Shown here: positions 1-64,000 of the stretch, piece after piece
Layout of the letters: every line of letters starts with the position of its first letter
How positions within the stretch are numbered: position 1 is the stretch's first letter
From: Mesostigma viride
Taxonomy: Eukaryota; Streptophyta; Mesostigmatophyceae; Mesostigmatales; Mesostigmataceae
Reading direction: 5' to 3'
Length of the DNA stretch: 64,000 bases
NCBI GenBank assembly: GCA_009746045.1
Contig: RPFO01000213.1
Coordinates: forward strand, 8,049,978 to 8,113,977
Program-made: the position numbers and the translations under genes
The notes under the pieces: model-generated
Told to the model about the DNA's origin: nothing
What the model saw: only the letters and a program-made list of their open reading frames with translations
Databases searched by the model: none

Positions 1-102
1 CCCAGCCACGGCCACAACAACACAACATTAATAAGGATGATAACAACAGTTAAAGGTAAAGGAACATTAAAAAATCATTGAATACAATGGTACCTCACGT
101 AC

Positions 103-565
103 CTTGATGGATCTGGCAGATGTGGTTTAAAGTCATATACGCGCCGTAGTCAGCATGCCATTTTGCCTGATTTCCATCAATTACGACAACCCTGTCAGCG
201 TCAGTGGGCTGACCAGCAAACCAACTGCTGAAAATGCCGGGCTCTGCTGGATACCCCCCAGCGCCGTTGAGACCGTGATAGACCGGCGTGCCGTCATACC
301 AGGAATACACGCCCGGGGTGTCGATGTCATCAAGGCCGAGGAAACACTCCCGTGCGCCGCACACGGCTGCAGCCACGGAGTTCACGTTGATGTTGGGAAT
401 CTTGGCGAGGTGCGCCTTGTTCTTGGTGATGCTGGGCCAACTCGCCCACGAATCCTCACACGCCGTCTTGCCGGCGTAATAATCAAGGCCCGTAAAAAGG
501 CCTGTCATGCACGACCCGCCCCTGTTATCCGTGGTCCAGCCTACTGGGCAACCGCCGGCGACAGC
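103..565 (-). CDS. C-type lectin-like domain exon (partial gene)
   Basis: The minus-strand frame encodes a C-type lectin-like domain. It opens with CPVGW, has an AxxxCxxxW-type helix segment, a FLGLDD core strand, a W-Y-DGTPV stretch, a WFAGQP motif and a closing HICQ cysteine, which is the usual order of the fold. These domains bind sugars or proteins, mostly on secreted or membrane proteins. The open frame reaches 682, but a likely acceptor (CTGCAG) near 566 suggests the exon begins there. At the other end AAG|GTACGTGAG is a strong donor, so the in-frame stop near 95 is probably intronic and the gene continues off the window. No signal peptide is visible because the first exon is not identified. 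The fold call is fairly sure; the function is not. Confidence 0.65.
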
Positions 566-682
566 TGCAGGTCCAGGCGCACATGCATGACGCAGACGAA
601 TCAGAAAGTTAAGCCACCGCAGGCATAGAATCTTATACTTCTTCTTTAAGCATCTTCTTTCTTTTGTTTTCTCAGGCAACAA

Positions 683-1404
683 CGTGAGTCAAGTGCTGCC
701 ATGTTACGTATCCAATGTAGATACTTCAACGGTCAGTTATTCTGTCAACCCCAAGTGACTGCTCATGAAAAACAAAAGTATTATTGACCGGTAGGTAGAA
801 ACACGAATTGCTATCATTTCAATCTATTAACAAGGAGTCACCCAGGGCCTCTGCTTTTTTATTCCTGCTTTAAATTAGGTTGACGAGAGTCCATGCACAC
901 ATGGCACCTGGTCATTGTGAAGCTTTTTGAGGAATACTGGCTAATTGTACCACTTGCTGTCTACATTGGATTCCAAAAGCGGCTACACATGTCCCCACTC
1001 CCCACATGCCCGGCACGGAAGAAGCCTGGCGATGCCATCCCCCCCCCCTGTCAGATTAGTGGAAGGCACACCAACAAAGCGAGTCAAAGTGCCCCCGCGC
1101 GTTCCAGCTGGGACGGGGCCCCTCCCAAATCCAAGAAAGCTATGTCAAGCCCATGGAAACACAGGGCCTGCATTCCAGGCTGCTGTAGATTGCAACATGT
1201 GCTGTTCAAATCGTGCACGCTCACGGGTGCAGACAGTGCCGATGCAAATCAGCGACGGATCTCCAGTGCAATCGGCAGACGTCTGACAGGTGCCACCTGC
1301 ACCACCTGCACCTCAGCCAATCAGACACACAGTGCAATGCCACACACAATTTACGACATCATGCATGAGCCATTAATAGCCAGGAAATCATTGGTGTGGA
1401 AAGT
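683..1404. other. Non-coding stretch, nothing recognised
   Basis: No open frame here shows protein-like composition. A 226-codon plus-strand frame at 893-1573 has no recognisable motif and runs into a dispersed repeat, so I treat it as chance. Confidence 0.5.
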
Positions 1405-3870
1405 CATATTTCGCATATTTTATCAGTGTTCAGGGCCAGGAAAGTCTCGACGCATCCTCCTTGTCACGAGCTTGCTTAGTAGCTTTGCCTGTCAGTTAGC
1501 CGTCTTCTTGCGGTTTCGACCTGGCGCGATTTCATGTCCCGGCCTGCGGCCCCCGTTAAGGAGGGAAAGTTGACTGATCATTCGGTAAGTAATTTAGGAC
1601 TAATTGTCGAAGGTTTGTGATATGTTAAAGTCCGACGCTAGTAACGTTACTTAGTAGATTTATGCGATGGTTTCGAGGTGGTTGCACACAATCATTACGG
1701 TCAGATTTTCATCCGTTTTGTCCATGATTAGCTGTGTCTATGCCAAACATAATGAATCGGGGTTCTTTGAACGGAGTTTCTTCTATACGTGAATGCGGGA
1801 ACAAGAGGCCGCTGGATGAGCGGCTTATAGGTCGTAGTGTTTACTCGTAGCTGTTTGGCTAGAGCTTTTGTGATTAGTAGATGCAATATAGTGCATGGTT
1901 GAAAAATGAATTAAATAAAATGTGCGTTCCGCGCTTGGGTTGATTATACCCGGGCGGAACGGGGCGTGAGGTGCAGTGCCCCTGAAAAGAACAACCTACG
2001 CATTATTTAATACTAGCCGTGCAGATTCGGGATATTCTACCCCGGTCTGTACGGTTAGCGTCTTACTAGCATCCACTAAACATAAGGGTTTAATGACGTC
2101 AGTTAGCTAGGGATAAGGGAGGTTTTGCGACTAAAAGCCGCTCTGGCTGGTTTTGTCGGCCTCTTTCTTTGCTCAGTGTTACGGCTGTAAATTACTTCCA
2201 TATGGTATCATGATGGTTTCTATACTGGATCCTTCAAGGAAAGATGGTATCCTGGCCAGTTTCTTTGTTAGACTTTTGCCTTTGCTAGTAATGCAGTTGC
2301 ACGTCTGACTGCGGAGATCTGGTGACACCCGATCTGTATCCATGTAACATATGTGGAAGCTCTCCTTCGCGTTGTGCATAGGCTTGAAGGTTCCATTACT
2401 CGGTGCTGGCACCCACGTGACCCAGTTACGTGTTATATATAGTGATTATTATTTATATATATTGATTGATTAATTAATTAATCTGTGGAAGCCCCAGTGC
2501 CTTGCTTGCATAGAAAAGAAGGTCAGTGCAGCGAAGGCCTTTGTATATTTTCATCTCAGGCTTGCATAATAATGGAGGTCATTTCTTATGTTGTGGATGC
2601 AATGATGGGCAATGTAGCCCCTTGCACCCCCTAGTTGCACGCCCCTGATGCGCGTGCGTTTGGGCCCTGGAGCAGTGGTATGCCTGCTACAGTACTATAG
2701 ACCTTGGTAGCTACCGCATGCATATTGCATGGTCGTGTTTTCTTTACAACAACATAAAACAGCTGCGTGTTGTCTTCTTTACAACAACATAAAACAGCTG
2801 CGTGTTATAGTGATAATGTTGACGATTACCCAGGCTGCTGCAATTCACAAGCGCCAGTGTGCACGACTACCTCTGTGATGCCTTTTAGTGCCGGTTGTCG
2901 CCCGGCTGTAGGCAGTTAGCAGCTACTAGTAATATGATGAAGCCAAGCATACAAGGATCTCCAGACAGGTTACCAAAGCCATTGATCTAGGCTTTATGTA
3001 GTCAGTGACGCATCGGCATGTGAGAAAAAATGTGCATGTGGTAGGCTCGTGTGGTGGCTAGTTAATTGCCCTTACCAATGTGCCATGGCAAGCACGCATG
3101 TGACTGCCATGTATTGCCGTGTACTGCCGAGGGTATTGCCGTGTAATTACCTAGGTACTACAGTGTATTACCGTGCGATGCCGTGTGATTACCTACTACA
3201 GTGTATTACCGTGCGATGCCGTGTGATTACCTACTACAGTAGTACATGTTTAACAATTGCTACATATTTGTATGATCGAGGGAATCATGTTCTGCAGGCT
3301 GGAGTTGATGCAACTGTGCATGTTTGATCATCTATGATGTTTTTGTTGCTACGGGATATTAGAAGTCTGTGTTGTAAATATGGCACCAGCCAAACTGGTC
3401 GCTATTTATAGTAACCAGTTATTATTAGATAGTGCATCTGGGTCACTGGGACAACCAATGATGTCAGTGTTCAGAAGCCATGCCTGGTTAACAAAACGAC
3501 TGCCTTTCCAACATTGGAAGCAATGGAATTGTTTTGACGTATAATCATGCATCATACATGTGTGTTTTTATCGCACCCGGGCAGTTTCTCGCACCCCCTG
3601 ATGAGGGTGCCAGGTGCTATATTTAGCACACACAGGACATATTTGCAACATGACCAATGACATGACCCCCAAGTAAGTCCCTATATATATATGTGTGTGG
3701 GTGTGTGCATGTGCCGGCAGTATGGACACTAGATTGGTATTACTAAGGTTGGTTAATTTGTGGATATTATATCATGCAGTAAAGGTGCAACAGTTGCAAT
3801 AATCATGGTGACTATTTGTAGTTACGAGTTGGACACCATCCAAGAGTTAAAAGAGAGTCGCGTTTGCGAT
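1405..3870 (+). repeat. Duplicated non-coding segment, copy 1
   Basis: Blocks here recur in the same order at 17355-18310. Shared stretches include TTCAGGGCCAGGAAAGTCTC (near 1428 and 17385), AAGATGGTATC (near 2243), GGCCCCAGTGCCTTGCT-type sequence (near 2490) and ATGACATGACCCC (near 3657). Copy 1 is longer by about 1.5 kb. It also contains two short tandem duplications, at 2737-2806 (unit about 39 bases with TTTACAACAACATAAAACAG) and 3160-3237 (unit 38 bases). No coding frame is conserved between the copies, so this is a dispersed repeat or an old segmental duplication. Confidence 0.75.
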
Positions 3871-4950
3871 ACTTAACTGCATGGTACGCCTGATTCCAGA
3901 TGCTACCCAACCTTCCAGGGGAGATCCAAGCATGGTGGCACAAGTGACCAGTGACCCAATATTATTACCTTCGATTTCCCACATCATGCTGTCAGGGATC
4001 AGAAATACGGAATGCAATAGAGTCATTCAATTCGGGGATCGAATTCCGAATATAAGGAGCCCAATCTCGCCGTACATATCATGAAAATCAGTCAAAATGC
4101 GGAAAGAGGTTTAAAACCCCATTTTCGTAAGTTTCTCAGGGAATTTCATCGTGTGACTAATGAAAGTTACTTACGCTATTCATATACCCAAATACATCAA
4201 GAACTAACCGGCATTGAGAGGTTGCAGCAGTCCCAGGCCACCGAGGAGCGCCAACTGGCAACAGAGTAAGAGGGTCTGCCGACCCATCCTGCAGCCAGAA
4301 TAATAGCAAGGATTACAGATATGAGATATGTGATTATACCAATGAGGCTGGCATTCATCCAGGAAGTCCACATCTGATGCTTTTGCGGGTCATGATCAAA
4401 GAAAAAAGCACAGAAAGAAAATTATAGTGCTAAGAGAGACCAATGGCACCAAAAAGCTTAATTATGTAGGACAACTAGTCAAGATTTGAGTGTCGGCGTG
4501 ACCTCCTGCATGGGGAGTAGTCGATGCATCTACCTTCGCACATTAGCCAAGCTGGTCACAGCTTAGAAAATGCATGGTCCAAGTACCAATTACATCAGAG
4601 CTAATATTTTGAGTACGTGAAAAACTCATTAACATATCTATACTAGGGTGGGTCAGCAACAGTTATTTTGATAAACACTCCGGGACTTTGCACTGGCCGG
4701 ATGAGCAGCGATACCGCTAATAGCTAGCCCCACGTACGCGGGCGCTTATAAAGCTATACCAATTGGTATACCTAGTGCAAGCTGCCCTTGACAAAGTAAT
4801 TACATTAAGGAGGAATATTATATTACAACGTTGGGCAATCAGCCGGCAAAAATACTCTTGGTCACACAACCTGACTGCCCAATGGTCTGATATCTGGCAC
4901 TTTGGCACATCTGGAAGTTTGCCCTTAGCTAGAAGCTTAATATTGAGAGC
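3871..4950. other. AT-rich non-coding stretch
   Basis: No recognised gene. A 62-codon frame at 4081-4269 is too short and featureless to support. The sequence stays AT-rich until about 4950, where GC content jumps at the 5' break of the retroelement remnant. Confidence 0.5.
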
Positions 4951-4954
4951 TCAT

Positions 4955-6753
4955 ATATATTCGGACGGCACTCGCGGCGGCCTGCTGTCGCGGTCGGGCA
5001 CCCAGCAAGGGGACCCCCTGGGACCCCTGTACTTTGCCGCCCCCCTCCAGGGTTGCCTCCAAGCGGTCCATGCTGCCCACCCGGCGGTCGCTATTCAGGC
5101 CTACTTGGATGATATCTACCTTCTGGGCCCTGTGCCGGACACCACCGCGGCTCTGCTGGCACTGCAGACCGCGGTGGCCGACATCAACCTCCAGTTGACC
5201 CTTGCCAAGTGCGCGGTGTACTCGCCCCAAGGTGATTGCTCCGGCTTTCCGCCCCAGCTCTTGGGCCGGGACGAGCGCCTCCATGGGTTGGATGTCCTCG
5301 GCGTTCCGGTTGGCGACCCCGCGTTTGTCATCGATGCTCTGCGGGCCGCCCTCGAGGCACGCACTGAGGTACTGCCCTTGATTGCGCGCCTTCATGATTC
5401 GCAGACCAAGGGTCTGCTTCTGTGGTTTTGCGCTCACCCTCGCGTCGTTCACTGGCTCCGGGGCGCTCTTCCGTCTCAGGTCCGGCTGGCCGCCGAGGGC
5501 CACGACGAACGCATCCAGTCGGCCTTGGCGCAGCTGGTCCCGGGCCCCGACCTCCCGCCACATGCTATTCGCATTGCCTCCCTGCCTGCACGGATGGGTG
5601 GCTGCGGTCTGACTCGTGCCGCCCGGCTGGCCCCAGCAGCCTTTTTGGGCTCCGTCGCTCAGTCGTGGGCGGAAAGCTGCCGGCTCCTGCCCCTTTTGGC
5701 AACGGCAGCGCCTGACCTCCTGGACCCCAGCAGCCCTTTGCCCTTCGTCACTGCCATCCAGGAGGCCTATGCTGAGATCCAGCAGGCCTGTTCTCCCGTC
5801 CGTGCCGCTCAGGCGGTACAGCGCCACCTCCCTCGCGGCACTCCCTCGGTCGCCTCCGTTCAATCTCCCGCCGCATTCCCTGCTCGCGTCATCGATAAAC
5901 ACCAGAAAACCTACGCGGGTATTCTGCACACGGCTGATTGGATTGCTCTTTTCGCGGACCTCAACGCCCAGGGACGTGCGTGGCTGTTCTCGCTTTCCTT
6001 GCGGAGTGTGGGCTCGGCGTACCTTCGTGCTCTTCCCATGGCCCCCCATTCGCCTTGGCTCCCAGCCACTACTCGGTGGCGCTCCGGCACCAGCTATTTG
6101 CCCCGCAGCCTCTTGTTCCGGCCGGGCGGCCTTGTGGTAGCTGTGGGCAGCCGCTGGATCCCACGGGGACTCACTACCTTGCCTGCATGGGGGGCCAACA
6201 GAATCAGAATTGGTATTTGTATTTGCACACTGTCCTCCTGACGGTGGTGCTCGCCATGATTCGGTCGGTTTTCCCCCACGCGAACATCCGGTCCGAGGAT
6301 GCGGATGGCGCTGCCTTCTATTCCCCCAACCACCGGCCTGACATCGTGGTGCTGGACTTTGAGGGGGGTGGCCGGCATCTGCTTATTGACGTTTCGGTGG
6401 CGCGGCCCTTGGCTCTTAGCCACGTGGCTGGGGCCTCCCTCACGGCAGGTTACACGGCGGACCGGGCGGAGCGGGCCAAGCTCCTGGCCTACGGCGACGT
6501 CGGGCACCATCGTGTGGTGCCCTTTGTCCTGGAGGAGTTTGGGGCCATGGGGCCCCTGACCTCCGCCTTCTTCAAGGAGTGTTGCCGGCTCCGGGAGGAC
6601 CGGCTGGACCTGGAGGGCCAGCGGGCCCCATGGTCGGCGCGGACCTGGACGTCATATTGGCGTCAGCGCCTGTCGGTGGCGCTGACTCGGGCCATGGCTG
6701 ACATCATGCTCCGCCGTACGCGGGCTGATTTTGCGGTGCAGCAGGGCTATTAG
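4955..6753 (+). pseudogene. 5'-truncated R2-type non-LTR retrotransposon: reverse transcriptase plus restriction-like endonuclease
   Basis: The first part encodes the second half of a reverse transcriptase: GTQQGDPLGPL near 4999 and the catalytic box AYLDDI near 5098. The second part, in another frame, has a zinc-binding pattern CGSC...HYLAC (6130-6183), then RPDIVVLDF and DVSVARP with a downstream KLLAYG. That matches the CCHC plus PD-(D/E)XK-like endonuclease at the C-terminus of R2/NeSL-type retroelements, which nick DNA and prime reverse transcription on the nick. The N-terminal DNA-binding region and first RT motifs are missing, as expected of incomplete target-primed insertion. The frame changes near a C6 run (6042-6047) in the sense of one lost base. 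The open frame upstream of about 4950 is flanking DNA. The endonuclease portion ends at a TAG at 6751. Confidence 0.82.
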
Positions 6754-7133
6754 GTTCCTCCCGTTAGGCGTTTCCATTGGTCTTATCGTAGTATAGAGCT
6801 TTGACATGGCTCTGTATATAGGTTTATAGCTGGGCGTTTGCTTTGGTTTGAGTGATTTCACTCTGCTGTAAGTAATTATATTTTTAATATATATTCATTG
6901 AGAATGATAAACTACGGAGGTGAGAATGGCATGAATTAATTAATAAGCACGTGACTGGCAGCGTCACGTGGGTGCCAAAACAGAGTAAAGGAACCTTCAA
7001 CCCCTATGCACAACGAGAAGGAGGGAGGGCGCCCTATAGATTCTCTCACTGCCGTAAGTGGGCAGGCCACAGAGCTCTCTCTCCACAGCATGGTGCCGGG
7101 GCGCAACACAGTGGGTGCAATACAACCATGTAA
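6754..7133. other. Retroelement 3' flank and spacer
   Basis: Probable 3' UTR of the R2-type remnant followed by non-coding DNA. No clear poly(A) or target duplication could be assigned. The tetranucleotide GTAA at 7130-7133 immediately precedes a 35-bp inverted repeat and matches 15052-15055. Confidence 0.4.
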
Positions 7134-7168
7134 CTGGCTGTTTGCGACAAGCCCAGAGCGAGTGTGCA

Positions 7169-7511
7169 GGGGCCAGGGGGGGGCGCGGGGTCAGAACATC
7201 CCCGCCCCCCACCCCTAGTCAGGGGAAGGGGTGGGGTGGGGTGGGGGGGTTGAGGGTCCGAACCACCCCACCCCCCTGGTACTGGTCAAGGGGGTAGGGG
7301 CGGGTCGAGACCCCCCCCCCCCTGCCCCCCTTCTGCAGTATCAGTAGGGGAAATAAGGGGGGGGGGGGGGGGATGAGGGTCCAAGCCCCCACAACCCCTG
7401 GTAGGGGGTGAGGGTGAGGGGGTGGGTTGAGACCCCGCCCCCCCCTCCCTCCCCTCGAGGGAAGGGGGGGCGGGGTCAGACCCACACGACCCCACCACCC
7501 CTGGTCAGGGG
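7169..7511. repeat. G/C-rich minisatellite
   Basis: Irregular tandem units alternate long G and C runs around CCCCTGGT and GAGGGTC/GAGACCCC motifs. Runs of ten or more G (near 7358-7372) make quadruplex or hairpin structures likely. The 3' end CAGGGG is the insertion point of the LTR retrotransposon, and the G run continues after it at 14996. Confidence 0.75.
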
Positions 7512-7890
7512 AGTTATGCAACACAAAGCTTGGAATGCTTGGGCACTGCCAAATGGCGTGTGTGTGCTTGAACGACGAGACACCTTGGCATTAGGATAAT
7601 GTGGCACATATACTGCTGGCCAGCCGTCAACGATGGCTGGCCAGACTTTGCGTAAGTTAAACTAACTTACTGATCCTGGACGGACTAACCTATCAGTTAC
7701 AACCTGATCTAGTCAGTCCTAACATGACAACTACAGTCCCGGTACTGAGGTACCGGCTCATCACATACTGAGTACAGCCACGTGTCCATGCCACGACTGT
7801 TCTAGTCCAGCACCGTCCCAGTACCCAATTGGGCGCCGGCGGTGCTGGCACGTGTCCACTTAGGCTACAGGCGGGAGACTTAGACTAACT
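7512..7890 (-). repeat. 3' long terminal repeat
   Basis: Same as 14617-14995 over all 379 bases as far as I can read. It contains a series of short hairpins: CTGGCCAGCC/GGCTGGCCAG, GTAAGTTA/TAACTTAC and CCGGTAC/GTACCGG. No clear TATA box or polyadenylation signal was found. Confidence 0.93.
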
Positions 7891-7898
7891 CCCACTTT
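7891..7898 (-). other. Polypurine tract of the LTR retrotransposon
   Basis: On the coding strand AAAGTGGG directly precedes the 3' LTR, the expected position of the plus-strand primer. Assigned by position and composition. Confidence 0.55.
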
Positions 7899-8273
7899 AA
7901 GTTTTCTTTGGGTTTCAACAGAAACACACATAGCCATCAAATGGACGCAGCCATTCCCAATGCCTTAAAAAACTGTCAGATAACCTACTAGGACCCAAAG
8001 GTCACCTCACACATGTACAAGAGATGCATTAAAAAGGCCCCATGTCTCAAGCATGGTTTCTTAACTGAGTGAGATGGGTGCTCCAGGCCCCAGCATGTCA
8101 TGGTCATCCAAACAAGTGTCTCACAAAATTTTATTCAATAAATAACACATTCATCATGTCCCAACTTTCTAGACCAGTGCTTCTCACTGTCAGAAAACTA
8201 CCCAGCTGCCACTGCAGCCTTTCAGCTGCAGTATTAGGCAGGGGGTCATGGGCTAACATGTACAATGTGCCAG

Positions 8274-9700
8274 TCACTTCAGACTGTAACCAGGGTTCAT
8301 CAACCCATACAAGACCTGGTATTGTGGTCCTGCTGCTTGTGGCACCTTGGTCAGTGCATCTGCAGCATTGTCTTTGTCCCTGACGTGGGCTTTAGACTCC
8401 AGGTACTTGCATTCCTGTTTTAGCACAATCCAATCCAGGTCCGAGTGTACAGCCAAAGGATTGGCAAGGAAAGAGATGATAGATTGAGAGTCAGTCAGCA
8501 AATGTGCTTTCACTCCTGCAGAGCTACCAGCCTGGTGTTGAAGCCAGACCAGCAAGTGATTGAGATACCTTGCATGCAAGACAGAAGATACCACAGCCCT
8601 GCATTCAGCTACATTGCTACTCACAGCTTTCCTCTTGTGCAATCTACTGAACCAGGAGACTAGTGACTTCTTCCCACCTTGGTTATGCAGGAAAAACAAT
8701 CCAGCCTCTCTGGCTTGAACCTTGGTAACTACCCTGGACTCCATTGAACTATCCATCATGCACGTGATGTGAATGGGAGTAAACAGGTCCAGTGAGTGAA
8801 GCATCAAAGGTGGACCATCATGCAACAACTGCTTGATTGCCCGTGCTCCTACCTCCTGTAGTACCTCATCATCTACCCTGCTCACAAAAGCCAGGTGGGG
8901 TGCACATGTAGCACATAGCCAACCAAGCTTGCCTCTAATGGTAGGGCACATGTCAGGGGTGATGTGAACAGGCAGGACATCCAGACAAGACTTAATGTAT
9001 TCAGCAGAGGCCTGCATGGAACAAACCCAGCTGCCCTGCTGCTGCAGCAACTCAAGCATCATGCCACAGAACTTGACTGGCTCCTTGCCCAGCTCTAGCT
9101 GCTTGCCAATCTCAAAACTGGCAGACACCTGAGCTATGAAAGCATCCACTGCAGCTCTAGGACCTGAGATTAACTGATCATCCCCATGCCAGACAAACAT
9201 CATCATTCCATCAGGGTGTGGGATGACAAACAGGCAAGGGTCAATGTCATCATAGGTGGCCCCTAGCTTCATGAATACCTCCTGTGCAGACAGCCTAAAA
9301 ATTTTTGGAGCTGACTGCAACCCTTCAACCCCCAGGTTTGGCCTCAACAAGGGTTGAACAATATCCCTGTGCCACACCTTAGGAGTATTCACCACGTATA
9401 CCTGACCTCTCCAGACCTGCTGTGCTATGGCAGGGTCCCCCTTTAGAAAGGCTCTTTTGATATCTGTGGCTTTACACACATAATCCTTCCCTGTATTAAG
9501 CTGATGCAAAAACAAGGAAAGCAACACCTTGAGAGACGTTTGCTGAATACCAGGAGTATAAAGCTCAGCCTCTGTCAGCTCTGTAGAGCCCCTGAACTCA
9601 GTAACACATGGCCTAGCATGGAAAATGGGTGGTCCCCCATCAGCCTGAGGTTTATGCTTGCACACAAACTTTAACCTTAGCTTCTTGGCCCAGCTGGCAT
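8274..9700 (-). CDS. Reverse transcriptase and RNase H, copia-like
   Basis: The frame has the copia-type RT order. RLKFVCKHK...DGG at the start resembles the copia K-x-R-x-V-x-K entry. ATDIKRAFLKGD is the first catalytic aspartate motif, DPCLFV follows, and FVWHGDDQLISG is the second catalytic box, with HGDD where most copia elements have YVDD. RNase H follows, with a divergent first acidic region, SWFSRLHKRKAVSSNVAECRA (a copia-like SW-S...SS-x-E pattern), LLTDSQS and a final ADALTK. It copies element RNA into DNA within particles. It is in a different frame from the protease upstream; the join lies near 9680. The stop is at 8274. Confidence 0.85.
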
Positions 9701-10490
9701 AGCATCAAGAGGAGTCACAGGTGGTGTGTGTGTGGGACTACGTGCATCTGGAACAACCCACTCCTCCCTGGCTTTGGTAAAAGCCTCCAGCCACTTAAGA
9801 AACCCAATCTGCGTCTGGCAGTCCCGTACAATATCATCATAGGACAGGGGAGACATGGATGCAACATCCCATCTACCAAGCCCAAACGCTGAAGGGTGTA
9901 GCTTTTGAGAGTGTATGAGGTCCTCCACACACGGTTCCTGACCTGGGAGGTACTTGGGCTTAACTGCATTGATGGCAGCATCCAACCCAGTGCTAATCTG
10001 GCTCAAAGGGATTTTAAAATGATCTAGAGGCACCTGTCCTACCCCTGCCACACTCAACCTCCCAGCTGAGATGACAACACCAGGGTAAGATACAAAAGGT
10101 TCCCCTAACAGGGCATTCCCTGAGTAACCCTCAACCACCTGAAATGGAGTGGGCATACCCAAGATTTGAATGCTCACCTGACCTTTGACCTGCATTTTGG
10201 TTTTGCCTGAAAAATCTGACACTCTAGCCCATGGTGAGGCCTTCATTTTCAGACCAGATACAGCTTCTGCACTGATGATACTCACCTGTGCTTGGGTGTC
10301 TACAGCCAAAATACTAGGATCTTGACCTGCATCCCCTACAGCATTGACCTGTGCTGTACCTGTTGCCACAACTGCTTTAGTGTTGTGTGCCTTGTGCAAG
10401 GCCTTAAGAATCTCAGCAAATGACTTCCTGGGAACGACAGGATCTGCTCTTTTTGTGACTCCTCCAGGTGTGAGGGAGGTGCTACCTGCT
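9677..10490 (-). CDS. Retropepsin-like aspartic protease domain
   Basis: LAVDTQAQVSIIS resembles the active-site loop of retropepsins (usually D-T/S-G-A), here with glutamine for glycine. The flap-like middle, GQVSIQILG and the closing ALLGEPFV follow the family pattern of hydrophobic-G-hydrophobic-LG-x-x-F/L. Such proteases process the GAG-POL polyprotein. This frame is open upstream past 10440 and overlaps the integrase frame by at least 60 bases. The remainder (to 9677) is a linker toward RT. The position after integrase differs from Ty1/copia (before it) and from Ty3/gypsy (PR-RT-RH-IN). The DTQ motif could mean an inactive protease. Confidence 0.6.
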
Positions 10491-11649
10491 GCTCACCCTG
10501 TGCACCGTCCTCCTGCCCAGGTGGACTATTGGGTTGTAGTGGGGCTGCACTACTGAGGAACACAGGAGCTTCTACTGTGGTGCTAGTGCTTGCATCAATG
10601 ACGTCCTTAGCCAATTCATTGGGTGAGATCAATCCACCAGACTCCTGCTCTGAATCCATGTCCAAGAATTCTACCCCTGACACGTCTGCCAGTGGTGGGT
10701 AATAAAGCTTGAGTCTATGCTTGCTGACCACACGCTCTCTGTCATGTTGTATAGTGACTGCAGTCCCTTCTTCATGAATTTTGGTGACTACAGCTGGACC
10801 GTGCCATCTGGCAGAGTGTGCTCTTCCTCTGTCACCCTCTCTGAAAAATAACACATGGTCCCCCACTTCAAACACAGGCCTGGCATTGTTTTTGTCTTTC
10901 TTTGCCAGCAACTTGGCTAAGTGCTGCCTTTGTGTGTTGTAGTGAGTGTGTACCTCTGAAGCATAGCTGCCTGACTGAAGGCCAGTTGGGGTGATTTCCC
11001 CAAAAGGTGAGGACATTATTGGTTTGGCGTTTAGCTGGGTAGTCACCCCTGCTGCCCAAGATGCCCTGTCAGCATAGCTACCAGAGTCAGCCAACCTGGA
11101 TGGCATTTTTCTTATCACATCCCTGATGGCTCTCATGGTACGTTCTACCAACCCCTGACGTTCATGATCTTGAGCCCCAGACACTTCTATCTTGGGCAGG
11201 TCATTCCTGTCCTGGATGCAGAGAAACTGCTGATCCAGCATTACTTTTTCAATGGGGTGAAAACGTGCCAAGGCTATCTGTAAAGCTCTGTGCAGCTGCT
11301 CTTTATCCATCCCAGGCAGGGGCTCCACTACCACAAACCTTGACCAGGCATCCTTTATGACTAGGTAGTATACCGTGTCCTTCACCACGTGTATAACATC
11401 CCCAACCAGTTTGCCTCTAGCCAGTGGTGGTGTGGCCACATGCCATTTTCTGGGCTTAGGAGCATATAGCTGACATTGCTCACAGTGCTTACGTACGTGC
11501 CTGCACATCTGTTCCAGATCATGGCCTTGTATTTTATTGGCTAGCCTTTCAGCCACAGCCTCATGGCCCATAACCTTGTGCAGTTGCTCTGCTAGAGCAC
11601 CATACGTGATTACCTTTTCTGCTGCTGCACTAAGGGAAGCTATGGTGGG
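10336..11649 (-). CDS. Integrase with H2C2 zinc finger, DDE core and SH3-like tail
   Basis: LHKVMGH...CEQCQ forms an H2C2 zinc finger. The core follows: GDVIHVV (first Asp), KVMLDQQF (second Asp) and GLVERTMRAIRD (Glu), a D-D-E arrangement. Next come ITPTGL and an SH3-like tail with VGDHVLFF, ARWHGPAVVTKI and HRLKLYYPP. The zinc finger and tail look like Ty3-group integrases although the RT downstream is copia-like. The C-terminal part is hydrophilic. The frame opens after a stop at 11650 and reads on naturally from the zinc-knuckle frame (DPP then IASLSAAAEKV), implying one missing base there. Confidence 0.82.
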   Translation of the reverse strand, partial: PTIASLSAAAEKVITYGALAEQLHKVMGHEAVAERLANKIQGHDLEQMCRHVRKHCEQCQLYAPKPRKWHVATPPLARGKLVGDVIHVVKDTVYYLVIKDAWSRFVVVEPLPGMDKEQLHRALQIALARFHPIEKVMLDQQFLCIQDRNDLPKIEVSGAQDHERQGLVERTMRAIRDVIRKMPSRLADSGSYADRASWAAGVTTQLNAKPIMSSPFGEITPTGLQSGSYASEVHTHYNTQRQHLAKLLAKKDKNNARPVFEVGDHVLFFREGDRGRAHSARWHGPAVVTKIHEEGTAVTIQHDRERVVSKHRLKLYYPPLADVSGVEFLDMDSEQESGGLISPNELAKDVIDASTSTTVEAPVFLSSAAPLQPNSPPGQEDGAQGEQQVAPPSHLEESQKEQILSFPGSHLLRFLRPCTRHTTLKQLWQQVQHRSML

Positions 11650-12840
11650 TCACGCATCATGTGTGACAGTGTCATGTCATATGCCACTTCCCAATCCACA
11701 TCATCACACTCAGGCAACACTTGGCAGACAGAAGGTAACAGGAAACCATTTGTGAAAAATGGTGAGGGTAGCTTACAGGTGTCACCCTGGTCTGCCGCCC
11801 CCGCGCGGTTGTAGCGCCCTGGCGTGGTCTTGTTGTGCCTGGGTGCCGTGCAGCGCGCTCCTGCTGCAATGGGGTGACGTGTTTTCCAGCATCCAGGACA
11901 AACATCAACGTCAGAACCATAGTCGGGTTTGCCTTTCCAGCAGTCATCTTTTAGGTGCCCCTTACAAAGGCACCTAGTGCAATGCTTGGTGGGGTCATGA
12001 GGCAACCTCTTGTCCCCCCCTGCTGGCTTAGCACCCCCTGGCTTGCTAGCTCCCCCACTTTGTTTTCTGTTTTTATTGTTATTGTTCTTTCCCCCCCCTT
12101 GTTTCCACCTCCCCCACTTTTGTTGTTTTTGTTTTTATCCCCCCCATTACCGCCTTTACCTGGGCTACCAGCGACTGCATCTGCTTCTTGGAGAGCCCCG
12201 TACCTGAGGCTTCCTCCCCCTTTACCTGCTTCACCTTTCCCTCCTTGGCTGCAGCAGCAAACGGCTCTAGGCATTGCTGCACATAGGCCATTGCCTTCCT
12301 GAAGTCCTCCCACTTATCCTTCAGACCTGCCAGGATTACTGACAGGGTGGTGGGGTCCAGTTCTGCCTTTTGTAGCCATAGGTGTACTAGGTACTTGGCA
12401 TTGAGCTTCTTCAGCTCCTCATCTCCCTCTATGTACATGACATATTTTTTGTTGTCACTCACATAGTCACGCTTATTGACCTTATAGGCCTCTATCCACT
12501 GGAAGCCCTTAAGCACTTCTAAGTGCTCCCCCGTGGTAACAAGTGCCCTAAGATCAACCATGAACTGCGCCCACAACACATTTTCTGCCACGTCTACCCC
12601 GCTGCTGGCACGCTTTTGGTACAATTGTACCAACTGCTGGATAGGCTTGGCAGATTGATGGATGGGTGTGGACGCACGTAGAGAGGCAAACCAATCACGG
12701 ACATTGTCGCTAGCATATGCATGTGACAACTTAAACAACCACTCCCTAGCTTCGTCCTGGGTATGGCCCTCTGGCAAACCCGGAAACACTAGCTTGTCCT
12801 CTTTCTTTTTTGGATCAAACCTGGGCCTAGTCAAGGCCAT
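11640..12840 (-). CDS. GAG capsid-like protein with zinc knuckle, over three frames
   Basis: The start at 12840 (MALTRPRFDP) opens a helical capsid-like region with EAREWLFKLSHAY, VRDWFASLRAS and WAQFMVDLRAL. A K/G-rich linker leads to a CCHC zinc knuckle CTRCLCKGHLKDDC (C-x2-C-x4-H-x4-C) and a second CPGC...H...C cluster. The protein coats element RNA. The reading frame shifts at about 12145-12090 and again near 12020. C runs of 7, 8 and 7 lie at 12139-12145, 12091-12098 and 12014-12020, and each shift fits one missing base, so this may be a single intact frame in the real genome. Confidence 0.75.
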
Positions 12841-14513
12841 GTTGGAGGTTGTTGTCGTTCCTGCAGTTGGCGGTTGCTGCTGCTGCTGCTGTTGCTGTCG
12901 CTGCTGCTGCTGCTGCCGCTCCCCGCCCTCGTGCCGTGTTGGTGCAGACTCCTGCGTGCCGTGTCCTGCCCCGCCCTGGTTCCCCCCCTCTCCCCGTCAT
13001 CCGCCCCCTCGTCCCTCCTCCGCTTTGGCTGGGGTGCGCATGCCTCTGCCTGCGCCCTTCGCTTGGCCGGCTTCAGCGATGCCACTAGCCTGGCCACCGT
13101 GTCGGCCAACGTCGCCTGCTCGCCTGGAGACAGCGGGGTATCTGCTTCCAGCATGGCTTGCGCCAGCTGAAGCTGATCAATGAGGTCCTCCCTGTTGGAC
13201 AGGTTAGACGGTCCGGCTTCACCAGGCTGCCTGTAAACACGCGTGCGTGCGGCAGTGCCATCACGGTTGGTGATGGTCTTCTTAGGCTGCGACAAATAAT
13301 AAAACATTTGGCTTGCAGAAACATCCTCATCCGGCCCAAGGCCAAACTCGACTCTCACCGCTTCACCAAGCGGTCCCCTCACCGCTGTCTTACGTGCATG
13401 CTTGAGCATGCGTCGTCGCTGCTTCAGGATGCGCTGCTCCATCCTTCCCACATTGGCTTCCCACCGTGCCAGCGAGCGTCTGTAACGTTCCTGCGCCTCC
13501 GGCCTGCCAGGCGCCTCCATCTCAGCCATGTGCTGCAGCTTCATCGCCTGCGCCTTTTTCCACACCCTGAGTTCGCGGACCATCCGGTCCCGGCGCACCT
13601 GGGTGATCGACATTTTGAGCTTGATGCGCTCCGTCAGCGCGATTTGCCTCACCCGCTCCGCATGCTCGCGCTCCTTCTTGGCCTCTGCCGCGGCCCTCCG
13701 CGCCTGCCGACGCTGCTTGTCGGCGTGAACGTCTCCATGCGCTTCTGCGCTCACGCTCCCGCGCCGTCATTGCCGGGGTCATGAGGATCTCGTCCTCAGC
13801 AGATGCCCCCGACGGACCTGTCAAAGAGAACTCCGACTCCTGATGCACACCTAGGTGTACCTTCGGCTCACGAGACCGACGCAAGCTTTTAAAACATGCA
13901 AGGTCCCCCCGACGCATCACCTCAAACTGCTCCTCGCCAGAAGCCAGCTCACTGCTGTGAAACAACGCCCGGCGCACGTTCTCAGCATCCGCCCTCTGCT
14001 GGGCGCGAGCACGTGCGTGCGTGTCCGCGCGCCGAAGCTCCCGCTCCTCGCGCTCAGCCATCGCCCTAGCGAGGCCTTCATCCGCGGCCACCTGCCGCGA
14101 GCGTGCGTCGTCCTGCTCCTCGGCTGAGGAACCAGGCTGGAGCCCATACAGCTCCATGGACTCCTCCTCTGCAGGAGGTGCCGAAGGTCCAACCCCCGCC
14201 GCTGCAGCTGTCGGGGCGTAAGGAGGACCCCTCGGCCTGTTGACCACAGGCGTGGATCCCCTCCCCTGCGGATACAGGGGCACTCGCAGCACCACGCTGC
14301 TGTACGAACCATCGGACAAGTGGCCCGATGAAGACGTGTCCGACGACGTCGGGTCAGCCTCCATAGACTGATTGAAGCTCCTCGCCGCCCGCTCAATCTC
14401 TGCCTGGGCGGCAAGCTCCGAGTCGGACGTCCCGACGATGAAGACGTCGGAGTGCTGGACCGGCTCCTTGGTCGCATTGGAGCCTTACCCTTGTTCGCAT
14501 TTGGGTTAGACAT
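12831..14513 (-). CDS. N-terminal GAG-region protein, low complexity and coiled coil, over three frames
   Basis: The first ATG after the 5' LTR (14513, MSNPNANKGK) starts a Ser/Pro-rich segment. The reading continues in another frame as an acidic Ser/Asp region (SMELYGL, MAEREERELRRADTHARARA). It then moves near 13755 into a third frame with a long charged coiled coil (ARRAAAEAKKEREHAERVRQ and RMEQRILKQRRRMLKHARK) and a Ser-rich end. The stop at 12831 overlaps the ATG of the downstream GAG frame. No family is recognised. Position and coiled coils suggest an N-terminal extension of GAG. Frame changes near 14455 and 13755 are either decay or sequence errors. Confidence 0.55.
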
Positions 14514-14616
14514 TTTTCAAAAAAAACTGGAGGTAGAAAAATGGAATGGGTTGTTTTTGTTCGCGAAATGAACGCTCGTCGTCTGTTGTGTGTATGTTTT
14601 TGGAGTTTTTAATGCA

Positions 14617-14995
14617 AGTTATGCAACACAAAGCTTGGAATGCTTGGGCACTGCCAAATGGCGTGTGTGTGCTTGAACGACGAGACACCTTGGCATTAGG
14701 ATAATGTGGCACATATACTGCTGGCCAGCCGTCAACGATGGCTGGCCAGACTTTGCGTAAGTTAAACTAACTTACTGATCCTGGACGGACTAACCTATCA
14801 GTTACAACCTGATCTAGTCAGTCCTAACATGACAACTACAGTCCCGGTACTGAGGTACCGGCTCATCACATACTGAGTACAGCCACGTGTCCATGCCACG
14901 ACTGTTCTAGTCCAGCACCGTCCCAGTACCCAATTGGGCGCCGGCGGTGCTGGCACGTGTCCACTTAGGCTACAGGCGGGAGACTTAGACTAACT
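14617..14995 (-). repeat. 5' long terminal repeat
   Basis: Pairs with 7512-7890 at a constant offset of 7105 bases, no difference seen. Transcription should start within it and run toward lower coordinates. AGGGG follows at 14996-15000. Confidence 0.93.
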
Positions 14996-15051
14996 AGGGG
15001 GGGGGGGGGCGGGTAGTGCACACTCGCTCCGGGCTTGTCGCAAACAGCCAG

Positions 15052-16965
15052 GTAATACCATAGGTGTAGGCTGACGCATAGCATATGCTACAAAGGTGAG
15101 GTGGGCTCAGGGCGTCGGCTAAGGCGCAAGCTGATGGCCACAAGGTGCAAGAGAGTGGCATACTGAAGCTCATATATACCGGCCAAAAATTATAATCACT
15201 TACAGTGTTATAATCACTTACAGAGTGAAGGATGACCTGAAAGCCAACACTTACAAGATATACCACGACAAAATAACTACATATATACTTACTAGTTCGC
15301 ATAACTGAAGCCTACCGGGCTACTCCCAGTGTTGTTCACGGCAAGTCAGTCCGCGGTCGGAAGCCGAACAAGTGTTGTGAAATCTTGGAATATTCTCACG
15401 TAGTAGGAACTTACCGGGCGATTTGAGGAGACATTCGATGACGCATAAGTTACTTGTTGCGCGACGCATCACCGCTCCATATTTTCGCGCGCAGGCTGTA
15501 CGTTCCAACAAATTATCTGTGGCGATAGACGCAACGACTACTGTAAGGTAATGGAAAAGCAGCGATATGTGATTAACTACCTGTTGTGAGGTTTGCCGTG
15601 AGATTCATCGCAGGGGGTTCTTCCACTGTCGAGTCATGGCCTCATGGGTCGGCGACTATGTAGGCGGTAAGGCGGAATCACGTGGGGCAGGAATCAGGAT
15701 CCCAACAGCCAGTCATCAGTCAGTTCATTCAGTTGTATCCCACGCCGATCCCACCATACACTGTACTGTAACTGCTGCCCATGTGCGGGACACAACAACG
15801 ACAACAACAAAGCTGTCACTGTAGCCGATCCCAACAGTAGCCAATCCCGAAGGAGGTGTCTGAATTCTGCGTGGATCCGTTGAAATGTTCTGGCGGAGCA
15901 CATTTCGAAGCTTTTTTTTGGGAGAGGCGTGAATTTGAGTTGAGTTGAGTTGAGTTGAGAGTTGATTCCCGCGCCGCCGGCGCCGGTCAGTGGTCCGAGG
16001 GTTATTAATTTGTAGTGGATCCAACGGCTGGAAGGCGTGAAGAGGGGACGCGATGCAAGAGATTCTATTGGCAACTTAGTACGGACGGTGGATCTTGGCG
16101 AAAAAGTTTGCCAAGAGATTCATGGCAGCCATTGGCAGGTGGCTCTTCAACATTTACTGTACTGGCGACATGCACGACCGCGACCGATAGTCGTGATACT
16201 GATAGTCATGGCTGTCGTGGTACGTTTAAATTGGTAGGCGACTTGGCGGATAGACGCTTCAGGATCCTCGGGATACGATCCTAGCTACAGTAGCTAATCC
16301 TAGCAGGAGGTGTCTGAATTCTGCGTAGAGCTACCGTTGAATATTCTGGCGGAGCCCTGGTTGAGCACATTTCGAAGAACTTGCGAAGCCAATTTATTTG
16401 GAGAGGCGTGCAGAGGGGGATTCGAGAGGCGATTCGAGAGATTTTAATATATTCAATTGGCCCTGCATTGGCTACGCTTTGGTCGCCATTTGCATCATTC
16501 ACGTCAAGTAAGACAGCTTCAGGTTACTGTGGCTACGTCCTTGTAACCAGGTCATGCTGGTTTGCTGGACGCAAACAAGGAAACCCAACCTGGTGTTACC
16601 CACCCTGACGTTTGAAGCCGACTGTCATTCGATCTACGAAAGTGTATACAATGAAGGCAACTCAGAATGCTATCAGGCTCATAACGTTTTGAACGTAGAG
16701 TTTTCACCTTGTTGTTGCATCACAGCTACGTCTGGTAATGTTCTCGCCTTTTGGTTCGCGTTGAAGATGGCTGCCTGGATTTTCTCTGGATTTCCTGCCG
16801 CGCTGCATTATCGGATTCCTGCTTTAGGTGGCGTCCTCATGGCGCTTATGCGACTATGTGGGCTCTACGGTGAATCCGTTGGTCGCGTGTTACGAGCGCT
16901 CACCCGGTCGCAATAATGCATGCTCCCCCGGGTAGCCCTGCAATCTCCTATTTGCCTGTGCATTA
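15052..16965. other. Non-coding stretch with a local duplication and GAGTT microsatellite
   Basis: Segments 15849-15909 and 16301-16376 are diverged copies of each other (GGAGGTGTCTGAATTCTGCGT, TTCTGGCGGAGC and GAGCACATTTCGAAG recur in order). A (GAGTT)n tract sits at 15937-15960. Open frames here have no protein-like motif. No gene supported. Confidence 0.55.
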
Positions 16966-17354
16966 CACCCGCAGTATCGCAACAAGAATCGCAACTACGC
17001 AACTTTCCAGGAGGACCAAAAAACACTTTTGTTGCGATTCTTGCGAGGACCGATTTGGACGAAAAGTTGCGAAACGGCAAACGCGTGGTATCGCAACTAA
17101 AGATACACCCCGACGTGAAGTATGTCACTCCTTGGCTGACCGGCGCGAAGAATCAACCGAACTGAAATGAGCGGCGTCAGAAAAATGCTATAGCCGCAGT
17201 CGCGCAAGATCTAATGATGCGCACATTATCTCGGGCTGGTTTTTACTTTTTACTGCGTCTACACGCGTTAATCATCACGGGGGTGACGATGAAAGGCAGC
17301 ACTTGTTATTAGCTTCTGTATCATTGAAATTTTCGCAACCAGTAGTTTTCGTAT

Positions 17355-18310
17355 GATGTATTTCGCGTATTTCATCATCGTTCAGGGCCAGGAAAGTCTC
17401 GACGCCGTGATGAGATTGCCTTTCTGTCATGAGATTGCTAGCTTTCCGCTAGCCTTCTTTTTGCGGTTTCGGCATGGCGCAGTTTAGTGTACCTGCGGAT
17501 ACCGTCAACAAGGTAAAGTCGTTATATCATTCGGTTAGTAATCTCGGACACGTTGTTGAAGGTTTGTGGTGTTAAGTTCGCTAACTTACTACTCCTGTGT
17601 ACTAGTTTGTGGTTGTGGTTTTGTACAACCGTCGTCGTAAGATTTTCATCAGTTTTGTTCATGATTAGCTGCGTCTGTACCTAATTTTCTAGAATGACGA
17701 TTGATTTAACATCTAAAGGAGTTGTAGATGGTAGCACGATGGTTTCTATTGCCTAAATTCTTCAGGAAAGATGGTATCATGGCCAGTTTTTTGTCAGCCT
17801 TTTGGCTTTGCTAGTAAAGGACGCCTGTGCAGTTGTGCAGTCCGTGCAACATCTATGGAGGCCCCAGTGCCTTGCTGACGTAGAAAAGAAGTTCGATGCA
17901 GTGTTTGTATATTTTCATCCTAGGCATGCAAATGGAGGTCATTTCTCATGTTCTGGATGCATGGGTAACACCGCCCCTTGCACCCCCTTGCTACGTGTGC
18001 ATTTGGGCCTTGGTTTGTGAAGACGTCCAATATTGCATTATCACTTAACATTGCATTGTAAGTGTCTTTTTTATCGCACCCGTGCACCCCCCTGAGATTA
18101 GTGCTGTATTTAGCACCCATAGGACATATAGGACATTGCAACATGACTAATGACATGACCCCGAAGTAACTCCCTATATGCGTGTGCTTTGGTCCCAGTA
18201 TGGACACTAGATTGTTATCAGGCTGGTTTCTGGACATTATCATGCAAGGTGCAACCAGCCATAATTAGGGGTAGAGTTACACACTGGTCATCCAAGGGCT
18301 AAGTGCAGGC
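17355..18310 (+). repeat. Duplicated non-coding segment, copy 2
   Basis: Collinear, shorter counterpart of 1405-3870. It begins at TTCAGGGCCAGG near 17385 and ends near the TGGACACTAGATTG and CATGCA-AAGGTGCAAC motifs around 18200-18260. No coding capacity is recognised. Confidence 0.75.
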
Positions 18311-18712
18311 CAGCACGCGGTAAAATGGTGACTGTGCATTAATATTAAAAAATTAAATTACGACACGCAGACGCTACGCGTTGATCAGGCGTCGCGTGAC
18401 CGCCATGCGAACATTAATAGTTGTCGCGTGTATTACATCCTCAATGATGTGGAGGCGGAGATGGAATGAGTATCTATAATGTAACCTTGAGTGACAGGGT
18501 TGCTGACACCACGGCCCGAATCACTGTTATTACACTTGTACTGAATTGGGTCACATGCATACCCCCACCGACTTGGGGTCGGTATCCTTTATATATCCTG
18601 CCATGGACTGGAATCGTTGTCTCCTTGAATACATGTATAACTCACATGGGTCAGGGGGCCTGCCCATATTCACCACTATATTAATCCCTAAAAGGTGCTT
18701 ACACTGTCCTCG

Positions 18713-19372
18713 GTCGCATTCATGCATGCATTCGCGTATCCATGCATGCAATCACTTCCATCCCTGCAAGCATTCACGCATCCATGCATGCAAACACCAT
18801 CCATCCACGCAAGCATTCACGTATCCATGCATGCAAACACCATCCACCCCAAGCATTCACACATTCATGCATGCAAACACCATCCATCCATGCTAGCATT
18901 CACGTATCCATGCATGCAAACACCACCCATCCGTGCAAGCATTCACGTATCCATGCATGCAAACACCATCCACCCAGGCAAGCATTCACGTATCCATGCA
19001 TGCAAACACCACCCATCCGTGCAAGCATTCACGCATCCATGCATGCAAACACCATCCACCCATGCAAGCATTCACGTATCCATGCATGCAAACACCATCC
19101 ACCCCAAGCTTTCAGGTATCCATGCATGCAAACACCACCCATCCATGCATGCAAACACCATCCACCCATGCAAGCATTCACACATTCATGCATGCAAACA
19201 CCATCCATCCCTGCAAGCATTTACGTATCCATGCATGCAAACACCACCCATCCCTGCAAGCATTCACGTATCCATGCATGCAAACACCATCCATCCCTGC
19301 AAGCATTCACGTATCCACGCATGCAAACACCATCCATCCCTGCAAGCATTAATGCAATATCGATTCGTGTAA
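18713..19372. repeat. 43-bp minisatellite
   Basis: About fifteen tandem units of 43 bases with core CCATGCATGCAAACACCATCC and linker AAGCATTCACGTAT. CATGCATG is palindromic in each unit. The array is open in several frames and would give repeated HACKHHPS-like peptides, which I consider a by-product of the repeat. Confidence 0.85.
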
Positions 19373-20648
19373 TTAGCACCCATCCTGCGAGCATCCATGC
19401 AATTACCACCCATCCTGCGAACATTCACGTGCAATCCATGCATGCAGACACCGCCATCCATTCGATGCAAGCATTCACGTTTCCATGCAGCCACCCATCC
19501 TCGGCCCGCAGCATCAGGGTGAACACAGCATTTCCCTTGCCCGGCCTGCGGCCGGACTGTAACACTGGACTGTCTCACCGCTTTAACAAAGACGGTTCAG
19601 GGCGATATATGTAGTCGCCTCAAAGTTGCACCCGCACGGCCAGCAAATGCTGGGCCGCTGCCATCCCCACTTCACAAACACACCCTCTTTCAGAATCTGT
19701 CCAGTATTGTTGCCTAATGCATCCCCGTTCGAAAGAGCGACATAATGAAACCACACTGTGAATGAAACAACGCAGTTTGTTTAACATGCCACGGCGCCGA
19801 CTATACCTCAAGACCATAGCTGTGTAATGTCGGCGGGACAATGACGGGGTAATGACGCGCAATGACGAGACGATGACGCGCGTGATGATTAGGGAACTGT
19901 TTGATAACGAAAGGTTAGTGGTTGTAGACTAATTATAGGTCGTTGATTATTCAATGAAGAGGCGGCACACTTATGTTTTTGTTCATTATTGAACTGACTT
20001 CCGCGCGATGAATCCCACTGAACTGAACTGAACACCGCGCGGCCAATCAATCGTCAACGGCGGTAACTATTGCAAGTACATATCGGATCCTGCACGCCGA
20101 TTGGCGACAATTTATTCCTTCCGGCGCACGTGTACGGCGTACTTTTGGTATACTTGCCAGGTTTGTTGCGATTCTGTTGCATTGCGGAACTCTAGAATTG
20201 GTGGGTTTTCAGTTGCGGAACTAGGTGTTGCGATACTCGAGCACGCTCCCATTTTTCATCCAAACATCACTTTTGAAAAGTGAAGGTGCCATGGTGTGCC
20301 CATACCTGCCCTTAATCGAAGTGGATGATAAAAATTTTTTTTTTGAGTTGCGATTCTTGTTGCGATACTGCGGGTGACCCGTACTGTCGATCGTGTACTG
20401 TCGATCGTCGTCCAACAATGAAGATCTGTTTTCCTCGGTCCTATACGGCGTACCTCATGCATATATATTTGGCACACCCACTAGAGGTGCATGGCTCTCT
20501 GTTTGAGGCTGCATAGGGATGGGAATCCTGATGCGAACCGCCCGGCCGGCACCCAGCTGCGCCCAGCCATAAACTTAACCACGCGTGCATGAAAGCACTC
20601 TTTCCCGGATCATAGCTATAGACGGATGCTGGCCAGAGCGATACCATG
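19373..20648. other. Non-coding stretch with TGACG-rich patch
   Basis: No gene recognised. The stretch 19830-19960 (ATGACGGGG, ATGACGCGC, GCGTGATGA, TGTTTGATA) resembles the repeats found at 48530-49015 inside the giant element, so that repeat family extends beyond it. Confidence 0.45.
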
Positions 20649-20765
20649 CATTCATGTCGTACACAGTGAGGCATGTATATGCAGAGCAATGTGCATGGCC
20701 GTGTATTCATGTCGTACACAGTGAGGCATGTATATGCAGAGCAATGTGCATGGCCGTGTATTCAA
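20649..20765. repeat. 55-bp tandem duplication
   Basis: Two adjacent copies of a 55-base unit starting ATTCATGTCGTACACAGTGA, plus a partial third, end about 30 bases before the CACTATAC terminus at 20794. Confidence 0.85.
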
Positions 20766-20793
20766 TGGTGGACATCTACTAAAGTGGTGGATT

Positions 20794-20850
20794 CACTATA
20801 CTTTTCGTCCGAGGGTGGTAAAAAGCATCCGAGGCGTAAATTACGAGGTG
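20794..20850 (+). repeat. Left terminal inverted repeat (CACTA type)
   Basis: Starts CACTATAC and pairs with 54611-54667 over about 57 bases. Contains GGTGGTAAAAAGCATCCGAG and the first copy of the TAAATTACGAGG subterminal motif. Confidence 0.8.
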
Positions 20851-20929
20851 GTAATTTACCGTCAAGAATACTCTTACAGTTTAGATACTACGTCGTAATC
20901 TGTCTCGTAAGTTACGAACTAGATCCGAG

Positions 20930-21375
20930 ATGAGATCCGACGTAGTAATTTACCAGGTAGTAATACCTATTGGCTATATTTGGAATAAACGTACACCTAT
21001 TTACCTGGAAATTTACCAGGTAGTAATTTACGAGGTAGTAATTTACGAGGTAGTAATTTACGAGGTAGTAATTTACGAGGTAGTAATTTACGAGGTAGTA
21101 ATTTACGAGGTAGTAATTTACGAGGTAGTAATTTACGACGTAGTAATTTACGAGGTAGTAATTTACGAGGTAGTAATTTACGAGGTAGTAATTTACGACG
21201 TAGTAATTTACGCTGTAGTAATTTACGACGTAGTACTCTACGAGGTAGTAGTTTACGAGGTAGTAGTTTACGCTGTAGTAATTTACGACTTAGTACTCTA
21301 CGAGGTAGTAATGTACGATGTAGTAACGTACGAGGTAGTAATTTACGAGGGAGTAATTTACGAGTTGGTAAACTA
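20930..21375. repeat. 15-bp subterminal tandem array
   Basis: About 25 units of GAGGTAGTAATTTAC, some with GACG or GCTG variants. In CACTA elements such clustered subterminal motifs bind the element's own DNA-binding protein, and by position this array could do the same. The array reads as a repeated VVIYE peptide on plus, a by-product of the repeat. Confidence 0.85.
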
Positions 21376-21660
21376 CGTGCAAGTTGTAACTTAAGATGTA
21401 GTTGTGTAGTATATATTTTGTTTTTAATTTGTGCAATGTCCAGTTTCATGAAATGAGCCTAAAAGAGTTTATTATTTCATATTTAAGCATAAAACAAAGT
21501 CGCATTCACTTCAATTCACCAATATGTCTTCATTCTCACATTTCAGCCGATGTCCTTGTCGCATTTATAATACATTGAAACTCTAACACAAGACATCAAG
21601 GAGACAACCATCGCAGGCCAGAAATCGGGAGAATCCGGACCATGGTAGCACAAGACATGA
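21376..21660. other. Spacer, nothing recognised
   Basis: AT-rich spacer between the subterminal array and the stop codon of the first minus-strand gene; probably includes its 3' UTR. Confidence 0.4.
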
Positions 21661-23219
21661 TCAGATAACCAAGTCGGCTGATGACATCCTTAAATATTTA
21701 TTGGCTTTGTTATCATCCATTGGATTGCGTGACAAACTCGCTCGAGGCACCGATGGGTGGGGTCTTCTACAAAGGTGCTGACTGGGGCTGGCCCGGTGCC
21801 GAGTGCGTGACATCCCCGCTCGCGGCGCCGATGGTGTGGTCTCCTCGGCAGGTGCTGATGTGCGCTCGCTTGGTGCGCTCGAGGCGCCGATGCTTGCGCG
21901 GGTGCGCGAGGATGTGCTTGCGTCAGAGTAGGGCCACGGGTTGTTTATGTTGTCGAACAAGACACGCGTTGGCACATGCCGGGCTGAAGCACGCGTCCTC
22001 GCCACCTCCTTGAAACATTGGTCCACGTCGTCCCACTCGCGCCTTGGCCCATTCCGCATCACGATGCCTGATGCCTCAGCGGCCTTGCGCACCTTCTTCT
22101 TGTCCCAGCACTTGGAGGCGATGTCTTCCCAATCTTCCCACAGCTCAGGCCGCTTGTCCCGCACCTCCTGCTTGTGGTGTCACACGGCAAGTACATTCAT
22201 TTTAACCGTGCATGCATTGAACAAACAATATAAGTCATTGTTGGCATACAAAAACTAAATGTAGTGACATGCAGTAGGCCTATGTACCAATGTGTTAAAG
22301 AAAGTAAGCGCATGCCACGAAACAATGATAAGAAGGCTGCTTACCTGCACCGTGAAGTGCAACATCTTCAGATAGTACAAAAGTACCACGCGGCAGAAGT
22401 CCTCCTTCAGCCATGCTGGAAGGTCGGCGTACTTCTTGATGCGATTGGTGGTGGCCGTCCCCACCAACCACGGCGTGTAGTCGTCAACACACGCGTGAGG
22501 CCAAACTTGAACAAGTTGGACCGGTGGTTGGCCAGGCGCTTGATCAGCGCAGCCCGGACTTGAACGTAATCCTCCGCAGGAACCGAGTCGGCGGGGCTTC
22601 TCACGATGCCCGACTCCTGGAAGAACATGGCGATCGCGCCACGCAGACCCATCTCCCTGACGGACCGCTCCTGGTCCAGCTGAACGGCTTGCCCGACGTC
22701 AGGGCGAATGCTCAGGCAATGCCTGGAGAGGTGTTCGACAGCTGCCGAAAAAGCTGGGGTCGTCTTCTGCAAACGTGCAATGTGCAAGATAGAGAAAGTG
22801 CGAAGTTAGAAATCTGGAATAATGAATCGTGTAAAGCAAAAAAGTTCAGCAAATAAGCTATATAATGCGTAATGTGCAACCCACGAAATTTTGGGCAGTT
22901 TGGTGCCCAGTCGCGTCATGAGACTGGCGACGTCTTGTCTCAGCCGCCACCTCCTGCCTGAGGCCCTCCTCCGCCCTGTTGGCCGCGATTTGCAAGTTCC
23001 TGCCGGTGGTGGCCGGTGCCTCCGGGCCATATCGTCGTCCTCGCCGGAGGACGACGAGGAAGAGGAATCGGATTCGGATTCGGATTCGGAGGAATCAAGT
23101 GGCGGCTTTTCTTGCGCCGCCGGCCCATGTCCTCCTCCTCCCGCGACATCATGGCCTTCTTCTTGAGCTTGGGCGCCATAGAAACTGATGAGCTGCGCGT
23201 AAACGTTAACTGGAGTCAC
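21661..23219 (-). CDS. Hypothetical spliced gene, left partner of divergent pair 1
   Basis: No family is recognised. The protein starts near 23179 (MAPKLKKKAMMSREEE, basic and charged), passes a Ser/Glu/Asp-rich stretch, and has a helical middle at 22787-22480 (AIAMFFQESGIVR, VRAALIKRLANHRSNLFKFGLTRV). The next part is PWLVGTATTNRIKKYADLP and FCRVVLLYYLKMLHFTVQ, ending at a good donor (GTAAGC, about 22344). The last exon near 22170-21661 has RPELWEDWEDIASKCWDKKK and a Ser/Pro/Arg-rich tail to the stop at 21661. One frame change is needed near 22480 and the start region is spread over two frames. It lies inside the giant element, head to head with the transposase, with an 85-bp repeat array between them. 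A DNA-binding or accessory role is guesswork. Confidence 0.5.
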
Positions 23220-23404
23220 CTACGGTGGTGAAGACGTGAAGGCGCACTTTCAAATTTCGCGTGCACTCCTGGTGCACTGTCAAATTTCGCGTACACACGT
23301 GGTTGCAGCCATCCGACGGCTACAACCCCAGTGGTCAGGGGCAAACCAAACATCGCACGGTACACGTTCTTGCGGCATCGCTGTCAGGTCACCCTATAAC
23401 GCGG

Positions 23405-23905
23405 CAACCCGCTGTTATACTGGCGGCAGTTGTGTACCACCCCCCGCCTTCCCACGGCAGGTACGCAGCGACTCGCTGTTGTGCTGGCTGCAGTTGTGTA
23501 CCACCTGTACGGTATTTGTGTACCACCCCCTCCTTCCCACGGCAGGTACGCAGCGACTCGCTGTTGTCCTGGCTGCAGTTGTGTACCACCTGTACGGTAT
23601 TTGTGTACCACCCCCTCCTTCCCACGGCAGGTACGCAGCGACTCGCTGTTGTCCTGGCTGCAGTTGTGTACCACCTGTACGGTATTTGTGTACCACCCCC
23701 TCCTTCCCACGGCAGGTACGCAGCGACTCGCTGTTGTCCTGGCTGCAGTTGTGTACCACCTGTACGGTATTTGTGTACCACCCCGCTCCTTCCCACGGCA
23801 GGTACGCAGCGACCCGCTGTCGACCTGGCTGCAGTTGTGTACCACCTGTACGGTATTTGTGTACCACCCCCCTCCTTCCCGCGGCAGTTGTGTACCACCT
23901 TCGGT
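23405..23905 (+). repeat. 85-bp repeat array 1, in divergent spacer
   Basis: Five full units and partials of an 85-base repeat with core CACGGCAGGTACGCAGCGAC, CTGGCTGCAGTTGTGTACC and CTGTACGGTATTTGTG. Successive CACGGCAG starts fall at 23453, 23538, 23623 and 23708. It lies between the minus gene starting near 23.2 kb and the plus transposase gene. The same unit recurs at 33650-34160 (inverted) and 49030-49510. No stop codon occurs in any of the six frames through most of the array. Confidence 0.9.
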
Positions 23906-24044
23906 TTAGTTAGGTATTGGTATAAGCCTCGTGTTGTAATTGCTGTACGTCCATGGCGTTTGTTGCAACTGGAGGTGTATACAATATTAATGGGACGACA
24001 CTGCATGGCAACGATGCGCACGGAATTGTCAGCCTGACAAGCAA

Positions 24045-27000
24045 ATGAGCTGGCTGACTCGTCGATCTCAGGCATATTACAAGTCCCCCCAAAAGTCGTT
24101 CGTAGGTGAGGCCATTGAACGTTCTCGTCGTCAGGCATCCCTTCTCGTTCCCCGATATCGGTCCACAACCGCTCGTCGCGCGCCCCAATGTCGGTGCCTC
24201 CTGGTCCGTTCCCAGCGGCGGGAACGACGGAGCCAAACGGCGAAGGCTGTTTGGTGAGCCACGCCAGGAATGCCCGCAAGGTGAACAGCTGTTGAAGACC
24301 GCCGAAGCTGTTGAAGTGGCTGAAGTGGATACACGGTCGCCGGAGCCCGATGCGGCGGGCATGGAAGGCGTAGAGCCTGCTGAGCCGCGCCCTGATGACT
24401 CAATGGAGGAGGAATGGGGGGCGATGGCGGAGGAGGAGTTTACGGCAGACGGTGGGGCAGGGGGGGCGATGGCGGAGGAGGGGCTTACGACAGACGGTGG
24501 GGGAGGAACGGCTGGTGATGTTGAGGCCGGCGCCGGCCGTGCATCAAGAAACCCATGGGCATGGTCTAAGCCGTTGTCTGGGAACGCGGATTTTACACAG
24601 GCTTCGCTTTTCTGCATAGCCACGGAGTTTGGTCTTCCTGATAAGTGCATCGAAGCGTTTCAGGAACTGGCGAAGCACCCACAATACAGTGTGACCAGCC
24701 ACGGGGAGTTCGGCGTGGCTAGGAGACGGTCATTGGAGAAGGGCCTGCCCCTTGCGGACGCACTGACTGTGAATTGGGTCCCAGCGGAGGCAGAGGGCGA
24801 TCCTTTGCGTGAGGCAGTCAAGTTCACTTACATCAGCATACAGTCAACGCTATCCGCTCTGCTGCAGAATGAGTCGTTCACGGGGAAACTGTTACTAGAA
24901 CACGAGATGAATGAGGATCGGCGTGTGTGGACTTTCAATCAGACCCAGTTTTACAACACCCATCCAACAGTTCAACAACAGGAGGTGCAGCTTCCCGCCT
25001 TGGCAGCAAGTTCCAGTGAGAAGCGGCAGAGTGTCGTCCGCATTGGGGACACCATCATGGTGTTAATGGACAACAACAAGGGGCAGCGAAAGCGAGAAGA
25101 ACTTTGCCTTGTCCGCGCTGTCTTCATGCAAGTAAACGCTGACGGGACTCGTGAGCCATGGGCGAAAGTCCGGTAAGTGGCACGGATGGTGCTTTTGTGT
25201 CGATGTACACTCATCATGATATGCCCTTGGGATTGCACATGCTGAGTTAATTGCATTCTGCTGAAAACAGATTGGTGTTGTCCGGGCTCCCTTGTTGGTT
25301 GGTACCAGTTGACCACTATAAACTGCCGTAATGGGCATGCATCCGGGCCAGTGCAAGCATGGTTATTAAACTGGGTTGTGGGAAGTGCAATGTTTGCACC
25401 ATATATCAAGTATGATGACAGTGTTTATGCAGCAATGTGGTGTGTTTAGAGACCAAATAATGTCGTAGCCTTTTTGGTCCTGCATGAGCGCAAAGTTCCG
25501 AACACTATTTTCCCGAGGTTAGCCACTCCTCGGCATCCTCGGCATCCTAAATTGAGACCACGCCTGCGCAGGATACACAGAGTGCACTACATTTGGTGGG
25601 AGGATATTGACGTGTGCACGTCCAGCACGCTTGGATGGATCTAGTATTGTATATTGATGACAACGCCTATATATTTGCCCGCCGTCATGATGCCTGCAGG
25701 TTCTTCTACCGCGCAAGGGATTGTCCGGGGGGGACCGTACCGCGGGATGCCGATCGTGTCAGTGAGGTCTTCTGGACGAAGCATGAGCAGGAGATCTCTT
25801 TACTGAACTACGGGGGTCACATTGACGTGGTTGGCGTCCGTAAGTGGAGGAAATTTGCCGAGGCTGACCGAGAGGGCGGGCGAGTGTTCTTCATGCGCAG
25901 GTCGTACAACCTGTCCCCGGACAAGCCTCGGTACAAGAGGCTGAGATTCTCTAGATGGGAAGCCGAATTCCGCTGTTACCGCCCTTCTAAGTCTGGTCTA
26001 CCCATCCTATATTTGGTAGTGGCGTTGTGGGATGACTCATTTGAGGAGTATCTCCATCGGCATGGGACGCTGGAAGCGCATTTGTTCACTGTTCTGAACA
26101 TCGAGCGCGCCGACAACAAGTCAAGAGACATGATCTTCCCCATCACCGTGAGAGATACACATGTGCCACGAGAGGCAGTCCTTGAGTGTCTTGTGGAGGA
26201 CATGGATGCGATGGCAGAGGGCGTGCCCATGCGTGTGAAGTTTCCCAAAACGCCAAGTGAGCTTTGGGAAATCCGTGTCGCGAACCTGAACGTGATGGAT
26301 TCGGCCGCCCGCAACGGCGCGATGGGGCACAAGGGTTGCACCGGCGACAAAGTGAGTGATGTTGTCACGTAGCTTGGTTCGGGGTGCTGCCCATGTGACC
26401 TTGATTCATTGGGAAGCTGTGTTGGTGTGGTATCACCGTAACCATCAGCCTTCTTTTATTTCTGCGTACCTTGGTGTGCGGCGCATTGTGGGTGTGTGCG
26501 CCACTGCAGGGATGCCCCTTTTGCAACGTTCACCACGACGACTGGGCGGATGCGACGGTGGACGTGGCGGAGTACATGCGCAGTGAGAAGCAAACGGCGG
26601 AAATATTGGAGGAGATGGAGGGCATGGCGACGGCCACGGCACGGAAAGAGAAGGCGAAGGAGACCGGGGTGATGTATCAGCCGCTGTGGCCTTGGCGGGA
26701 TCTTCGATTCTTTGACCGCTACCGGCAGTATCCGATGGATATCTTTCACAATCTGACGTTGGGTCTATGTAAGCAGGTGGCTCGCTACCTCGAGGAGGAT
26801 GGAATTCCCACTCGCCAGCACCCGGAGTTGGATGCTTGGGTAAGCGCACACCCCACGCGCGTCGGGAGCCGGCTGCCGCAGGGGAAAGCTTTTACCTTGT
26901 ATCCACATTACAAGGGAATGGAGCTGCTGACCCTGCTGTTCCAAATGCCTTTTGCACTTCCCATGCTGCTGCTGAGGAGGCGGAATGAGGGAGATGATAA

Positions 27001-28594
27001 GGAGAAAAGGAAGGCCCGGCGGATCAGCAAGATGGTGATGCACCTCGCCAAGTGGGCGCAGATGATGCTTGGTCCCGTTACGTCTCCAATCTACAACTTG
27101 GCTGCGGACAACGTCTACGCCACTTTTCAAGAGTGTTTCGGCACCTTGTGGCCGCGTGGCAGCCTTGCAGGAAAGGGTCCTGGGGCAATGGCTGAGGCAG
27201 CGGATGGCGACGAAAAGAAGAAAAACGCGAGAGAAGAAGAAGAACGCGGAGAAGAAGAAGAAGAGGATGGCACGCCAAGACAATGCCGCCAGCCATAACG
27301 TCCACATACCGCGCCATGCTTTGGCACAGACTGACGATGTGGGTCGTATCTGGTCCTTGGGCCCGCATGAATTTGAGGGGTACCACTTATTCCTGAAATC
27401 TCTCATGGAGTCGATGGCCAAATGCCACAGCAAGGAGCCGGGGCGTTACTTGCTGCAGAAACTACAGGGCTACTTGGCGTGGCAGTCCATGCTGGTTAAG
27501 GAGACATCCCAGCTCGATGAACGCGTGCTGCAAACCTTGCAGGAAAGCAGGATGTTCAACAAGCTGTATCCCAAAGCGTCCGCGACTGGTAGTGGCGCGA
27601 GTGGCGGTCCTTCTGGGCGGGAGGTGTGGGTGCGGGAAGGGGCGACTTTTCCAACGGTCATACACGAGCGCTGCGCGTTGGGGCGCATCGAGCAGGTGAG
27701 GAAACGCATGGGCGCTGTTGCTATGGCTGCGCTGGCGCTAGGGCTAGGGCATTCCTTGGTGTGCTGGGCCGACCCAGCATTTCCGTTCATATGCCCAGGC
27801 TAACAACGGCACTTGTGTGTTTTGCATGGGGTGCTGTGTGTGTGCAGGTCATGGGGGGCATGCCTTGCGGCCGTAACCCTAAGTCAACACCTACGTTGGC
27901 CGAAATTGGCGCTGACAAGCAGACGGTGGACGAGCTTCTCGCCCCGCTGGGCTGTCCACCCTGGGATGAAGCAACTGGCAGCGTGAAGGTTTATGCTAGT
28001 GCAGTAGTCGGTGCCAGGACCATTACGACTGGGGAGGTCAGGTGCTTCCACACTGATGCATACCCGGCAGGGCAAGTGGCGACAGCAGACTCATTGGCAT
28101 ACCAGGCGGCGGACAATGTGGACGCTGAATTTTGGTTTGCTGAGGTTGGCACCATCTTCATGCTGACGCCTGCTGAGGGGGCCATGGGGAGCATGTGGTT
28201 TGTCCCGATTTGGTTTGAGTCAGGGGATGCAAAGGACGTTCAGGGCAAGCCCATGTTCAACATGGACGAAACTTGGACGGACTGTCCTGTGTTCACCAAA
28301 GACATGACACTGTCCTCGCAGTGGAAAGCCACGGGGAAGTATCCACAGCCTCTGTCCTACCTGGGGTCACAGGTCCGACTGTTGCATCAGTGCTGGCGGC
28401 GTGGTTACGAAACCAAATGCAAAGTAAAGCATGTGGCGGCACGTGTAGGTGACACCACATCAGAACCAGTCCTACAGGTGAAGCACGACCACCTTGGGAA
28501 CAACCACTACGTGCTCGATGCGTTTGATTGGGCGTGCCCAGCGTACTATCGTGACCTGCACATGGGGGGCGTGACGGACCAGCATGGGAAACGA
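24045..28594 (+). CDS. DDE transposase, Tnp2/Plavaka-like, spliced
   Basis: The gene starts between an ATG at 24045 and one near 24361; I cannot fix it. The first exon has a Glu/Gly-rich region, then a helical domain (FTQASLFCIATEFGLP) and ends at donor CG|GTAAGT (25173). A central exon (25.6-26.35 kb) has SRWEAEFRC, YLVVALWDDSFEEY and IFPITV. A phase-0 intron 26352-26509 (GTGAGT...CTGCAG) leads to GCPFCNVHH, YPMDIFHNLTLGLCK and HYKGMELLTLLFQMP. The CPxC and D-x-F-H patterns recall Tnp2 (CACTA) and Plavaka/KDZ transposases. After a frame change near 27250 comes HEFEGYHLFLKSL. A second phase-0 intron, 27696-27847, joins the last exon (VMGGMPCGRNP...), which stops at 28594. The acceptor for the exon near 25.6 kb is unresolved. 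It would cut and move the element. Confidence 0.6.
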
Positions 28595-28653
28595 TGACCT
28601 GCACAGGATGGGCGTGTCAGATAATCACGGCATTTTGTAACGTAGGGAGGCCA

Positions 28654-29118
28654 GTGTATTTATATTATTGGCCATGGGGCTGAGGTTGTGAGCATCCCAT
28701 TCGTCATGCTCGTGCCCAGTTTGCGTGTGCCCAGTTTTGGGGACATTGTATTTATATTGTTGGCCATGGGGCTGAGGTTGTGAGCATCCCATTCGTCATG
28801 CTCGTGCCCAGTTTGCGTGTGCCCAGTTTTGGGGACATTGTATTTATATTGTTGGCCATGGGGCTAAGGTTGTGAGCATCCCATTCGTCATGCTCGTGCC
28901 CAGTTTGCGTGTGCCCAGTTTTGGGGACATTGTATTTATATTGTTGGCCATGGGGCTGAGGTTGTGAGCATCCCATTCGTCATGCTCGTGCCCAGTTTGC
29001 GTGTGCCCAGTTTTGGGGACATTGTATTTATATTGTTGGCCATGGGGCTGAGGTTGTGAGCATCCCATTCGTCATGCTCGTGCCCAGTTTGCGTGTGCCC
29101 AGTTTTGGGGACATCCTA
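28654..29118. repeat. 92-bp tandem repeat downstream of the transposase
   Basis: Five copies of a 92-base unit (TTGGCCATGGGGCTGAGGTT ... CAGTTTTGGGGACATTGTAT), nearly identical to one another, start 60 bases after the transposase stop codon. They probably lie in its 3' UTR or terminator region. Confidence 0.9.
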
Positions 29119-29460
29119 TTTAAATGTTTTTCTGTATTCATATACGTGGTAAGGGAACGACCCATTAGTAAATTTTCTGAGACTTTGCAATTGAAATCAG
29201 ACAACTATGCTCCATGTACACTGCATGATACACCTGGATATAAAATATTACATAACTTGGTTAAGGTTTCTTTCCATCACTCCGAGGGCTCCTGATCTGT
29301 GGCTCGCCAATGGGTGCACGAGATTAAGCAATTGATATGACCTTTTGTGGATGCCCTACCTAACGCGAGGGCATGATCATCTTACCATGCAGTGAGCAGA
29401 ACCTGGGGCCAGGCTCTGAGACAAGTGGGGCGTCATATTCATAGGTTAATTAAATAATTA
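29119..29460. other. Non-coding spacer
   Basis: No gene seen. Ends in a (TTAA)n run that belongs to the LINE 3' end at 29461-29536. Confidence 0.4.
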
Positions 29461-29536
29461 ATTAATTAATTAATGAGGAACATCACTCCGTTGGGAGTCA
29501 ATGGAGCACATATCCATGAGAAGGGGCATATGGCGT
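29461..29536 (-). mobile_element. LINE 3' end with hairpin and (TTAA)n tail
   Basis: Read on minus: CATATGCCCCTTCTCATGGA, then ACTCCCAACGGAGT (a hairpin with loop CAAC), then CATTAATTAATTAA. The same module ends several other copies (57066, 59765, 60030 regions). Its upstream part is interrupted by the piggyBac-like element at 29541 and resumes at about 31624 (GACATCCTAGGCTACTTC). Confidence 0.65.
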
Positions 29537-29540
29537 TTAA

Positions 29541-31619
29541 CCCTTCAACTGTCAAAACTCGAACCACGAGAACGGACTGAGTTTGGGTATCTTTGTGCGC
29601 CTGAGAGTAACTAGCCAAATAACATTTTCTGGCCCACCCTTGGAACCAAGCATGCTTTTATATCAAATAATGTTTGGGAAATTTGGTTGGTCACATATCC
29701 ATGCCCTACACCTGCTAAAAATAGCACCCCCCTCAGGGGGGTACAGTGCACATGGGGTTGGAGACATATATAATGCATTATCGACCATTTACACAAATCA
29801 GTTGGCCCTGGCCTTTTAAAGGCAGGTTATTATAATCATAGACATGCCATCAATGCATTCACAACATGAAATGTCACAAAACTGTGGACGCTAGCTACAA
29901 AATGGCCAAAGCCAGCTGGCACCGTTATAACGGTGCCAGCTGGCAGGGGTATAAATGGTAGCATAACAACACAAAACTTTATTCCAATTGGCATGAAACA
30001 ACAAGGGATGCCCAATTGGGCATCATGCACCATACCCAGGTGATAAAACAAGAGACCATGCCATATAACACATGCCAACATGCCGCAAGGGGCCAAAATG
30101 GCACTAGCGCGCGCGTGCGGTATACATAGCGCAAGACTAGCCAAGGGTGTAGCTAACTGTCAATTGGGCTACCTGGCTATGTGCCAAACTACGGATTGCG
30201 CCTCTGGGTGCGCAGATCCTGCCTCCTACAAGGCCCTGTCATCTGGGTGCCAGCTGCCAACGTGCGGGTCGTGCGGCCATTGGCCTCAGCCCATGCGCGG
30301 CCAGCCGGGCTGCGGGCTGACAAGGGCTGCATGGCACGCTGGCGGCGGGCGTTGTCGTCGTCGAGGCCAGCCACTGGCCCAGCGTGGAAGCTGAGATAAG
30401 CCAGCATATAAGACACAAGACCATGCTAAAAAATAGGTGAAAGGCTCATTAATCAAGGCCTCAAGCGCGCGTCAAAGGGTGGCAAGGAGCTACATCACTA
30501 ACCCACCCGATGAATGACAAAACACCTCCACGTTCTTTGCAACAATAAAGTAAACAAAATGAACAAGTTGGTAATGCTTCCATGCAAACAGGTATTGGGT
30601 ATCTCCATGTTTGTCACATGCAATGGATGCAAAATCAGAAGGTGGGCGTTGGCCAGCAAAACAAGAAGCCATGCCTAAAACTGGTCAGAAAAGAACTTGT
30701 CTCGGGCTGTTTGAGCCAGGAAAAGCATTGGGTAATCACCTTTACCATATTACTAACCAATACCAACCGTTATCACGCTATTTCCGTTGCAGCCTCAGCT
30801 AACAGCGACCAAACATGGTCCAAAATCTGCTTGACCTGATGGTATTCCACAACTATGACAAGCCGATGCGTAGAGGGAGCAAAACAACAAAATGACAATC
30901 ACAAGCCCTCGATTATAACCCTGATATTAGTTATAAACGATAATACAACCATATACGGTTAACGGAACACGCTAGGAGGCTAGAACGTACCAGGTCGGAA
31001 CAGCAGATTACCTTTCCTGCGGGAGCCAGCACGCCCGATTCATGGACGTAGCCTCGAGCCTTTCCTGGCTGCCAATTCTAGCAAATCTGGTTGGGAACGA
31101 CGTCAAAGGTTTATCCATGCGCAAATACCTCGAAAATTTCCGCCTAGCAACATGCAGCACTCGCACTGTCACCGCCTGGCCGCTGACATGATTTGCTGCG
31201 CCAACCAGCACCCCGATGACCCATCTACGCATCTTCAAACGTTCCATGGCTGGGGATAAAACGTTTTTAGGACTTGAAAATCATGCCTACAAAATTTGAG
31301 TCCATTATGTCAAGCCATTCTCTCGTACCAGTCAGTTGTGTGCACCGCCATAGCCGTGCGCGTCAATATTTTTCATGCACGTCGGTCCCGTTGGACCATG
31401 GTACCCCCCTAACTTTGCTCAAGCATATCTCCCTGGCCAGGTGTCCAAAATACGGTCTGAATAGCGCCAGGCATAGCTTACGTCTAGATCTTTCGATCCC
31501 CCCAGGTTTGACCGTTAAATTATTATAGGCGCGGCGCCTGGTTCTGCCACAAACTCAGTCCGTTAGAGTGGCGCGAGTTCAACTGGCGCCACGAAAACGG
31601 ACTCAGTACAGTTTAAGGG
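29541..31619. mobile_element. piggyBac-like non-autonomous DNA transposon
   Basis: The 2079-bp body is flanked by TTAA (29537-29540 and 31620-31623). Its ends are CCCTT... and ...AAGGG, the piggyBac signature of TTAA target plus CCC-starting termini. Terminal inverted repeats extend inward: CAACTGT, AAACTCG and ACGGACTGAGTTTG recur inverted at the right end, where an extra block (TACTGAGTCCGTTTTCG) is inserted. It contains no transposase frame. Joining the flanks with one TTAA gives sequence matching the uninterrupted LINE-family repeats near 58270 and 52095 (GGGGCATATGG, then TTAA, then CATTCT/CATCCT-GGCTACTTC), an independent empty-site check. Confidence 0.78.
29911..29944. repeat. Perfect 34-bp palindrome
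   Basis: GCCAGCTGGCACCGTTA followed directly by its reverse complement, no spacer. It lies about 370 bases inside the left end of the piggyBac-like element and could extrude a cruciform or bind a dimeric protein. Confidence 0.9.
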
Positions 31620-31644
31620 TTAAGACATCCTAGGCTACTTCATG

Positions 31645-31959
31645 CAAGGTTAAACTCGTGCTCCCTTTCTGCTTCATGGATGGATGGATGGATGGATGGA
31701 TGGATGGATGGATGGATGGATGGATGGATGGATGGATGGATGGATGGATGGATGGATGGATGGATGGATGGATGGATGGATGGATGGATGGATGGATGGA
31801 TGGATGGATGGATGGATGGATGGATGGATGGATGGATGGATGGATGGATGGATGGATGGATGGATGGATGGATGGATGGATGGATGGATGGATGGATGGA
31901 TGGATGGATGGATGGATGGATGGATGGATGGATGGATGGATGGATGGATGGATGGATGG

Positions 31960-31995
<36 letters not shown>

Positions 31996-32490
31996 ATGGA
32001 TGGATGGATGGAGGGAGGCTGGGAGGGAGGGAGGGAGGGAGGGAGGGAGGGAGGGAGGCTGGGAGGGAGGGAGGGAGGGAGGGAGGGAGGGAGGGAGGGA
32101 GGGAGGGAGGGAGGGAGGGAGGGAGGGAGGGAGGGAGGGAGGGAGGGAGGGGGTGGGTGGGTGTGGTGGGTGGGTGGGTGGGTGGGTGGTGGGTGGGTGG
32201 GTGGGTGGGTGGGTGGGTGGGTGGGTGGGTGGTGGGTGGGTGGGTGGGTGGGTGGGTGGGTGGGTGGGTGGGTGGGTGGGTGGGTGGGTGGGTGGGTGGG
32301 TGGGTGGATGGATGGATGGTGGGTGGGTGGGTGGGTGGGTGGGTGGGTGGGTGGGTGGGTGGGTGGGTGGGTGGGTGGGTGGGTGGGTGGGTGGGTGGGT
32401 GGGCGGGTGGGTGGGTGGGTGGGTGGGTGGGTGGGTGGGATGGATGGATGGATGGATGGTGGGTGGGTGGGTGGGTGGGTGGGTGGTGGA
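31645..32490 (-). repeat. Expanded tetranucleotide tract of a LINE 3' UTR
   Basis: On plus the order is AAACTCGTGCTCCC, then (TGGA)n from 31677 to about 32012, (GGGA)n to about 32150, and (GGGT)n to about 32486 with short GGAT interruptions. On minus it therefore ends in GGGAGCACGAGTTTAA, the same terminus as the LINE copies at 45.9, 47.0 and 57.15 kb. It begins about 8 bases after the stop codon of the oxygenase-like gene. Confidence 0.75.
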
Positions 32491-32494
32491 CTAC

Positions 32495-33544
32495 TTACAC
32501 AATCACTGGGCAAACGCTATCTGCGAGACCCTGGTTGCCCAGTCGCCTTGCCGTGCTGATGCCCTTGAAAAAAATGCGGCGATTTTCCACCTGGTACGCG
32601 GCACCAGCATGCACATGTGCTCCATGCCATAAAACAACATCACCAGGATTGAGCATCACCTCAGTTTTTCCCTCCCCCCTCTTGGAGATGTCCCTCTTCC
32701 TATAATGGCGGATACTATTGTCGTACGAAACCCAACGTGTGTCGGGTTGTACAGCGATGATGCAACTTACTGGGAAGTATACCTCCCATGCCAAAACTTC
32801 ACGTGTAAGATCGGAATGGGGCCCTTGTTCTTTGCAGTTAGCCAGGCTTCGGAGCACCAGCAACTCACGTGGCTTAGGCACGTAGGACATGTCCAGCGCA
32901 GCATGCAGGATCTTGACCGCCAATCCCACGACGAGCTTCCCAAACGGGCTGTCTTCGTCGATAAGGGCTTGGCTACGTTGCTTTGGAGGGAATGAAAACG
33001 TCTTGGTGTTCTCGTTGTACTTCCGAAAAATTCTGTCAAATTTAGTATCCGGAATGTCTTGCGCAGCATTCAGCATCTGCACGCGTACTTCCTCGCTTAC
33101 GATGCCTCGTATGACAGTGTATCCCCTCTCCCTGATATCCGCCGCACACTTCTGCTGTAAAGGGGTTTCGGCAATGTTCCTCTCACGCAATGCCACGTTT
33201 TCAATCGCCTTTTCCCCGGCATTCTTCCGGTTGCCCACACGGTGGTTCTCTTCGGCTTTCAATGCGGCGGGCGTTTTTTTCTTGGCAGGAACCTTCTTGG
33301 CCGCCTCCCGCCTTGCTTTTTGCCTTTCCGCCTGCTGCTTCCTATATGCCAGCAATCCACCAGCCCTCTTGATAGCAGCTTTCTGGTCGATGTCGCGCCA
33401 CCTGTTTGCCTTCATGATTTTGGCTTGCATCTTCTTCATGGCTTTGCACGCCTTGGCGACTTCCTGCTCACTTGCCAAGTCGGATTCCAACATTACTACG
33501 GATTCCATCATAGACCGGCAAAGAACAACAGGGTTCAAAAGCAA
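32495..33544 (-). CDS. 2OG-Fe(II) oxygenase-like protein, left partner of divergent pair 2
   Basis: The first 130 residues are basic and helical ([30 protein letters not shown]), suggesting nucleic-acid or protein contact. The C-terminal half looks like a double-stranded beta-helix dioxygenase. It has GPHSD at residues 241-245 (HxD iron ligands) and [18 protein letters not shown] with the distal histidine at about 310-312. An arginine at about 322 (NRRIFF) lies where the 2-oxoglutarate-binding residue is expected. Such enzymes hydroxylate small molecules, proteins or methylated bases; the substrate cannot be told. TET/JBP oxygenases are known passengers of KDZ transposons in fungi, which makes its place inside this element notable, but I see no TET-specific motif. 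The true start may be 33511. A satellite tract follows the stop. Confidence 0.6.
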
Positions 33545-33649
33545 CCGATAATATGTAAAGGCTGTATCGATCGGGAGGACTTCCGCCGTGCAGCGACAGC
33601 TGTACCAACCTTGAGGACAACATTGACATTATTAATTTACGAGCTGCCA

Positions 33650-34160
33650 GGACAACAGCGGGTCGCTGCGTACCTGCCGTGGGAAGGATCGAGGGGGGTG
33701 GTACACAAATACCGTACAGGTGGTACACAACTGCAGCCAGCACAACAGCGAGTCGCTGCGTACCTGCCGTGGGAAGGAGGGGGGTGGTACACAAATACCG
33801 TACAGGTGGTACACAACTGCAGCCAGCACAACAGCGAGTCGCTGCGTACCTGCCGTGGGAAGGAGCGGGGTGGTACACAAATACCGTACAGGTGGTACAC
33901 AACTGCAGCCAGGACAACAGCGAGTCGCTGCGTACCTGCCGTGGGAAGGAGCGGGGTGGTACACAAATACCGTACAGGTGGTACACAACTGCAGCCAGGA
34001 CAACAGCGAGTCGCTGCGTACCTGCCGTGGGAAGGAGCGGGGTGGTACACAAATACCGTACAGGTGGTACACAACTGCAGGCAGGACAACAGCGAGTCGC
34101 TGCGTACCTGCCGTGGGAAGGAGCGGGGTGGTACACAAATACCGTACAGGTGGTACACGC
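33650..34160 (-). repeat. 85-bp repeat array 2, inverted, in divergent spacer
   Basis: About six units of the same 85-base repeat, in the opposite orientation to arrays 1 and 3 (GGTGGTACACAAATACCGTA, CTGCAGCCAGGACAACAGCG). It lies 100 bases upstream of the oxygenase-like gene and about 220 bases upstream of the plus gene starting at 34380. Confidence 0.9.
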
Positions 34161-34379
34161 ACTCGATCGATCGGGTGCCATGCTGGCAATTGTAAGATGC
34201 ATCGTGTATATGATGTATTTAGGTAGTGGCACGCAAATGCATGGTTGTACAGTGCAGTGACAGCAGTACAGGCAGAGGTAATGAGGTATCAACATCTGTC
34301 CCCCCGATCACGTGAGCCTGAGGTAATTATCCATCCACGTTAACGGTAATTACCTTGCAGGCAGTACGCAACCGTAGCA

Positions 34380-37300
34380 ATGGCCGCTAAAGATTGTCGA
34401 TCCGTTTGGGAGTCACAACAGTATGTATCCGCGATGGAATATGCGCGCAGCAATTTCCACGTGGTGGTAAGTTCCTTCATGAGTATTCACATTGTAGTCT
34501 TGCTTGTGATTCATCGGCGGGTATATGTATCTGATGGGTAACAATGTCCCGTTGGAAGCACCGTTTCGGGTCGCGGGGTATCTGCTGCCGACCAATACAT
34601 CGATGGTTACTGACTGTCTTTGATCGCAGTGCTAATGATGGCGCGTGACCATCATAACTGAACGGTCCTGGGTTTGTCGAGCGGTTGCCTGCGTGTGTCT
34701 CGCTGTGCGTCTCTGCCCTTGCACCGCAGGCGCAACAGTATGAGCGGCCCGAGCAATTCGATCAAGCGTCCAAACGGTGTCAGAGCACATCCAACTGGGA
34801 GAGACTGGGGGTATCAAAGTACATGCTAGACGCATTGCAGGGCCGTCGGGCTACTTTTTGTAAGCATGTCACAGCTGGTAATGAGGCCATGGAGAAGCCC
34901 GGAGAGGTGGCGGGGACCGAGGAGAGTGATGAGGGCGAGGAAGAGGTTGCGCAGGCGGTCAGCGGTGAGAAGAAGAAGAAGTCTGAAGAATGTGAAGGAG
35001 TCACCGTATTTGGTTGCGGTGAGTTCCCCTTTGCTTCTTCATGTGCTGCACGTGTAGATGGATGTTTGTATACTACTACGAAGTTAGAGGAAGCATGAAC
35101 GGCAATGCTGGACATGTGTGGACTGTTCTTCTCATGTGTTGTTGCTGTAAACCGTTGCTGTGCTGATTTGTGCATATCCTTGACATGTGTGCAGAGGAGG
35201 CAACTAACGCGGGCGGTCCGTTATTGGAGCGGCAAGTGTCTGAAGGAGATGCAGGACCCAGTGGGTGCGTGCTCGCAGGCGGCAGCTGTACACTAGGAAG
35301 TCGGGTTCTGAGATTTTTCTCAGTTCCTGAGTTTTTTCTGAGATTTTCTCAGGATTTCCTGAGATTTTCTCAGGATTTCCTGAGATATCCTGATTTTTTT
35401 CTCAAGATGTCCTGAGAATCCTGAGTTTTTTCTGAGATTTTCTCAGGAATCCTGATATTATATCAGGACTTTCTCCTGAGAATCCTGAGAAGTGCCTGAG
35501 ATTAAAAAAATTGAACACTGAGAAACACTGAGAATCCTGAGAAAATCCTGAGATCCTGAGAAAAATGTCGAAACAACACAAAAAATCTCAAGATCTTGAG
35601 ATTTTCCCGCTGAATCAGAAAAAAATCAGGAAAATCAGGACACTTAGCATGGCACAAAAAATCAGGAAAATCAGGACACTTACATGGCACAAAAAATCAG
35701 GAAAATCAGGACACTGAGCATGACACTTGAGAACTCTCAAGTGCATGAAGACAGGACACTTATGCATTATATGTGGATGCAGAAATGATGCAGTTGACAC
35801 ACATGTTCATTGGAAATAAATAAATATAAGTGTGACAAGCACACAAAAAGTTACATCAATCCATCATTACATTATATTAGGAATATAATCAATCCCACTC
35901 CTCATCAGTGTATGCAGCACTGTCAGAGTCCGCATAATTTACTACCACACGTTGCCTCTCACTTCTCCTTTGTGTGGGAATGCATGCCTCACCGTCGCTG
36001 CTCAGCGACAAATCACTAGCAATGTCATCAGGGCTTGATGCGCTGCCACTAGCCGCTGCCATGGACTTGCAGCAATGCTCTTGCCACGCGAGCGGTTTGG
36101 TGCAGCGGCTGTGTGTGTTTCTACCAATGTGTCCGCAGTGCGCTTGCCACGCGAGCGGCTTGGTGCAGTGGTTGCTTGTGGCTCTACCAATGTGCCAACA
36201 GTGCGCTTGCCACGTGAGCGACTTGGTGCAGTGGTTGCTTGTGGCTCTACCAATGTGCCAACAGTGCGCTTGCCACGTGAGCGATTAGGTGCAGTGGTTG
36301 CTTGTGGCTCCGCAGCCATGCGTGCAGTGGTTGCTTGTGGATCTATGGGTGCAGTGCGATTACCTTGTGAACGACCTCGTGTTGTCATGTCTCTTCGCTT
36401 AACACACAGTGTCACCTTGCGCTGCAGGTTCATATCAGCATACACGTCTGTGGTTCTCAGCTGAGCACCTGCAGCACGGGATAATACATGCTGGGCTGCA
36501 CTACACGTTTCCTTTACCATTTGCCACGGCAATTTACAGTGCACGATGGCTATCTCAGGTGCATACTCTGGATCAACTACAAAACCAACTGAACATACAC
36601 TCCCGGGAAGGACTAAAGCATCCTGCTTGGGCGCTCGCTCCCCTAAAGGTATAAGCGTCAATCCCTCTAAAGGGAGCTCTTTCACAGAACCGACATCAAA
36701 CAGAGCGACCTTTAAAAGAACTTGCCTACTCCATCCTTCCGTCGGGGCACGGAGGAAACTATGCAGAATGTGTGTGATGCGGCCATACCTAACCCCCTCT
36801 TTACCATAAACCATTACTCCTGAGTTGCGATGGCGAACAGTTTGTCGAAGGTCGGCGACTGCAGTTCGGTAATTGCTGCCATTGATGTGGATTGAGTCAT
36901 GCTCGTCACAAGCAGGCTCCATGCCACACACCGCCGCCGTAATCATCGTGGGGAGGCGTGGCTCCTGGTTTTGCGTGATCCATTGCTTTCTATCTGAGCA
37001 AGTGACTTGACTAGTGCGAGACCCAAAGTGGAAATGCCGTGTCTATTCCGGCCTAACATGGCTGATGAAGGCGTTTATGGAATGGTGCGGCTAGGTGCAG
37101 GGTTGTGTTGCCTAACATGGCTGCTGAAGGCGTTCATGGGTGCGGCTAGGTGCAAGGTCGCGTTGCCTAATCGCAACCTTTCTAAATTTTTCGCTCGTTG
37201 GACCAACGGTCTACCAGGTAACGGTTAAGAGAGGTAGGGCGCGAAGTTGAAAGTTTGGAACGGCACTGTCGTCATGCGGCTATTTCACGGCATCATAACG

Positions 37301-40300
37301 GCCTTTATTTCAGTTATGTTCAGTTCAGTTTATTCCCACGCCGGTTCCCTAGCCTTGCCCGTACCGGCTTCGGAATAAACGGATGCCGGAACCGTATCCT
37401 TGTTCCAATTTTTAACAGGCAGGTACTACTTATATAAAGCCCGAACTAAGAGCTCTTTTGTAGAATGTTCTCACTGCCTAATTGCTTTAGTGACTTTGCG
37501 TTAATAATTGTCGGCTGTCAGTCTGTCAGCCAACAATCAGAAATCGTTGTCGCACTTTATAACCTGCTCCAATGGTTGTCCGGCAAAGGCAGGACCAAGC
37601 GTTTTCTAGGGTCTGGCAGGACGGCGGTTTTTTAAATGCCTGTGGCTTTCATTGGTGAATACTAGTTACTGTACCTGTAAATTTATCGGCAGTTTGCGGC
37701 TCCGACCGTTCTAAAAGGCTTTGAGACAAGTAGTAACCAGTGGAAAGGTAAGATGTCATGACAATACGGAAGATCGCTTGGCTGGAATCACTCGAGACAT
37801 TCCGCCTGCCGCTGGCTACGGATGTGACCTAGTCGCAATCTTTTTTTTTGCGCAAATTCAAAAAAACGCGTCTGACGTAGCCCTAGCCGTTGTTCGCAGT
37901 CAAGTCAGTGCTGGGGCTAGCGGGCAGTGAGGGCACATACACGCTAGCTCGAGCGATGGGGCAACCGATTTCCATACGTAACCAATGAATGCAACCACCG
38001 AATAACAAGCGCTGTAGGTGTGGCAGCAGGGGTGGCAGCGAGAACCGCACTAGAAGCGGTTCTAGTAGCGACGACATGTGAGTGACATAAGTAACGGAGA
38101 ATAAACAGAGCGAGATTCTGGAGCTATCCAAAACCTACAAGGCCGTCATGGACAGGCTGTGATCGAAGAGGAATGGAGCCGGGAAAATGAGCAACTGCGT
38201 AGCTGAGCAAGGATACTTATGAGAATTGCTTGGCAGGTTGCATTGGAAGGCCCATAGACCGCAAAAGCGGCATTCTGAGCAAAAGCTGGTTTCTTAGTAT
38301 AGCATGAACTCTGAATACTTGATTTCTTGTCCTCTTACATGCGTGGTCAAGTTCATGAAGATGACCATCATGAAGTACCGTCCTTGGGCATTTTTGTGCG
38401 TACATGCCCGTTTGTTGTCAAAGCACGTCCATGCAGACCTGAATCCCATGCAAGCCCCAAGCGTCAATTGCGACTATCTTTGCAAAGGAAAAGCATCTAG
38501 ACGTGTTCTGATGAAGCCAGTAAGGTCAAATGTTTCATGGTGCTTCCTCATAAGCCACATAGTAGATTAGATACTAACTTGGTTGGTCCATGCGTGAGTA
38601 TGTGCATGTTGTCATCAGTTTGCTACCTACTTTTTAATTACCTTGCCTACTTACTAGCTTTGTTATTGAAGGTATTTTCCTAATTTTGCACTGGAATTCA
38701 TTCCTTACATCACTACTATTCTTTCTCCCCTTTGCAATCGCAACAGGAGGGACGGAATGTTATCTTCTCCGCGGTCATGAGGTTGTCCCTTCTGCGTGGT
38801 AAGTGTCATAAAGTTGATTAGTCCCTTGGTCCCTCACTTGCTCCTTGCTTCCTTGCATGCTTGCTTGCTGAGTTCGATAAACCCCTTGCTTCCTTGCATG
38901 CTTGTTTCCGTCTTTGCGTGCTTGCTTGCTTCTTTGCGTGGTTGCTTTCTTCCTTGATTAGGCCCTTGCTTGGTTGTTTAGCCGCTTGCTGAATTTGATT
39001 AGTTCCTTGCTTTATTCCCTTGCTTCCTTGCATGCGTGCTTCCTGAATGTAATTAGTCCCTTGCTTCCTTTCTTAGTCCCATGCTTCCTTTGTAAGCCAC
39101 TCTTCCTCGCATGCTTGCTGAATTTAATTAATGCCTTGCTTCCTTTGATATGACCTTGCCTACTTGGTTAGGCCGTTCCTTCCCTGCATGCTTGACCACT
39201 TGCTGAATGGAATCAGTCCCCTGATTCCTTTGTTAGGCCCTTGCTTCCTTTGTTAGCCCCTCTTCCTTGCATGCTTGCAATTGCTTGCTTGCTGAATCTA
39301 ATCAGTCCCTTGCTTCCTTTGTTAGGCCCTTGCTTCCTTATTTAGCCACTCTCGTCCTTGCGCGCATGTACGCTTGCTTGCTGAATTCAATTAGTCCCTT
39401 GCCCTGAAGAAATTTAGTCTAGTTACCCTGGAGCTTCACAGTTAATAAACGTGTTTTCCCTTTTTCAATGCATCGGTCATATGCAATGTCGTGGTTTCTT
39501 GGTCTTGCACATCTCAATAATGGCGGTGCTAGGCTTTCACTTGGGTCACCCTTTCAATGTTTTGTACCAGTCAGAAGTATCTTTTTTTATGCCGAGCATG
39601 ATGTTGTTTGCTATGCCTTTGGTCTGGTTAGGTGTACATGTGCACATGCTGCAGCCCAGCGTTTCTAATCATGGTCCTGTTTAATGCCTTTTTTCCCCCT
39701 TCCTGGTTTATGCGTGCAGGTAAATGTGCAACGAAGCACAGTTTGGCAGAGTATATGAAGAACCAAATGATCTACAAGATCTGCCAAACGATGAAGAAAC
39801 AATCCTCTTTTTGTTGTGATTTATTTTTTGCCTATGAATAAAAGATTTTTTAAATAATATTTATCAATGTAATAAATGCACTGATTGTGAGTCATGCCCC
39901 TGTTGTAATCATCTTGTATTGTCGTATTTCTGACGGTCCCTGATAACACCATTTTTTTGTCCCAGAATGGCTGGAGAATTCGCCTGTGCATGTTCTTGAT
40001 TTTCTTGAGATTCTACTCGTTTTTTTGTCCTGAGATTGTCCTGAGATTTTCTTGAGATTCTACTCGTTTTTTTGTCCTGAGATTGTCCTGAGCTTTTGTC
40101 CTGAGATTGTCCTGAGATTTTGTCCTGAGATTGTCCTGAGATTGTCCTGAGATTTTGTCCTGAGTTTTTCACCAGAATCTCAGGACCCGAGGTGTGCACT
40201 TACCAGATTTTGTGAAGATGAAATATCAGGATGAATCTCAGGACAATCTCAGGAAAACTCAGGATGAATCTCAGGACAATCTCAAGATATTCTCAGGACA

Positions 40301-40576
40301 TCTCAGGATTTCTCAGGATTTCTCAAGATTTGTCAAAAAAAAACTCAGGAGAATCTCAAGAGATCTCAGGACGAATTTTTTCCGACTTCCTAGTGTACCT
40401 GGAGAAGGGTTGTCGGGAACACCGGGGGATGCACTTGTCCCGGACGCCGCGGCGTTGTGTAGGATGATCTGCGACCGCGCAGTGGCGTCGTTGCCCCACG
40501 TGGCGGCTGCGTTGGTTACTGCGGGGGAGGGCTCCTTCGGGCCGCGCATGCTGGCACACATGGCACTGTCTGCTCA
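34380..40576 (+). CDS. 5' exons of large nuclear protein gene, split by a transposon
   Basis: Exon 1 is 34380-34466 (MAAKDCRSVWESQQ...), donor GTAAGT. Exon 2 starts at 34730 after GCACCGCAG, in phase 0, with AQQYERPEQFDQASKRC and a Glu/Lys-rich end, donor GTGAGT at 35019. The next exon begins at 35195 and is broken at 35291 by the 5.1-kb element. Coding resumes at 40395 (PGEGLSGTPGDALVPD, CRMICDRAVASLPHVAAALV) and ends at donor GTAGGC (40577). One frame reads without a stop across the junction when the element and one GTAC are removed. However, splice phase from exon 2 favours a different frame for 35195-35291, so the local structure is uncertain. The likely continuation is at 41878-44395. 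Function of this part is unknown. Confidence 0.5.
35305..35760. repeat. Left CTCAGGA subterminal repeats
   Basis: Dense CTGAGATTTTCTCAGG-type motifs able to fold on themselves. Near 35640-35722 come three copies of a roughly 36-base unit ATCAGGAAAATCAGGACACT. Confidence 0.8.
36002..36946 (-). CDS. Hypothetical protein inside the 5.1-kb transposon
   Basis: The ATG at 36946 starts a 314-residue protein. Residues about 25-150 form a compact domain (SIHINGSNYRTAV, VRYGRITHIL, VLLKVALFDVG, LEGLTLIPLG) of beta-strand character, with an unusual run of charged turns. The last 110 residues are about four copies of a 21-residue repeat (PQATTAPSRSRGKRTVGTLV), basic and Ser/Arg-rich. The folded part loosely resembles the C-terminal exon of the transposase at 27848-28594 in pattern only. 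No catalytic motif is visible, and whether it is the element's own gene or captured cargo is unknown. Confidence 0.5.
   Translation of the reverse strand: MITAAVCGMEPACDEHDSIHINGSNYRTAVADLRQTVRHRNSGVMVYGKEGVRYGRITHILHSFLRAPTEGWSRQVLLKVALFDVGSVKELPLEGLTLIPLGERAPKQDALVLPGSVCSVGFVVDPEYAPEIAIVHCKLPWQMVKETCSAAQHVLSRAAGAQLRTTDVYADMNLQRKVTLCVKRRDMTTRGRSQGNRTAPIDPQATTARMAAEPQATTAPNRSRGKRTVGTLVEPQATTAPSRSRGKRTVGTLVEPQATTAPSRSRGKRTADTLVETHTAAAPNRSRGKSIAASPWQRLVAAHQALMTLLVICR
36947..38817. other. Internal non-coding DNA of the 5.1-kb transposon
   Basis: No frame with protein-like motifs. A duplicated GCCTAACATGGCTG(A/C)TGAAGGCGTT occurs at about 37053 and 37109. Confidence 0.45.
38818..39410. repeat. 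Degenerate CTTGCTTCCTT repeats
   Basis: Irregular units of 30-60 bases built from TTAGTCCCTTGCTTCCTT, TTGCATGCTTGC and GCTGAATTYAATTA. Not coding. Confidence 0.7.
39990..40381. repeat. Right CTCAGGA subterminal repeats
   Basis: Mirror of the left end: TGTCCTGAGATT units at 40030-40160 and ATCTCAGGACAATCTCAGGA units at 40225-40375, running into CCGACTTCCTAGT. Confidence 0.8.
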
Positions 40577-41009
40577 GGTAGGCGACTGTGTGATTGCTTG
40601 TTGCATGCAACATGTTGACGACAATCTTTATTTGCATATGGGAACAGCGCGTTGATTACTTATTCATATGTGACAGCAAAATGTGGCCTGTGCTTTCTCT
40701 CCCTGCTGGTGGATGTAATGTTAGGCACAGCACATGCGAATATCGGCTGTCCTCTTTGCTGATACTGCATGAATGACTCAATGCGTAACCCGCTTTCTCT
40801 CAGCACTGAATCTGTGGCACGAGAGGGGTGAGGGGGGGCGGCATCGGACAAGATGCTGAAGAGATGAAGAATCAAACAGATGGGAGGGGAAGCCAAAGTT
40901 AAATGTGCAAGGAGACGTGTCCAGGGGGGGGGGGGGGGGGGCAGAGAATTGGAATTGAGTAGGAGGACAGCCAGATGGTATGGGCAACAGGACGGAAAGA
41001 ATGTGGGTG

Positions 41010-41790
41010 TAATGGGGTGCTGGCATGCGTGGATGGGTGTAATGGGGTGCTGGCATGCGTGGATGGGTGTAATGGGGTGCTGGCATGCGTGGATGGGTGT
41101 AATGGGGTGCTGGCATGCATGGATGGGTGTAATGGGGTGCTGGCATGCATGGATGGGTGTAATGGGGTGCTGGCATGCATGGATGGGTGTAATGGGGTGC
41201 TGGCATGCGTGGATGGGTGTAATGGGGTGCTGGCATGCGTGGATGGGTGTAATGGGGTGCTGGCATGCGTGGATGGGTGTAATGGGGTGCTGGCATGCGT
41301 GGATGGGTGTAATGGGGTGCTGGCATGCGTGGATGGGTGTAATGGGGTGCTGGCATGCGTGGATGGGTGTAATGGGGTGCTGGCATGCGTGGATGGGTGT
41401 AATGGGGTGCTGGCATGCATGGATGGGTGTAATGGGGTGCTGGCATGCGTGGATGGGTGTAATGGGGTGCTGGCATGCATGGATGGGTGTAATGGGGTGC
41501 TGGCATGCATGGATGGGTGTAATGGGGTGCTGGCATGCATGGATGGGTGTAATGGGGTGCTGGCATGCATGGATGGGTGTAATGGGGTGCTGGCATGCAT
41601 GGATGGGTGTAATGGGGTGCTGGCATGCATGGACGGGTGTAATGGGGTGCTGGCATGCGTGGATGGGTGTAATGGGGTGCTGGCATGCGTGGATGGGTGT
41701 AATGGGGTGCTGGCATGCGTGGATGGGTGTAATGGGGTGCTGGCATGCGTGCACGAGTGTAATGGGGTGCTGGCATGCATGGATGGGTGT
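41010..41790. repeat. 30-bp minisatellite
   Basis: About 26 nearly perfect units of GTAATGGGGTGCTGGCATGC(G/A)TGGATGGGT. The unit is a multiple of three, so several frames stay open (MGCWHAWMGV on plus, HACQHPITPI on minus). It lies between a splice donor at 40577 and a probable acceptor CATGCAG at 41877, so an intronic position is likeliest. Confidence 0.88.
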
Positions 41791-41877
41791 AATGGAAGAG
41801 AATACGCATCCTTTTTGCCGGGGGCCTTACACCTTTCCCCTAAACTCCTTGTTTTACTTTATTCTGTGGGAACATGC

Positions 41878-44395
41878 AGCTGAGAGGCATCCACATGCAG
41901 GGAGTAACGGCTCCACTTGGGCAGCCAGGACATGCGAGCACTGCCAGGGCAGCCCCCCGAGGGCCTGGCAACGGCAGGGAGACGGCCGAAGAAGCAGGCA
42001 ACTGGGCAGCCCCCCGAGGGCCTGGCAACGGCAGGGAGACGGCCGAAGAAGCAGGCAACTGGGCCGCTCCGCGAGGGCCTGGCAACGGCAGGGAGACGGC
42101 CGAAGAAGCAGGCCACTGGGCAGCCGGGGAGGGCGGCACAGGGGCCGGGGGCAGATGTGGAGGTGGCGGGGACGGGGGGGGACGAGGGAGTTCCAGAGAC
42201 GATGGCGGAGGAGGGGGAGACGGGGGCGGAGGCGGGGAGGAAGGCGGAGGCGGCGGGGACGGGGGGGGACGAGGGAGTTCCAGAGACGAGGGGTGCGGAG
42301 GTGGGGCCGGTGGCGGATGCGGCGGGGAGGAAGGCGGCGGGGACGGGGGGGGACGAGGGAGTTCCAGAGACGAGGGGTGCGGAGGTGGGGCCGGTGGCGG
42401 ATGCGGCGGGGAGGAAGGCGGAGGCGGCGGGGACGGGGGGGGACGAGGGAGTTCCAGAGACGATGGCGGAGGAGGGGGAGACGGGGGCGGAGGCGGGGAG
42501 GAAGGCGGAGGCGGCGGGGACGGGGGGGGACGAGGGAGTTCCAGAGACGATGGCGGAGGAGGGGGAGACGGGGGCGGAGGCGGGGAGGAAGGCGGAGGCG
42601 GCGGGGAGGGGGGCCGGGGAGGAGGGAGATCCAGAGCCGATGGCGGCGGAGGGGGACACGGGAGGGAAGGCGGAGGCGGCGGGGAGGGGGGGGAGGAGGG
42701 AGATCCAGAGCCGATGGCGGCGGAGGGGGACACGGGGGGGAAGGCGGAGGCGGCGGGGAGGGGGGTGGAGGAGGGAGATCCAGACTCGAGGCATGCGGAG
42801 GTGGGGCCGGGGGCGGAGGCGGAGGCTGAGGAAGCGGGGACGGGGGGGGCGGCGGTGGTGGTTGAGTTGTCCTCCACCGATGAGGAGCCTAGCGTCAGCG
42901 TCATTGGGAAGCCAAAAAAGAAGAAGAGGAAGGTGGTAGTGGCGTCGCCAGGGCCGCAGACGAGGAGGAGGCGGGCTGCACAGCAGGCTGCGGAGACGTC
43001 GAACACGGGGGGGAAGGACGGAGATCCAGACTCGAGGGGTGTGGAGGTGGGGACGGGGGGCAAGGCGGAGGCGGCGGGTACGGGGGGGGACGAGGGAGTT
43101 CCAGAGACGATGGCGGAGGAGGGGGAGACGGGGGGGAAGGCGGAGGCGCTGCAGAAGGGGAAGCGTGGTGCGAGGCAGAGAGCGGAGGCGGCGATGAAGG
43201 TAGTGGTGGTGGTCGATCCTCAGGCGAGTGCGGCGGCAGAGGGGACGGTGGGGAAGCCGCCAGGGCCACAGTCGAGTGAGAAGGCAGCGGGGGGGAAGGC
43301 GGGAGACTGCGCCGATCTTCCCCTCGACCTTGCTAAGGATGATGATGATGCAGGGACTGCCAGCCCTGTGGAGATCGATCGCACCACTGACCCGTCATTT
43401 CCGGCAGAGTGTCCTGGTCCCGACGAGGACTGCAGGCACTGCACGAAGAGTGCGAAACTGTTGAGAAAGCACGGTGAGCACAGGGTGAAGGCTGGCCGGG
43501 AGCACACGGGGAGATGGGGGGATTTCAGCTGTGCCCCAGACGCTGCCATCGAGTTTGCCAACGCGGGAGCTGCGGTGGTGTCTGGTGGCGGGGTCGGGCT
43601 AGCACAGCTTCTCACGGGTCGAGCGAGGGGTCGCGCCCATGACCCCCAGCGATGCGAGCTGGGCCTGGTCATCATCCGGTGCATGGTTTATCGCTATCGA
43701 TACAGAGCCGCGCAAGAAATACGAGAAGTGGCAGAAGAGGGTGCACACAGCATGCGCTGATTACCAGCAGAAGAACGTGGGCGAGTGCCTGTCTGCTGCC
43801 AGCTGCTTGACGACTGTGAGTTGGCATCTGCAGGGGTGCGACCTACGCGAAGTAGGATGCACGAGATGTCGCCCCACGGAGGAGCTGCTCGTGAAGCTTC
43901 CTATCGACTGCCACTTTAACGGTGCACGCCTAAGAATGGTGGACACTCCATCATCGAGGCCATCCAGAGGGCGCTGACCCAAGGGTGCGGCACCAACTTT
44001 AAGAGTTTGTGCACCCCTGGGTGCGCGGGTTTCCATGACCCCCCTGTACGAGTCTTCAAGACTGTCCCGACCATGATCCCGGTCGTCGACTTGTTCCAGG
44101 GCCCTCTGCCGGAAGAGACTGCGCACCAACTGCCGGAAGAGATCGTGGTACGCATCACGGTGGGGGGCGAAGAGCGTAAACAGTACGAGGTGACTGCGTG
44201 GCTCTGCGCCGTCCTCGTGTATGACCACCCCAAGCACTGGCAGCTCCTACGGCGCGTTGGCAGGGCCGAGGAGTGGCGTGAAGTGGACAGTTGCTATCAC
44301 GCCAGGTACACCGTGCCCTTGGAAGGTGCAATTGGCGACAGGGCCAAGGACACGCAAGCCTGCATGTATATTGTGGCTGAGGCACACCCTGTTTA
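41878..44395 (+). CDS. 3' part of large protein: acidic repeats, NLS and ubiquitin-hydrolase-like domain
   Basis: Three 48-base repeats (PPEGLATAGRRPKKQATG) are followed by repeats of AGTGGDEGVPETMAEEGE. A classical monopartite nuclear localisation signal, KPKKKKRKV, lies near 42912. Further on come CPGPDEDCRHC and a domain with CHFNG, IIEAIQRALTQGC, LCTPGC, TVPTMIPVVDLF, LPEEIVVRI, Y-E-V-T-A-W, HWQLLRR, EWREVD and a final ACMYIVAE. The zinc-like cysteine pairs, the Y-x-V-T-A strand, the H-W and the closing hydrophobic strand follow the order of USP-type ubiquitin hydrolases. The catalytic Cys box is not convincing (NVGECLSAASC near 43780 is the only candidate). Frame changes occur near 42700, 43690 and 43935. 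The opposite strand is open as a PPSPPPP-rich frame, which I take as a shadow. Stop at 44393-44395. Confidence 0.5.
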
Positions 44396-45440
44396 GGTGT
44401 TCACCATGCACGCATGTATCCTGGGGTTCCCGGCTTTGTCTCAATAGCTGCAGCTCCAGTTTCATCCTGTCATGGCCTGACAGGAGCATAGGTACAAAAC
44501 TTGAATCCTGGACACATGTATGGAGTGAGAGATGTATTCCTGGACGAATGCATGATGAACAAGGCCCACATGGATCGAGCACACTTGTTGCACACATTGC
44601 ATTAATGCCCATGCAGCTTTGTCAAGAAGGCTCCACGCCCATGATAATATGTTTTACTACCCAGGGTAAGGATGACCCTGCATGGTGTAAAGGAGACAGC
44701 CTGGTGTGATTGCATCCCCTATGCATCTGCTGACCTTGGGACTGTTTTAAATATATTGCACCCACACTGTATAGATGCCAGGCGGTGCTACTGATCATTT
44801 CAGATGGCACCTGTGACCTGACTAGATCCTTTATACTGAAAGAAGGACGGTTGTATCAGTTCCCCTGTTGTTGTGTACATATAGCCATCAAGGATATCAT
44901 GGTAGCTAGCAGTATATTAAGTGAGACAACTATAATTCTTAGGGTTATTTTGATCCACGAGGGCCCCAGCAGGAGCCGGAGTTACTAATTAAGTCCGGGG
45001 CCGCTGTTTTTAGGCTATATAGTAGTGGACCTACATGTACATATTGACGTCTTGGGGAGACATCCACTATCTTTGTTGGGGAAAAGAAGTTGTCCGTGAC
45101 CCCACAACAGCCACACGATACTATTCCATGAATTAATTTGTTATGTTCGAAACGTACGTGTTACAAATATTGGAATTAATGACATGAAATCATGTAACAC
45201 ATGTGCAGCTGACTAGGGCCATATTAGTTGTCTCACTTCAAATATGGCGTTGGATCACCATGCGTCCATGTCCCAGTTAATAGTGTTTTTACTACATTAT
45301 GTGATACAACCTGTTGGTGATGGGTGTAAACTGCCACCTACTCGATCTGGGTGCCCAAGTGCACATGCACCTCCATGTATTCCAGGAAGCACGCTAGACA
45401 GGACCCCTAGGGTAGAGAGCTAGGATACAACAGTGTTGGC
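44396..45440. other. Non-coding stretch
   Basis: No gene seen. The end (45320-45480) may be 3' UTR of a LINE copy, since GACCGGTAGGATTGCGTG at 45460 is shared with the copy at 46410. Confidence 0.4.
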
Positions 45441-45449
45441 TTCATGTTG

Positions 45450-45960
45450 TAGATAGCTTTGACCGGTAGGATTGCGTGTCCCCATCCATCCATCCATCCA
45501 TCCATCCATCCATCCATCCATCCATCCATCCATCCATCCATCCATCCATCCATCCATCCATCCATCCATCCATCCATCCATCCATCCATCCATCCATCCA
45601 TCCATCCATCCATCCATCCATCCATCCATCCATCCATCCATCCATCCATCCATCCATCCATCCATCCATCCATCCATCCATCCATCCATCCATCCATCCA
45701 TCCATCCATCCATCCATCCATCCATCCATCCATCCATCCATCCATCCATCCATCCATCCATCCATCCATCCATCCATCCATGCATCCATCCATCCATCCA
45801 TCCATCCATCCATCCATCCATCCATCCATCCATCCATCCATCCATCCATCCATCCATCCATCCATCCATCCATCCATCCATCCATCCATCCATCCATCCA
45901 TCCATCGGGGCTACATAATGCTCCGTGACTCCGCGACGCGAGCACGAGTTTAATTATATA
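45450..45960 (+). mobile_element. LINE 3' UTR with (CATC)n expansion
   Basis: TTTGACCGGTAGGATTGCGT is followed by an almost pure (CATC)n tract from 45482 to 45906 (over 100 units, one TGCATC variant near 45780). Then comes GGGGCTACATAATGCTCCGT...GCGAGCACGAGTTTAATTA. The unexpanded equivalent at 57126-57240 has only three CATC units between the same borders. Confidence 0.75.
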
Positions 45961-45984
45961 ATTCATTAATGTATTCCAGCAGCA

Positions 45985-46045
45985 AATTGATTAATTAATT
46001 AAACTCGTGCTCGCGTCGCGGAGTAACGGAGCACGTGTCTATTAA
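45985..46045 (-). mobile_element. Tail-to-tail partner LINE 3' end
   Basis: TTAATTAAACTCGTGCTCGCGTCGCGGAGT...ACGGAGCAC is the inverted counterpart of 45914-45950, including the rare GCGACGCG variant, with about 50 bases between the arms. Confidence 0.65.
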
Positions 46046-46189
46046 TTAATTAATTAATGTGCACAACAGTTCGTAATTCATTAACTAGCTTATTAATTAA
46101 TTGGCGTGTCACGAGTTGAATACAAAATTTAAACTGATGAATTGGCGTCTCCGCATGTGCAGAGGACATGCATGGGGGTGCTAGTCCTC

Positions 46190-47040
46190 TTTAAGTGATT
46201 TGGAAAAAGATGATGGACATGGCCAAGTGGGCCCATGGTCATGAATTTATTTATTAATTAATAGACACGTGACTGTGCAGGTCATAGAGGCCAACAAGCC
46301 CCATGCAGTGGGGAAGGAACGTGTTTTCACACGAGGGCGGCATGCCAACCAAGACCCCTAGGGTCGCGACCATCACAAAGAGAACATAGAACTGTTTTGT
46401 AGATCGCTTTGACCGGTAGGATTGCGTGCACCCCTCCCTCCCTCCCTCCCTCCCTCCCTCCCTCCCTCCCTCCCTCCCTCCCTCCCTCCCTCCCTCCCTC
46501 CCTCCCTCCCTCCCTCCCTCTCCCCCGCTCCCTCCCTCCCTCCTCCTCCCTCCCTCCCTCCTCCCTCCCTCCCTCCCTCCCTCCCTCCCTCCCTCCCTCC
46601 CTCCCTCCCTCCCTCCCTGCCTCCCTCCATCCATCCCTCCCTCCCTCCATCCATCCACCCTAAACCCTAGCTCCCTCCCTCCCTCCCTCCCTCCCTCCCT
46701 CCCCTCCCTCCCTCCCTCCTCCAGCCTCCCTCCCTCCCTCCCTCCCTCCTCCCTCCCTCCCTCCCTCCCTCCCTCCCTCCCTCCCTCCCTCCCTCCCTCC
46801 CTCCCTCCCTCCCTCCCTCCTCCCTCCTCCCTCCCTCCCTCCCTCCTCCATCCCTCCCTCCCTCCATCCATCCACCCTAAACCCTAGCTCCCTCCCTCCC
46901 TCCCTCCCTCCCTCCATCCATCCATCCAGCCTAAACCCTCCCTCCCTCCCTCCCTCCCTCCATCCATCCATCCATCCATCCATCCGGGTTAATGCTCCGT
47001 GACTCCCCAGTGGAAGCACGAGTTTAATTATATACTTAAT
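46190..47040 (+). mobile_element. LINE 3' end with coding tail and expanded (CCTC)n/(CATC)n tract
   Basis: The start matches the C-terminal coding region of the LINE at 57391-57420 (GATTTGGAA-AAGATGATGGACA), interrupted by a 37-base insertion between two GGTCAT copies (46237-46242, 46280-46285). It reads on as IEANKPHAVGKERVFTRG to a stop near 46362. Then come GACCGGTAGGATTGCGTG, a (CCTC)n tract with CATC patches (46430-46985), and GGGTTAATGCTCCGTGACTCC...GCACGAGTTTAATTA. Two CACCCTAAACCCTAGC motifs (46658, 46875) and a partial third divide the tract. Confidence 0.75.
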
Positions 47041-47249
47041 TAATGTGCACATGTGTGTGCATGGGCAAAAGCTGGCTAACTCAATCAAAAGACGATATAA
47101 TAATTTAGTACTTAATAAGTTAATTAATAAGACATGTGCACCGTGTGTACAACAGGCATCAGTAATCACCGATAAGTAAACCAAGGCAACCACGATGTTA
47201 GATCATGGATCCAAGTCGACAAAGCTGCTGTCACGGTATCCTACATGTC
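47041..47249. other. Spacer, nothing recognised
   Basis: AT-rich spacer with TTAATTAATAAGACATGTG near 47110, a motif also seen at 6935 and 46250. Confidence 0.35.
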
Positions 47250-48430
47250 CTAACCCCTGACACGCGGGAGGGGCACCGTGTTCCGTGGTGTCCCTGGAGC
47301 GTTCTCTGGGCAAGGCCTGGAAACAAAAGGCCGAGCATTGCGAAACAACTCCTCCACTTCAGACATCGTGGGTAGCTTGAAAGCAAGGGGGCCCAACCTT
47401 TTGGTGTGGTAATAGACATTGTGACACAAGTTAAATAGCCCTGAATCCACAGAATTCACGAAGAGAGCGCGGCCCTTATGCCGGAACAAGGATACCACCA
47501 TTACAAGGAAGGAGTACACATCATGGTCTCGCTGCGCTGTCACCACCCCTCCTGGCATGCCGGGCTGGTCCACTGTTGCGGGATGCCACCGAGGCTGACG
47601 ATCCTTACCAGCCTGATGCGTGAAAATCCGTTCCCCCCTCTTGTCGCCAGGCCGAGATCTGCAATACGGATTATCGGATGTGAACTTCCTGGCGCCATGG
47701 TGTAGAGAAAATTATCGAGCTTGACGTCATTGTGTATAATGTTAACGCCGTGCAAGCCAGCCAATGCCTTTGCACAGTCTGCAAGGACGCTGGGTGAGCA
47801 AACTTCGAAAAAACGCTGATTTTCCGGGGCATCACGGGCAGCATGCAAGTCACCACTCATTCTCTCCATGACAATACCACCTACTTCACCGCACGTGGAC
47901 CAGAGCCCTTCTACTGCAGGGCAGACCTGCGGGCCAGCTATAGACATGAAACCGGCCTCCTTGGCCACTGCCACAACGGCGGTTATAACAGCCTCCTGGT
48001 AGTTTACCAGCAGCGTGTCTCGTCGAAGGCTTGCCAGCTTTACCACTAGCGTAGCCTCGCCACCTGGTGCACTCGAGCTAGCAGGGATAGCGTATAACGT
48101 GCCATGAGCACCTTTTCCTATACGGTCACCTGACAATTTCACTGCGATGAAATGCGTCAACTTGCTAGCGCTGTGAGAAACCTTTTGATCATAATTCGTG
48201 AGCCGCTGCAATGCAATGCTCCAATCGGACGGTGCATTGGTTTGCAGCTCAACGTCCCTGCAAGCGTGCGAGTCCGCGCCGTTGAACACACGCGACACCC
48301 TATGCAACGCGGTGCATGTGCGCAGTCTGTAAGTCCGTGAATTAAAAGCCTGTCTCGCCCTTAATGCCGACAGGGTTCCCGGCGACAGGTCCTGTCTGTT
48401 GGTCGACATTTTTCTTTTGCAGCTGGCCAT
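47250..48430 (-). CDS. Protein kinase-like gene, left partner of divergent pair 3 (frameshifted)
   Basis: GDRIGKGAHGTLYAI is the glycine-rich loop (about residue 100-114), TLVVKLAS carries the ATP-binding lysine, and GGIVMERM is the hinge. IIHNDVKLDNFLY is the catalytic loop (HND in place of HRD), IADLGLA the metal-binding loop (DLG in place of DFG), and QQWTSPAC the APE-like segment. The frame then stops at 47540. The following frame supplies RDHDVYSFLVMVVSLF, the expected F-helix D-V-Y-S-F. The junction is a G4 run (47546-47549 on plus) and fits one missing base. All main catalytic residues are present, so activity is plausible if the shift is an error. It phosphorylates an unknown substrate. 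The first 95 residues are unassigned. Confidence 0.78.
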
Positions 48431-48529
48431 CGTCGGTAGGTATGAATGATGTCGATGTCCGTGAATTACGATGATACACGAGGTAGTCTATACCTAGGAT
48501 CGAGAGCTTCTTCTTGTATGGCAATGCCG

Positions 48530-49015
48530 GCAGGGCGATGACGGTGACGGCCGTCACCGTCATCGCCCTCGACGGGCGTGATGAAACGGACCTGGTTGAT
48601 AGGCGGCAGCTATTGACAATATAGGCCGTTTTTTATTACTCCGAATAAAGAGTTAAGAGGTTGGCCCTCGCCAGGGCGATGACGGGGCGATGACGGGGCG
48701 TTCACGCGCGTGATGAATAGAACCTGTTTGATAGGCACCGGCTATTGGTAATATAGTTTGTTGATTAAGAGAAGAGTTTAGATGTTGGCCCGTCGAGGGC
48801 GATGACGGTGACGACCGTCACCGTCATCGCCCTCGACGGGCCCGATGAAAAACCGATGTTTGATATGCGGCAGCTATTGGTAGTATAGGTCGTTGACTAT
48901 TACTCCGAATAAACAGTTAACAGGTTAAGGCCCTCGGCCGGGCGATGACGGGGCGATGACGGGGCGTTCACGCGCGTGATGAATAGGACCTGTTTAATAG
49001 GCGGCGGCTATCGCT
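48530..49015. promoter_or_regulatory. TGACG-rich palindromic repeats between kinase and array 3
   Basis: About four copies of a 120-145-base repeat (CGATGACGGGGCG, GCGCGTGATGA, CCTGTTTGATAGGC, GGCTATTG-TAATATAG). Two copies contain long palindromes: GGGCGATGACGGTGAC-GGCC-GTCACCGTCATCGCCC near 48535-48570 (perfect) and a near-perfect one near 48797-48836. TGACG/CGTCA are typical bZIP-factor sites. Position 100 bases upstream of the kinase suggests a promoter; this is inference. Confidence 0.5.
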
Positions 49016-49029
49016 AATATATAGGTCGG

Positions 49030-49510
49030 ATATTTGTGTAGCACCCCCCTCCTTCCCACGGCAGGTACGCAGCGACTCGCTGTTGTGCTGGCTGCAGTTG
49101 TGTACCACCTGTACGGTATTTGTGTACCACCCCCTCCTTCCCACGGCAGGTACGCAGCGACTCGCTGTTGTCCTGGCTGCAGTTGTGTACCACCTGTACG
49201 GTATTTGTGTACCACCCCCTCCTTCCCACGGCAGGTACGCAGCGACTCGCTGTTGTCCTGGCTGCAGTTGTGTACCACCTGTACGGTTTTTGTGTACCAC
49301 CCCGCTCCTTCCCACGGCAGGTACGCAGCGACCCGCTGTTGTCCTGGCTGCAGTTGTGTACCACCTGTACGGTTTTTGTGTACCACCCCGCTCCTTCCCA
49401 CGGCAGGTACGCAGCGACTCGCTGTTGTGCTGGCTGCAGTTGTGTACCACCTGTACGGTATTTGTGTACCACCTCCCTCCTTCCCACGGCAGGAATGCAG
49501 CGACCCGCTG
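49030..49510 (+). repeat. 85-bp repeat array 3, in divergent spacer
   Basis: Five to six units of the 85-base repeat in the same orientation as array 1, ending about 270 bases before the ATG at 49776. Some units carry GGTTTTTGTG for GGTATTTGTG. Confidence 0.9.
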
Positions 49511-49775
49511 TCGACCCGCTATTGCACTAAACCGCGTGCATCATTGCACATTAGGTGTGGCAGAATATCACCATGCACCCTCCTTCCCACACAAATCTCT
49601 GCTGCCCATGTGCGGCGTGGACATACAACAACAACTACTACAACAGGCTTTTTCCCGCAAATCTCACCACCCGGTTCTCAAGTCGAACGACGACATAACT
49701 TTTACGAGTCCATTTTTCCTCGCATAGTGACTAACTAACTGTATCGCGGCGTGAACACTCCCGCAGACATCTCAG

Positions 49776-51050
49776 GTGCAGGCGGCAGCCTTTGCATTAG
49801 CGGACATGTCGAATGATACAGGGGAGCGGTCCCCCATGAGCTCGGCGGATACGGGATCCTATCCCTCCGACTCGGAGGAGTCATTCCGGTCGGGAGGGAC
49901 ACTGTATTCGACGGAGTCGTTGCCGGCGGTAGTCGAAGAATTTTTGCGGACCCATTGCGATTTGGCAACGGTAACCGAGAATCTGTCCTTATCGCAGAAG
50001 AGCATTGCCGGACGATTACACCGCATGAGGGTTGCTGACCAGCACAGGCCTGATGAGCCGGCATGGTTCGGCCAAGATATGGAGCCCGGAATCCTCGGGT
50101 GCATTGTTGACCTACTCGGCCCCCTGGAACGCGCGAGGGTCAGCGTAATGAGCAAAGAAGTGCGTTTGATAGTGCAGCAGCACAAGTGGCAGATCAAGAC
50201 CGGTATTCATTGGAGGGAGGCGGAGCATTTGGAGGCAGAGTACGGCCCTATTGACGACATCGCAGCACCTACGCGCATGCTCATCACTGGCACCTTATTC
50301 GATCCCACCCGGGCTAATCCCATCAGGAATAACAGCATCACGTTGGAGCTGTCTGCATCCACCCTGGAGGCATACGGCACCACATTTCGCAAGCTCATGT
50401 CGGATGTGAAGTCGCGTCTGCGCCGGCAGCCTCCCACCTGCCTGGGGAACTTGTTCTCGCTTCGCGACATTCCCGCAGACCTGGGCAGTCAGTGGAGCAT
50501 GGAATACGTTGCCCAGTGGCGGCAACATGAAGACGAAAGGCGCGGCCACGACCTGCTGCCCCCAGAGGAAATGGAGAGGCAGCTCGTGGCAGAGTGGAAC
50601 CACGTATGGCAGTCGCCGATCATGTGGGGTCTGTACAGCATTGTGGTCTTCACCAGCTGCCAGGCTTGGGGAGAGGGGTGGGAGTCCGCGGGGCATACTA
50701 GGGACTATTGGGATCGTGCAGGGTGGGCAACTTTGCTGGAGTCCATGCCTACACTTGATCCCGTGGTTCTCGCCGGCGCCGTCTTGTTGACGCACCCAGC
50801 GGCTACCAACGTCCTTAAAGAGCGGTTGCAGGAGCCCTGCACGTTGCGGCTGCTGCGTGGAAGAGGGTCGCACCTGGTTGAGGAGGCACGGACAACGTGC
50901 ATGCGCGACGGCAATCGATTTGGGCGGTCTACCCAGAACACGTATGGGCAGGCAGGACGCTTTCTGGGCGAGTGTGGCCGGTGGCTCTACACTATCAGTC
51001 GGAGTGCCGTCCCGACCCTCATGGGCGTGAAAGTGGTTACTCGTATCTAG
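49776..51050 (+). CDS. Hypothetical protein, right partner of divergent pair 3
   Basis: An uninterrupted frame of 424 residues with an acidic Ser-rich N-terminus (the better start may be 49806, MSNDTGERSP). ILGCIVDLLGPLERARVSVMSKEVRLIVQQ is reminiscent of an F-box (leucine-rich, then two helices) and would link it to ubiquitin ligases, but the match is weak. The rest is helical (YVAQWRQHEDERRG, QLVAEWNHVWQSPIMWGLYSIVVF, LDPVVLAGAVLLTHPAA) and ends with a basic segment. No signal peptide. It is the cleanest frame in the giant element. Confidence 0.65.
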   Translation: MQAAAFALADMSNDTGERSPMSSADTGSYPSDSEESFRSGGTLYSTESLPAVVEEFLRTHCDLATVTENLSLSQKSIAGRLHRMRVADQHRPDEPAWFGQDMEPGILGCIVDLLGPLERARVSVMSKEVRLIVQQHKWQIKTGIHWREAEHLEAEYGPIDDIAAPTRMLITGTLFDPTRANPIRNNSITLELSASTLEAYGTTFRKLMSDVKSRLRRQPPTCLGNLFSLRDIPADLGSQWSMEYVAQWRQHEDERRGHDLLPPEEMERQLVAEWNHVWQSPIMWGLYSIVVFTSCQAWGEGWESAGHTRDYWDRAGWATLLESMPTLDPVVLAGAVLLTHPAATNVLKERLQEPCTLRLLRGRGSHLVEEARTTCMRDGNRFGRSTQNTYGQAGRFLGECGRWLYTISRSAVPTLMGVKVVTRI

Positions 51051-51059
51051 AACACCAGT

Positions 51060-51640
51060 CTTTGTGGATGCGTTTCAGTCAGCTGTGATCGAGTTGCTGG
51101 TGGTTGTTACCTGTGGGACATTTCTTGTGGGGGGAGACTTGGTCCATATCTCAGGCTTGTCTTACATGATGCAGTGGCACTTTGGTGCTGGAGGGTTAAT
51201 TGTGGCCCGGCCTGCCGGTTTAGCTTCAGTGCTCTCATGTCGGCCTTTCCCTTGGCCTGTCGTGGTCTTGTTGTTACCACCTATTGACAGTGCCAATATC
51301 TTTTGACAAGAGCTTTCAGTTATGTCTACTGTTTATTTTCAGGTCGTCTGTGACTGACGCCACATGGGATGAGATAGGAGGTACTCGGCTATCATTGGTA
51401 ATTACTTTAATGCATGCCCATTGGGCCATGCATAGTGTATATTTTTTATGCATGCACGCCATTATGTATCGCTGGGTCCATCCCATCAAATGCTTGTTTA
51501 TTGCCAGGTCTGGTGGAAGTCCGTAAGTACTTGCGTGTCATGCGCATGGGCATGTTTATAGTACTATGCTAATCTCTTTAGAAACATAATTACACGGAAG
51601 TTACAAATCTCATCTGCATCATGCCCCAAGACACTACATT
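51060..51640. other. Non-coding stretch, nothing recognised
   Basis: Probable 3' UTR and spacer; no motif-bearing frame. Confidence 0.4.
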
Positions 51641-51644
51641 AACC

Positions 51645-51895
51645 TATCAAATAAAATTATAACATGCCTCCGTTGGGAGATGATGTAGCACATATTCCTT
51701 GCTGAATGGGTGGAGGTGGGTCAAGCCGCGACATCGAAATAAGGTAACTCTAACCTATCTAGTCTACAAAATCCTAACTACACTTCTCCCCAAAGCGCCC
51801 CTTCCGCTTTGGGGGAGGGGGCTTGCCCACAGGGGCTGGCGTGTCAGCCGGGACATTGGTCATCCACCTCTTCTTGTTCTGCATAGGAACAGCTA
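51645..51895 (-). mobile_element. LINE 3' end fragment
   Basis: Read on minus it encodes MQNKKRWMTNVPADTPAPVGKPPPP and a stop, then 3' UTR, then ATATGTGCTACATCATCTCC-CAAC-GGAGGCATGTTATAA. PAPVGKPPP is shared with the copy at 59.9 kb. Confidence 0.7.
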
Positions 51896-52009
51896 GAGAG
51901 CGAAGAAGTGCGGTGTGGGGACCCCTTCTCGTGGTAATGCGTTACATGTACTCCCCACCGGGCTTTGCTCTTCATGGGTTCATAAAGACAACAATTATTC
52001 AGTAAGAAT

Positions 52010-52110
52010 TTAATAAATTAGGAACATAGATCCGTTGGGAGTCACTGTTACACATGTCACTGTTACACATATATACCTGCAAAGGGGCATATGATTTTTA
52101 ATACATTCTG
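52010..52110 (-). mobile_element. LINE 3' end remnant
   Basis: ATCCGTTGGGAGTCACTGTTACACAT (with GTCACTGTTACACAT duplicated) followed by AAAGGGGCATATG and TTTAATACATTCTGAGCTAC, as in the copy near 58270. Confidence 0.6.
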
Positions 52111-53269
52111 AGCTACAACCTGCACGTGCATGGGTTTAGTTAACTGGCACCTATACTAGAGGCCTGACATGGGGTGGAGCTTCAGTGCTTCCCCGCCTTC
52201 TCCTTCTCCCACACTGGGTGCTCCGCCTCCTTCTTCTCCGGCCCTGCCCGTGGGTGCACCGGCCCCGCCTCCTCCTTCTCCTCACGGGACGATTCGCGCT
52301 CCACGCATGGCAGCAGCATCAGTTAGCACGGGCAAGACATAGCAGTAACCGCGCTATGGCTGTTCTAGCACCAGCCTAGCAGCCTGCCATGATCAGTCAG
52401 CAAACCCACGACAGCTAAACCCTTGGCTGACACAACCAGTCCATGCATCATTAAGTATGGGTACGGGGAAAGCTTCCCGCATATCCATGCCCATATGGAT
52501 GGCAGCAACACAAGGACTGGCACCCTAGCCCCCCCGTGCACACACAAAAACGTGGGTCGTGGCTTCCACGCCCCATCCGTCATGCATGACAGCGCGTAAT
52601 TTACTCGCATTCACACCGGGCTGCATCCCAGCGCCGTTGCTGTCCCCATGTGACACGTCGGCTGATTAAGCAGATACACAGCTGAGTCTGATGTAAACCG
52701 CTAAACCCCAAACCCATGCACACCACAGTCAAGGACGCGTGCATGTCAAGCCATGCCAATTGTGAACCGTACAGCAATTTACTTTTCAAGCCTGAAGAGG
52801 TGTATAGGAGATAGTAGCCTGGAAGAGGTTACAGGGGCACATGTCCATTAGCGAGCGGAACAACACAGCATACACCCTACAAGCGTACCGCACAATGTCC
52901 TCCTGCAATTGTCTGCAGATCTCCCAATGCCGCAGACATCTCCACTGCTCTCATGGCGATTGCAAATGCTTGATGCCGCACCTCTGCTTACAGCAGAAAA
53001 GCTTCCTCCGGGCGAGGCACCTGACTGGAACCAACACCCATTCCTTGGCTTCACAACGTGGCCATGACAGCATCGTGAATCTGCTTCGCCAACGCCCACA
53101 CTTCAGGACCCGCGCCCTGCACCGCCATGGCCACAGGCTGCACCGCTGCAATCGATGCAGCATTCACTGCCTGCGCCGCACCATGTACTGCATGCACGAA
53201 AGCCAATCCTGGCTCGGTTATCATGGTCTTGCCCGATTCCTGCTGCTTCTTCTTCTTCGATGCGGTCAT
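52111..53269. other. Non-coding or unrecognised stretch
   Basis: Several short open frames overlap on both strands; none shows recognisable motifs. The minus strand 53051-53270 may be the 3' continuation of the next gene (TASKKKKQQESGKTM). Confidence 0.35.
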
Positions 53270-53740
53270 GCGCACTTTATACCCTTCCTCTCCAAGCACG
53301 CCTTCAGCACCTGGCTCGTGCGGTGCTGAATATGCTTCTGAAGGCGCGCCTTCTAAACACGAAATGTTGGCAATGTATGATTCCCAAACGGCATGATAGG
53401 CACATAATCAGTCCCATTAATTGCTTTGCGGCAGTCAATGCACCAGAACACCTGTTGAAAAAAGAAGGTTATGCACGCTAGCGATTACCCGCGGCAAGAA
53501 GCAATCAACACGCCTCGCTAACAACTGCAACCACAATGTAATTCATGACGGGCCACTCACCGCTACCCTGCTCTCCTGATTCAATGTCTCCCCATTCTCA
53601 AGGCCTCCATTGTAAACCTCTCCGTCTTCACCATCGTCATCGTCTTCCTCTTCCTCCACTCCGACGTATCCGTGTTTCCTTTTCCTAAGATACCTAGGGT
53701 TGTTCAAGTCGTATGTGCGGCGTTGGCACACTTCCAACAA
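53270..53740 (-). CDS. Hypothetical spliced gene near the right end of the giant element
   Basis: The upstream exon (about 53757-53573) has AAKILLEVCQRRTYDLNNPRYL and a strongly acidic stretch (VEEEEDDDDGEDGE), ending at donor GTGAGT. After acceptor TTCAACAG the next exon (from about 53452) reads VFWCIDCRKAINGTDYVP, with a CxxC pair, then PFGNHTLPTF. The end may continue as RLQKHIQHRTSQVLKACLERKG. Start and stop are unresolved and no family is recognised. Confidence 0.4.
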
Positions 53741-53759
53741 AATTTTGGCCGCCTCTACC

Positions 53760-54570
53760 CATTACCATTTATTCGTACTATCATAACATATCCAGGCGTT
53801 TGAAAAATCATTCCCTCGTTCGAACTTCTACCCCTGGGCGTCCATGACGAGGCAGTCACGACGGGACGCAGATGCACAAAAATAAAACAAGGCGACATCC
53901 CTTCAATCATTGACCAAAAAACAGAATACGCGCAGAACTTGGATTTCAACACCACGCACCCATTACCAGCGAGCACGGCTGGCCTGCAACCGCCATCATT
54001 TCATAACCAGAAGCCAGGGCCCACACTCCATCCCGTTACCTCATCTTCCACGCACGGCTTCCGCTGCTTCCCTCTGCTCTTTCGCATTCTCCGCCAGCAA
54101 CCTCGCCTTCTCCTCGTCCAACAATCCACTAAGAATAAAATCCCCTCTATTGGACGCCATTCAGACGAACTTTGCTAGCGTCTTTTCACCGGCCCCAGCA
54201 CACATAATCTATAGCCGCTTAATGACAACGGCCGACAACGACAACTGCTGAATAGGCGAAAAAGGCTGATAACTACATTTTTATATTTCGCTGCATTTGC
54301 TAATAGACACGCACGTTCTCCCACTTCTCCATTACAATATAATTATCCATCTGGCCGTGTACAGGCAAAGATCCCCGAAGTAACTTACTGAAACGTATCT
54401 TACAGCATCGGATCACTGGCACCTAATCTACAGGTGGTAGATTACCAACCAAGACCCGTCGCGGTAATTTACTCTGTCGGTAATGTACTACCAAAGATGT
54501 GCAGTCGTAACGTTACTTTTACTTACGGCTAGTAAAATTACTACCTATCATCCTACGTAGTAATGATTAC
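53760..54570. other. Right subterminal region of the giant element
   Basis: No gene supported. From 54450 onward GTAATTTAC, GTAATGTAC and CTACGTAGTAA motifs accumulate, matching the left subterminal repeats. Confidence 0.5.
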
Positions 54571-54610
54571 GGCGTTGGATCTCACGCCTCGGATCTAGGT
54601 AGTAAGATAA

Positions 54611-54667
54611 GACCTCGTAATTTACGCCTCGGATGCTTTTTACCACCCTCGGACGAAAAGTATAGTG
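54611..54667 (-). repeat. Right terminal inverted repeat (CACTA type)
   Basis: Reverse complement of 20794-20850; ends ...AAAAGTATAGTG at about 54667. The coordinate may be off by one base. Confidence 0.8.
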
Positions 54668-55410
54668 TTAGGTCCAGCGCTGCACTTGCACAAAGCTAAG
54701 TGCCTCAAGGCTGACATTCGGTAAACTGGTCTAAGCCAACACATGGAACGGAAATGAAACGTGACAAATTGCTGCTCCCTGGCTGTCCATAGCACCCTTG
54801 CCCCCTCCCCCCGGATTGTTTGCTTAGTCGACTCCAGCGCTGTTCTTCGCTGCATGGTCATTGGTCCGTGGTCGGCCCTCCTCATACCAGCTCAACTGGC
54901 AGGCACAGCGTGTGGCGGGGCGTTCCCCGCCGCTGACACCCGATCCCATTGAGTCTGGGTACGACCAGCAAACCGGCTCAGATGGTGCCATGCAGTCGCC
55001 GGCATCTGCGTACGGCACCGCCAACCAGCTGGCTGCCCCCTGTACCATCTCCCAGCCGGGTTTTCTCCTCCCTCCTAAGTCTGAGGAGTCGTTCATCTTA
55101 CATCCAGGGTCCATTCCAGCGGCTGCATCTGGCTGACTCTGTTGTGGATCCCCGCTTGTGTTTGAGACGGCCTATGTGATGCCCAGTCAGTTTGACCAGA
55201 TTGGAAACGTGGGACATAAAAAAATATTAAAGTATAATAACATGTCTCGCGTGACATCCATACCCACGAGGTAGCCATGGCTGACGGCGGAGCTCATAAC
55301 TTTCACGTTTGAGCACCGAATTTAGTCGTGAATATCACAATCGCCTCGTCTTTCTAAGACGCACATGCTGATATAATTTTCCGACGCTAAATATAGATAT
55401 TACGCAATAT
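54668..55410. other. Unassigned stretch
   Basis: A plus-strand frame 54861-55136 (PLTPDPIESGYDQQTGSDGA) could be a 5' exon or leader of the LINE below but has no motif. Confidence 0.35.
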
Positions 55411-56850
55411 ATGACGAGCAAACGCTCCTCGACGCAACGCAGCCTGGTTGCTGCGCTCGGCAATGAAAATACGTCTGCAGCTCCGGCTGCATGCAGCTTC
55501 GCCCTCAGGCCCGGCAGGCAGCGGTGCATGACACTAGTTGCGCACCGGTGGTCGTCCAGCACCCTCCCGGGCTTCCTGCCTCATCGCCTTCAGCCTCGCC
55601 CGAGCCCAAACGCAGCCGCCCAACCGATCAACCTAGCTGGTCCGAGTACGACTTTGACATTGATGAGTTATTTTCCACCTTCGACGTCAACAGACCCGGC
55701 TATTTCGACAGGCCACACATCCGGATACTGGAGCTCCTGCAGGCTGTTTTATGGCTCGTATGCCTCCCTTCTTGACATGTGCCTGTCGCAGCGCCTCCAA
55801 CGCCACAAATGCTTCCGCAGCCAGTCTGACGGCCAGTTTCAGCTCCGCCCAGCTGACATGTCTGGCTGGTCGCGACCGCGCCTTCAGCTTGCCGCCCTCT
55901 TTTCCATCCGCGGAACTCTGGCAACCCGTCCCCTTGGGCGAATTCACCCTCCTCCACCACCTCGCACAGCACGTGACGCCCCTCGCTTGCGAAATGCAAG
56001 CTTTGGGTCGTAAGCTGGCTGCTGAGCTCCCCACCATCCCCACCGCCACCACCGCCACCGCCACCCTCCTCGCCTCCACCCCCCCCCCGGGCCCTCCGCC
56101 TCCACCGACGCCGTCACCGCCCAGCTCCGCGACATTGACCAGCGCCTTTAGGACGATGCCATCGCCATCGAGGTATTGCAAAACACCGCAGGCCTCACCG
56201 CCCAGGCGGTGAAGGACATTGCCGCCAAGCTAGCCTCGGCTGGCCTGGCTGGCGATGCTCCTCCCATCCCGACCTGGGCGGACATGCCTAACCCAAGCAG
56301 CACGCCACCTCCACCACCTCCACCGTCGCATGCAGCACAGCTCGAGCAACAGAAGCTCGACCTCCGCGAGGAGGCCGAGCTCGCCAAGCGCAGCCTCAAC
56401 GCCATACTCAAGAACTTCGACATGGAGGAAGGTGAGAATTACGAGAAGCTTGCACGTGCGTTTGAGAGCAAAATCCTTGATCGCATGGGCCTTCTGGGGG
56501 AGATTAAGCTGACCGCCCACCACCTCCCCGGCGCGCGGGGTAAGGCAGGGGCGCCTCCGCTTCTTCTCATCTTTGAGAGCCCATCGGACAATATTTCGTT
56601 TCTCAGATGCCGCAAGCGGCTCGAGAACACTCCCTTCACCGTGGACGACGACTTGACCCTGGCGCAACAACAACGGCGACGGGAGCTATGACCGACCTAC
56701 CTCCAGCTCCGGCAGACCAAGGCGGGCCAGCCGGTGTACTGGAAGGGGGCGGCCATATCTACGTCGGCCACAAGCCCTGGCACACGACCCCCTCGACCAC
56801 CGCGGCCCCAGCGACTCCAGACGCCCCAGCCTTAAGGGGAATACAGCAGC
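55411..56850 (+). pseudogene. Degenerate LINE ORF1-like protein gene
   Basis: Protein-like sequence moves through several frames. It starts MTSKRSSTQRSLVAALGNEN and continues with PSWSEYDFDIDELFSTFDVN, FTLLHHLAQHVTPLACEMQAL and a proline-rich stretch. A helical and RNA-binding-like end follows: EQQKLDLREEAELAKRSLN, ILDRMGLLGEIKLTAHHLPG, LLLIFESPSDNISFLRCRKR, FTVDDDLTLAQQQRRREL. The pattern of coiled coil, then a strand-rich domain with D-D-L-T and Q-Q-R-R is that of L1-clade ORF1 RNA-binding proteins. In-frame stops occur at TAG (after QRL, near 56149) and TGA (after RREL, near 56690), with plausible coding on both sides (DDAIAIEVLQ; PTYLQLRQTKAGQPVYW). Confidence 0.55.
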
Positions 56851-56855
56851 AGTAG

Positions 56856-57065
56856 TGTAGAATAGTTAGACCGTGGCCTTGTACATGCCCGCCTACTACT
56901 ACAGGCACTATACCAACTGAGGCGTAGCATTTTGAGTCATGTACAAGTGTGCAGGCCTTAGTATGATGAGCCACACTCCAGATGATGCCTAGCTTTATTT
57001 CATTATGCAGTGCCCATGCAGGGAGTCACTCTCTGCTGAGAAGCCATGCCCTAGCTCTTGTCTAT
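56856..57065. other. Short non-coding spacer
   Basis: Probable 3' UTR of the ORF1-like gene. No features seen. Confidence 0.35.
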
Positions 57066-58245
57066 ATTAATGAGAAACATAACTCCGTTGGGAGTACATG
57101 TAGCACATATCCCTGAGAAGGGGCATATTAATTAATTAATTAATTAGACTCGTGCTCCCGTTGGGGAGTCACGGAGCATTAACCCCGATGGATGGATGGG
57201 TGCAAACAGTCCTACCGGTCTAATCTATCCTCATCAGCTACATACTACATCTATAGCTAACAGCATTCTAACTACAACATCTATCTAGACAGCCGCTGCC
57301 CTAGGGGAGCTGTCTGGCGTGCCTCCCACGGGATTCCACACGCGGGCGCTTCCCCACTGGGGGGGGCTCGTTGTCCTCTATCTATGACCTGGGCCCACTT
57401 GGCCTTGTCCATCATCTTCTTCCAAATCACGGAAAGGCCTAGGCCCCCCATGTCCTCTACTAGCTGTTCTTTGAAGGTGCGGGCCTTGCGGCGTCTAACA
57501 TCACTGGGCCCGGCCCACGTCAGGAGGTGCCGGCCAGGCTGGGCTCAGTGGTCGCAGTCCTGCGGGGGGGCCACCGGTGAGGTGTCTAATTGGTTGGTGC
57601 GAGCTAGGTGCCCTACGAGCTGCAGGCGTCGCTGCTTAATGGTGCTGGTGATATATGGCATGCCCTGGTATAGGTCCTCTGACATTGCGGACATGAGCAG
57701 CATATCCTACTCTGAAAATGGAACGCAGCATGTTGGTGACCGCGCCGTCCAGCTTGCGGGCCAGGTCGGCGGTGAGGGTCCACGTCTCGGCCCCATACGT
57801 GAGAACAGGGAGGACAAGCTAGACCTTGAACAGGTCCTGTTTCTCGATCTTGCCCAGGGGCTTGCGCCACAGGGCCCGGTACTGGCGTAAAGCGTGCCAG
57901 GCGAGGGAGATGCGATGGTCCACATCCGCCTCGCAGCTGGGGAGCAGACAAGGCTGCCCAGCAGCTTGACGCGGTCCCGATACAGGACTTGAGAGCCGTC
58001 GAGGAGATAGAGGGGCGGCGGGGAGTGGCGGGTGAGCCCAACCGCCAGGGCCTCTGTCTTCTTGCTGACCTCAAGCCCCACTGCACGGGCCTCGATAGCC
58101 AGGCAGTCAAGCCATGTCTGCACGTGCCCAGTGCCCCTCGAAGAGGGTGGTGTCGTCTGCTGCATAGATGATGTCTGCCAGCCGAATCTCCGTGTCCGCA
58201 CCGCCATGCCAGAATTTGTTAGCAACCTGCACTCCTGACGTTCCC
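57066..58245 (-). mobile_element. LINE reverse-transcriptase remnant with complete 3' end
   Basis: On minus, ADIIYAADDTTLFEG (about 58140-58170) is the RT catalytic box. Then come EVSKKTEALAVGL and VKLLGSLV (thumb-side motifs of LINE RTs), disrupted frames, and FKEQLVEDMGGLGLSVIWKKMMDKAKWAQ near 57400-57470, the typical C-terminal end. The 3' UTR has GACCGGTAGGACTG, three CATC units, TTAATGCTCCGTGACTCCCC-AAC-GGGAGCACGAG and (TTAA)n. A second, older 3' end module lies at 57066-57125. The copy is 5'-truncated and frame-broken. Confidence 0.75.
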
Positions 58246-58259
58246 TGCCCACGATGCGG

Positions 58260-59750
58260 GCAAAGGGGCATATGGCTTTTAATACATTCTGGGCTACTTC
58301 CTGCAAGGGTGGGAATGTAAGCGACCCTTGCTCTAGGTGCACCAGGGCACCTGCGCACCCTCATAATCTTCACACTATGCCCAGCTAAGGGGGAGTACAT
58401 GTTATATGTGGGGGAAGATCATCATGGCTATACAAGAGCTAGGACATGGCTTCTCGACAGAGAGCATCTCTCTGCATGGCATAGCATGCCATGGCTAAAT
58501 TCTTAATGCAACATCCATGGGGGTCCCATTATAGCCTATAGGCATGGCTTGGCTAAATTCTGAAGGCAACATCCATGGGGGCCATTATGGGCGCACATGC
58601 GCGTGGGCCACATGCTAGGCTAAGCCTTACTAATCTACACTACATGGGTCTTATTGCACCCACAGTTTGCCGGATCGTTAGCGTGTCCGTTTAGCTAGCG
58701 CGCCCGATTGCACCTGTGGCATGCCTTTGGCATGAAGGAGCCTGGGGGTCTCTGCCCTTTCTCCTGTAGTGCACACACAGGGATATTAAATTAAAGCACT
58801 TCGGTGCTCCGTGACTCCCCAACGGGAGCACGAGTTTAATTAATTAATTAATTAATTAATCTACACTACTGGTATATATATTCCTAGTCTGAGGTGACAG
58901 GAGGGGGCTGCCAGGGCTTGTGGTCAACGTGGATGACCGCCCCCCTCCAGTATACCGGCTTCCCCCTTGCGCTCTGCCGGAGCTGAAGGTAGGTCGGCCA
59001 TAGCTCGCTTGTATATATAGCTATGCTGATCTTCCCCCTCATGACAGGCCCCCTTAGCTGGGCATAGCTTGATAGATCATGGGGCTGCAGGTGTCCTGGG
59101 GCACCTAATTAATTAATTAATTAATTAAACTCGTGCTCCCGTTGGGGAGTCACGGAGCACCGAAGTGCTTTTAATCCCTGTGTGTGCACTACAGGAGAAA
59201 GGGCAGAGACCCCCAGTCTCCTTCATGCCAAAGGCATGCCACAGCTGCAATCGGGCGCGGCTAGCTAAAAGGACAGGCTAACGATCCGGCAAACTGTGGG
59301 TGCAATAAGACCCATGTGAGCATATCATAGCAAGGAGCGTGGGCAAGTAATCTGAACATAGCCAGTGCGTAGCATGGCTGTACTAGGACTAGGCTAAGGC
59401 TATGGCTGGTTGTGTACCGTGCGTTGGCGGCGCGTGACTAGGTGTGTTGGCACAGCTAGGCAAACATTCTAGGCATGGCTGCCTTAGCGACAGTGACTCC
59501 AATGGTTACAAGCTAGGGCTATTGCTATTCTAGCCCGCTGGGGGCGTCCACATCTTGTGGTTGATCATCAGGTCCCCGCCCCTCCAGTACACCTTGGGCT
59601 TCTGGGGGTCCTGCTTATGGCGGAGGTATTCCGGCCACAGGTCGCGTCGCTGCTGTTGCTGAGCGGGGGCACCTAGAGCAAGGGTCGTTTACATTCCCAC
59701 CCTTGCAGGAAGTAGCTTAGAATGTATTATAGGCTCATATGCCCCCTCTC
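58260..59750. repeat. Outer inverted repeat pair of about 85 bases
   Basis: 58260-58349 (GGGGCATATGGCTTTTAATA ... CCCTTGCTCTAGGTGCACC) is repeated inverted at about 59668-59745. It appears to be two LINE 3' UTR copies in opposite orientation, with a foldback element between them. Confidence 0.7.
58642..59317. mobile_element. Foldback element with arms of about 210 bases
   Basis: Left arm 58642-58860 (ACATGGGTCTTATTGCACCC ... GGGAGCACGAGTTTAATTAA) is repeated inverted at 59107-59317 with a few mismatches. The loop of about 245 bases has no gene. The inner ends of the arms are the same hairpin plus (TTAA)n as the LINE 3' ends, so a foldback made from two inverted LINE copies is possible. Confidence 0.7.
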
Positions 59751-59764
59751 TGGGCTATTAAATT

Positions 59765-60400
59765 AAATTAAATTAAATTATAACATGCCTCCGTTGGGAG
59801 ATCATGTAGCACATATTTCAGGATGGATGGGTGGAGTGGAGGAAGCCGCGTAATCGAACTAACCTAACTCTAAGCTATCTAGTCTAGAAAAGCCTATCTA
59901 CGCTACTCATCAAAACGGCTCCTCCTCGGCTCTTGGAGGGAGGCGGCTTGCCCACAGGGGCTGGCATGTGAGCCTTGACAATCTTCTGCCACCGCTTCTT
60001 GTCCTGCATGGCTCTGGGCTATGTGCTACAGATACTCCCAACGGAGTTATGTTCCTAATTAATTAATTAATTAATTAATTAATTAATTACATGTCTCCGT
60101 TGGGAGATCATATAGCACATATTCTAGCTTGCTTGATGGATGGAGGTGGCCGGGCGGATCGAGCCGCGTAATCGAACTATAAGCTCAAGCTAAGTGCTGA
60201 CAATGTTATATAGAAGATCTTGTTTTTATGATTGCTCAGTATTTAATTGAAGATTATATTTCCACAGCCAGGAAAAGTCCAATACAAGAAATTTATTCAT
60301 GCACTACTCTAAGCTAATCTAGAAAAACCCTAACTACTCTACTCAGCAAAGAGCCCCTTCCTCCTTGGGGGAGGGGGCTTGCCCACAGGGGCTCCGTACT
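59765..60400. mobile_element. Cluster of LINE 3' ends sharing TTAA tracts
   Basis: A minus copy at 59765-60020 (MQDKKRWQKIVKAHMPAPVG on its coding strand) has a tail abutting the (ATTAA)n tail of a plus fragment ending near 59765. A plus module at 60008-60060 (ACTCCCAACGGAGT) runs into (TTAA)n, and from the other side of the same tract a minus copy runs 60090-60400 with an AT-rich insertion near 60190-60295. Confidence 0.68.
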
Positions 60401-60410
60401 CCGCGCCCGC

Positions 60411-60608
60411 ATGATTGACAAGGAGAAATGGGCTGCCATCTGCGATAAGCACCTTCCTGAGGGGTATGCTCCTTTAATTTTCTCCCCACGGGCCCTGCGG
60501 CCCGTTGCTAGCCAGGGTAGAAGTCCGCAGGTGGAGGTCATTGGCCCTGACGATAGCCGCTACACTACCCCGGTGTATACGGTCAGATCAATGGCGGGGT
60601 CACCCTAG
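60411..60608 (+). CDS. Small open frame, uncertain
   Basis: 65 residues (MIDKEKWAAICDKHLPEGYA ... YTVRSMAGSP) with reasonable composition, possibly the end of a captured gene or retroelement protein. It directly follows a LINE fragment. No family recognised. Confidence 0.2.
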   Translation: MIDKEKWAAICDKHLPEGYAPLIFSPRALRPVASQGRSPQVEVIGPDDSRYTTPVYTVRSMAGSP

Positions 60609-61456
60609 CCGGGCTTGCGAGTTGTTGGCACTGCTTTGTGAATCATGCTGTGTTGATTGTCAAAAAAATTGACTTCTTTATATGAAAATGCTTGGATTTG
60701 CATCACTGCAGCTTTTGGGAATCCTCATGAGAATCCCCACTAGCCACTTATGCACCCATAGCCAAGCAGGCAGGCAAATCCATGGATTACCTGTGGTCAG
60801 TCCTTCGACCAGCAAGCTTGCTACTTACCTTATTGAAAGCACGCCAGAAAGCTGGTGGGACAGCTCCAATCACTGTGCCCCATCCACATGAAAAACATAC
60901 CATCAGTTGAGCACTGTTATGCTCATGGTCCATATCGGTCACTGTTATACTGATCTACGTCATATACAAAGGTTTATATGCCATTCATCAATAATTATTG
61001 CCTCACTGCAACGCCTGCATGTATGAATGCTCCCCCACAAGGTAAGGTTGTGCAGCGGGTCCCTTGCAGCTGCCACAACTGACCAGTTAGCAATCGAGAC
61101 TCTGGCTAGCCCGGGATACCCTCCTTCCTGTTGGCAAGCGCCACATATAGCACCCGTCCCTTCCACACCTCCCGCAATTAATCAGCTGAGGAAAACAGAC
61201 AGGCTGAGGGTGCCTATCGCGTTGGCCAGTGCAACACCGATGAAAAAATCTGGAGAGCCAGACATGATTTGCGGGGGCAACCCTCGCAGGGGCTGATCCC
61301 GCGGCACTGCAGGCCCCTTACCCACCAGGACAACGGCCCTAGTCCTTGCACGGCATTGGCGTGCGATGCGTCCAGGACTGGCCGTCTCTAAGACAGCCAA
61401 TCCTTATGAGAAGCACAGCCGCCAAAGGGGTTTCAATAGCGGAAAGGCTTTACTAT
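60609..61456. other. Non-coding stretch, nothing recognised
   Basis: No motif-bearing frames on either strand; may hold the 3' UTR of the next minus-strand gene. Confidence 0.35.
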
Positions 61457-62983
61457 CTACGGCCCTTTGCCGGCACCCTGCAGCAGCCGGGCCGTGCGCT
61501 CCGTGACAAACGCGTGCAGCGGGAGTGGCGAGCGGCGCTGGGGGAACAGCGGCGACGCCGTAAGCCACGACAGGCCGAACCACTCGCGTGCAATTGCATG
61601 CATGGCCGCCACCAAGTCAACATTTGGACCAGCGCGAGGCATGCTGGCAGGCCCCTGAGGCCCCTGAGGCCCCGATGGAACCATCAAGCCAAACCCCTCC
61701 TGTCCCTCCCTCCCCTCTCTTCCTCCCCTCTCATCCCCCCCAGTCCTCTCCTTCCCCTCACCGCTCCCATCCCTCTCACCCCTCCACCCGGACGACCAAC
61801 CCCAGCACCGCAGCACGCACACGTGGAGCATCGGGAGCGGGCCACCGTCCGCCACCGCGCCGCCAACTGTCTCCCCAAGCGCGAGCGTCCCCGCGCCGCC
61901 ACCTGGCGCGCACTGGCTGGCCACGAGCGGCGTGTGCGCGGCGGCACCCACCCGTGCAGTACTGGCATCCCCCTTGGCGGTGGACACCAGGTAGCCACAC
62001 ACGAGAGGGAGCACGGGCCGGGGGCCACCGCCGCGGCTCATGTGCCCACGACCAACGCCCATGCGCTCGTCCGTCTCAGTTCCTTTGCCTCCTGTCACGG
62101 TGATGCCGTCCCTCTCCACACCCTGTGCCATCCTTGTGCCTGGTCCCATCAGGTCCACCAGCAGCGGCGACCGCCCTTCTCCATTCCCTTGTCCATTCCC
62201 GACAACTTGTCCAGCCACCACCACCCCATGCGCTGCCACACCCACCGGCGATGCCCTAATGCGAGGTGATGAGTACCCGCTTTTGACGCCATCGGGTGTG
62301 CCCGAGGAGGTGCCGGATGCTGGCATACGCGGCCGCGGCGTGAGCCCCTGGAACACAGGCAGGGACAGCTGGGGCTGATCTGGGATCAGGAGATATGCGG
62401 GGGCTGGCCCCGTGACTCCGGATGCATACGCCGCCCATGGGGATGCCGATGACGTGGATGATGATGATGACGATGATGATGATGGTGGTGGCGGCCGGTC
62501 CCCCCCGCTGCCATTTCGTGGCCGTTTGTTACTGGCCCCCGCAACCACTGGCGGCCCCTTTGCACCCTTGAGCGGGGCCCCCTCGGCAGCGGCTGAAGTG
62601 GGCGGGACGCATGGGTCCCTGCCTCCCGACAGGCAGGCGGACGCTGCCCCGAGGTCGCCCGCGAGCTGCAATCCCTGGGACTCCTCTGCCAGCTGGCACA
62701 GGAACACACCCTCCAGCCAGCAGTGGGGCCCGTCGCCATCAACGGGGGGCACCGGGGGCACCTCACCGGTGGCCCGTCCGATGGCCACCTGGGCGGTCGC
62801 AGAGGTGGTGGTATCCGCGGGCGAACTTCCCTCTGTCGATGGTGTAATGCTGGCAACCGCATCTGGACCGTGCCCCGCTGCGCCCCGTTGGGTGGACGGG
62901 GATGGGGTCAGGTCGGTGGAGGCCAACGGGGGCCGCGAGTGTGCTCCATCCCGTAACGTCTCGCCCAGGATGGGGCCCCAGGC
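61457..62983 (-). CDS. Hypothetical low-complexity protein, last exon
   Basis: A long minus-strand frame that probably begins at an acceptor (polypyrimidine tract then CACAG, exon from 62983). It is rich in Gly, Ser, Pro and Ala. Features include PHCWLEGVFLCQLAEESQG, an Asp/Ser tract encoded by an ATG-ATG-rich repeat (SSSSSSSSS near 62460), QPQLSLPVFQGLTPRPRMP, and a basic charged patch (GKERTGGDERGGREGREG). It ends MHAIAREWFGLSWLTA ... TERTARLLQGAGKGP. No domain recognised. Confidence 0.4.
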   Translation of the reverse strand, partial: AWGPILGETLRDGAHSRPPLASTDLTPSPSTQRGAAGHGPDAVASITPSTEGSSPADTTTSATAQVAIGRATGEVPPVPPVDGDGPHCWLEGVFLCQLAEESQGLQLAGDLGAASACLSGGRDPCVPPTSAAAEGAPLKGAKGPPVVAGASNKRPRNGSGGDRPPPPSSSSSSSSSTSSASPWAAYASGVTGPAPAYLLIPDQPQLSLPVFQGLTPRPRMPASGTSSGTPDGVKSGYSSPRIRASPVGVAAHGVVVAGQVVGNGQGNGEGRSPLLVDLMGPGTRMAQGVERDGITVTGGKGTETDERMGVGRGHMSRGGGPRPVLPLVCGYLVSTAKGDASTARVGAAAHTPLVASQCAPGGGAGTLALGETVGGAVADGGPLPMLHVCVLRCWGWSSGWRGERDGSGEGKERTGGDERGGREGREGQEGFGLMVPSGPQGPQGPASMPRAGPNVDLVAAMHAIAREWFGLSWLTASPLFPQRRSPLPLHAFVTERTARLLQGAGKGP

Positions 62984-63418
62984 TGTGGGGGGAATGGGGG
63001 AATAAGCAAGTGATGAGAAATAAAGAATGAAATCAATACATAACGGGGAATGACACCCGAAGGGAAAAGCACGACATTCGAAGGGAAAATCACAACACCC
63101 GCCTGTACAGTGCACACGCAGGCAAGCCGCCGTGTGCTGGCCATGAAGTGCGGGTGCGTGGGAAGCGACCAGAAGAAGGCAGAAGAGGCATGCAGTGCTG
63201 GAAATAGGAACCACATACGCCTGCGTTCGATAAACGATCGCAATACACTAAGCAGCGGGCTCTATACAGGGAAGTGGACTCTCGTCCATGTCCCACACAT
63301 ATGGCAAACATTCTTGGGCCGAATGATATGGAAGGTTGTCTCTTTGAAATAGGGGCATACGAAGGATCACGGTTGGACCCCACCCAACTAGCCCATGACC
63401 AAACCAAGCTGGGACTGA

Positions 63419-63931
63419 TTAGCCAAGCGGGAATGACAGGTACCCAAGTTTGACCCGTCGCCACCCCATTTCTCTCCCAGGAAAGGCACGTGAGGGCCCA
63501 TCAAGAATGGACGAGCCCAAACTGCTGCTCCCCCACGTGTCAATAACCTCGCAAGACAACCATTGAAGTTGTTGGATTCTTGATCCCATAGACCCACCGG
63601 AGGCATCCGCAGGGTGCATGGCCCCCAGGGACGCGATGACCAGCCGCTGGGGCCCCTCCACGCCCGCCCTCGCAGCGACCGCCAAAAGTTCCCGCGCGTA
63701 TGCTGCCAGCTGGGATAGGACGTGCCGAACGGCAGCAGAGCCCTCCACCTCCTCCTCCTCCTCCTCCGCCGCCGCCGCCTCCTCGCTGCCATGTCCACTC
63801 TTCTCATCGCCGCTCCCGTGTCCACCCCCCCTGCCGCCGCCGCTGTCTTCTCGTGCCGCCACCCCTCTGGGCCTGGTCTCTCGAGGCGCATGCCCTGCGT
63901 CAGTGTCCATAGGTGTTCCGTCCACCCCCAT
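63419..63931 (-). CDS. Hypothetical protein exon, possible upstream part of the same gene
   Basis: Starts MGVDGTPMDTDAGHAPRE, then an acidic tract (AAAAEEEEEEVEG) and a helical segment (VRHVLSQLAAYARELLAVAA, VIASLGAMHPADASGG, RIQQLQWLSC). A splice donor AG|GTTATT near 63553 is possible. Phase does not match the exon at 62983 directly, so another exon or a different donor would be needed. The gene may begin beyond the window. Confidence 0.35.
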   Translation of the reverse strand: MGVDGTPMDTDAGHAPRETRPRGVAAREDSGGGRGGGHGSGDEKSGHGSEEAAAAEEEEEEVEGSAAVRHVLSQLAAYARELLAVAARAGVEGPQRLVIASLGAMHPADASGGSMGSRIQQLQWLSCEVIDTWGSSSLGSSILDGPSRAFPGREMGWRRVKLGYLSFPLG

Positions 63932-64000
63932 CTCACCGCTCCCTTTGCCATCATCGCCCTCCGCAGCATCTCGTGGCTCCCCCCCCCCCCGTCCACATCA

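Follow-up and report, generated by a model that had tools for sequence, protein, structure and literature searches.

Boundaries and gene content of the element

The window, i.e., the whole stretch of 64,000 nucleotides that was analyzed, contains an element of about 34 kb (33.9 kb) delimited by terminal inverted repeats that were identified by sequence comparison, the left arm lying at 20794..20849 on the forward strand and the right arm at 54612..54667 on the reverse strand. The arms are identical over 56 bases in inverted orientation; the original prediction had thus recognized the perfect inverted identity, although it gave a length of 57 bp, and was correct that both termini start with CACTATAC. 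A 25-base probe from the repeat, with up to three mismatches allowed, was found at two places only in the window and in none of 100 shuffles. The inverted repeats are of the CACTA...TAGTG form that characterizes EnSpm/CACTA elements. Each arm is adjoined by TT (20792..20793 on the left and 54668..54669 on the right, as read from the sequence, with no strand assigned). The three bases flanking the edges do differ, as had been noted, because the duplication of the target site is only 2 bp long (TT...TT), and the two bases adjoining each edge agree.

Subterminal repeat arrays are a further feature of EnSpm/CACTA elements. In the window element, an array of 23.7 copies of the 15-bp unit AATTTACGAGGTAGT occupies 21010..21364 on the forward strand and holds most copies of GTAATTTAC. 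The subterminal repeats that had been predicted on both sides are real, but strongly lopsided: of the copies of GTAATTTAC in the element, counted in both orientations, 20 lie within the first kb and only two within the last, with a single further copy in between. At the other end, the right-hand 3.3 kb (51386..54667, no strand) is largely common to copies A, D and E, which are shorter and are considered below.

The transposase-like gene that was expected within the interval is present as four exons on the forward strand. These comprise an exon with the first part of a BAH domain (24253..25172; gene start not fixed; ORF with GT/AG borders by eye, and Pfam), an exon with the rest of this domain and the start of the transposase domain (25700..26351; ORF, splice sites and Pfam), a Plavaka-like exon of 1186 bp with a CPFC motif that is visible at its start (26510..27695; ORF, splice sites and genomic matches) and the last exon (27848..28597; ORF and splice sites). 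When the exons were joined, the BAH domain reached 30.8 bits, which equals the Pfam cut-off, while the Plavaka domain (PF18759) scored 21.0 bits (21.0–22.3 bits over all matches obtained), below its cut-off of 26.3, over profile positions 232–318 of 325. No match from the joined exons was obtained to the classical Tnp2-type Pfam model at E up to 1 or to the KDZ model. The gene is accordingly transposase-like, as proposed, but the Tnp2 type is replaced by a sub-threshold Plavaka match. DDE transposases of the CMCT clade have catalytic D, D and E residues with C(2)C and H(3–4)H. Of the 40 genomic matches listed for the exon at 26510, 36 have a length divisible by three (1188 bp in 33 and 1185 bp in three), and with its 1186 bp the transposase frame is therefore broken in the window copy.

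Besides the transposase, two cargo genes exceed a Pfam cut-off and one is recognized by its evolution; together with a 431-aa ORF, this falls short of the at least six further genes of the original prediction. The first is a single-exon ORF of 377 aa on the reverse strand (32498..33628) that resembles 2OG-Fe(II) dioxygenases, with a PhyH match of 25.2 bits (cut-off 22) whose best stretch covers only 26 residues, and with an HxD...H...R motif seen by eye. Its matches are to PhyH and Gig2-like models, with no TET/JBP Pfam model at E up to 1, and phage records gave no match to it. The second is a protein-kinase-like ORF on the reverse strand (47543..48487; Pkinase, 32.7 bits with a cut-off of 31.7); by eye, the kinase domain seems to extend, in a different frame, in the direction of 47250. 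The 431-aa ORF (49755..51047, forward strand) has no family match and is gap-free in copy C. The third cargo gene, which is hypervariable, lies at 43290..44393 on the forward strand (start not fixed), with a broken frame in the window copy. As judged from their sequences, the proteins of the element may have the enzymatic roles that these similarities suggest.

Copies of the element in the genome

In the host genome that was searched (440 Mb), the 60-base left end and the 100-base right end each have at least 40 exact copies, and searches with the left and right ends gave 586 and 596 first-look candidates, respectively. Among 40 left and 40 right ends listed, at least 15 distinct pairs face each other at distances of 10.4–33.9 kb, as compared with a random mean of 0.5 and a maximum of 3 in 1000 trials. 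Other inverted pairs 10–50 kb apart, which the original prediction had proposed to seek, thus exist, and within this sample the terminus does not occur chiefly as short stand-alone copies. For 25 of the listed left ends there is no partner among the listed right ends, which is uninformative either way.

Flanks were read for 15 paired copies, namely 13 of the 15 facing pairs and two others. Matching 2-bp duplications were found in 14 of these, a length within the 2–3 bp of EnSpm/CACTA elements; none extended to 3 bp in 10 copies. The duplicated bases are TT in the window, CA in copy A, TA in copy C, TG in copy D and GA in copy E, and nine of ten further copies also have a matching duplication, the single exception being C335. 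For copy E, both flanks are found contiguous, with a single GA, in a related repeat elsewhere on contig C998, as expected of an empty site. The view that the two edges form one unit is supported by these duplications and by the empty site of copy E, while C335 is unmatched and copy B (C998:770588) is one-ended, as its left end was followed by no right end, and by no match to the oxygenase or kinase ORF, in the 40 kb examined.

Copy C (on C667) is 25.9 kb long and collinear with the window element from end to end, with the same named genes, so that the same genes were also recovered in another pair, as had been sought. The exceptions are tandem arrays, which were masked, and two stretches absent from copy C; the window element exceeds copy C in length by a net ~2.3 kb at one place and ~5.0 kb at another, plus array differences. 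Between the two, the oxygenase ORF has nine synonymous and seven non-synonymous codon differences, while in the transposase, the 431-aa ORF and the right-hand ORFs the differences are too few to judge selection. We refer to the window copy and copy C as type I. Among 28 sampled left ends, 18 look like shorter copies (type II), in which the ends and the larger part of the right-hand 3.3 kb are retained, and the inner sequence adjoining the left end differs between the two types. In three of these shorter copies, examined as 40-kb stretches, no transposase similarity was found.

For 24 of the 40 transposase matches listed, the next 60 kb downstream contain a hypervariable-gene match in the same orientation (22 at 7–22 kb and two at 45–50 kb), and no other arrangement of the two within 60 kb was seen among the matches listed. 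In viral contigs, the 20-base terminus had no matches, and no relative of the oxygenase or of one transposase exon was confirmed.

Taken together, the duplications, the facing pairs and the collinear copy C support in substance the proposal of a giant CACTA-like element, and the interval is very probably one copy of a giant gene-carrying CACTA-like family that is mobile as a unit. That two independent short termini should face each other by chance 33.9 kb apart, with ordinary host DNA between them, is hardly credible: the ends are abundant and copy B lacks a partner, yet the TT/TT duplication in the window, the duplications of the other copies, the excess of facing pairs and copy C, which lies on a different contig and has a TA/TA duplication of its own, all argue against it, and copy C and the duplications lead us to reject for the family the two independent ends that had still been considered possible.

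Variation of the hypervariable gene

The hypervariable gene, for which a genome search gave 53 first-look candidates, was compared in 18 copies, a sample that is enriched for divergent variants. The frame is open to a common stop in 14 of them, 13 over the full last 284 codons and L098 only over the last 249 residues. In these 14 copies and 284 codons, 67 variable codons change the amino acid vs eight that are silent only; mean dN is 0.059 and mean dS 0.027, with dN larger than dS in 87 of 91 pairs. Between the window and copy C, 3 of 54 differences are silent, a count that includes codons past the window frame breaks. When copies were compared with copy C, the 3' flank showed 2–12 differences per ~595 bases and the gene 21–88 per ~1125, as based on the 10 of 15 comparisons in which the flank could be aligned; these 10 serve as the neutral yardstick, and two of them involve frame-broken copies (window and L093). 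Across 15 copies, 3570 pairs of sites were compared, and 1210 of them show all four gametes. The protein has no Pfam family match at E up to 5. Its PDB match to the ribosomal protein uS10 (E of 0.27, and 1.4 with a profile) was treated as chance, and a deubiquitinase-like fold, suggested by a likeness seen by eye, was dropped, there being no ubiquitin protease match in Pfam or the PDB. Single-sequence structure predictions made in this analysis had mean pLDDT values of 39 and 30.

It is likely that the gene is under diversifying selection, and selection would then be the cause of its variation. Among other readings, the one that fares best, although still rather unlikely, is that the gene encodes a VANC-like anti-silencing factor that was diversified to recognize the non-coding repeats of its own subfamily. 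The high diversity of a gene that shares its element with a transposase and the difference in inner sequence beside the left end between element types are consistent with this, as is the description, in plants, of VANC and the Ulp1-bearing KIU acting on motifs of related elements (PMC13317346); the absence of Pfam similarity and a PDB match at chance level only speak against it.

It is improbable that the variation stems not from selection but from targeted mutagenesis, for instance by an adenine-directed diversity-generating retroelement. Two or three base changes are found in 42% of differing codons (1058/2504 in pairwise comparisons), and, as such a process might produce, the gene varies more than the flank that could be aligned and more than the transposase piece, for which the genomic matches listed are 98–100% identical. 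However, of the 112 variable columns that fall in amino-acid-changing codons, 51 lack any A, and adenine-directed diversity generation is therefore disfavored, while the variable codons are scattered over ~1 kb rather than confined to a single cassette.

More improbable still is the view that the gene is relaxed or pseudogenized, with a skew that was produced artificially by frame breaks and misalignment. Frames are indeed broken in four of the 18 sequences (window, L086, L093 and L100), and L087, L089, L096 and L098 have a frame change upstream, but the excess comes from the 14 open copies alone, and the silent share expected under relaxed evolution is 0.248, compared with the 8/75 variable codons seen.

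Proposed mechanism and implications

Under the favored reading of a family that moves as a unit, its transposase, with an N-terminal BAH and a Plavaka-like domain, would presumably bind the subterminal repeats, cut at the CACTATAC ends and insert the whole segment, thereby making the 2-bp target duplication. Besides the transposase, type I copies would transport the oxygenase-like, kinase-like and hypervariable genes. As the three shorter copies lack transposase similarity, type II copies were presumably moved in trans. As the transposase frame of the window copy is broken, either its insertion predates the break or another copy mobilized it. Variants of the hypervariable gene are probably shuffled between element copies, and its product most likely meets a partner that itself changes fast, for instance a silencing factor of the host or parts of rival copies. 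We tentatively suggest that codon-by-codon diversification over dozens of copies, next to a near-identical transposase, could reflect a repertoire of variant proteins, dispersed across the genome and reshuffled by recombination between copies, that serves as a weapon or key against host silencing or rival transposons in an arms race.

As there are at least 40 copies, and many of the sampled ones have a neighboring spacer that can be aligned, both selection and recombination become measurable. The hypervariable gene thus makes it testable in one genome whether transposon arms races are conducted via accessory proteins, and against whom. In a limited literature search, which does not prove absence, no comparable hypervariable transposon gene was recognized.

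Comparison with known systems

Among giant elements, KDZ transposons are similar in size, with an active element of 31.7 kb in Chlamydomonas and elements of up to 30.3 kb in Ectocarpus, where giant families are described as often having additional genes and nested insertions as well as non-autonomous relatives (PMC12477816). Zisupton elements are reported to make 8-bp duplications (PMC12730594). The family differs from KDZ elements in its 2-bp duplication, CACTA ends and the lack of a KDZ family match at Pfam sensitivity, and was not assigned to them.

The Plavaka elements of fungi, which belong to the CMCT clade with its target site duplications of 2–5 bp, are described as making 2-bp duplications and as carrying a dioxygenase gene in some families (PMC12730594), and Plavaka-associated giant repeats of up to 50 kb are described in Amoebidium (PMC11244446). 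The 2-bp duplications (within the 2–3 bp of Plavaka) and an oxygenase-like cargo are shared, and the Plavaka-like transposase domain, with its match below the Pfam cut-off, may be so. However, the termini are CACTATAC, and not the TGT..ACA of PlavakaA or the CATCA..TGATG of PlavakaB (PMC12730594), and the oxygenase, unlike that of the fungal dioxygenase-carrying elements, matches PhyH and not TET/JBP. Assignment to TET/JBP-carrying transposons was likewise dropped, as at Pfam sensitivity only PhyH and Gig2-like matches were obtained.

VANC of the Vandal/KIU MULEs is described as a transposon-borne accessory protein that acts against the silencing of related copies by the host (PMC13317346). 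As these elements belong to a different superfamily, they are set alongside the present family only by the accessory-protein role that the hypervariable gene may have.

The EnSpm/CACTA elements of red and brown algae belong to the CACTA superfamily as well, with elements of 16–20 kb and 4–5 ORFs described in Chondrus crispus and of up to 15.2 kb in Ectocarpus (PMC6431247, PMC12477816). Large size and accessory genes are common to both, whereas the present family differs by its 2-bp duplication, its BAH-bearing transposase, its oxygenase-like and kinase-like cargo, its hypervariable gene and the length of its two type I copies (25.9 and 33.9 kb). The window element is larger than the EnSpm elements found in the literature, and the size of the CACTA class, 15–20 kb in the published elements compared, is extended to 26–34 kb with duplications, so that CACTA-class units of such length still insert precisely.

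Ends and movement of the elements

The window spans G000:C1:8049978-8113977 of a 440-Mb assembly, whose size and spliced genes point to a eukaryote. In the window, the copy at 20794..54667 is edged by inverted repeats of 56 bases without mismatch (20794-20849 and 54612-54667), with TT directly outside both the left and the right edge. Its left kilobase contains a 15-bp array, and GTAATTTAC motifs, both orientations summed, number 20 there vs 2 in the right kilobase. An 85-86-bp tandem repeat forms three arrays in this copy (23430-23887, 33646-34158 and 49031-49511), the middle one inverted, and a similar sequence was found again in type II copies, i.e. shorter copies with the same ends.

Exact genomic copies number at least 40 for the 60-base left end (of 586 first-look candidates) and at least 40 for the 100-base right end (of 596). 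Among the ends listed, 16 pairs less than 60 kb apart face each other; 15 of these are distinct, with lengths of 10.4-33.9 kb, while the remaining one spans past an adjoining element. The single non-facing pair within 60 kb, among the same ends, links adjoining elements. When right ends were placed randomly on the shared contigs, facing pairs arose by chance with a mean of 0.5 and a maximum of 3. In an initial set of five left ends, each taken with 40 kb of sequence, four had a right end; for the fifth, copy B, none lay within those 40 kb.

Flanks were read for 15 paired copies, comprising 13 of the 15 facing pairs (the window copy, copies A and D, and ten more; the other two pairs are C224:3088892 and C1:4783518) together with C and E. 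The right ends of C and E lie outside the matches listed for the 100-base right end. A 2-bp duplication matches at both flanks in 14 of the 15, and it reaches 3 bp in none of the ten further copies. The sole pair with unlike flanks, TC vs GA (G000:C335:5508115-5521393; L115, L116), possibly represents two recombined copies. For copy E, an empty site was found in a related repeat elsewhere on its contig (C998), with both flanks contiguous and a single GA. The elements are mobile units that make 2-bp duplications and carry their genes together.

Gene content of the window copy and copy C

Copy C, on contig C667, is 25.9 kb long and collinear from end to end with the window copy (tandem arrays masked), its right terminus showing one mismatch to a 30-base probe. 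Eight of the 12 main matching segments have 93-99% identity and four have 88-91%. The window copy is longer at two points, after 29540 (~2.3 kb net) and after 35249 (~5.0 kb net). The second stretch (35250-40393), missing from copy C, is possibly a nested insertion; an ORF of 346 aa with RSRGKRT-like repeats lies in it at 36005-37042 (-) and gave no family match.

Both copies carry a 2OG-Fe(II) oxygenase-like ORF (PhyH, 25.2 against a Pfam cut-off of 22, the best stretch covering 26 residues only) and a kinase-like ORF (32.7 against 31.7, Pfam), neither of which is matched in the 40 kb of copy B. The 431-aa ORF of the window copy had no family match. By eye, the kinase-like domain seems to run on in another frame at 47250-47560, past its 315-aa ORF, either through an intron or a frame break. 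Beyond the element, the window holds copia-like retrotransposon pieces at 8277-11649 (-), whose RVT_2 and rve matches fall below the cut-off, and at 4724-6238 (+) an ORF for a reverse transcriptase (RVT_1).

Transposase and presumed non-autonomous copies

The joined transposase exons match BAH at 30.8 bits, equal to the Pfam cut-off, and Plavaka at 21.0 bits, under the cut-off of 26.3. A BAH/Plavaka-like transposase would do the cutting. The piece at 26510-27695 has at least 40 genomic matches at 98-100% identity (52 candidates); among the 40 listed, 33 are 1188 bp long, three 1185 bp and two 1189 bp, and one is partial (862 bp). As 1188 and 1185 are multiples of three and the window piece measures 1186 bp, the window transposase is frame-broken; copies with a frame-keeping piece length are common.

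Inner sequence was compared for 28 left ends in two batches (8 + 20). Five, including B and C, resemble the transposase-bearing type I, 18, including D and E, resemble type II, and five were unclassed. Over the best-matching stretch of up to 700 bases, 16 of the 18 type II ends reach 99.8-100% identity with a reference copy (D and E matching themselves) and two reach 97-99%. The left ends L034, L042, L047, L007 and L001 (the last too short to judge) share the terminus but have inner sequence assigned to neither type, and are perhaps further subfamilies. Copies A, D and E carry most of the element's right 3.3 kb, but in the 40 kb fetched for each, nothing matched the transposase region at the nucleotide level. 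Type II copies would presumably be mobilised in trans. Ectocarpus, too, is described as having giant families that lack transposase genes (PMC12477816).

A hypervariable cargo gene

At ~43.3-44.4 kb, divergence between the window copy and copy C rises above that of the surroundings and is mostly amino-acid-changing. In C's frame, 51 replacement vs 3 silent codon differences were counted, with two more codons gapped, while the 3' flank differs at 12 of 623 bases and the 171 bases just upstream, inside the open frame, differ at one. This gene (43290..44393 with a provisional start, + strand) has at least 40 genomic matches (53 candidates). Of the 40 listed transposase matches, 24 have it downstream on the same strand less than 60 kb away, at 7-22 kb in 22 cases and at 45-50 kb in two; over that distance, the matches listed showed the two genes in no other arrangement.

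From the 40 listed, 18 sequences were used (window, C and 16 fetched), the fetched set being chosen to include copies least like the common version, so that the sample is enriched for variants. The window copy, L086, L093 and L100 were excluded from selection counts because their frames break, leaving 14 copies, 13 of them open over the last 284 codons and L098 for the last 249 residues. By eye, a small upstream difference shifts the upstream frame in L087, L089 and L096, with an in-frame ATG nearby in L089 and L096, so that the gene may begin elsewhere than drawn.

Across the 14 copies, 67 codons vary in amino acid vs 8 that are silent only, where a silent fraction of 0.248 is expected (P 0.002 in a binomial test that ignores relatedness), and variants common to at least two copies are 45 amino-acid-changing vs 3 silent. 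dN averages 0.059 and dS 0.027, dN being the larger in 87 of 91 pairs, and 1058 of 2504 pairwise codon differences are two- or three-base changes. Of 15 comparisons with copy C, the 600-base 3' flank is alignable in 10, with 2-12 differing sites there vs 21-88 per ~1125 in the gene, and is a different sequence in the other five. All four gametes occur at 1210 of 3570 informative-site pairs (15 copies), which suggests that variants were shuffled between copies or that mutations recurred. With no A in 51 of 112 variable columns, mutagenesis directed at adenine is disfavoured. The variation points to diversifying selection, and the protein may have an arms-race role. Pfam gave no relative for it and the PDB no convincing one, and a targeted literature search recognised no comparable transposon gene.

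Comparison with known systems

The VANC/KIU proteins of plant Vandal elements (PMC13317346) show that accessory proteins carried by transposons can act against silencing in a sequence-specific manner; for the hypervariable protein this is a model, not a finding. Giant EnSpm elements of 16-20 kb are described in Chondrus (in part of PMC6431247), EnSpm elements of up to 15.2 kb in Ectocarpus and KDZ elements reaching 31.7 kb (both in passages of PMC12477816). Plavaka and CACTA are both placed in the CMCT clade by PMC12730594, which also describes fungal Plavaka and EnSpm elements with dioxygenase genes. Given these published giant EnSpm, KDZ and dioxygenase-carrying elements, the present family is a variation within a known kind; it is larger than the cited EnSpm elements of Chondrus and Ectocarpus and combines CACTA ends, a Plavaka-like transposase with BAH and an unusual diversifying gene.
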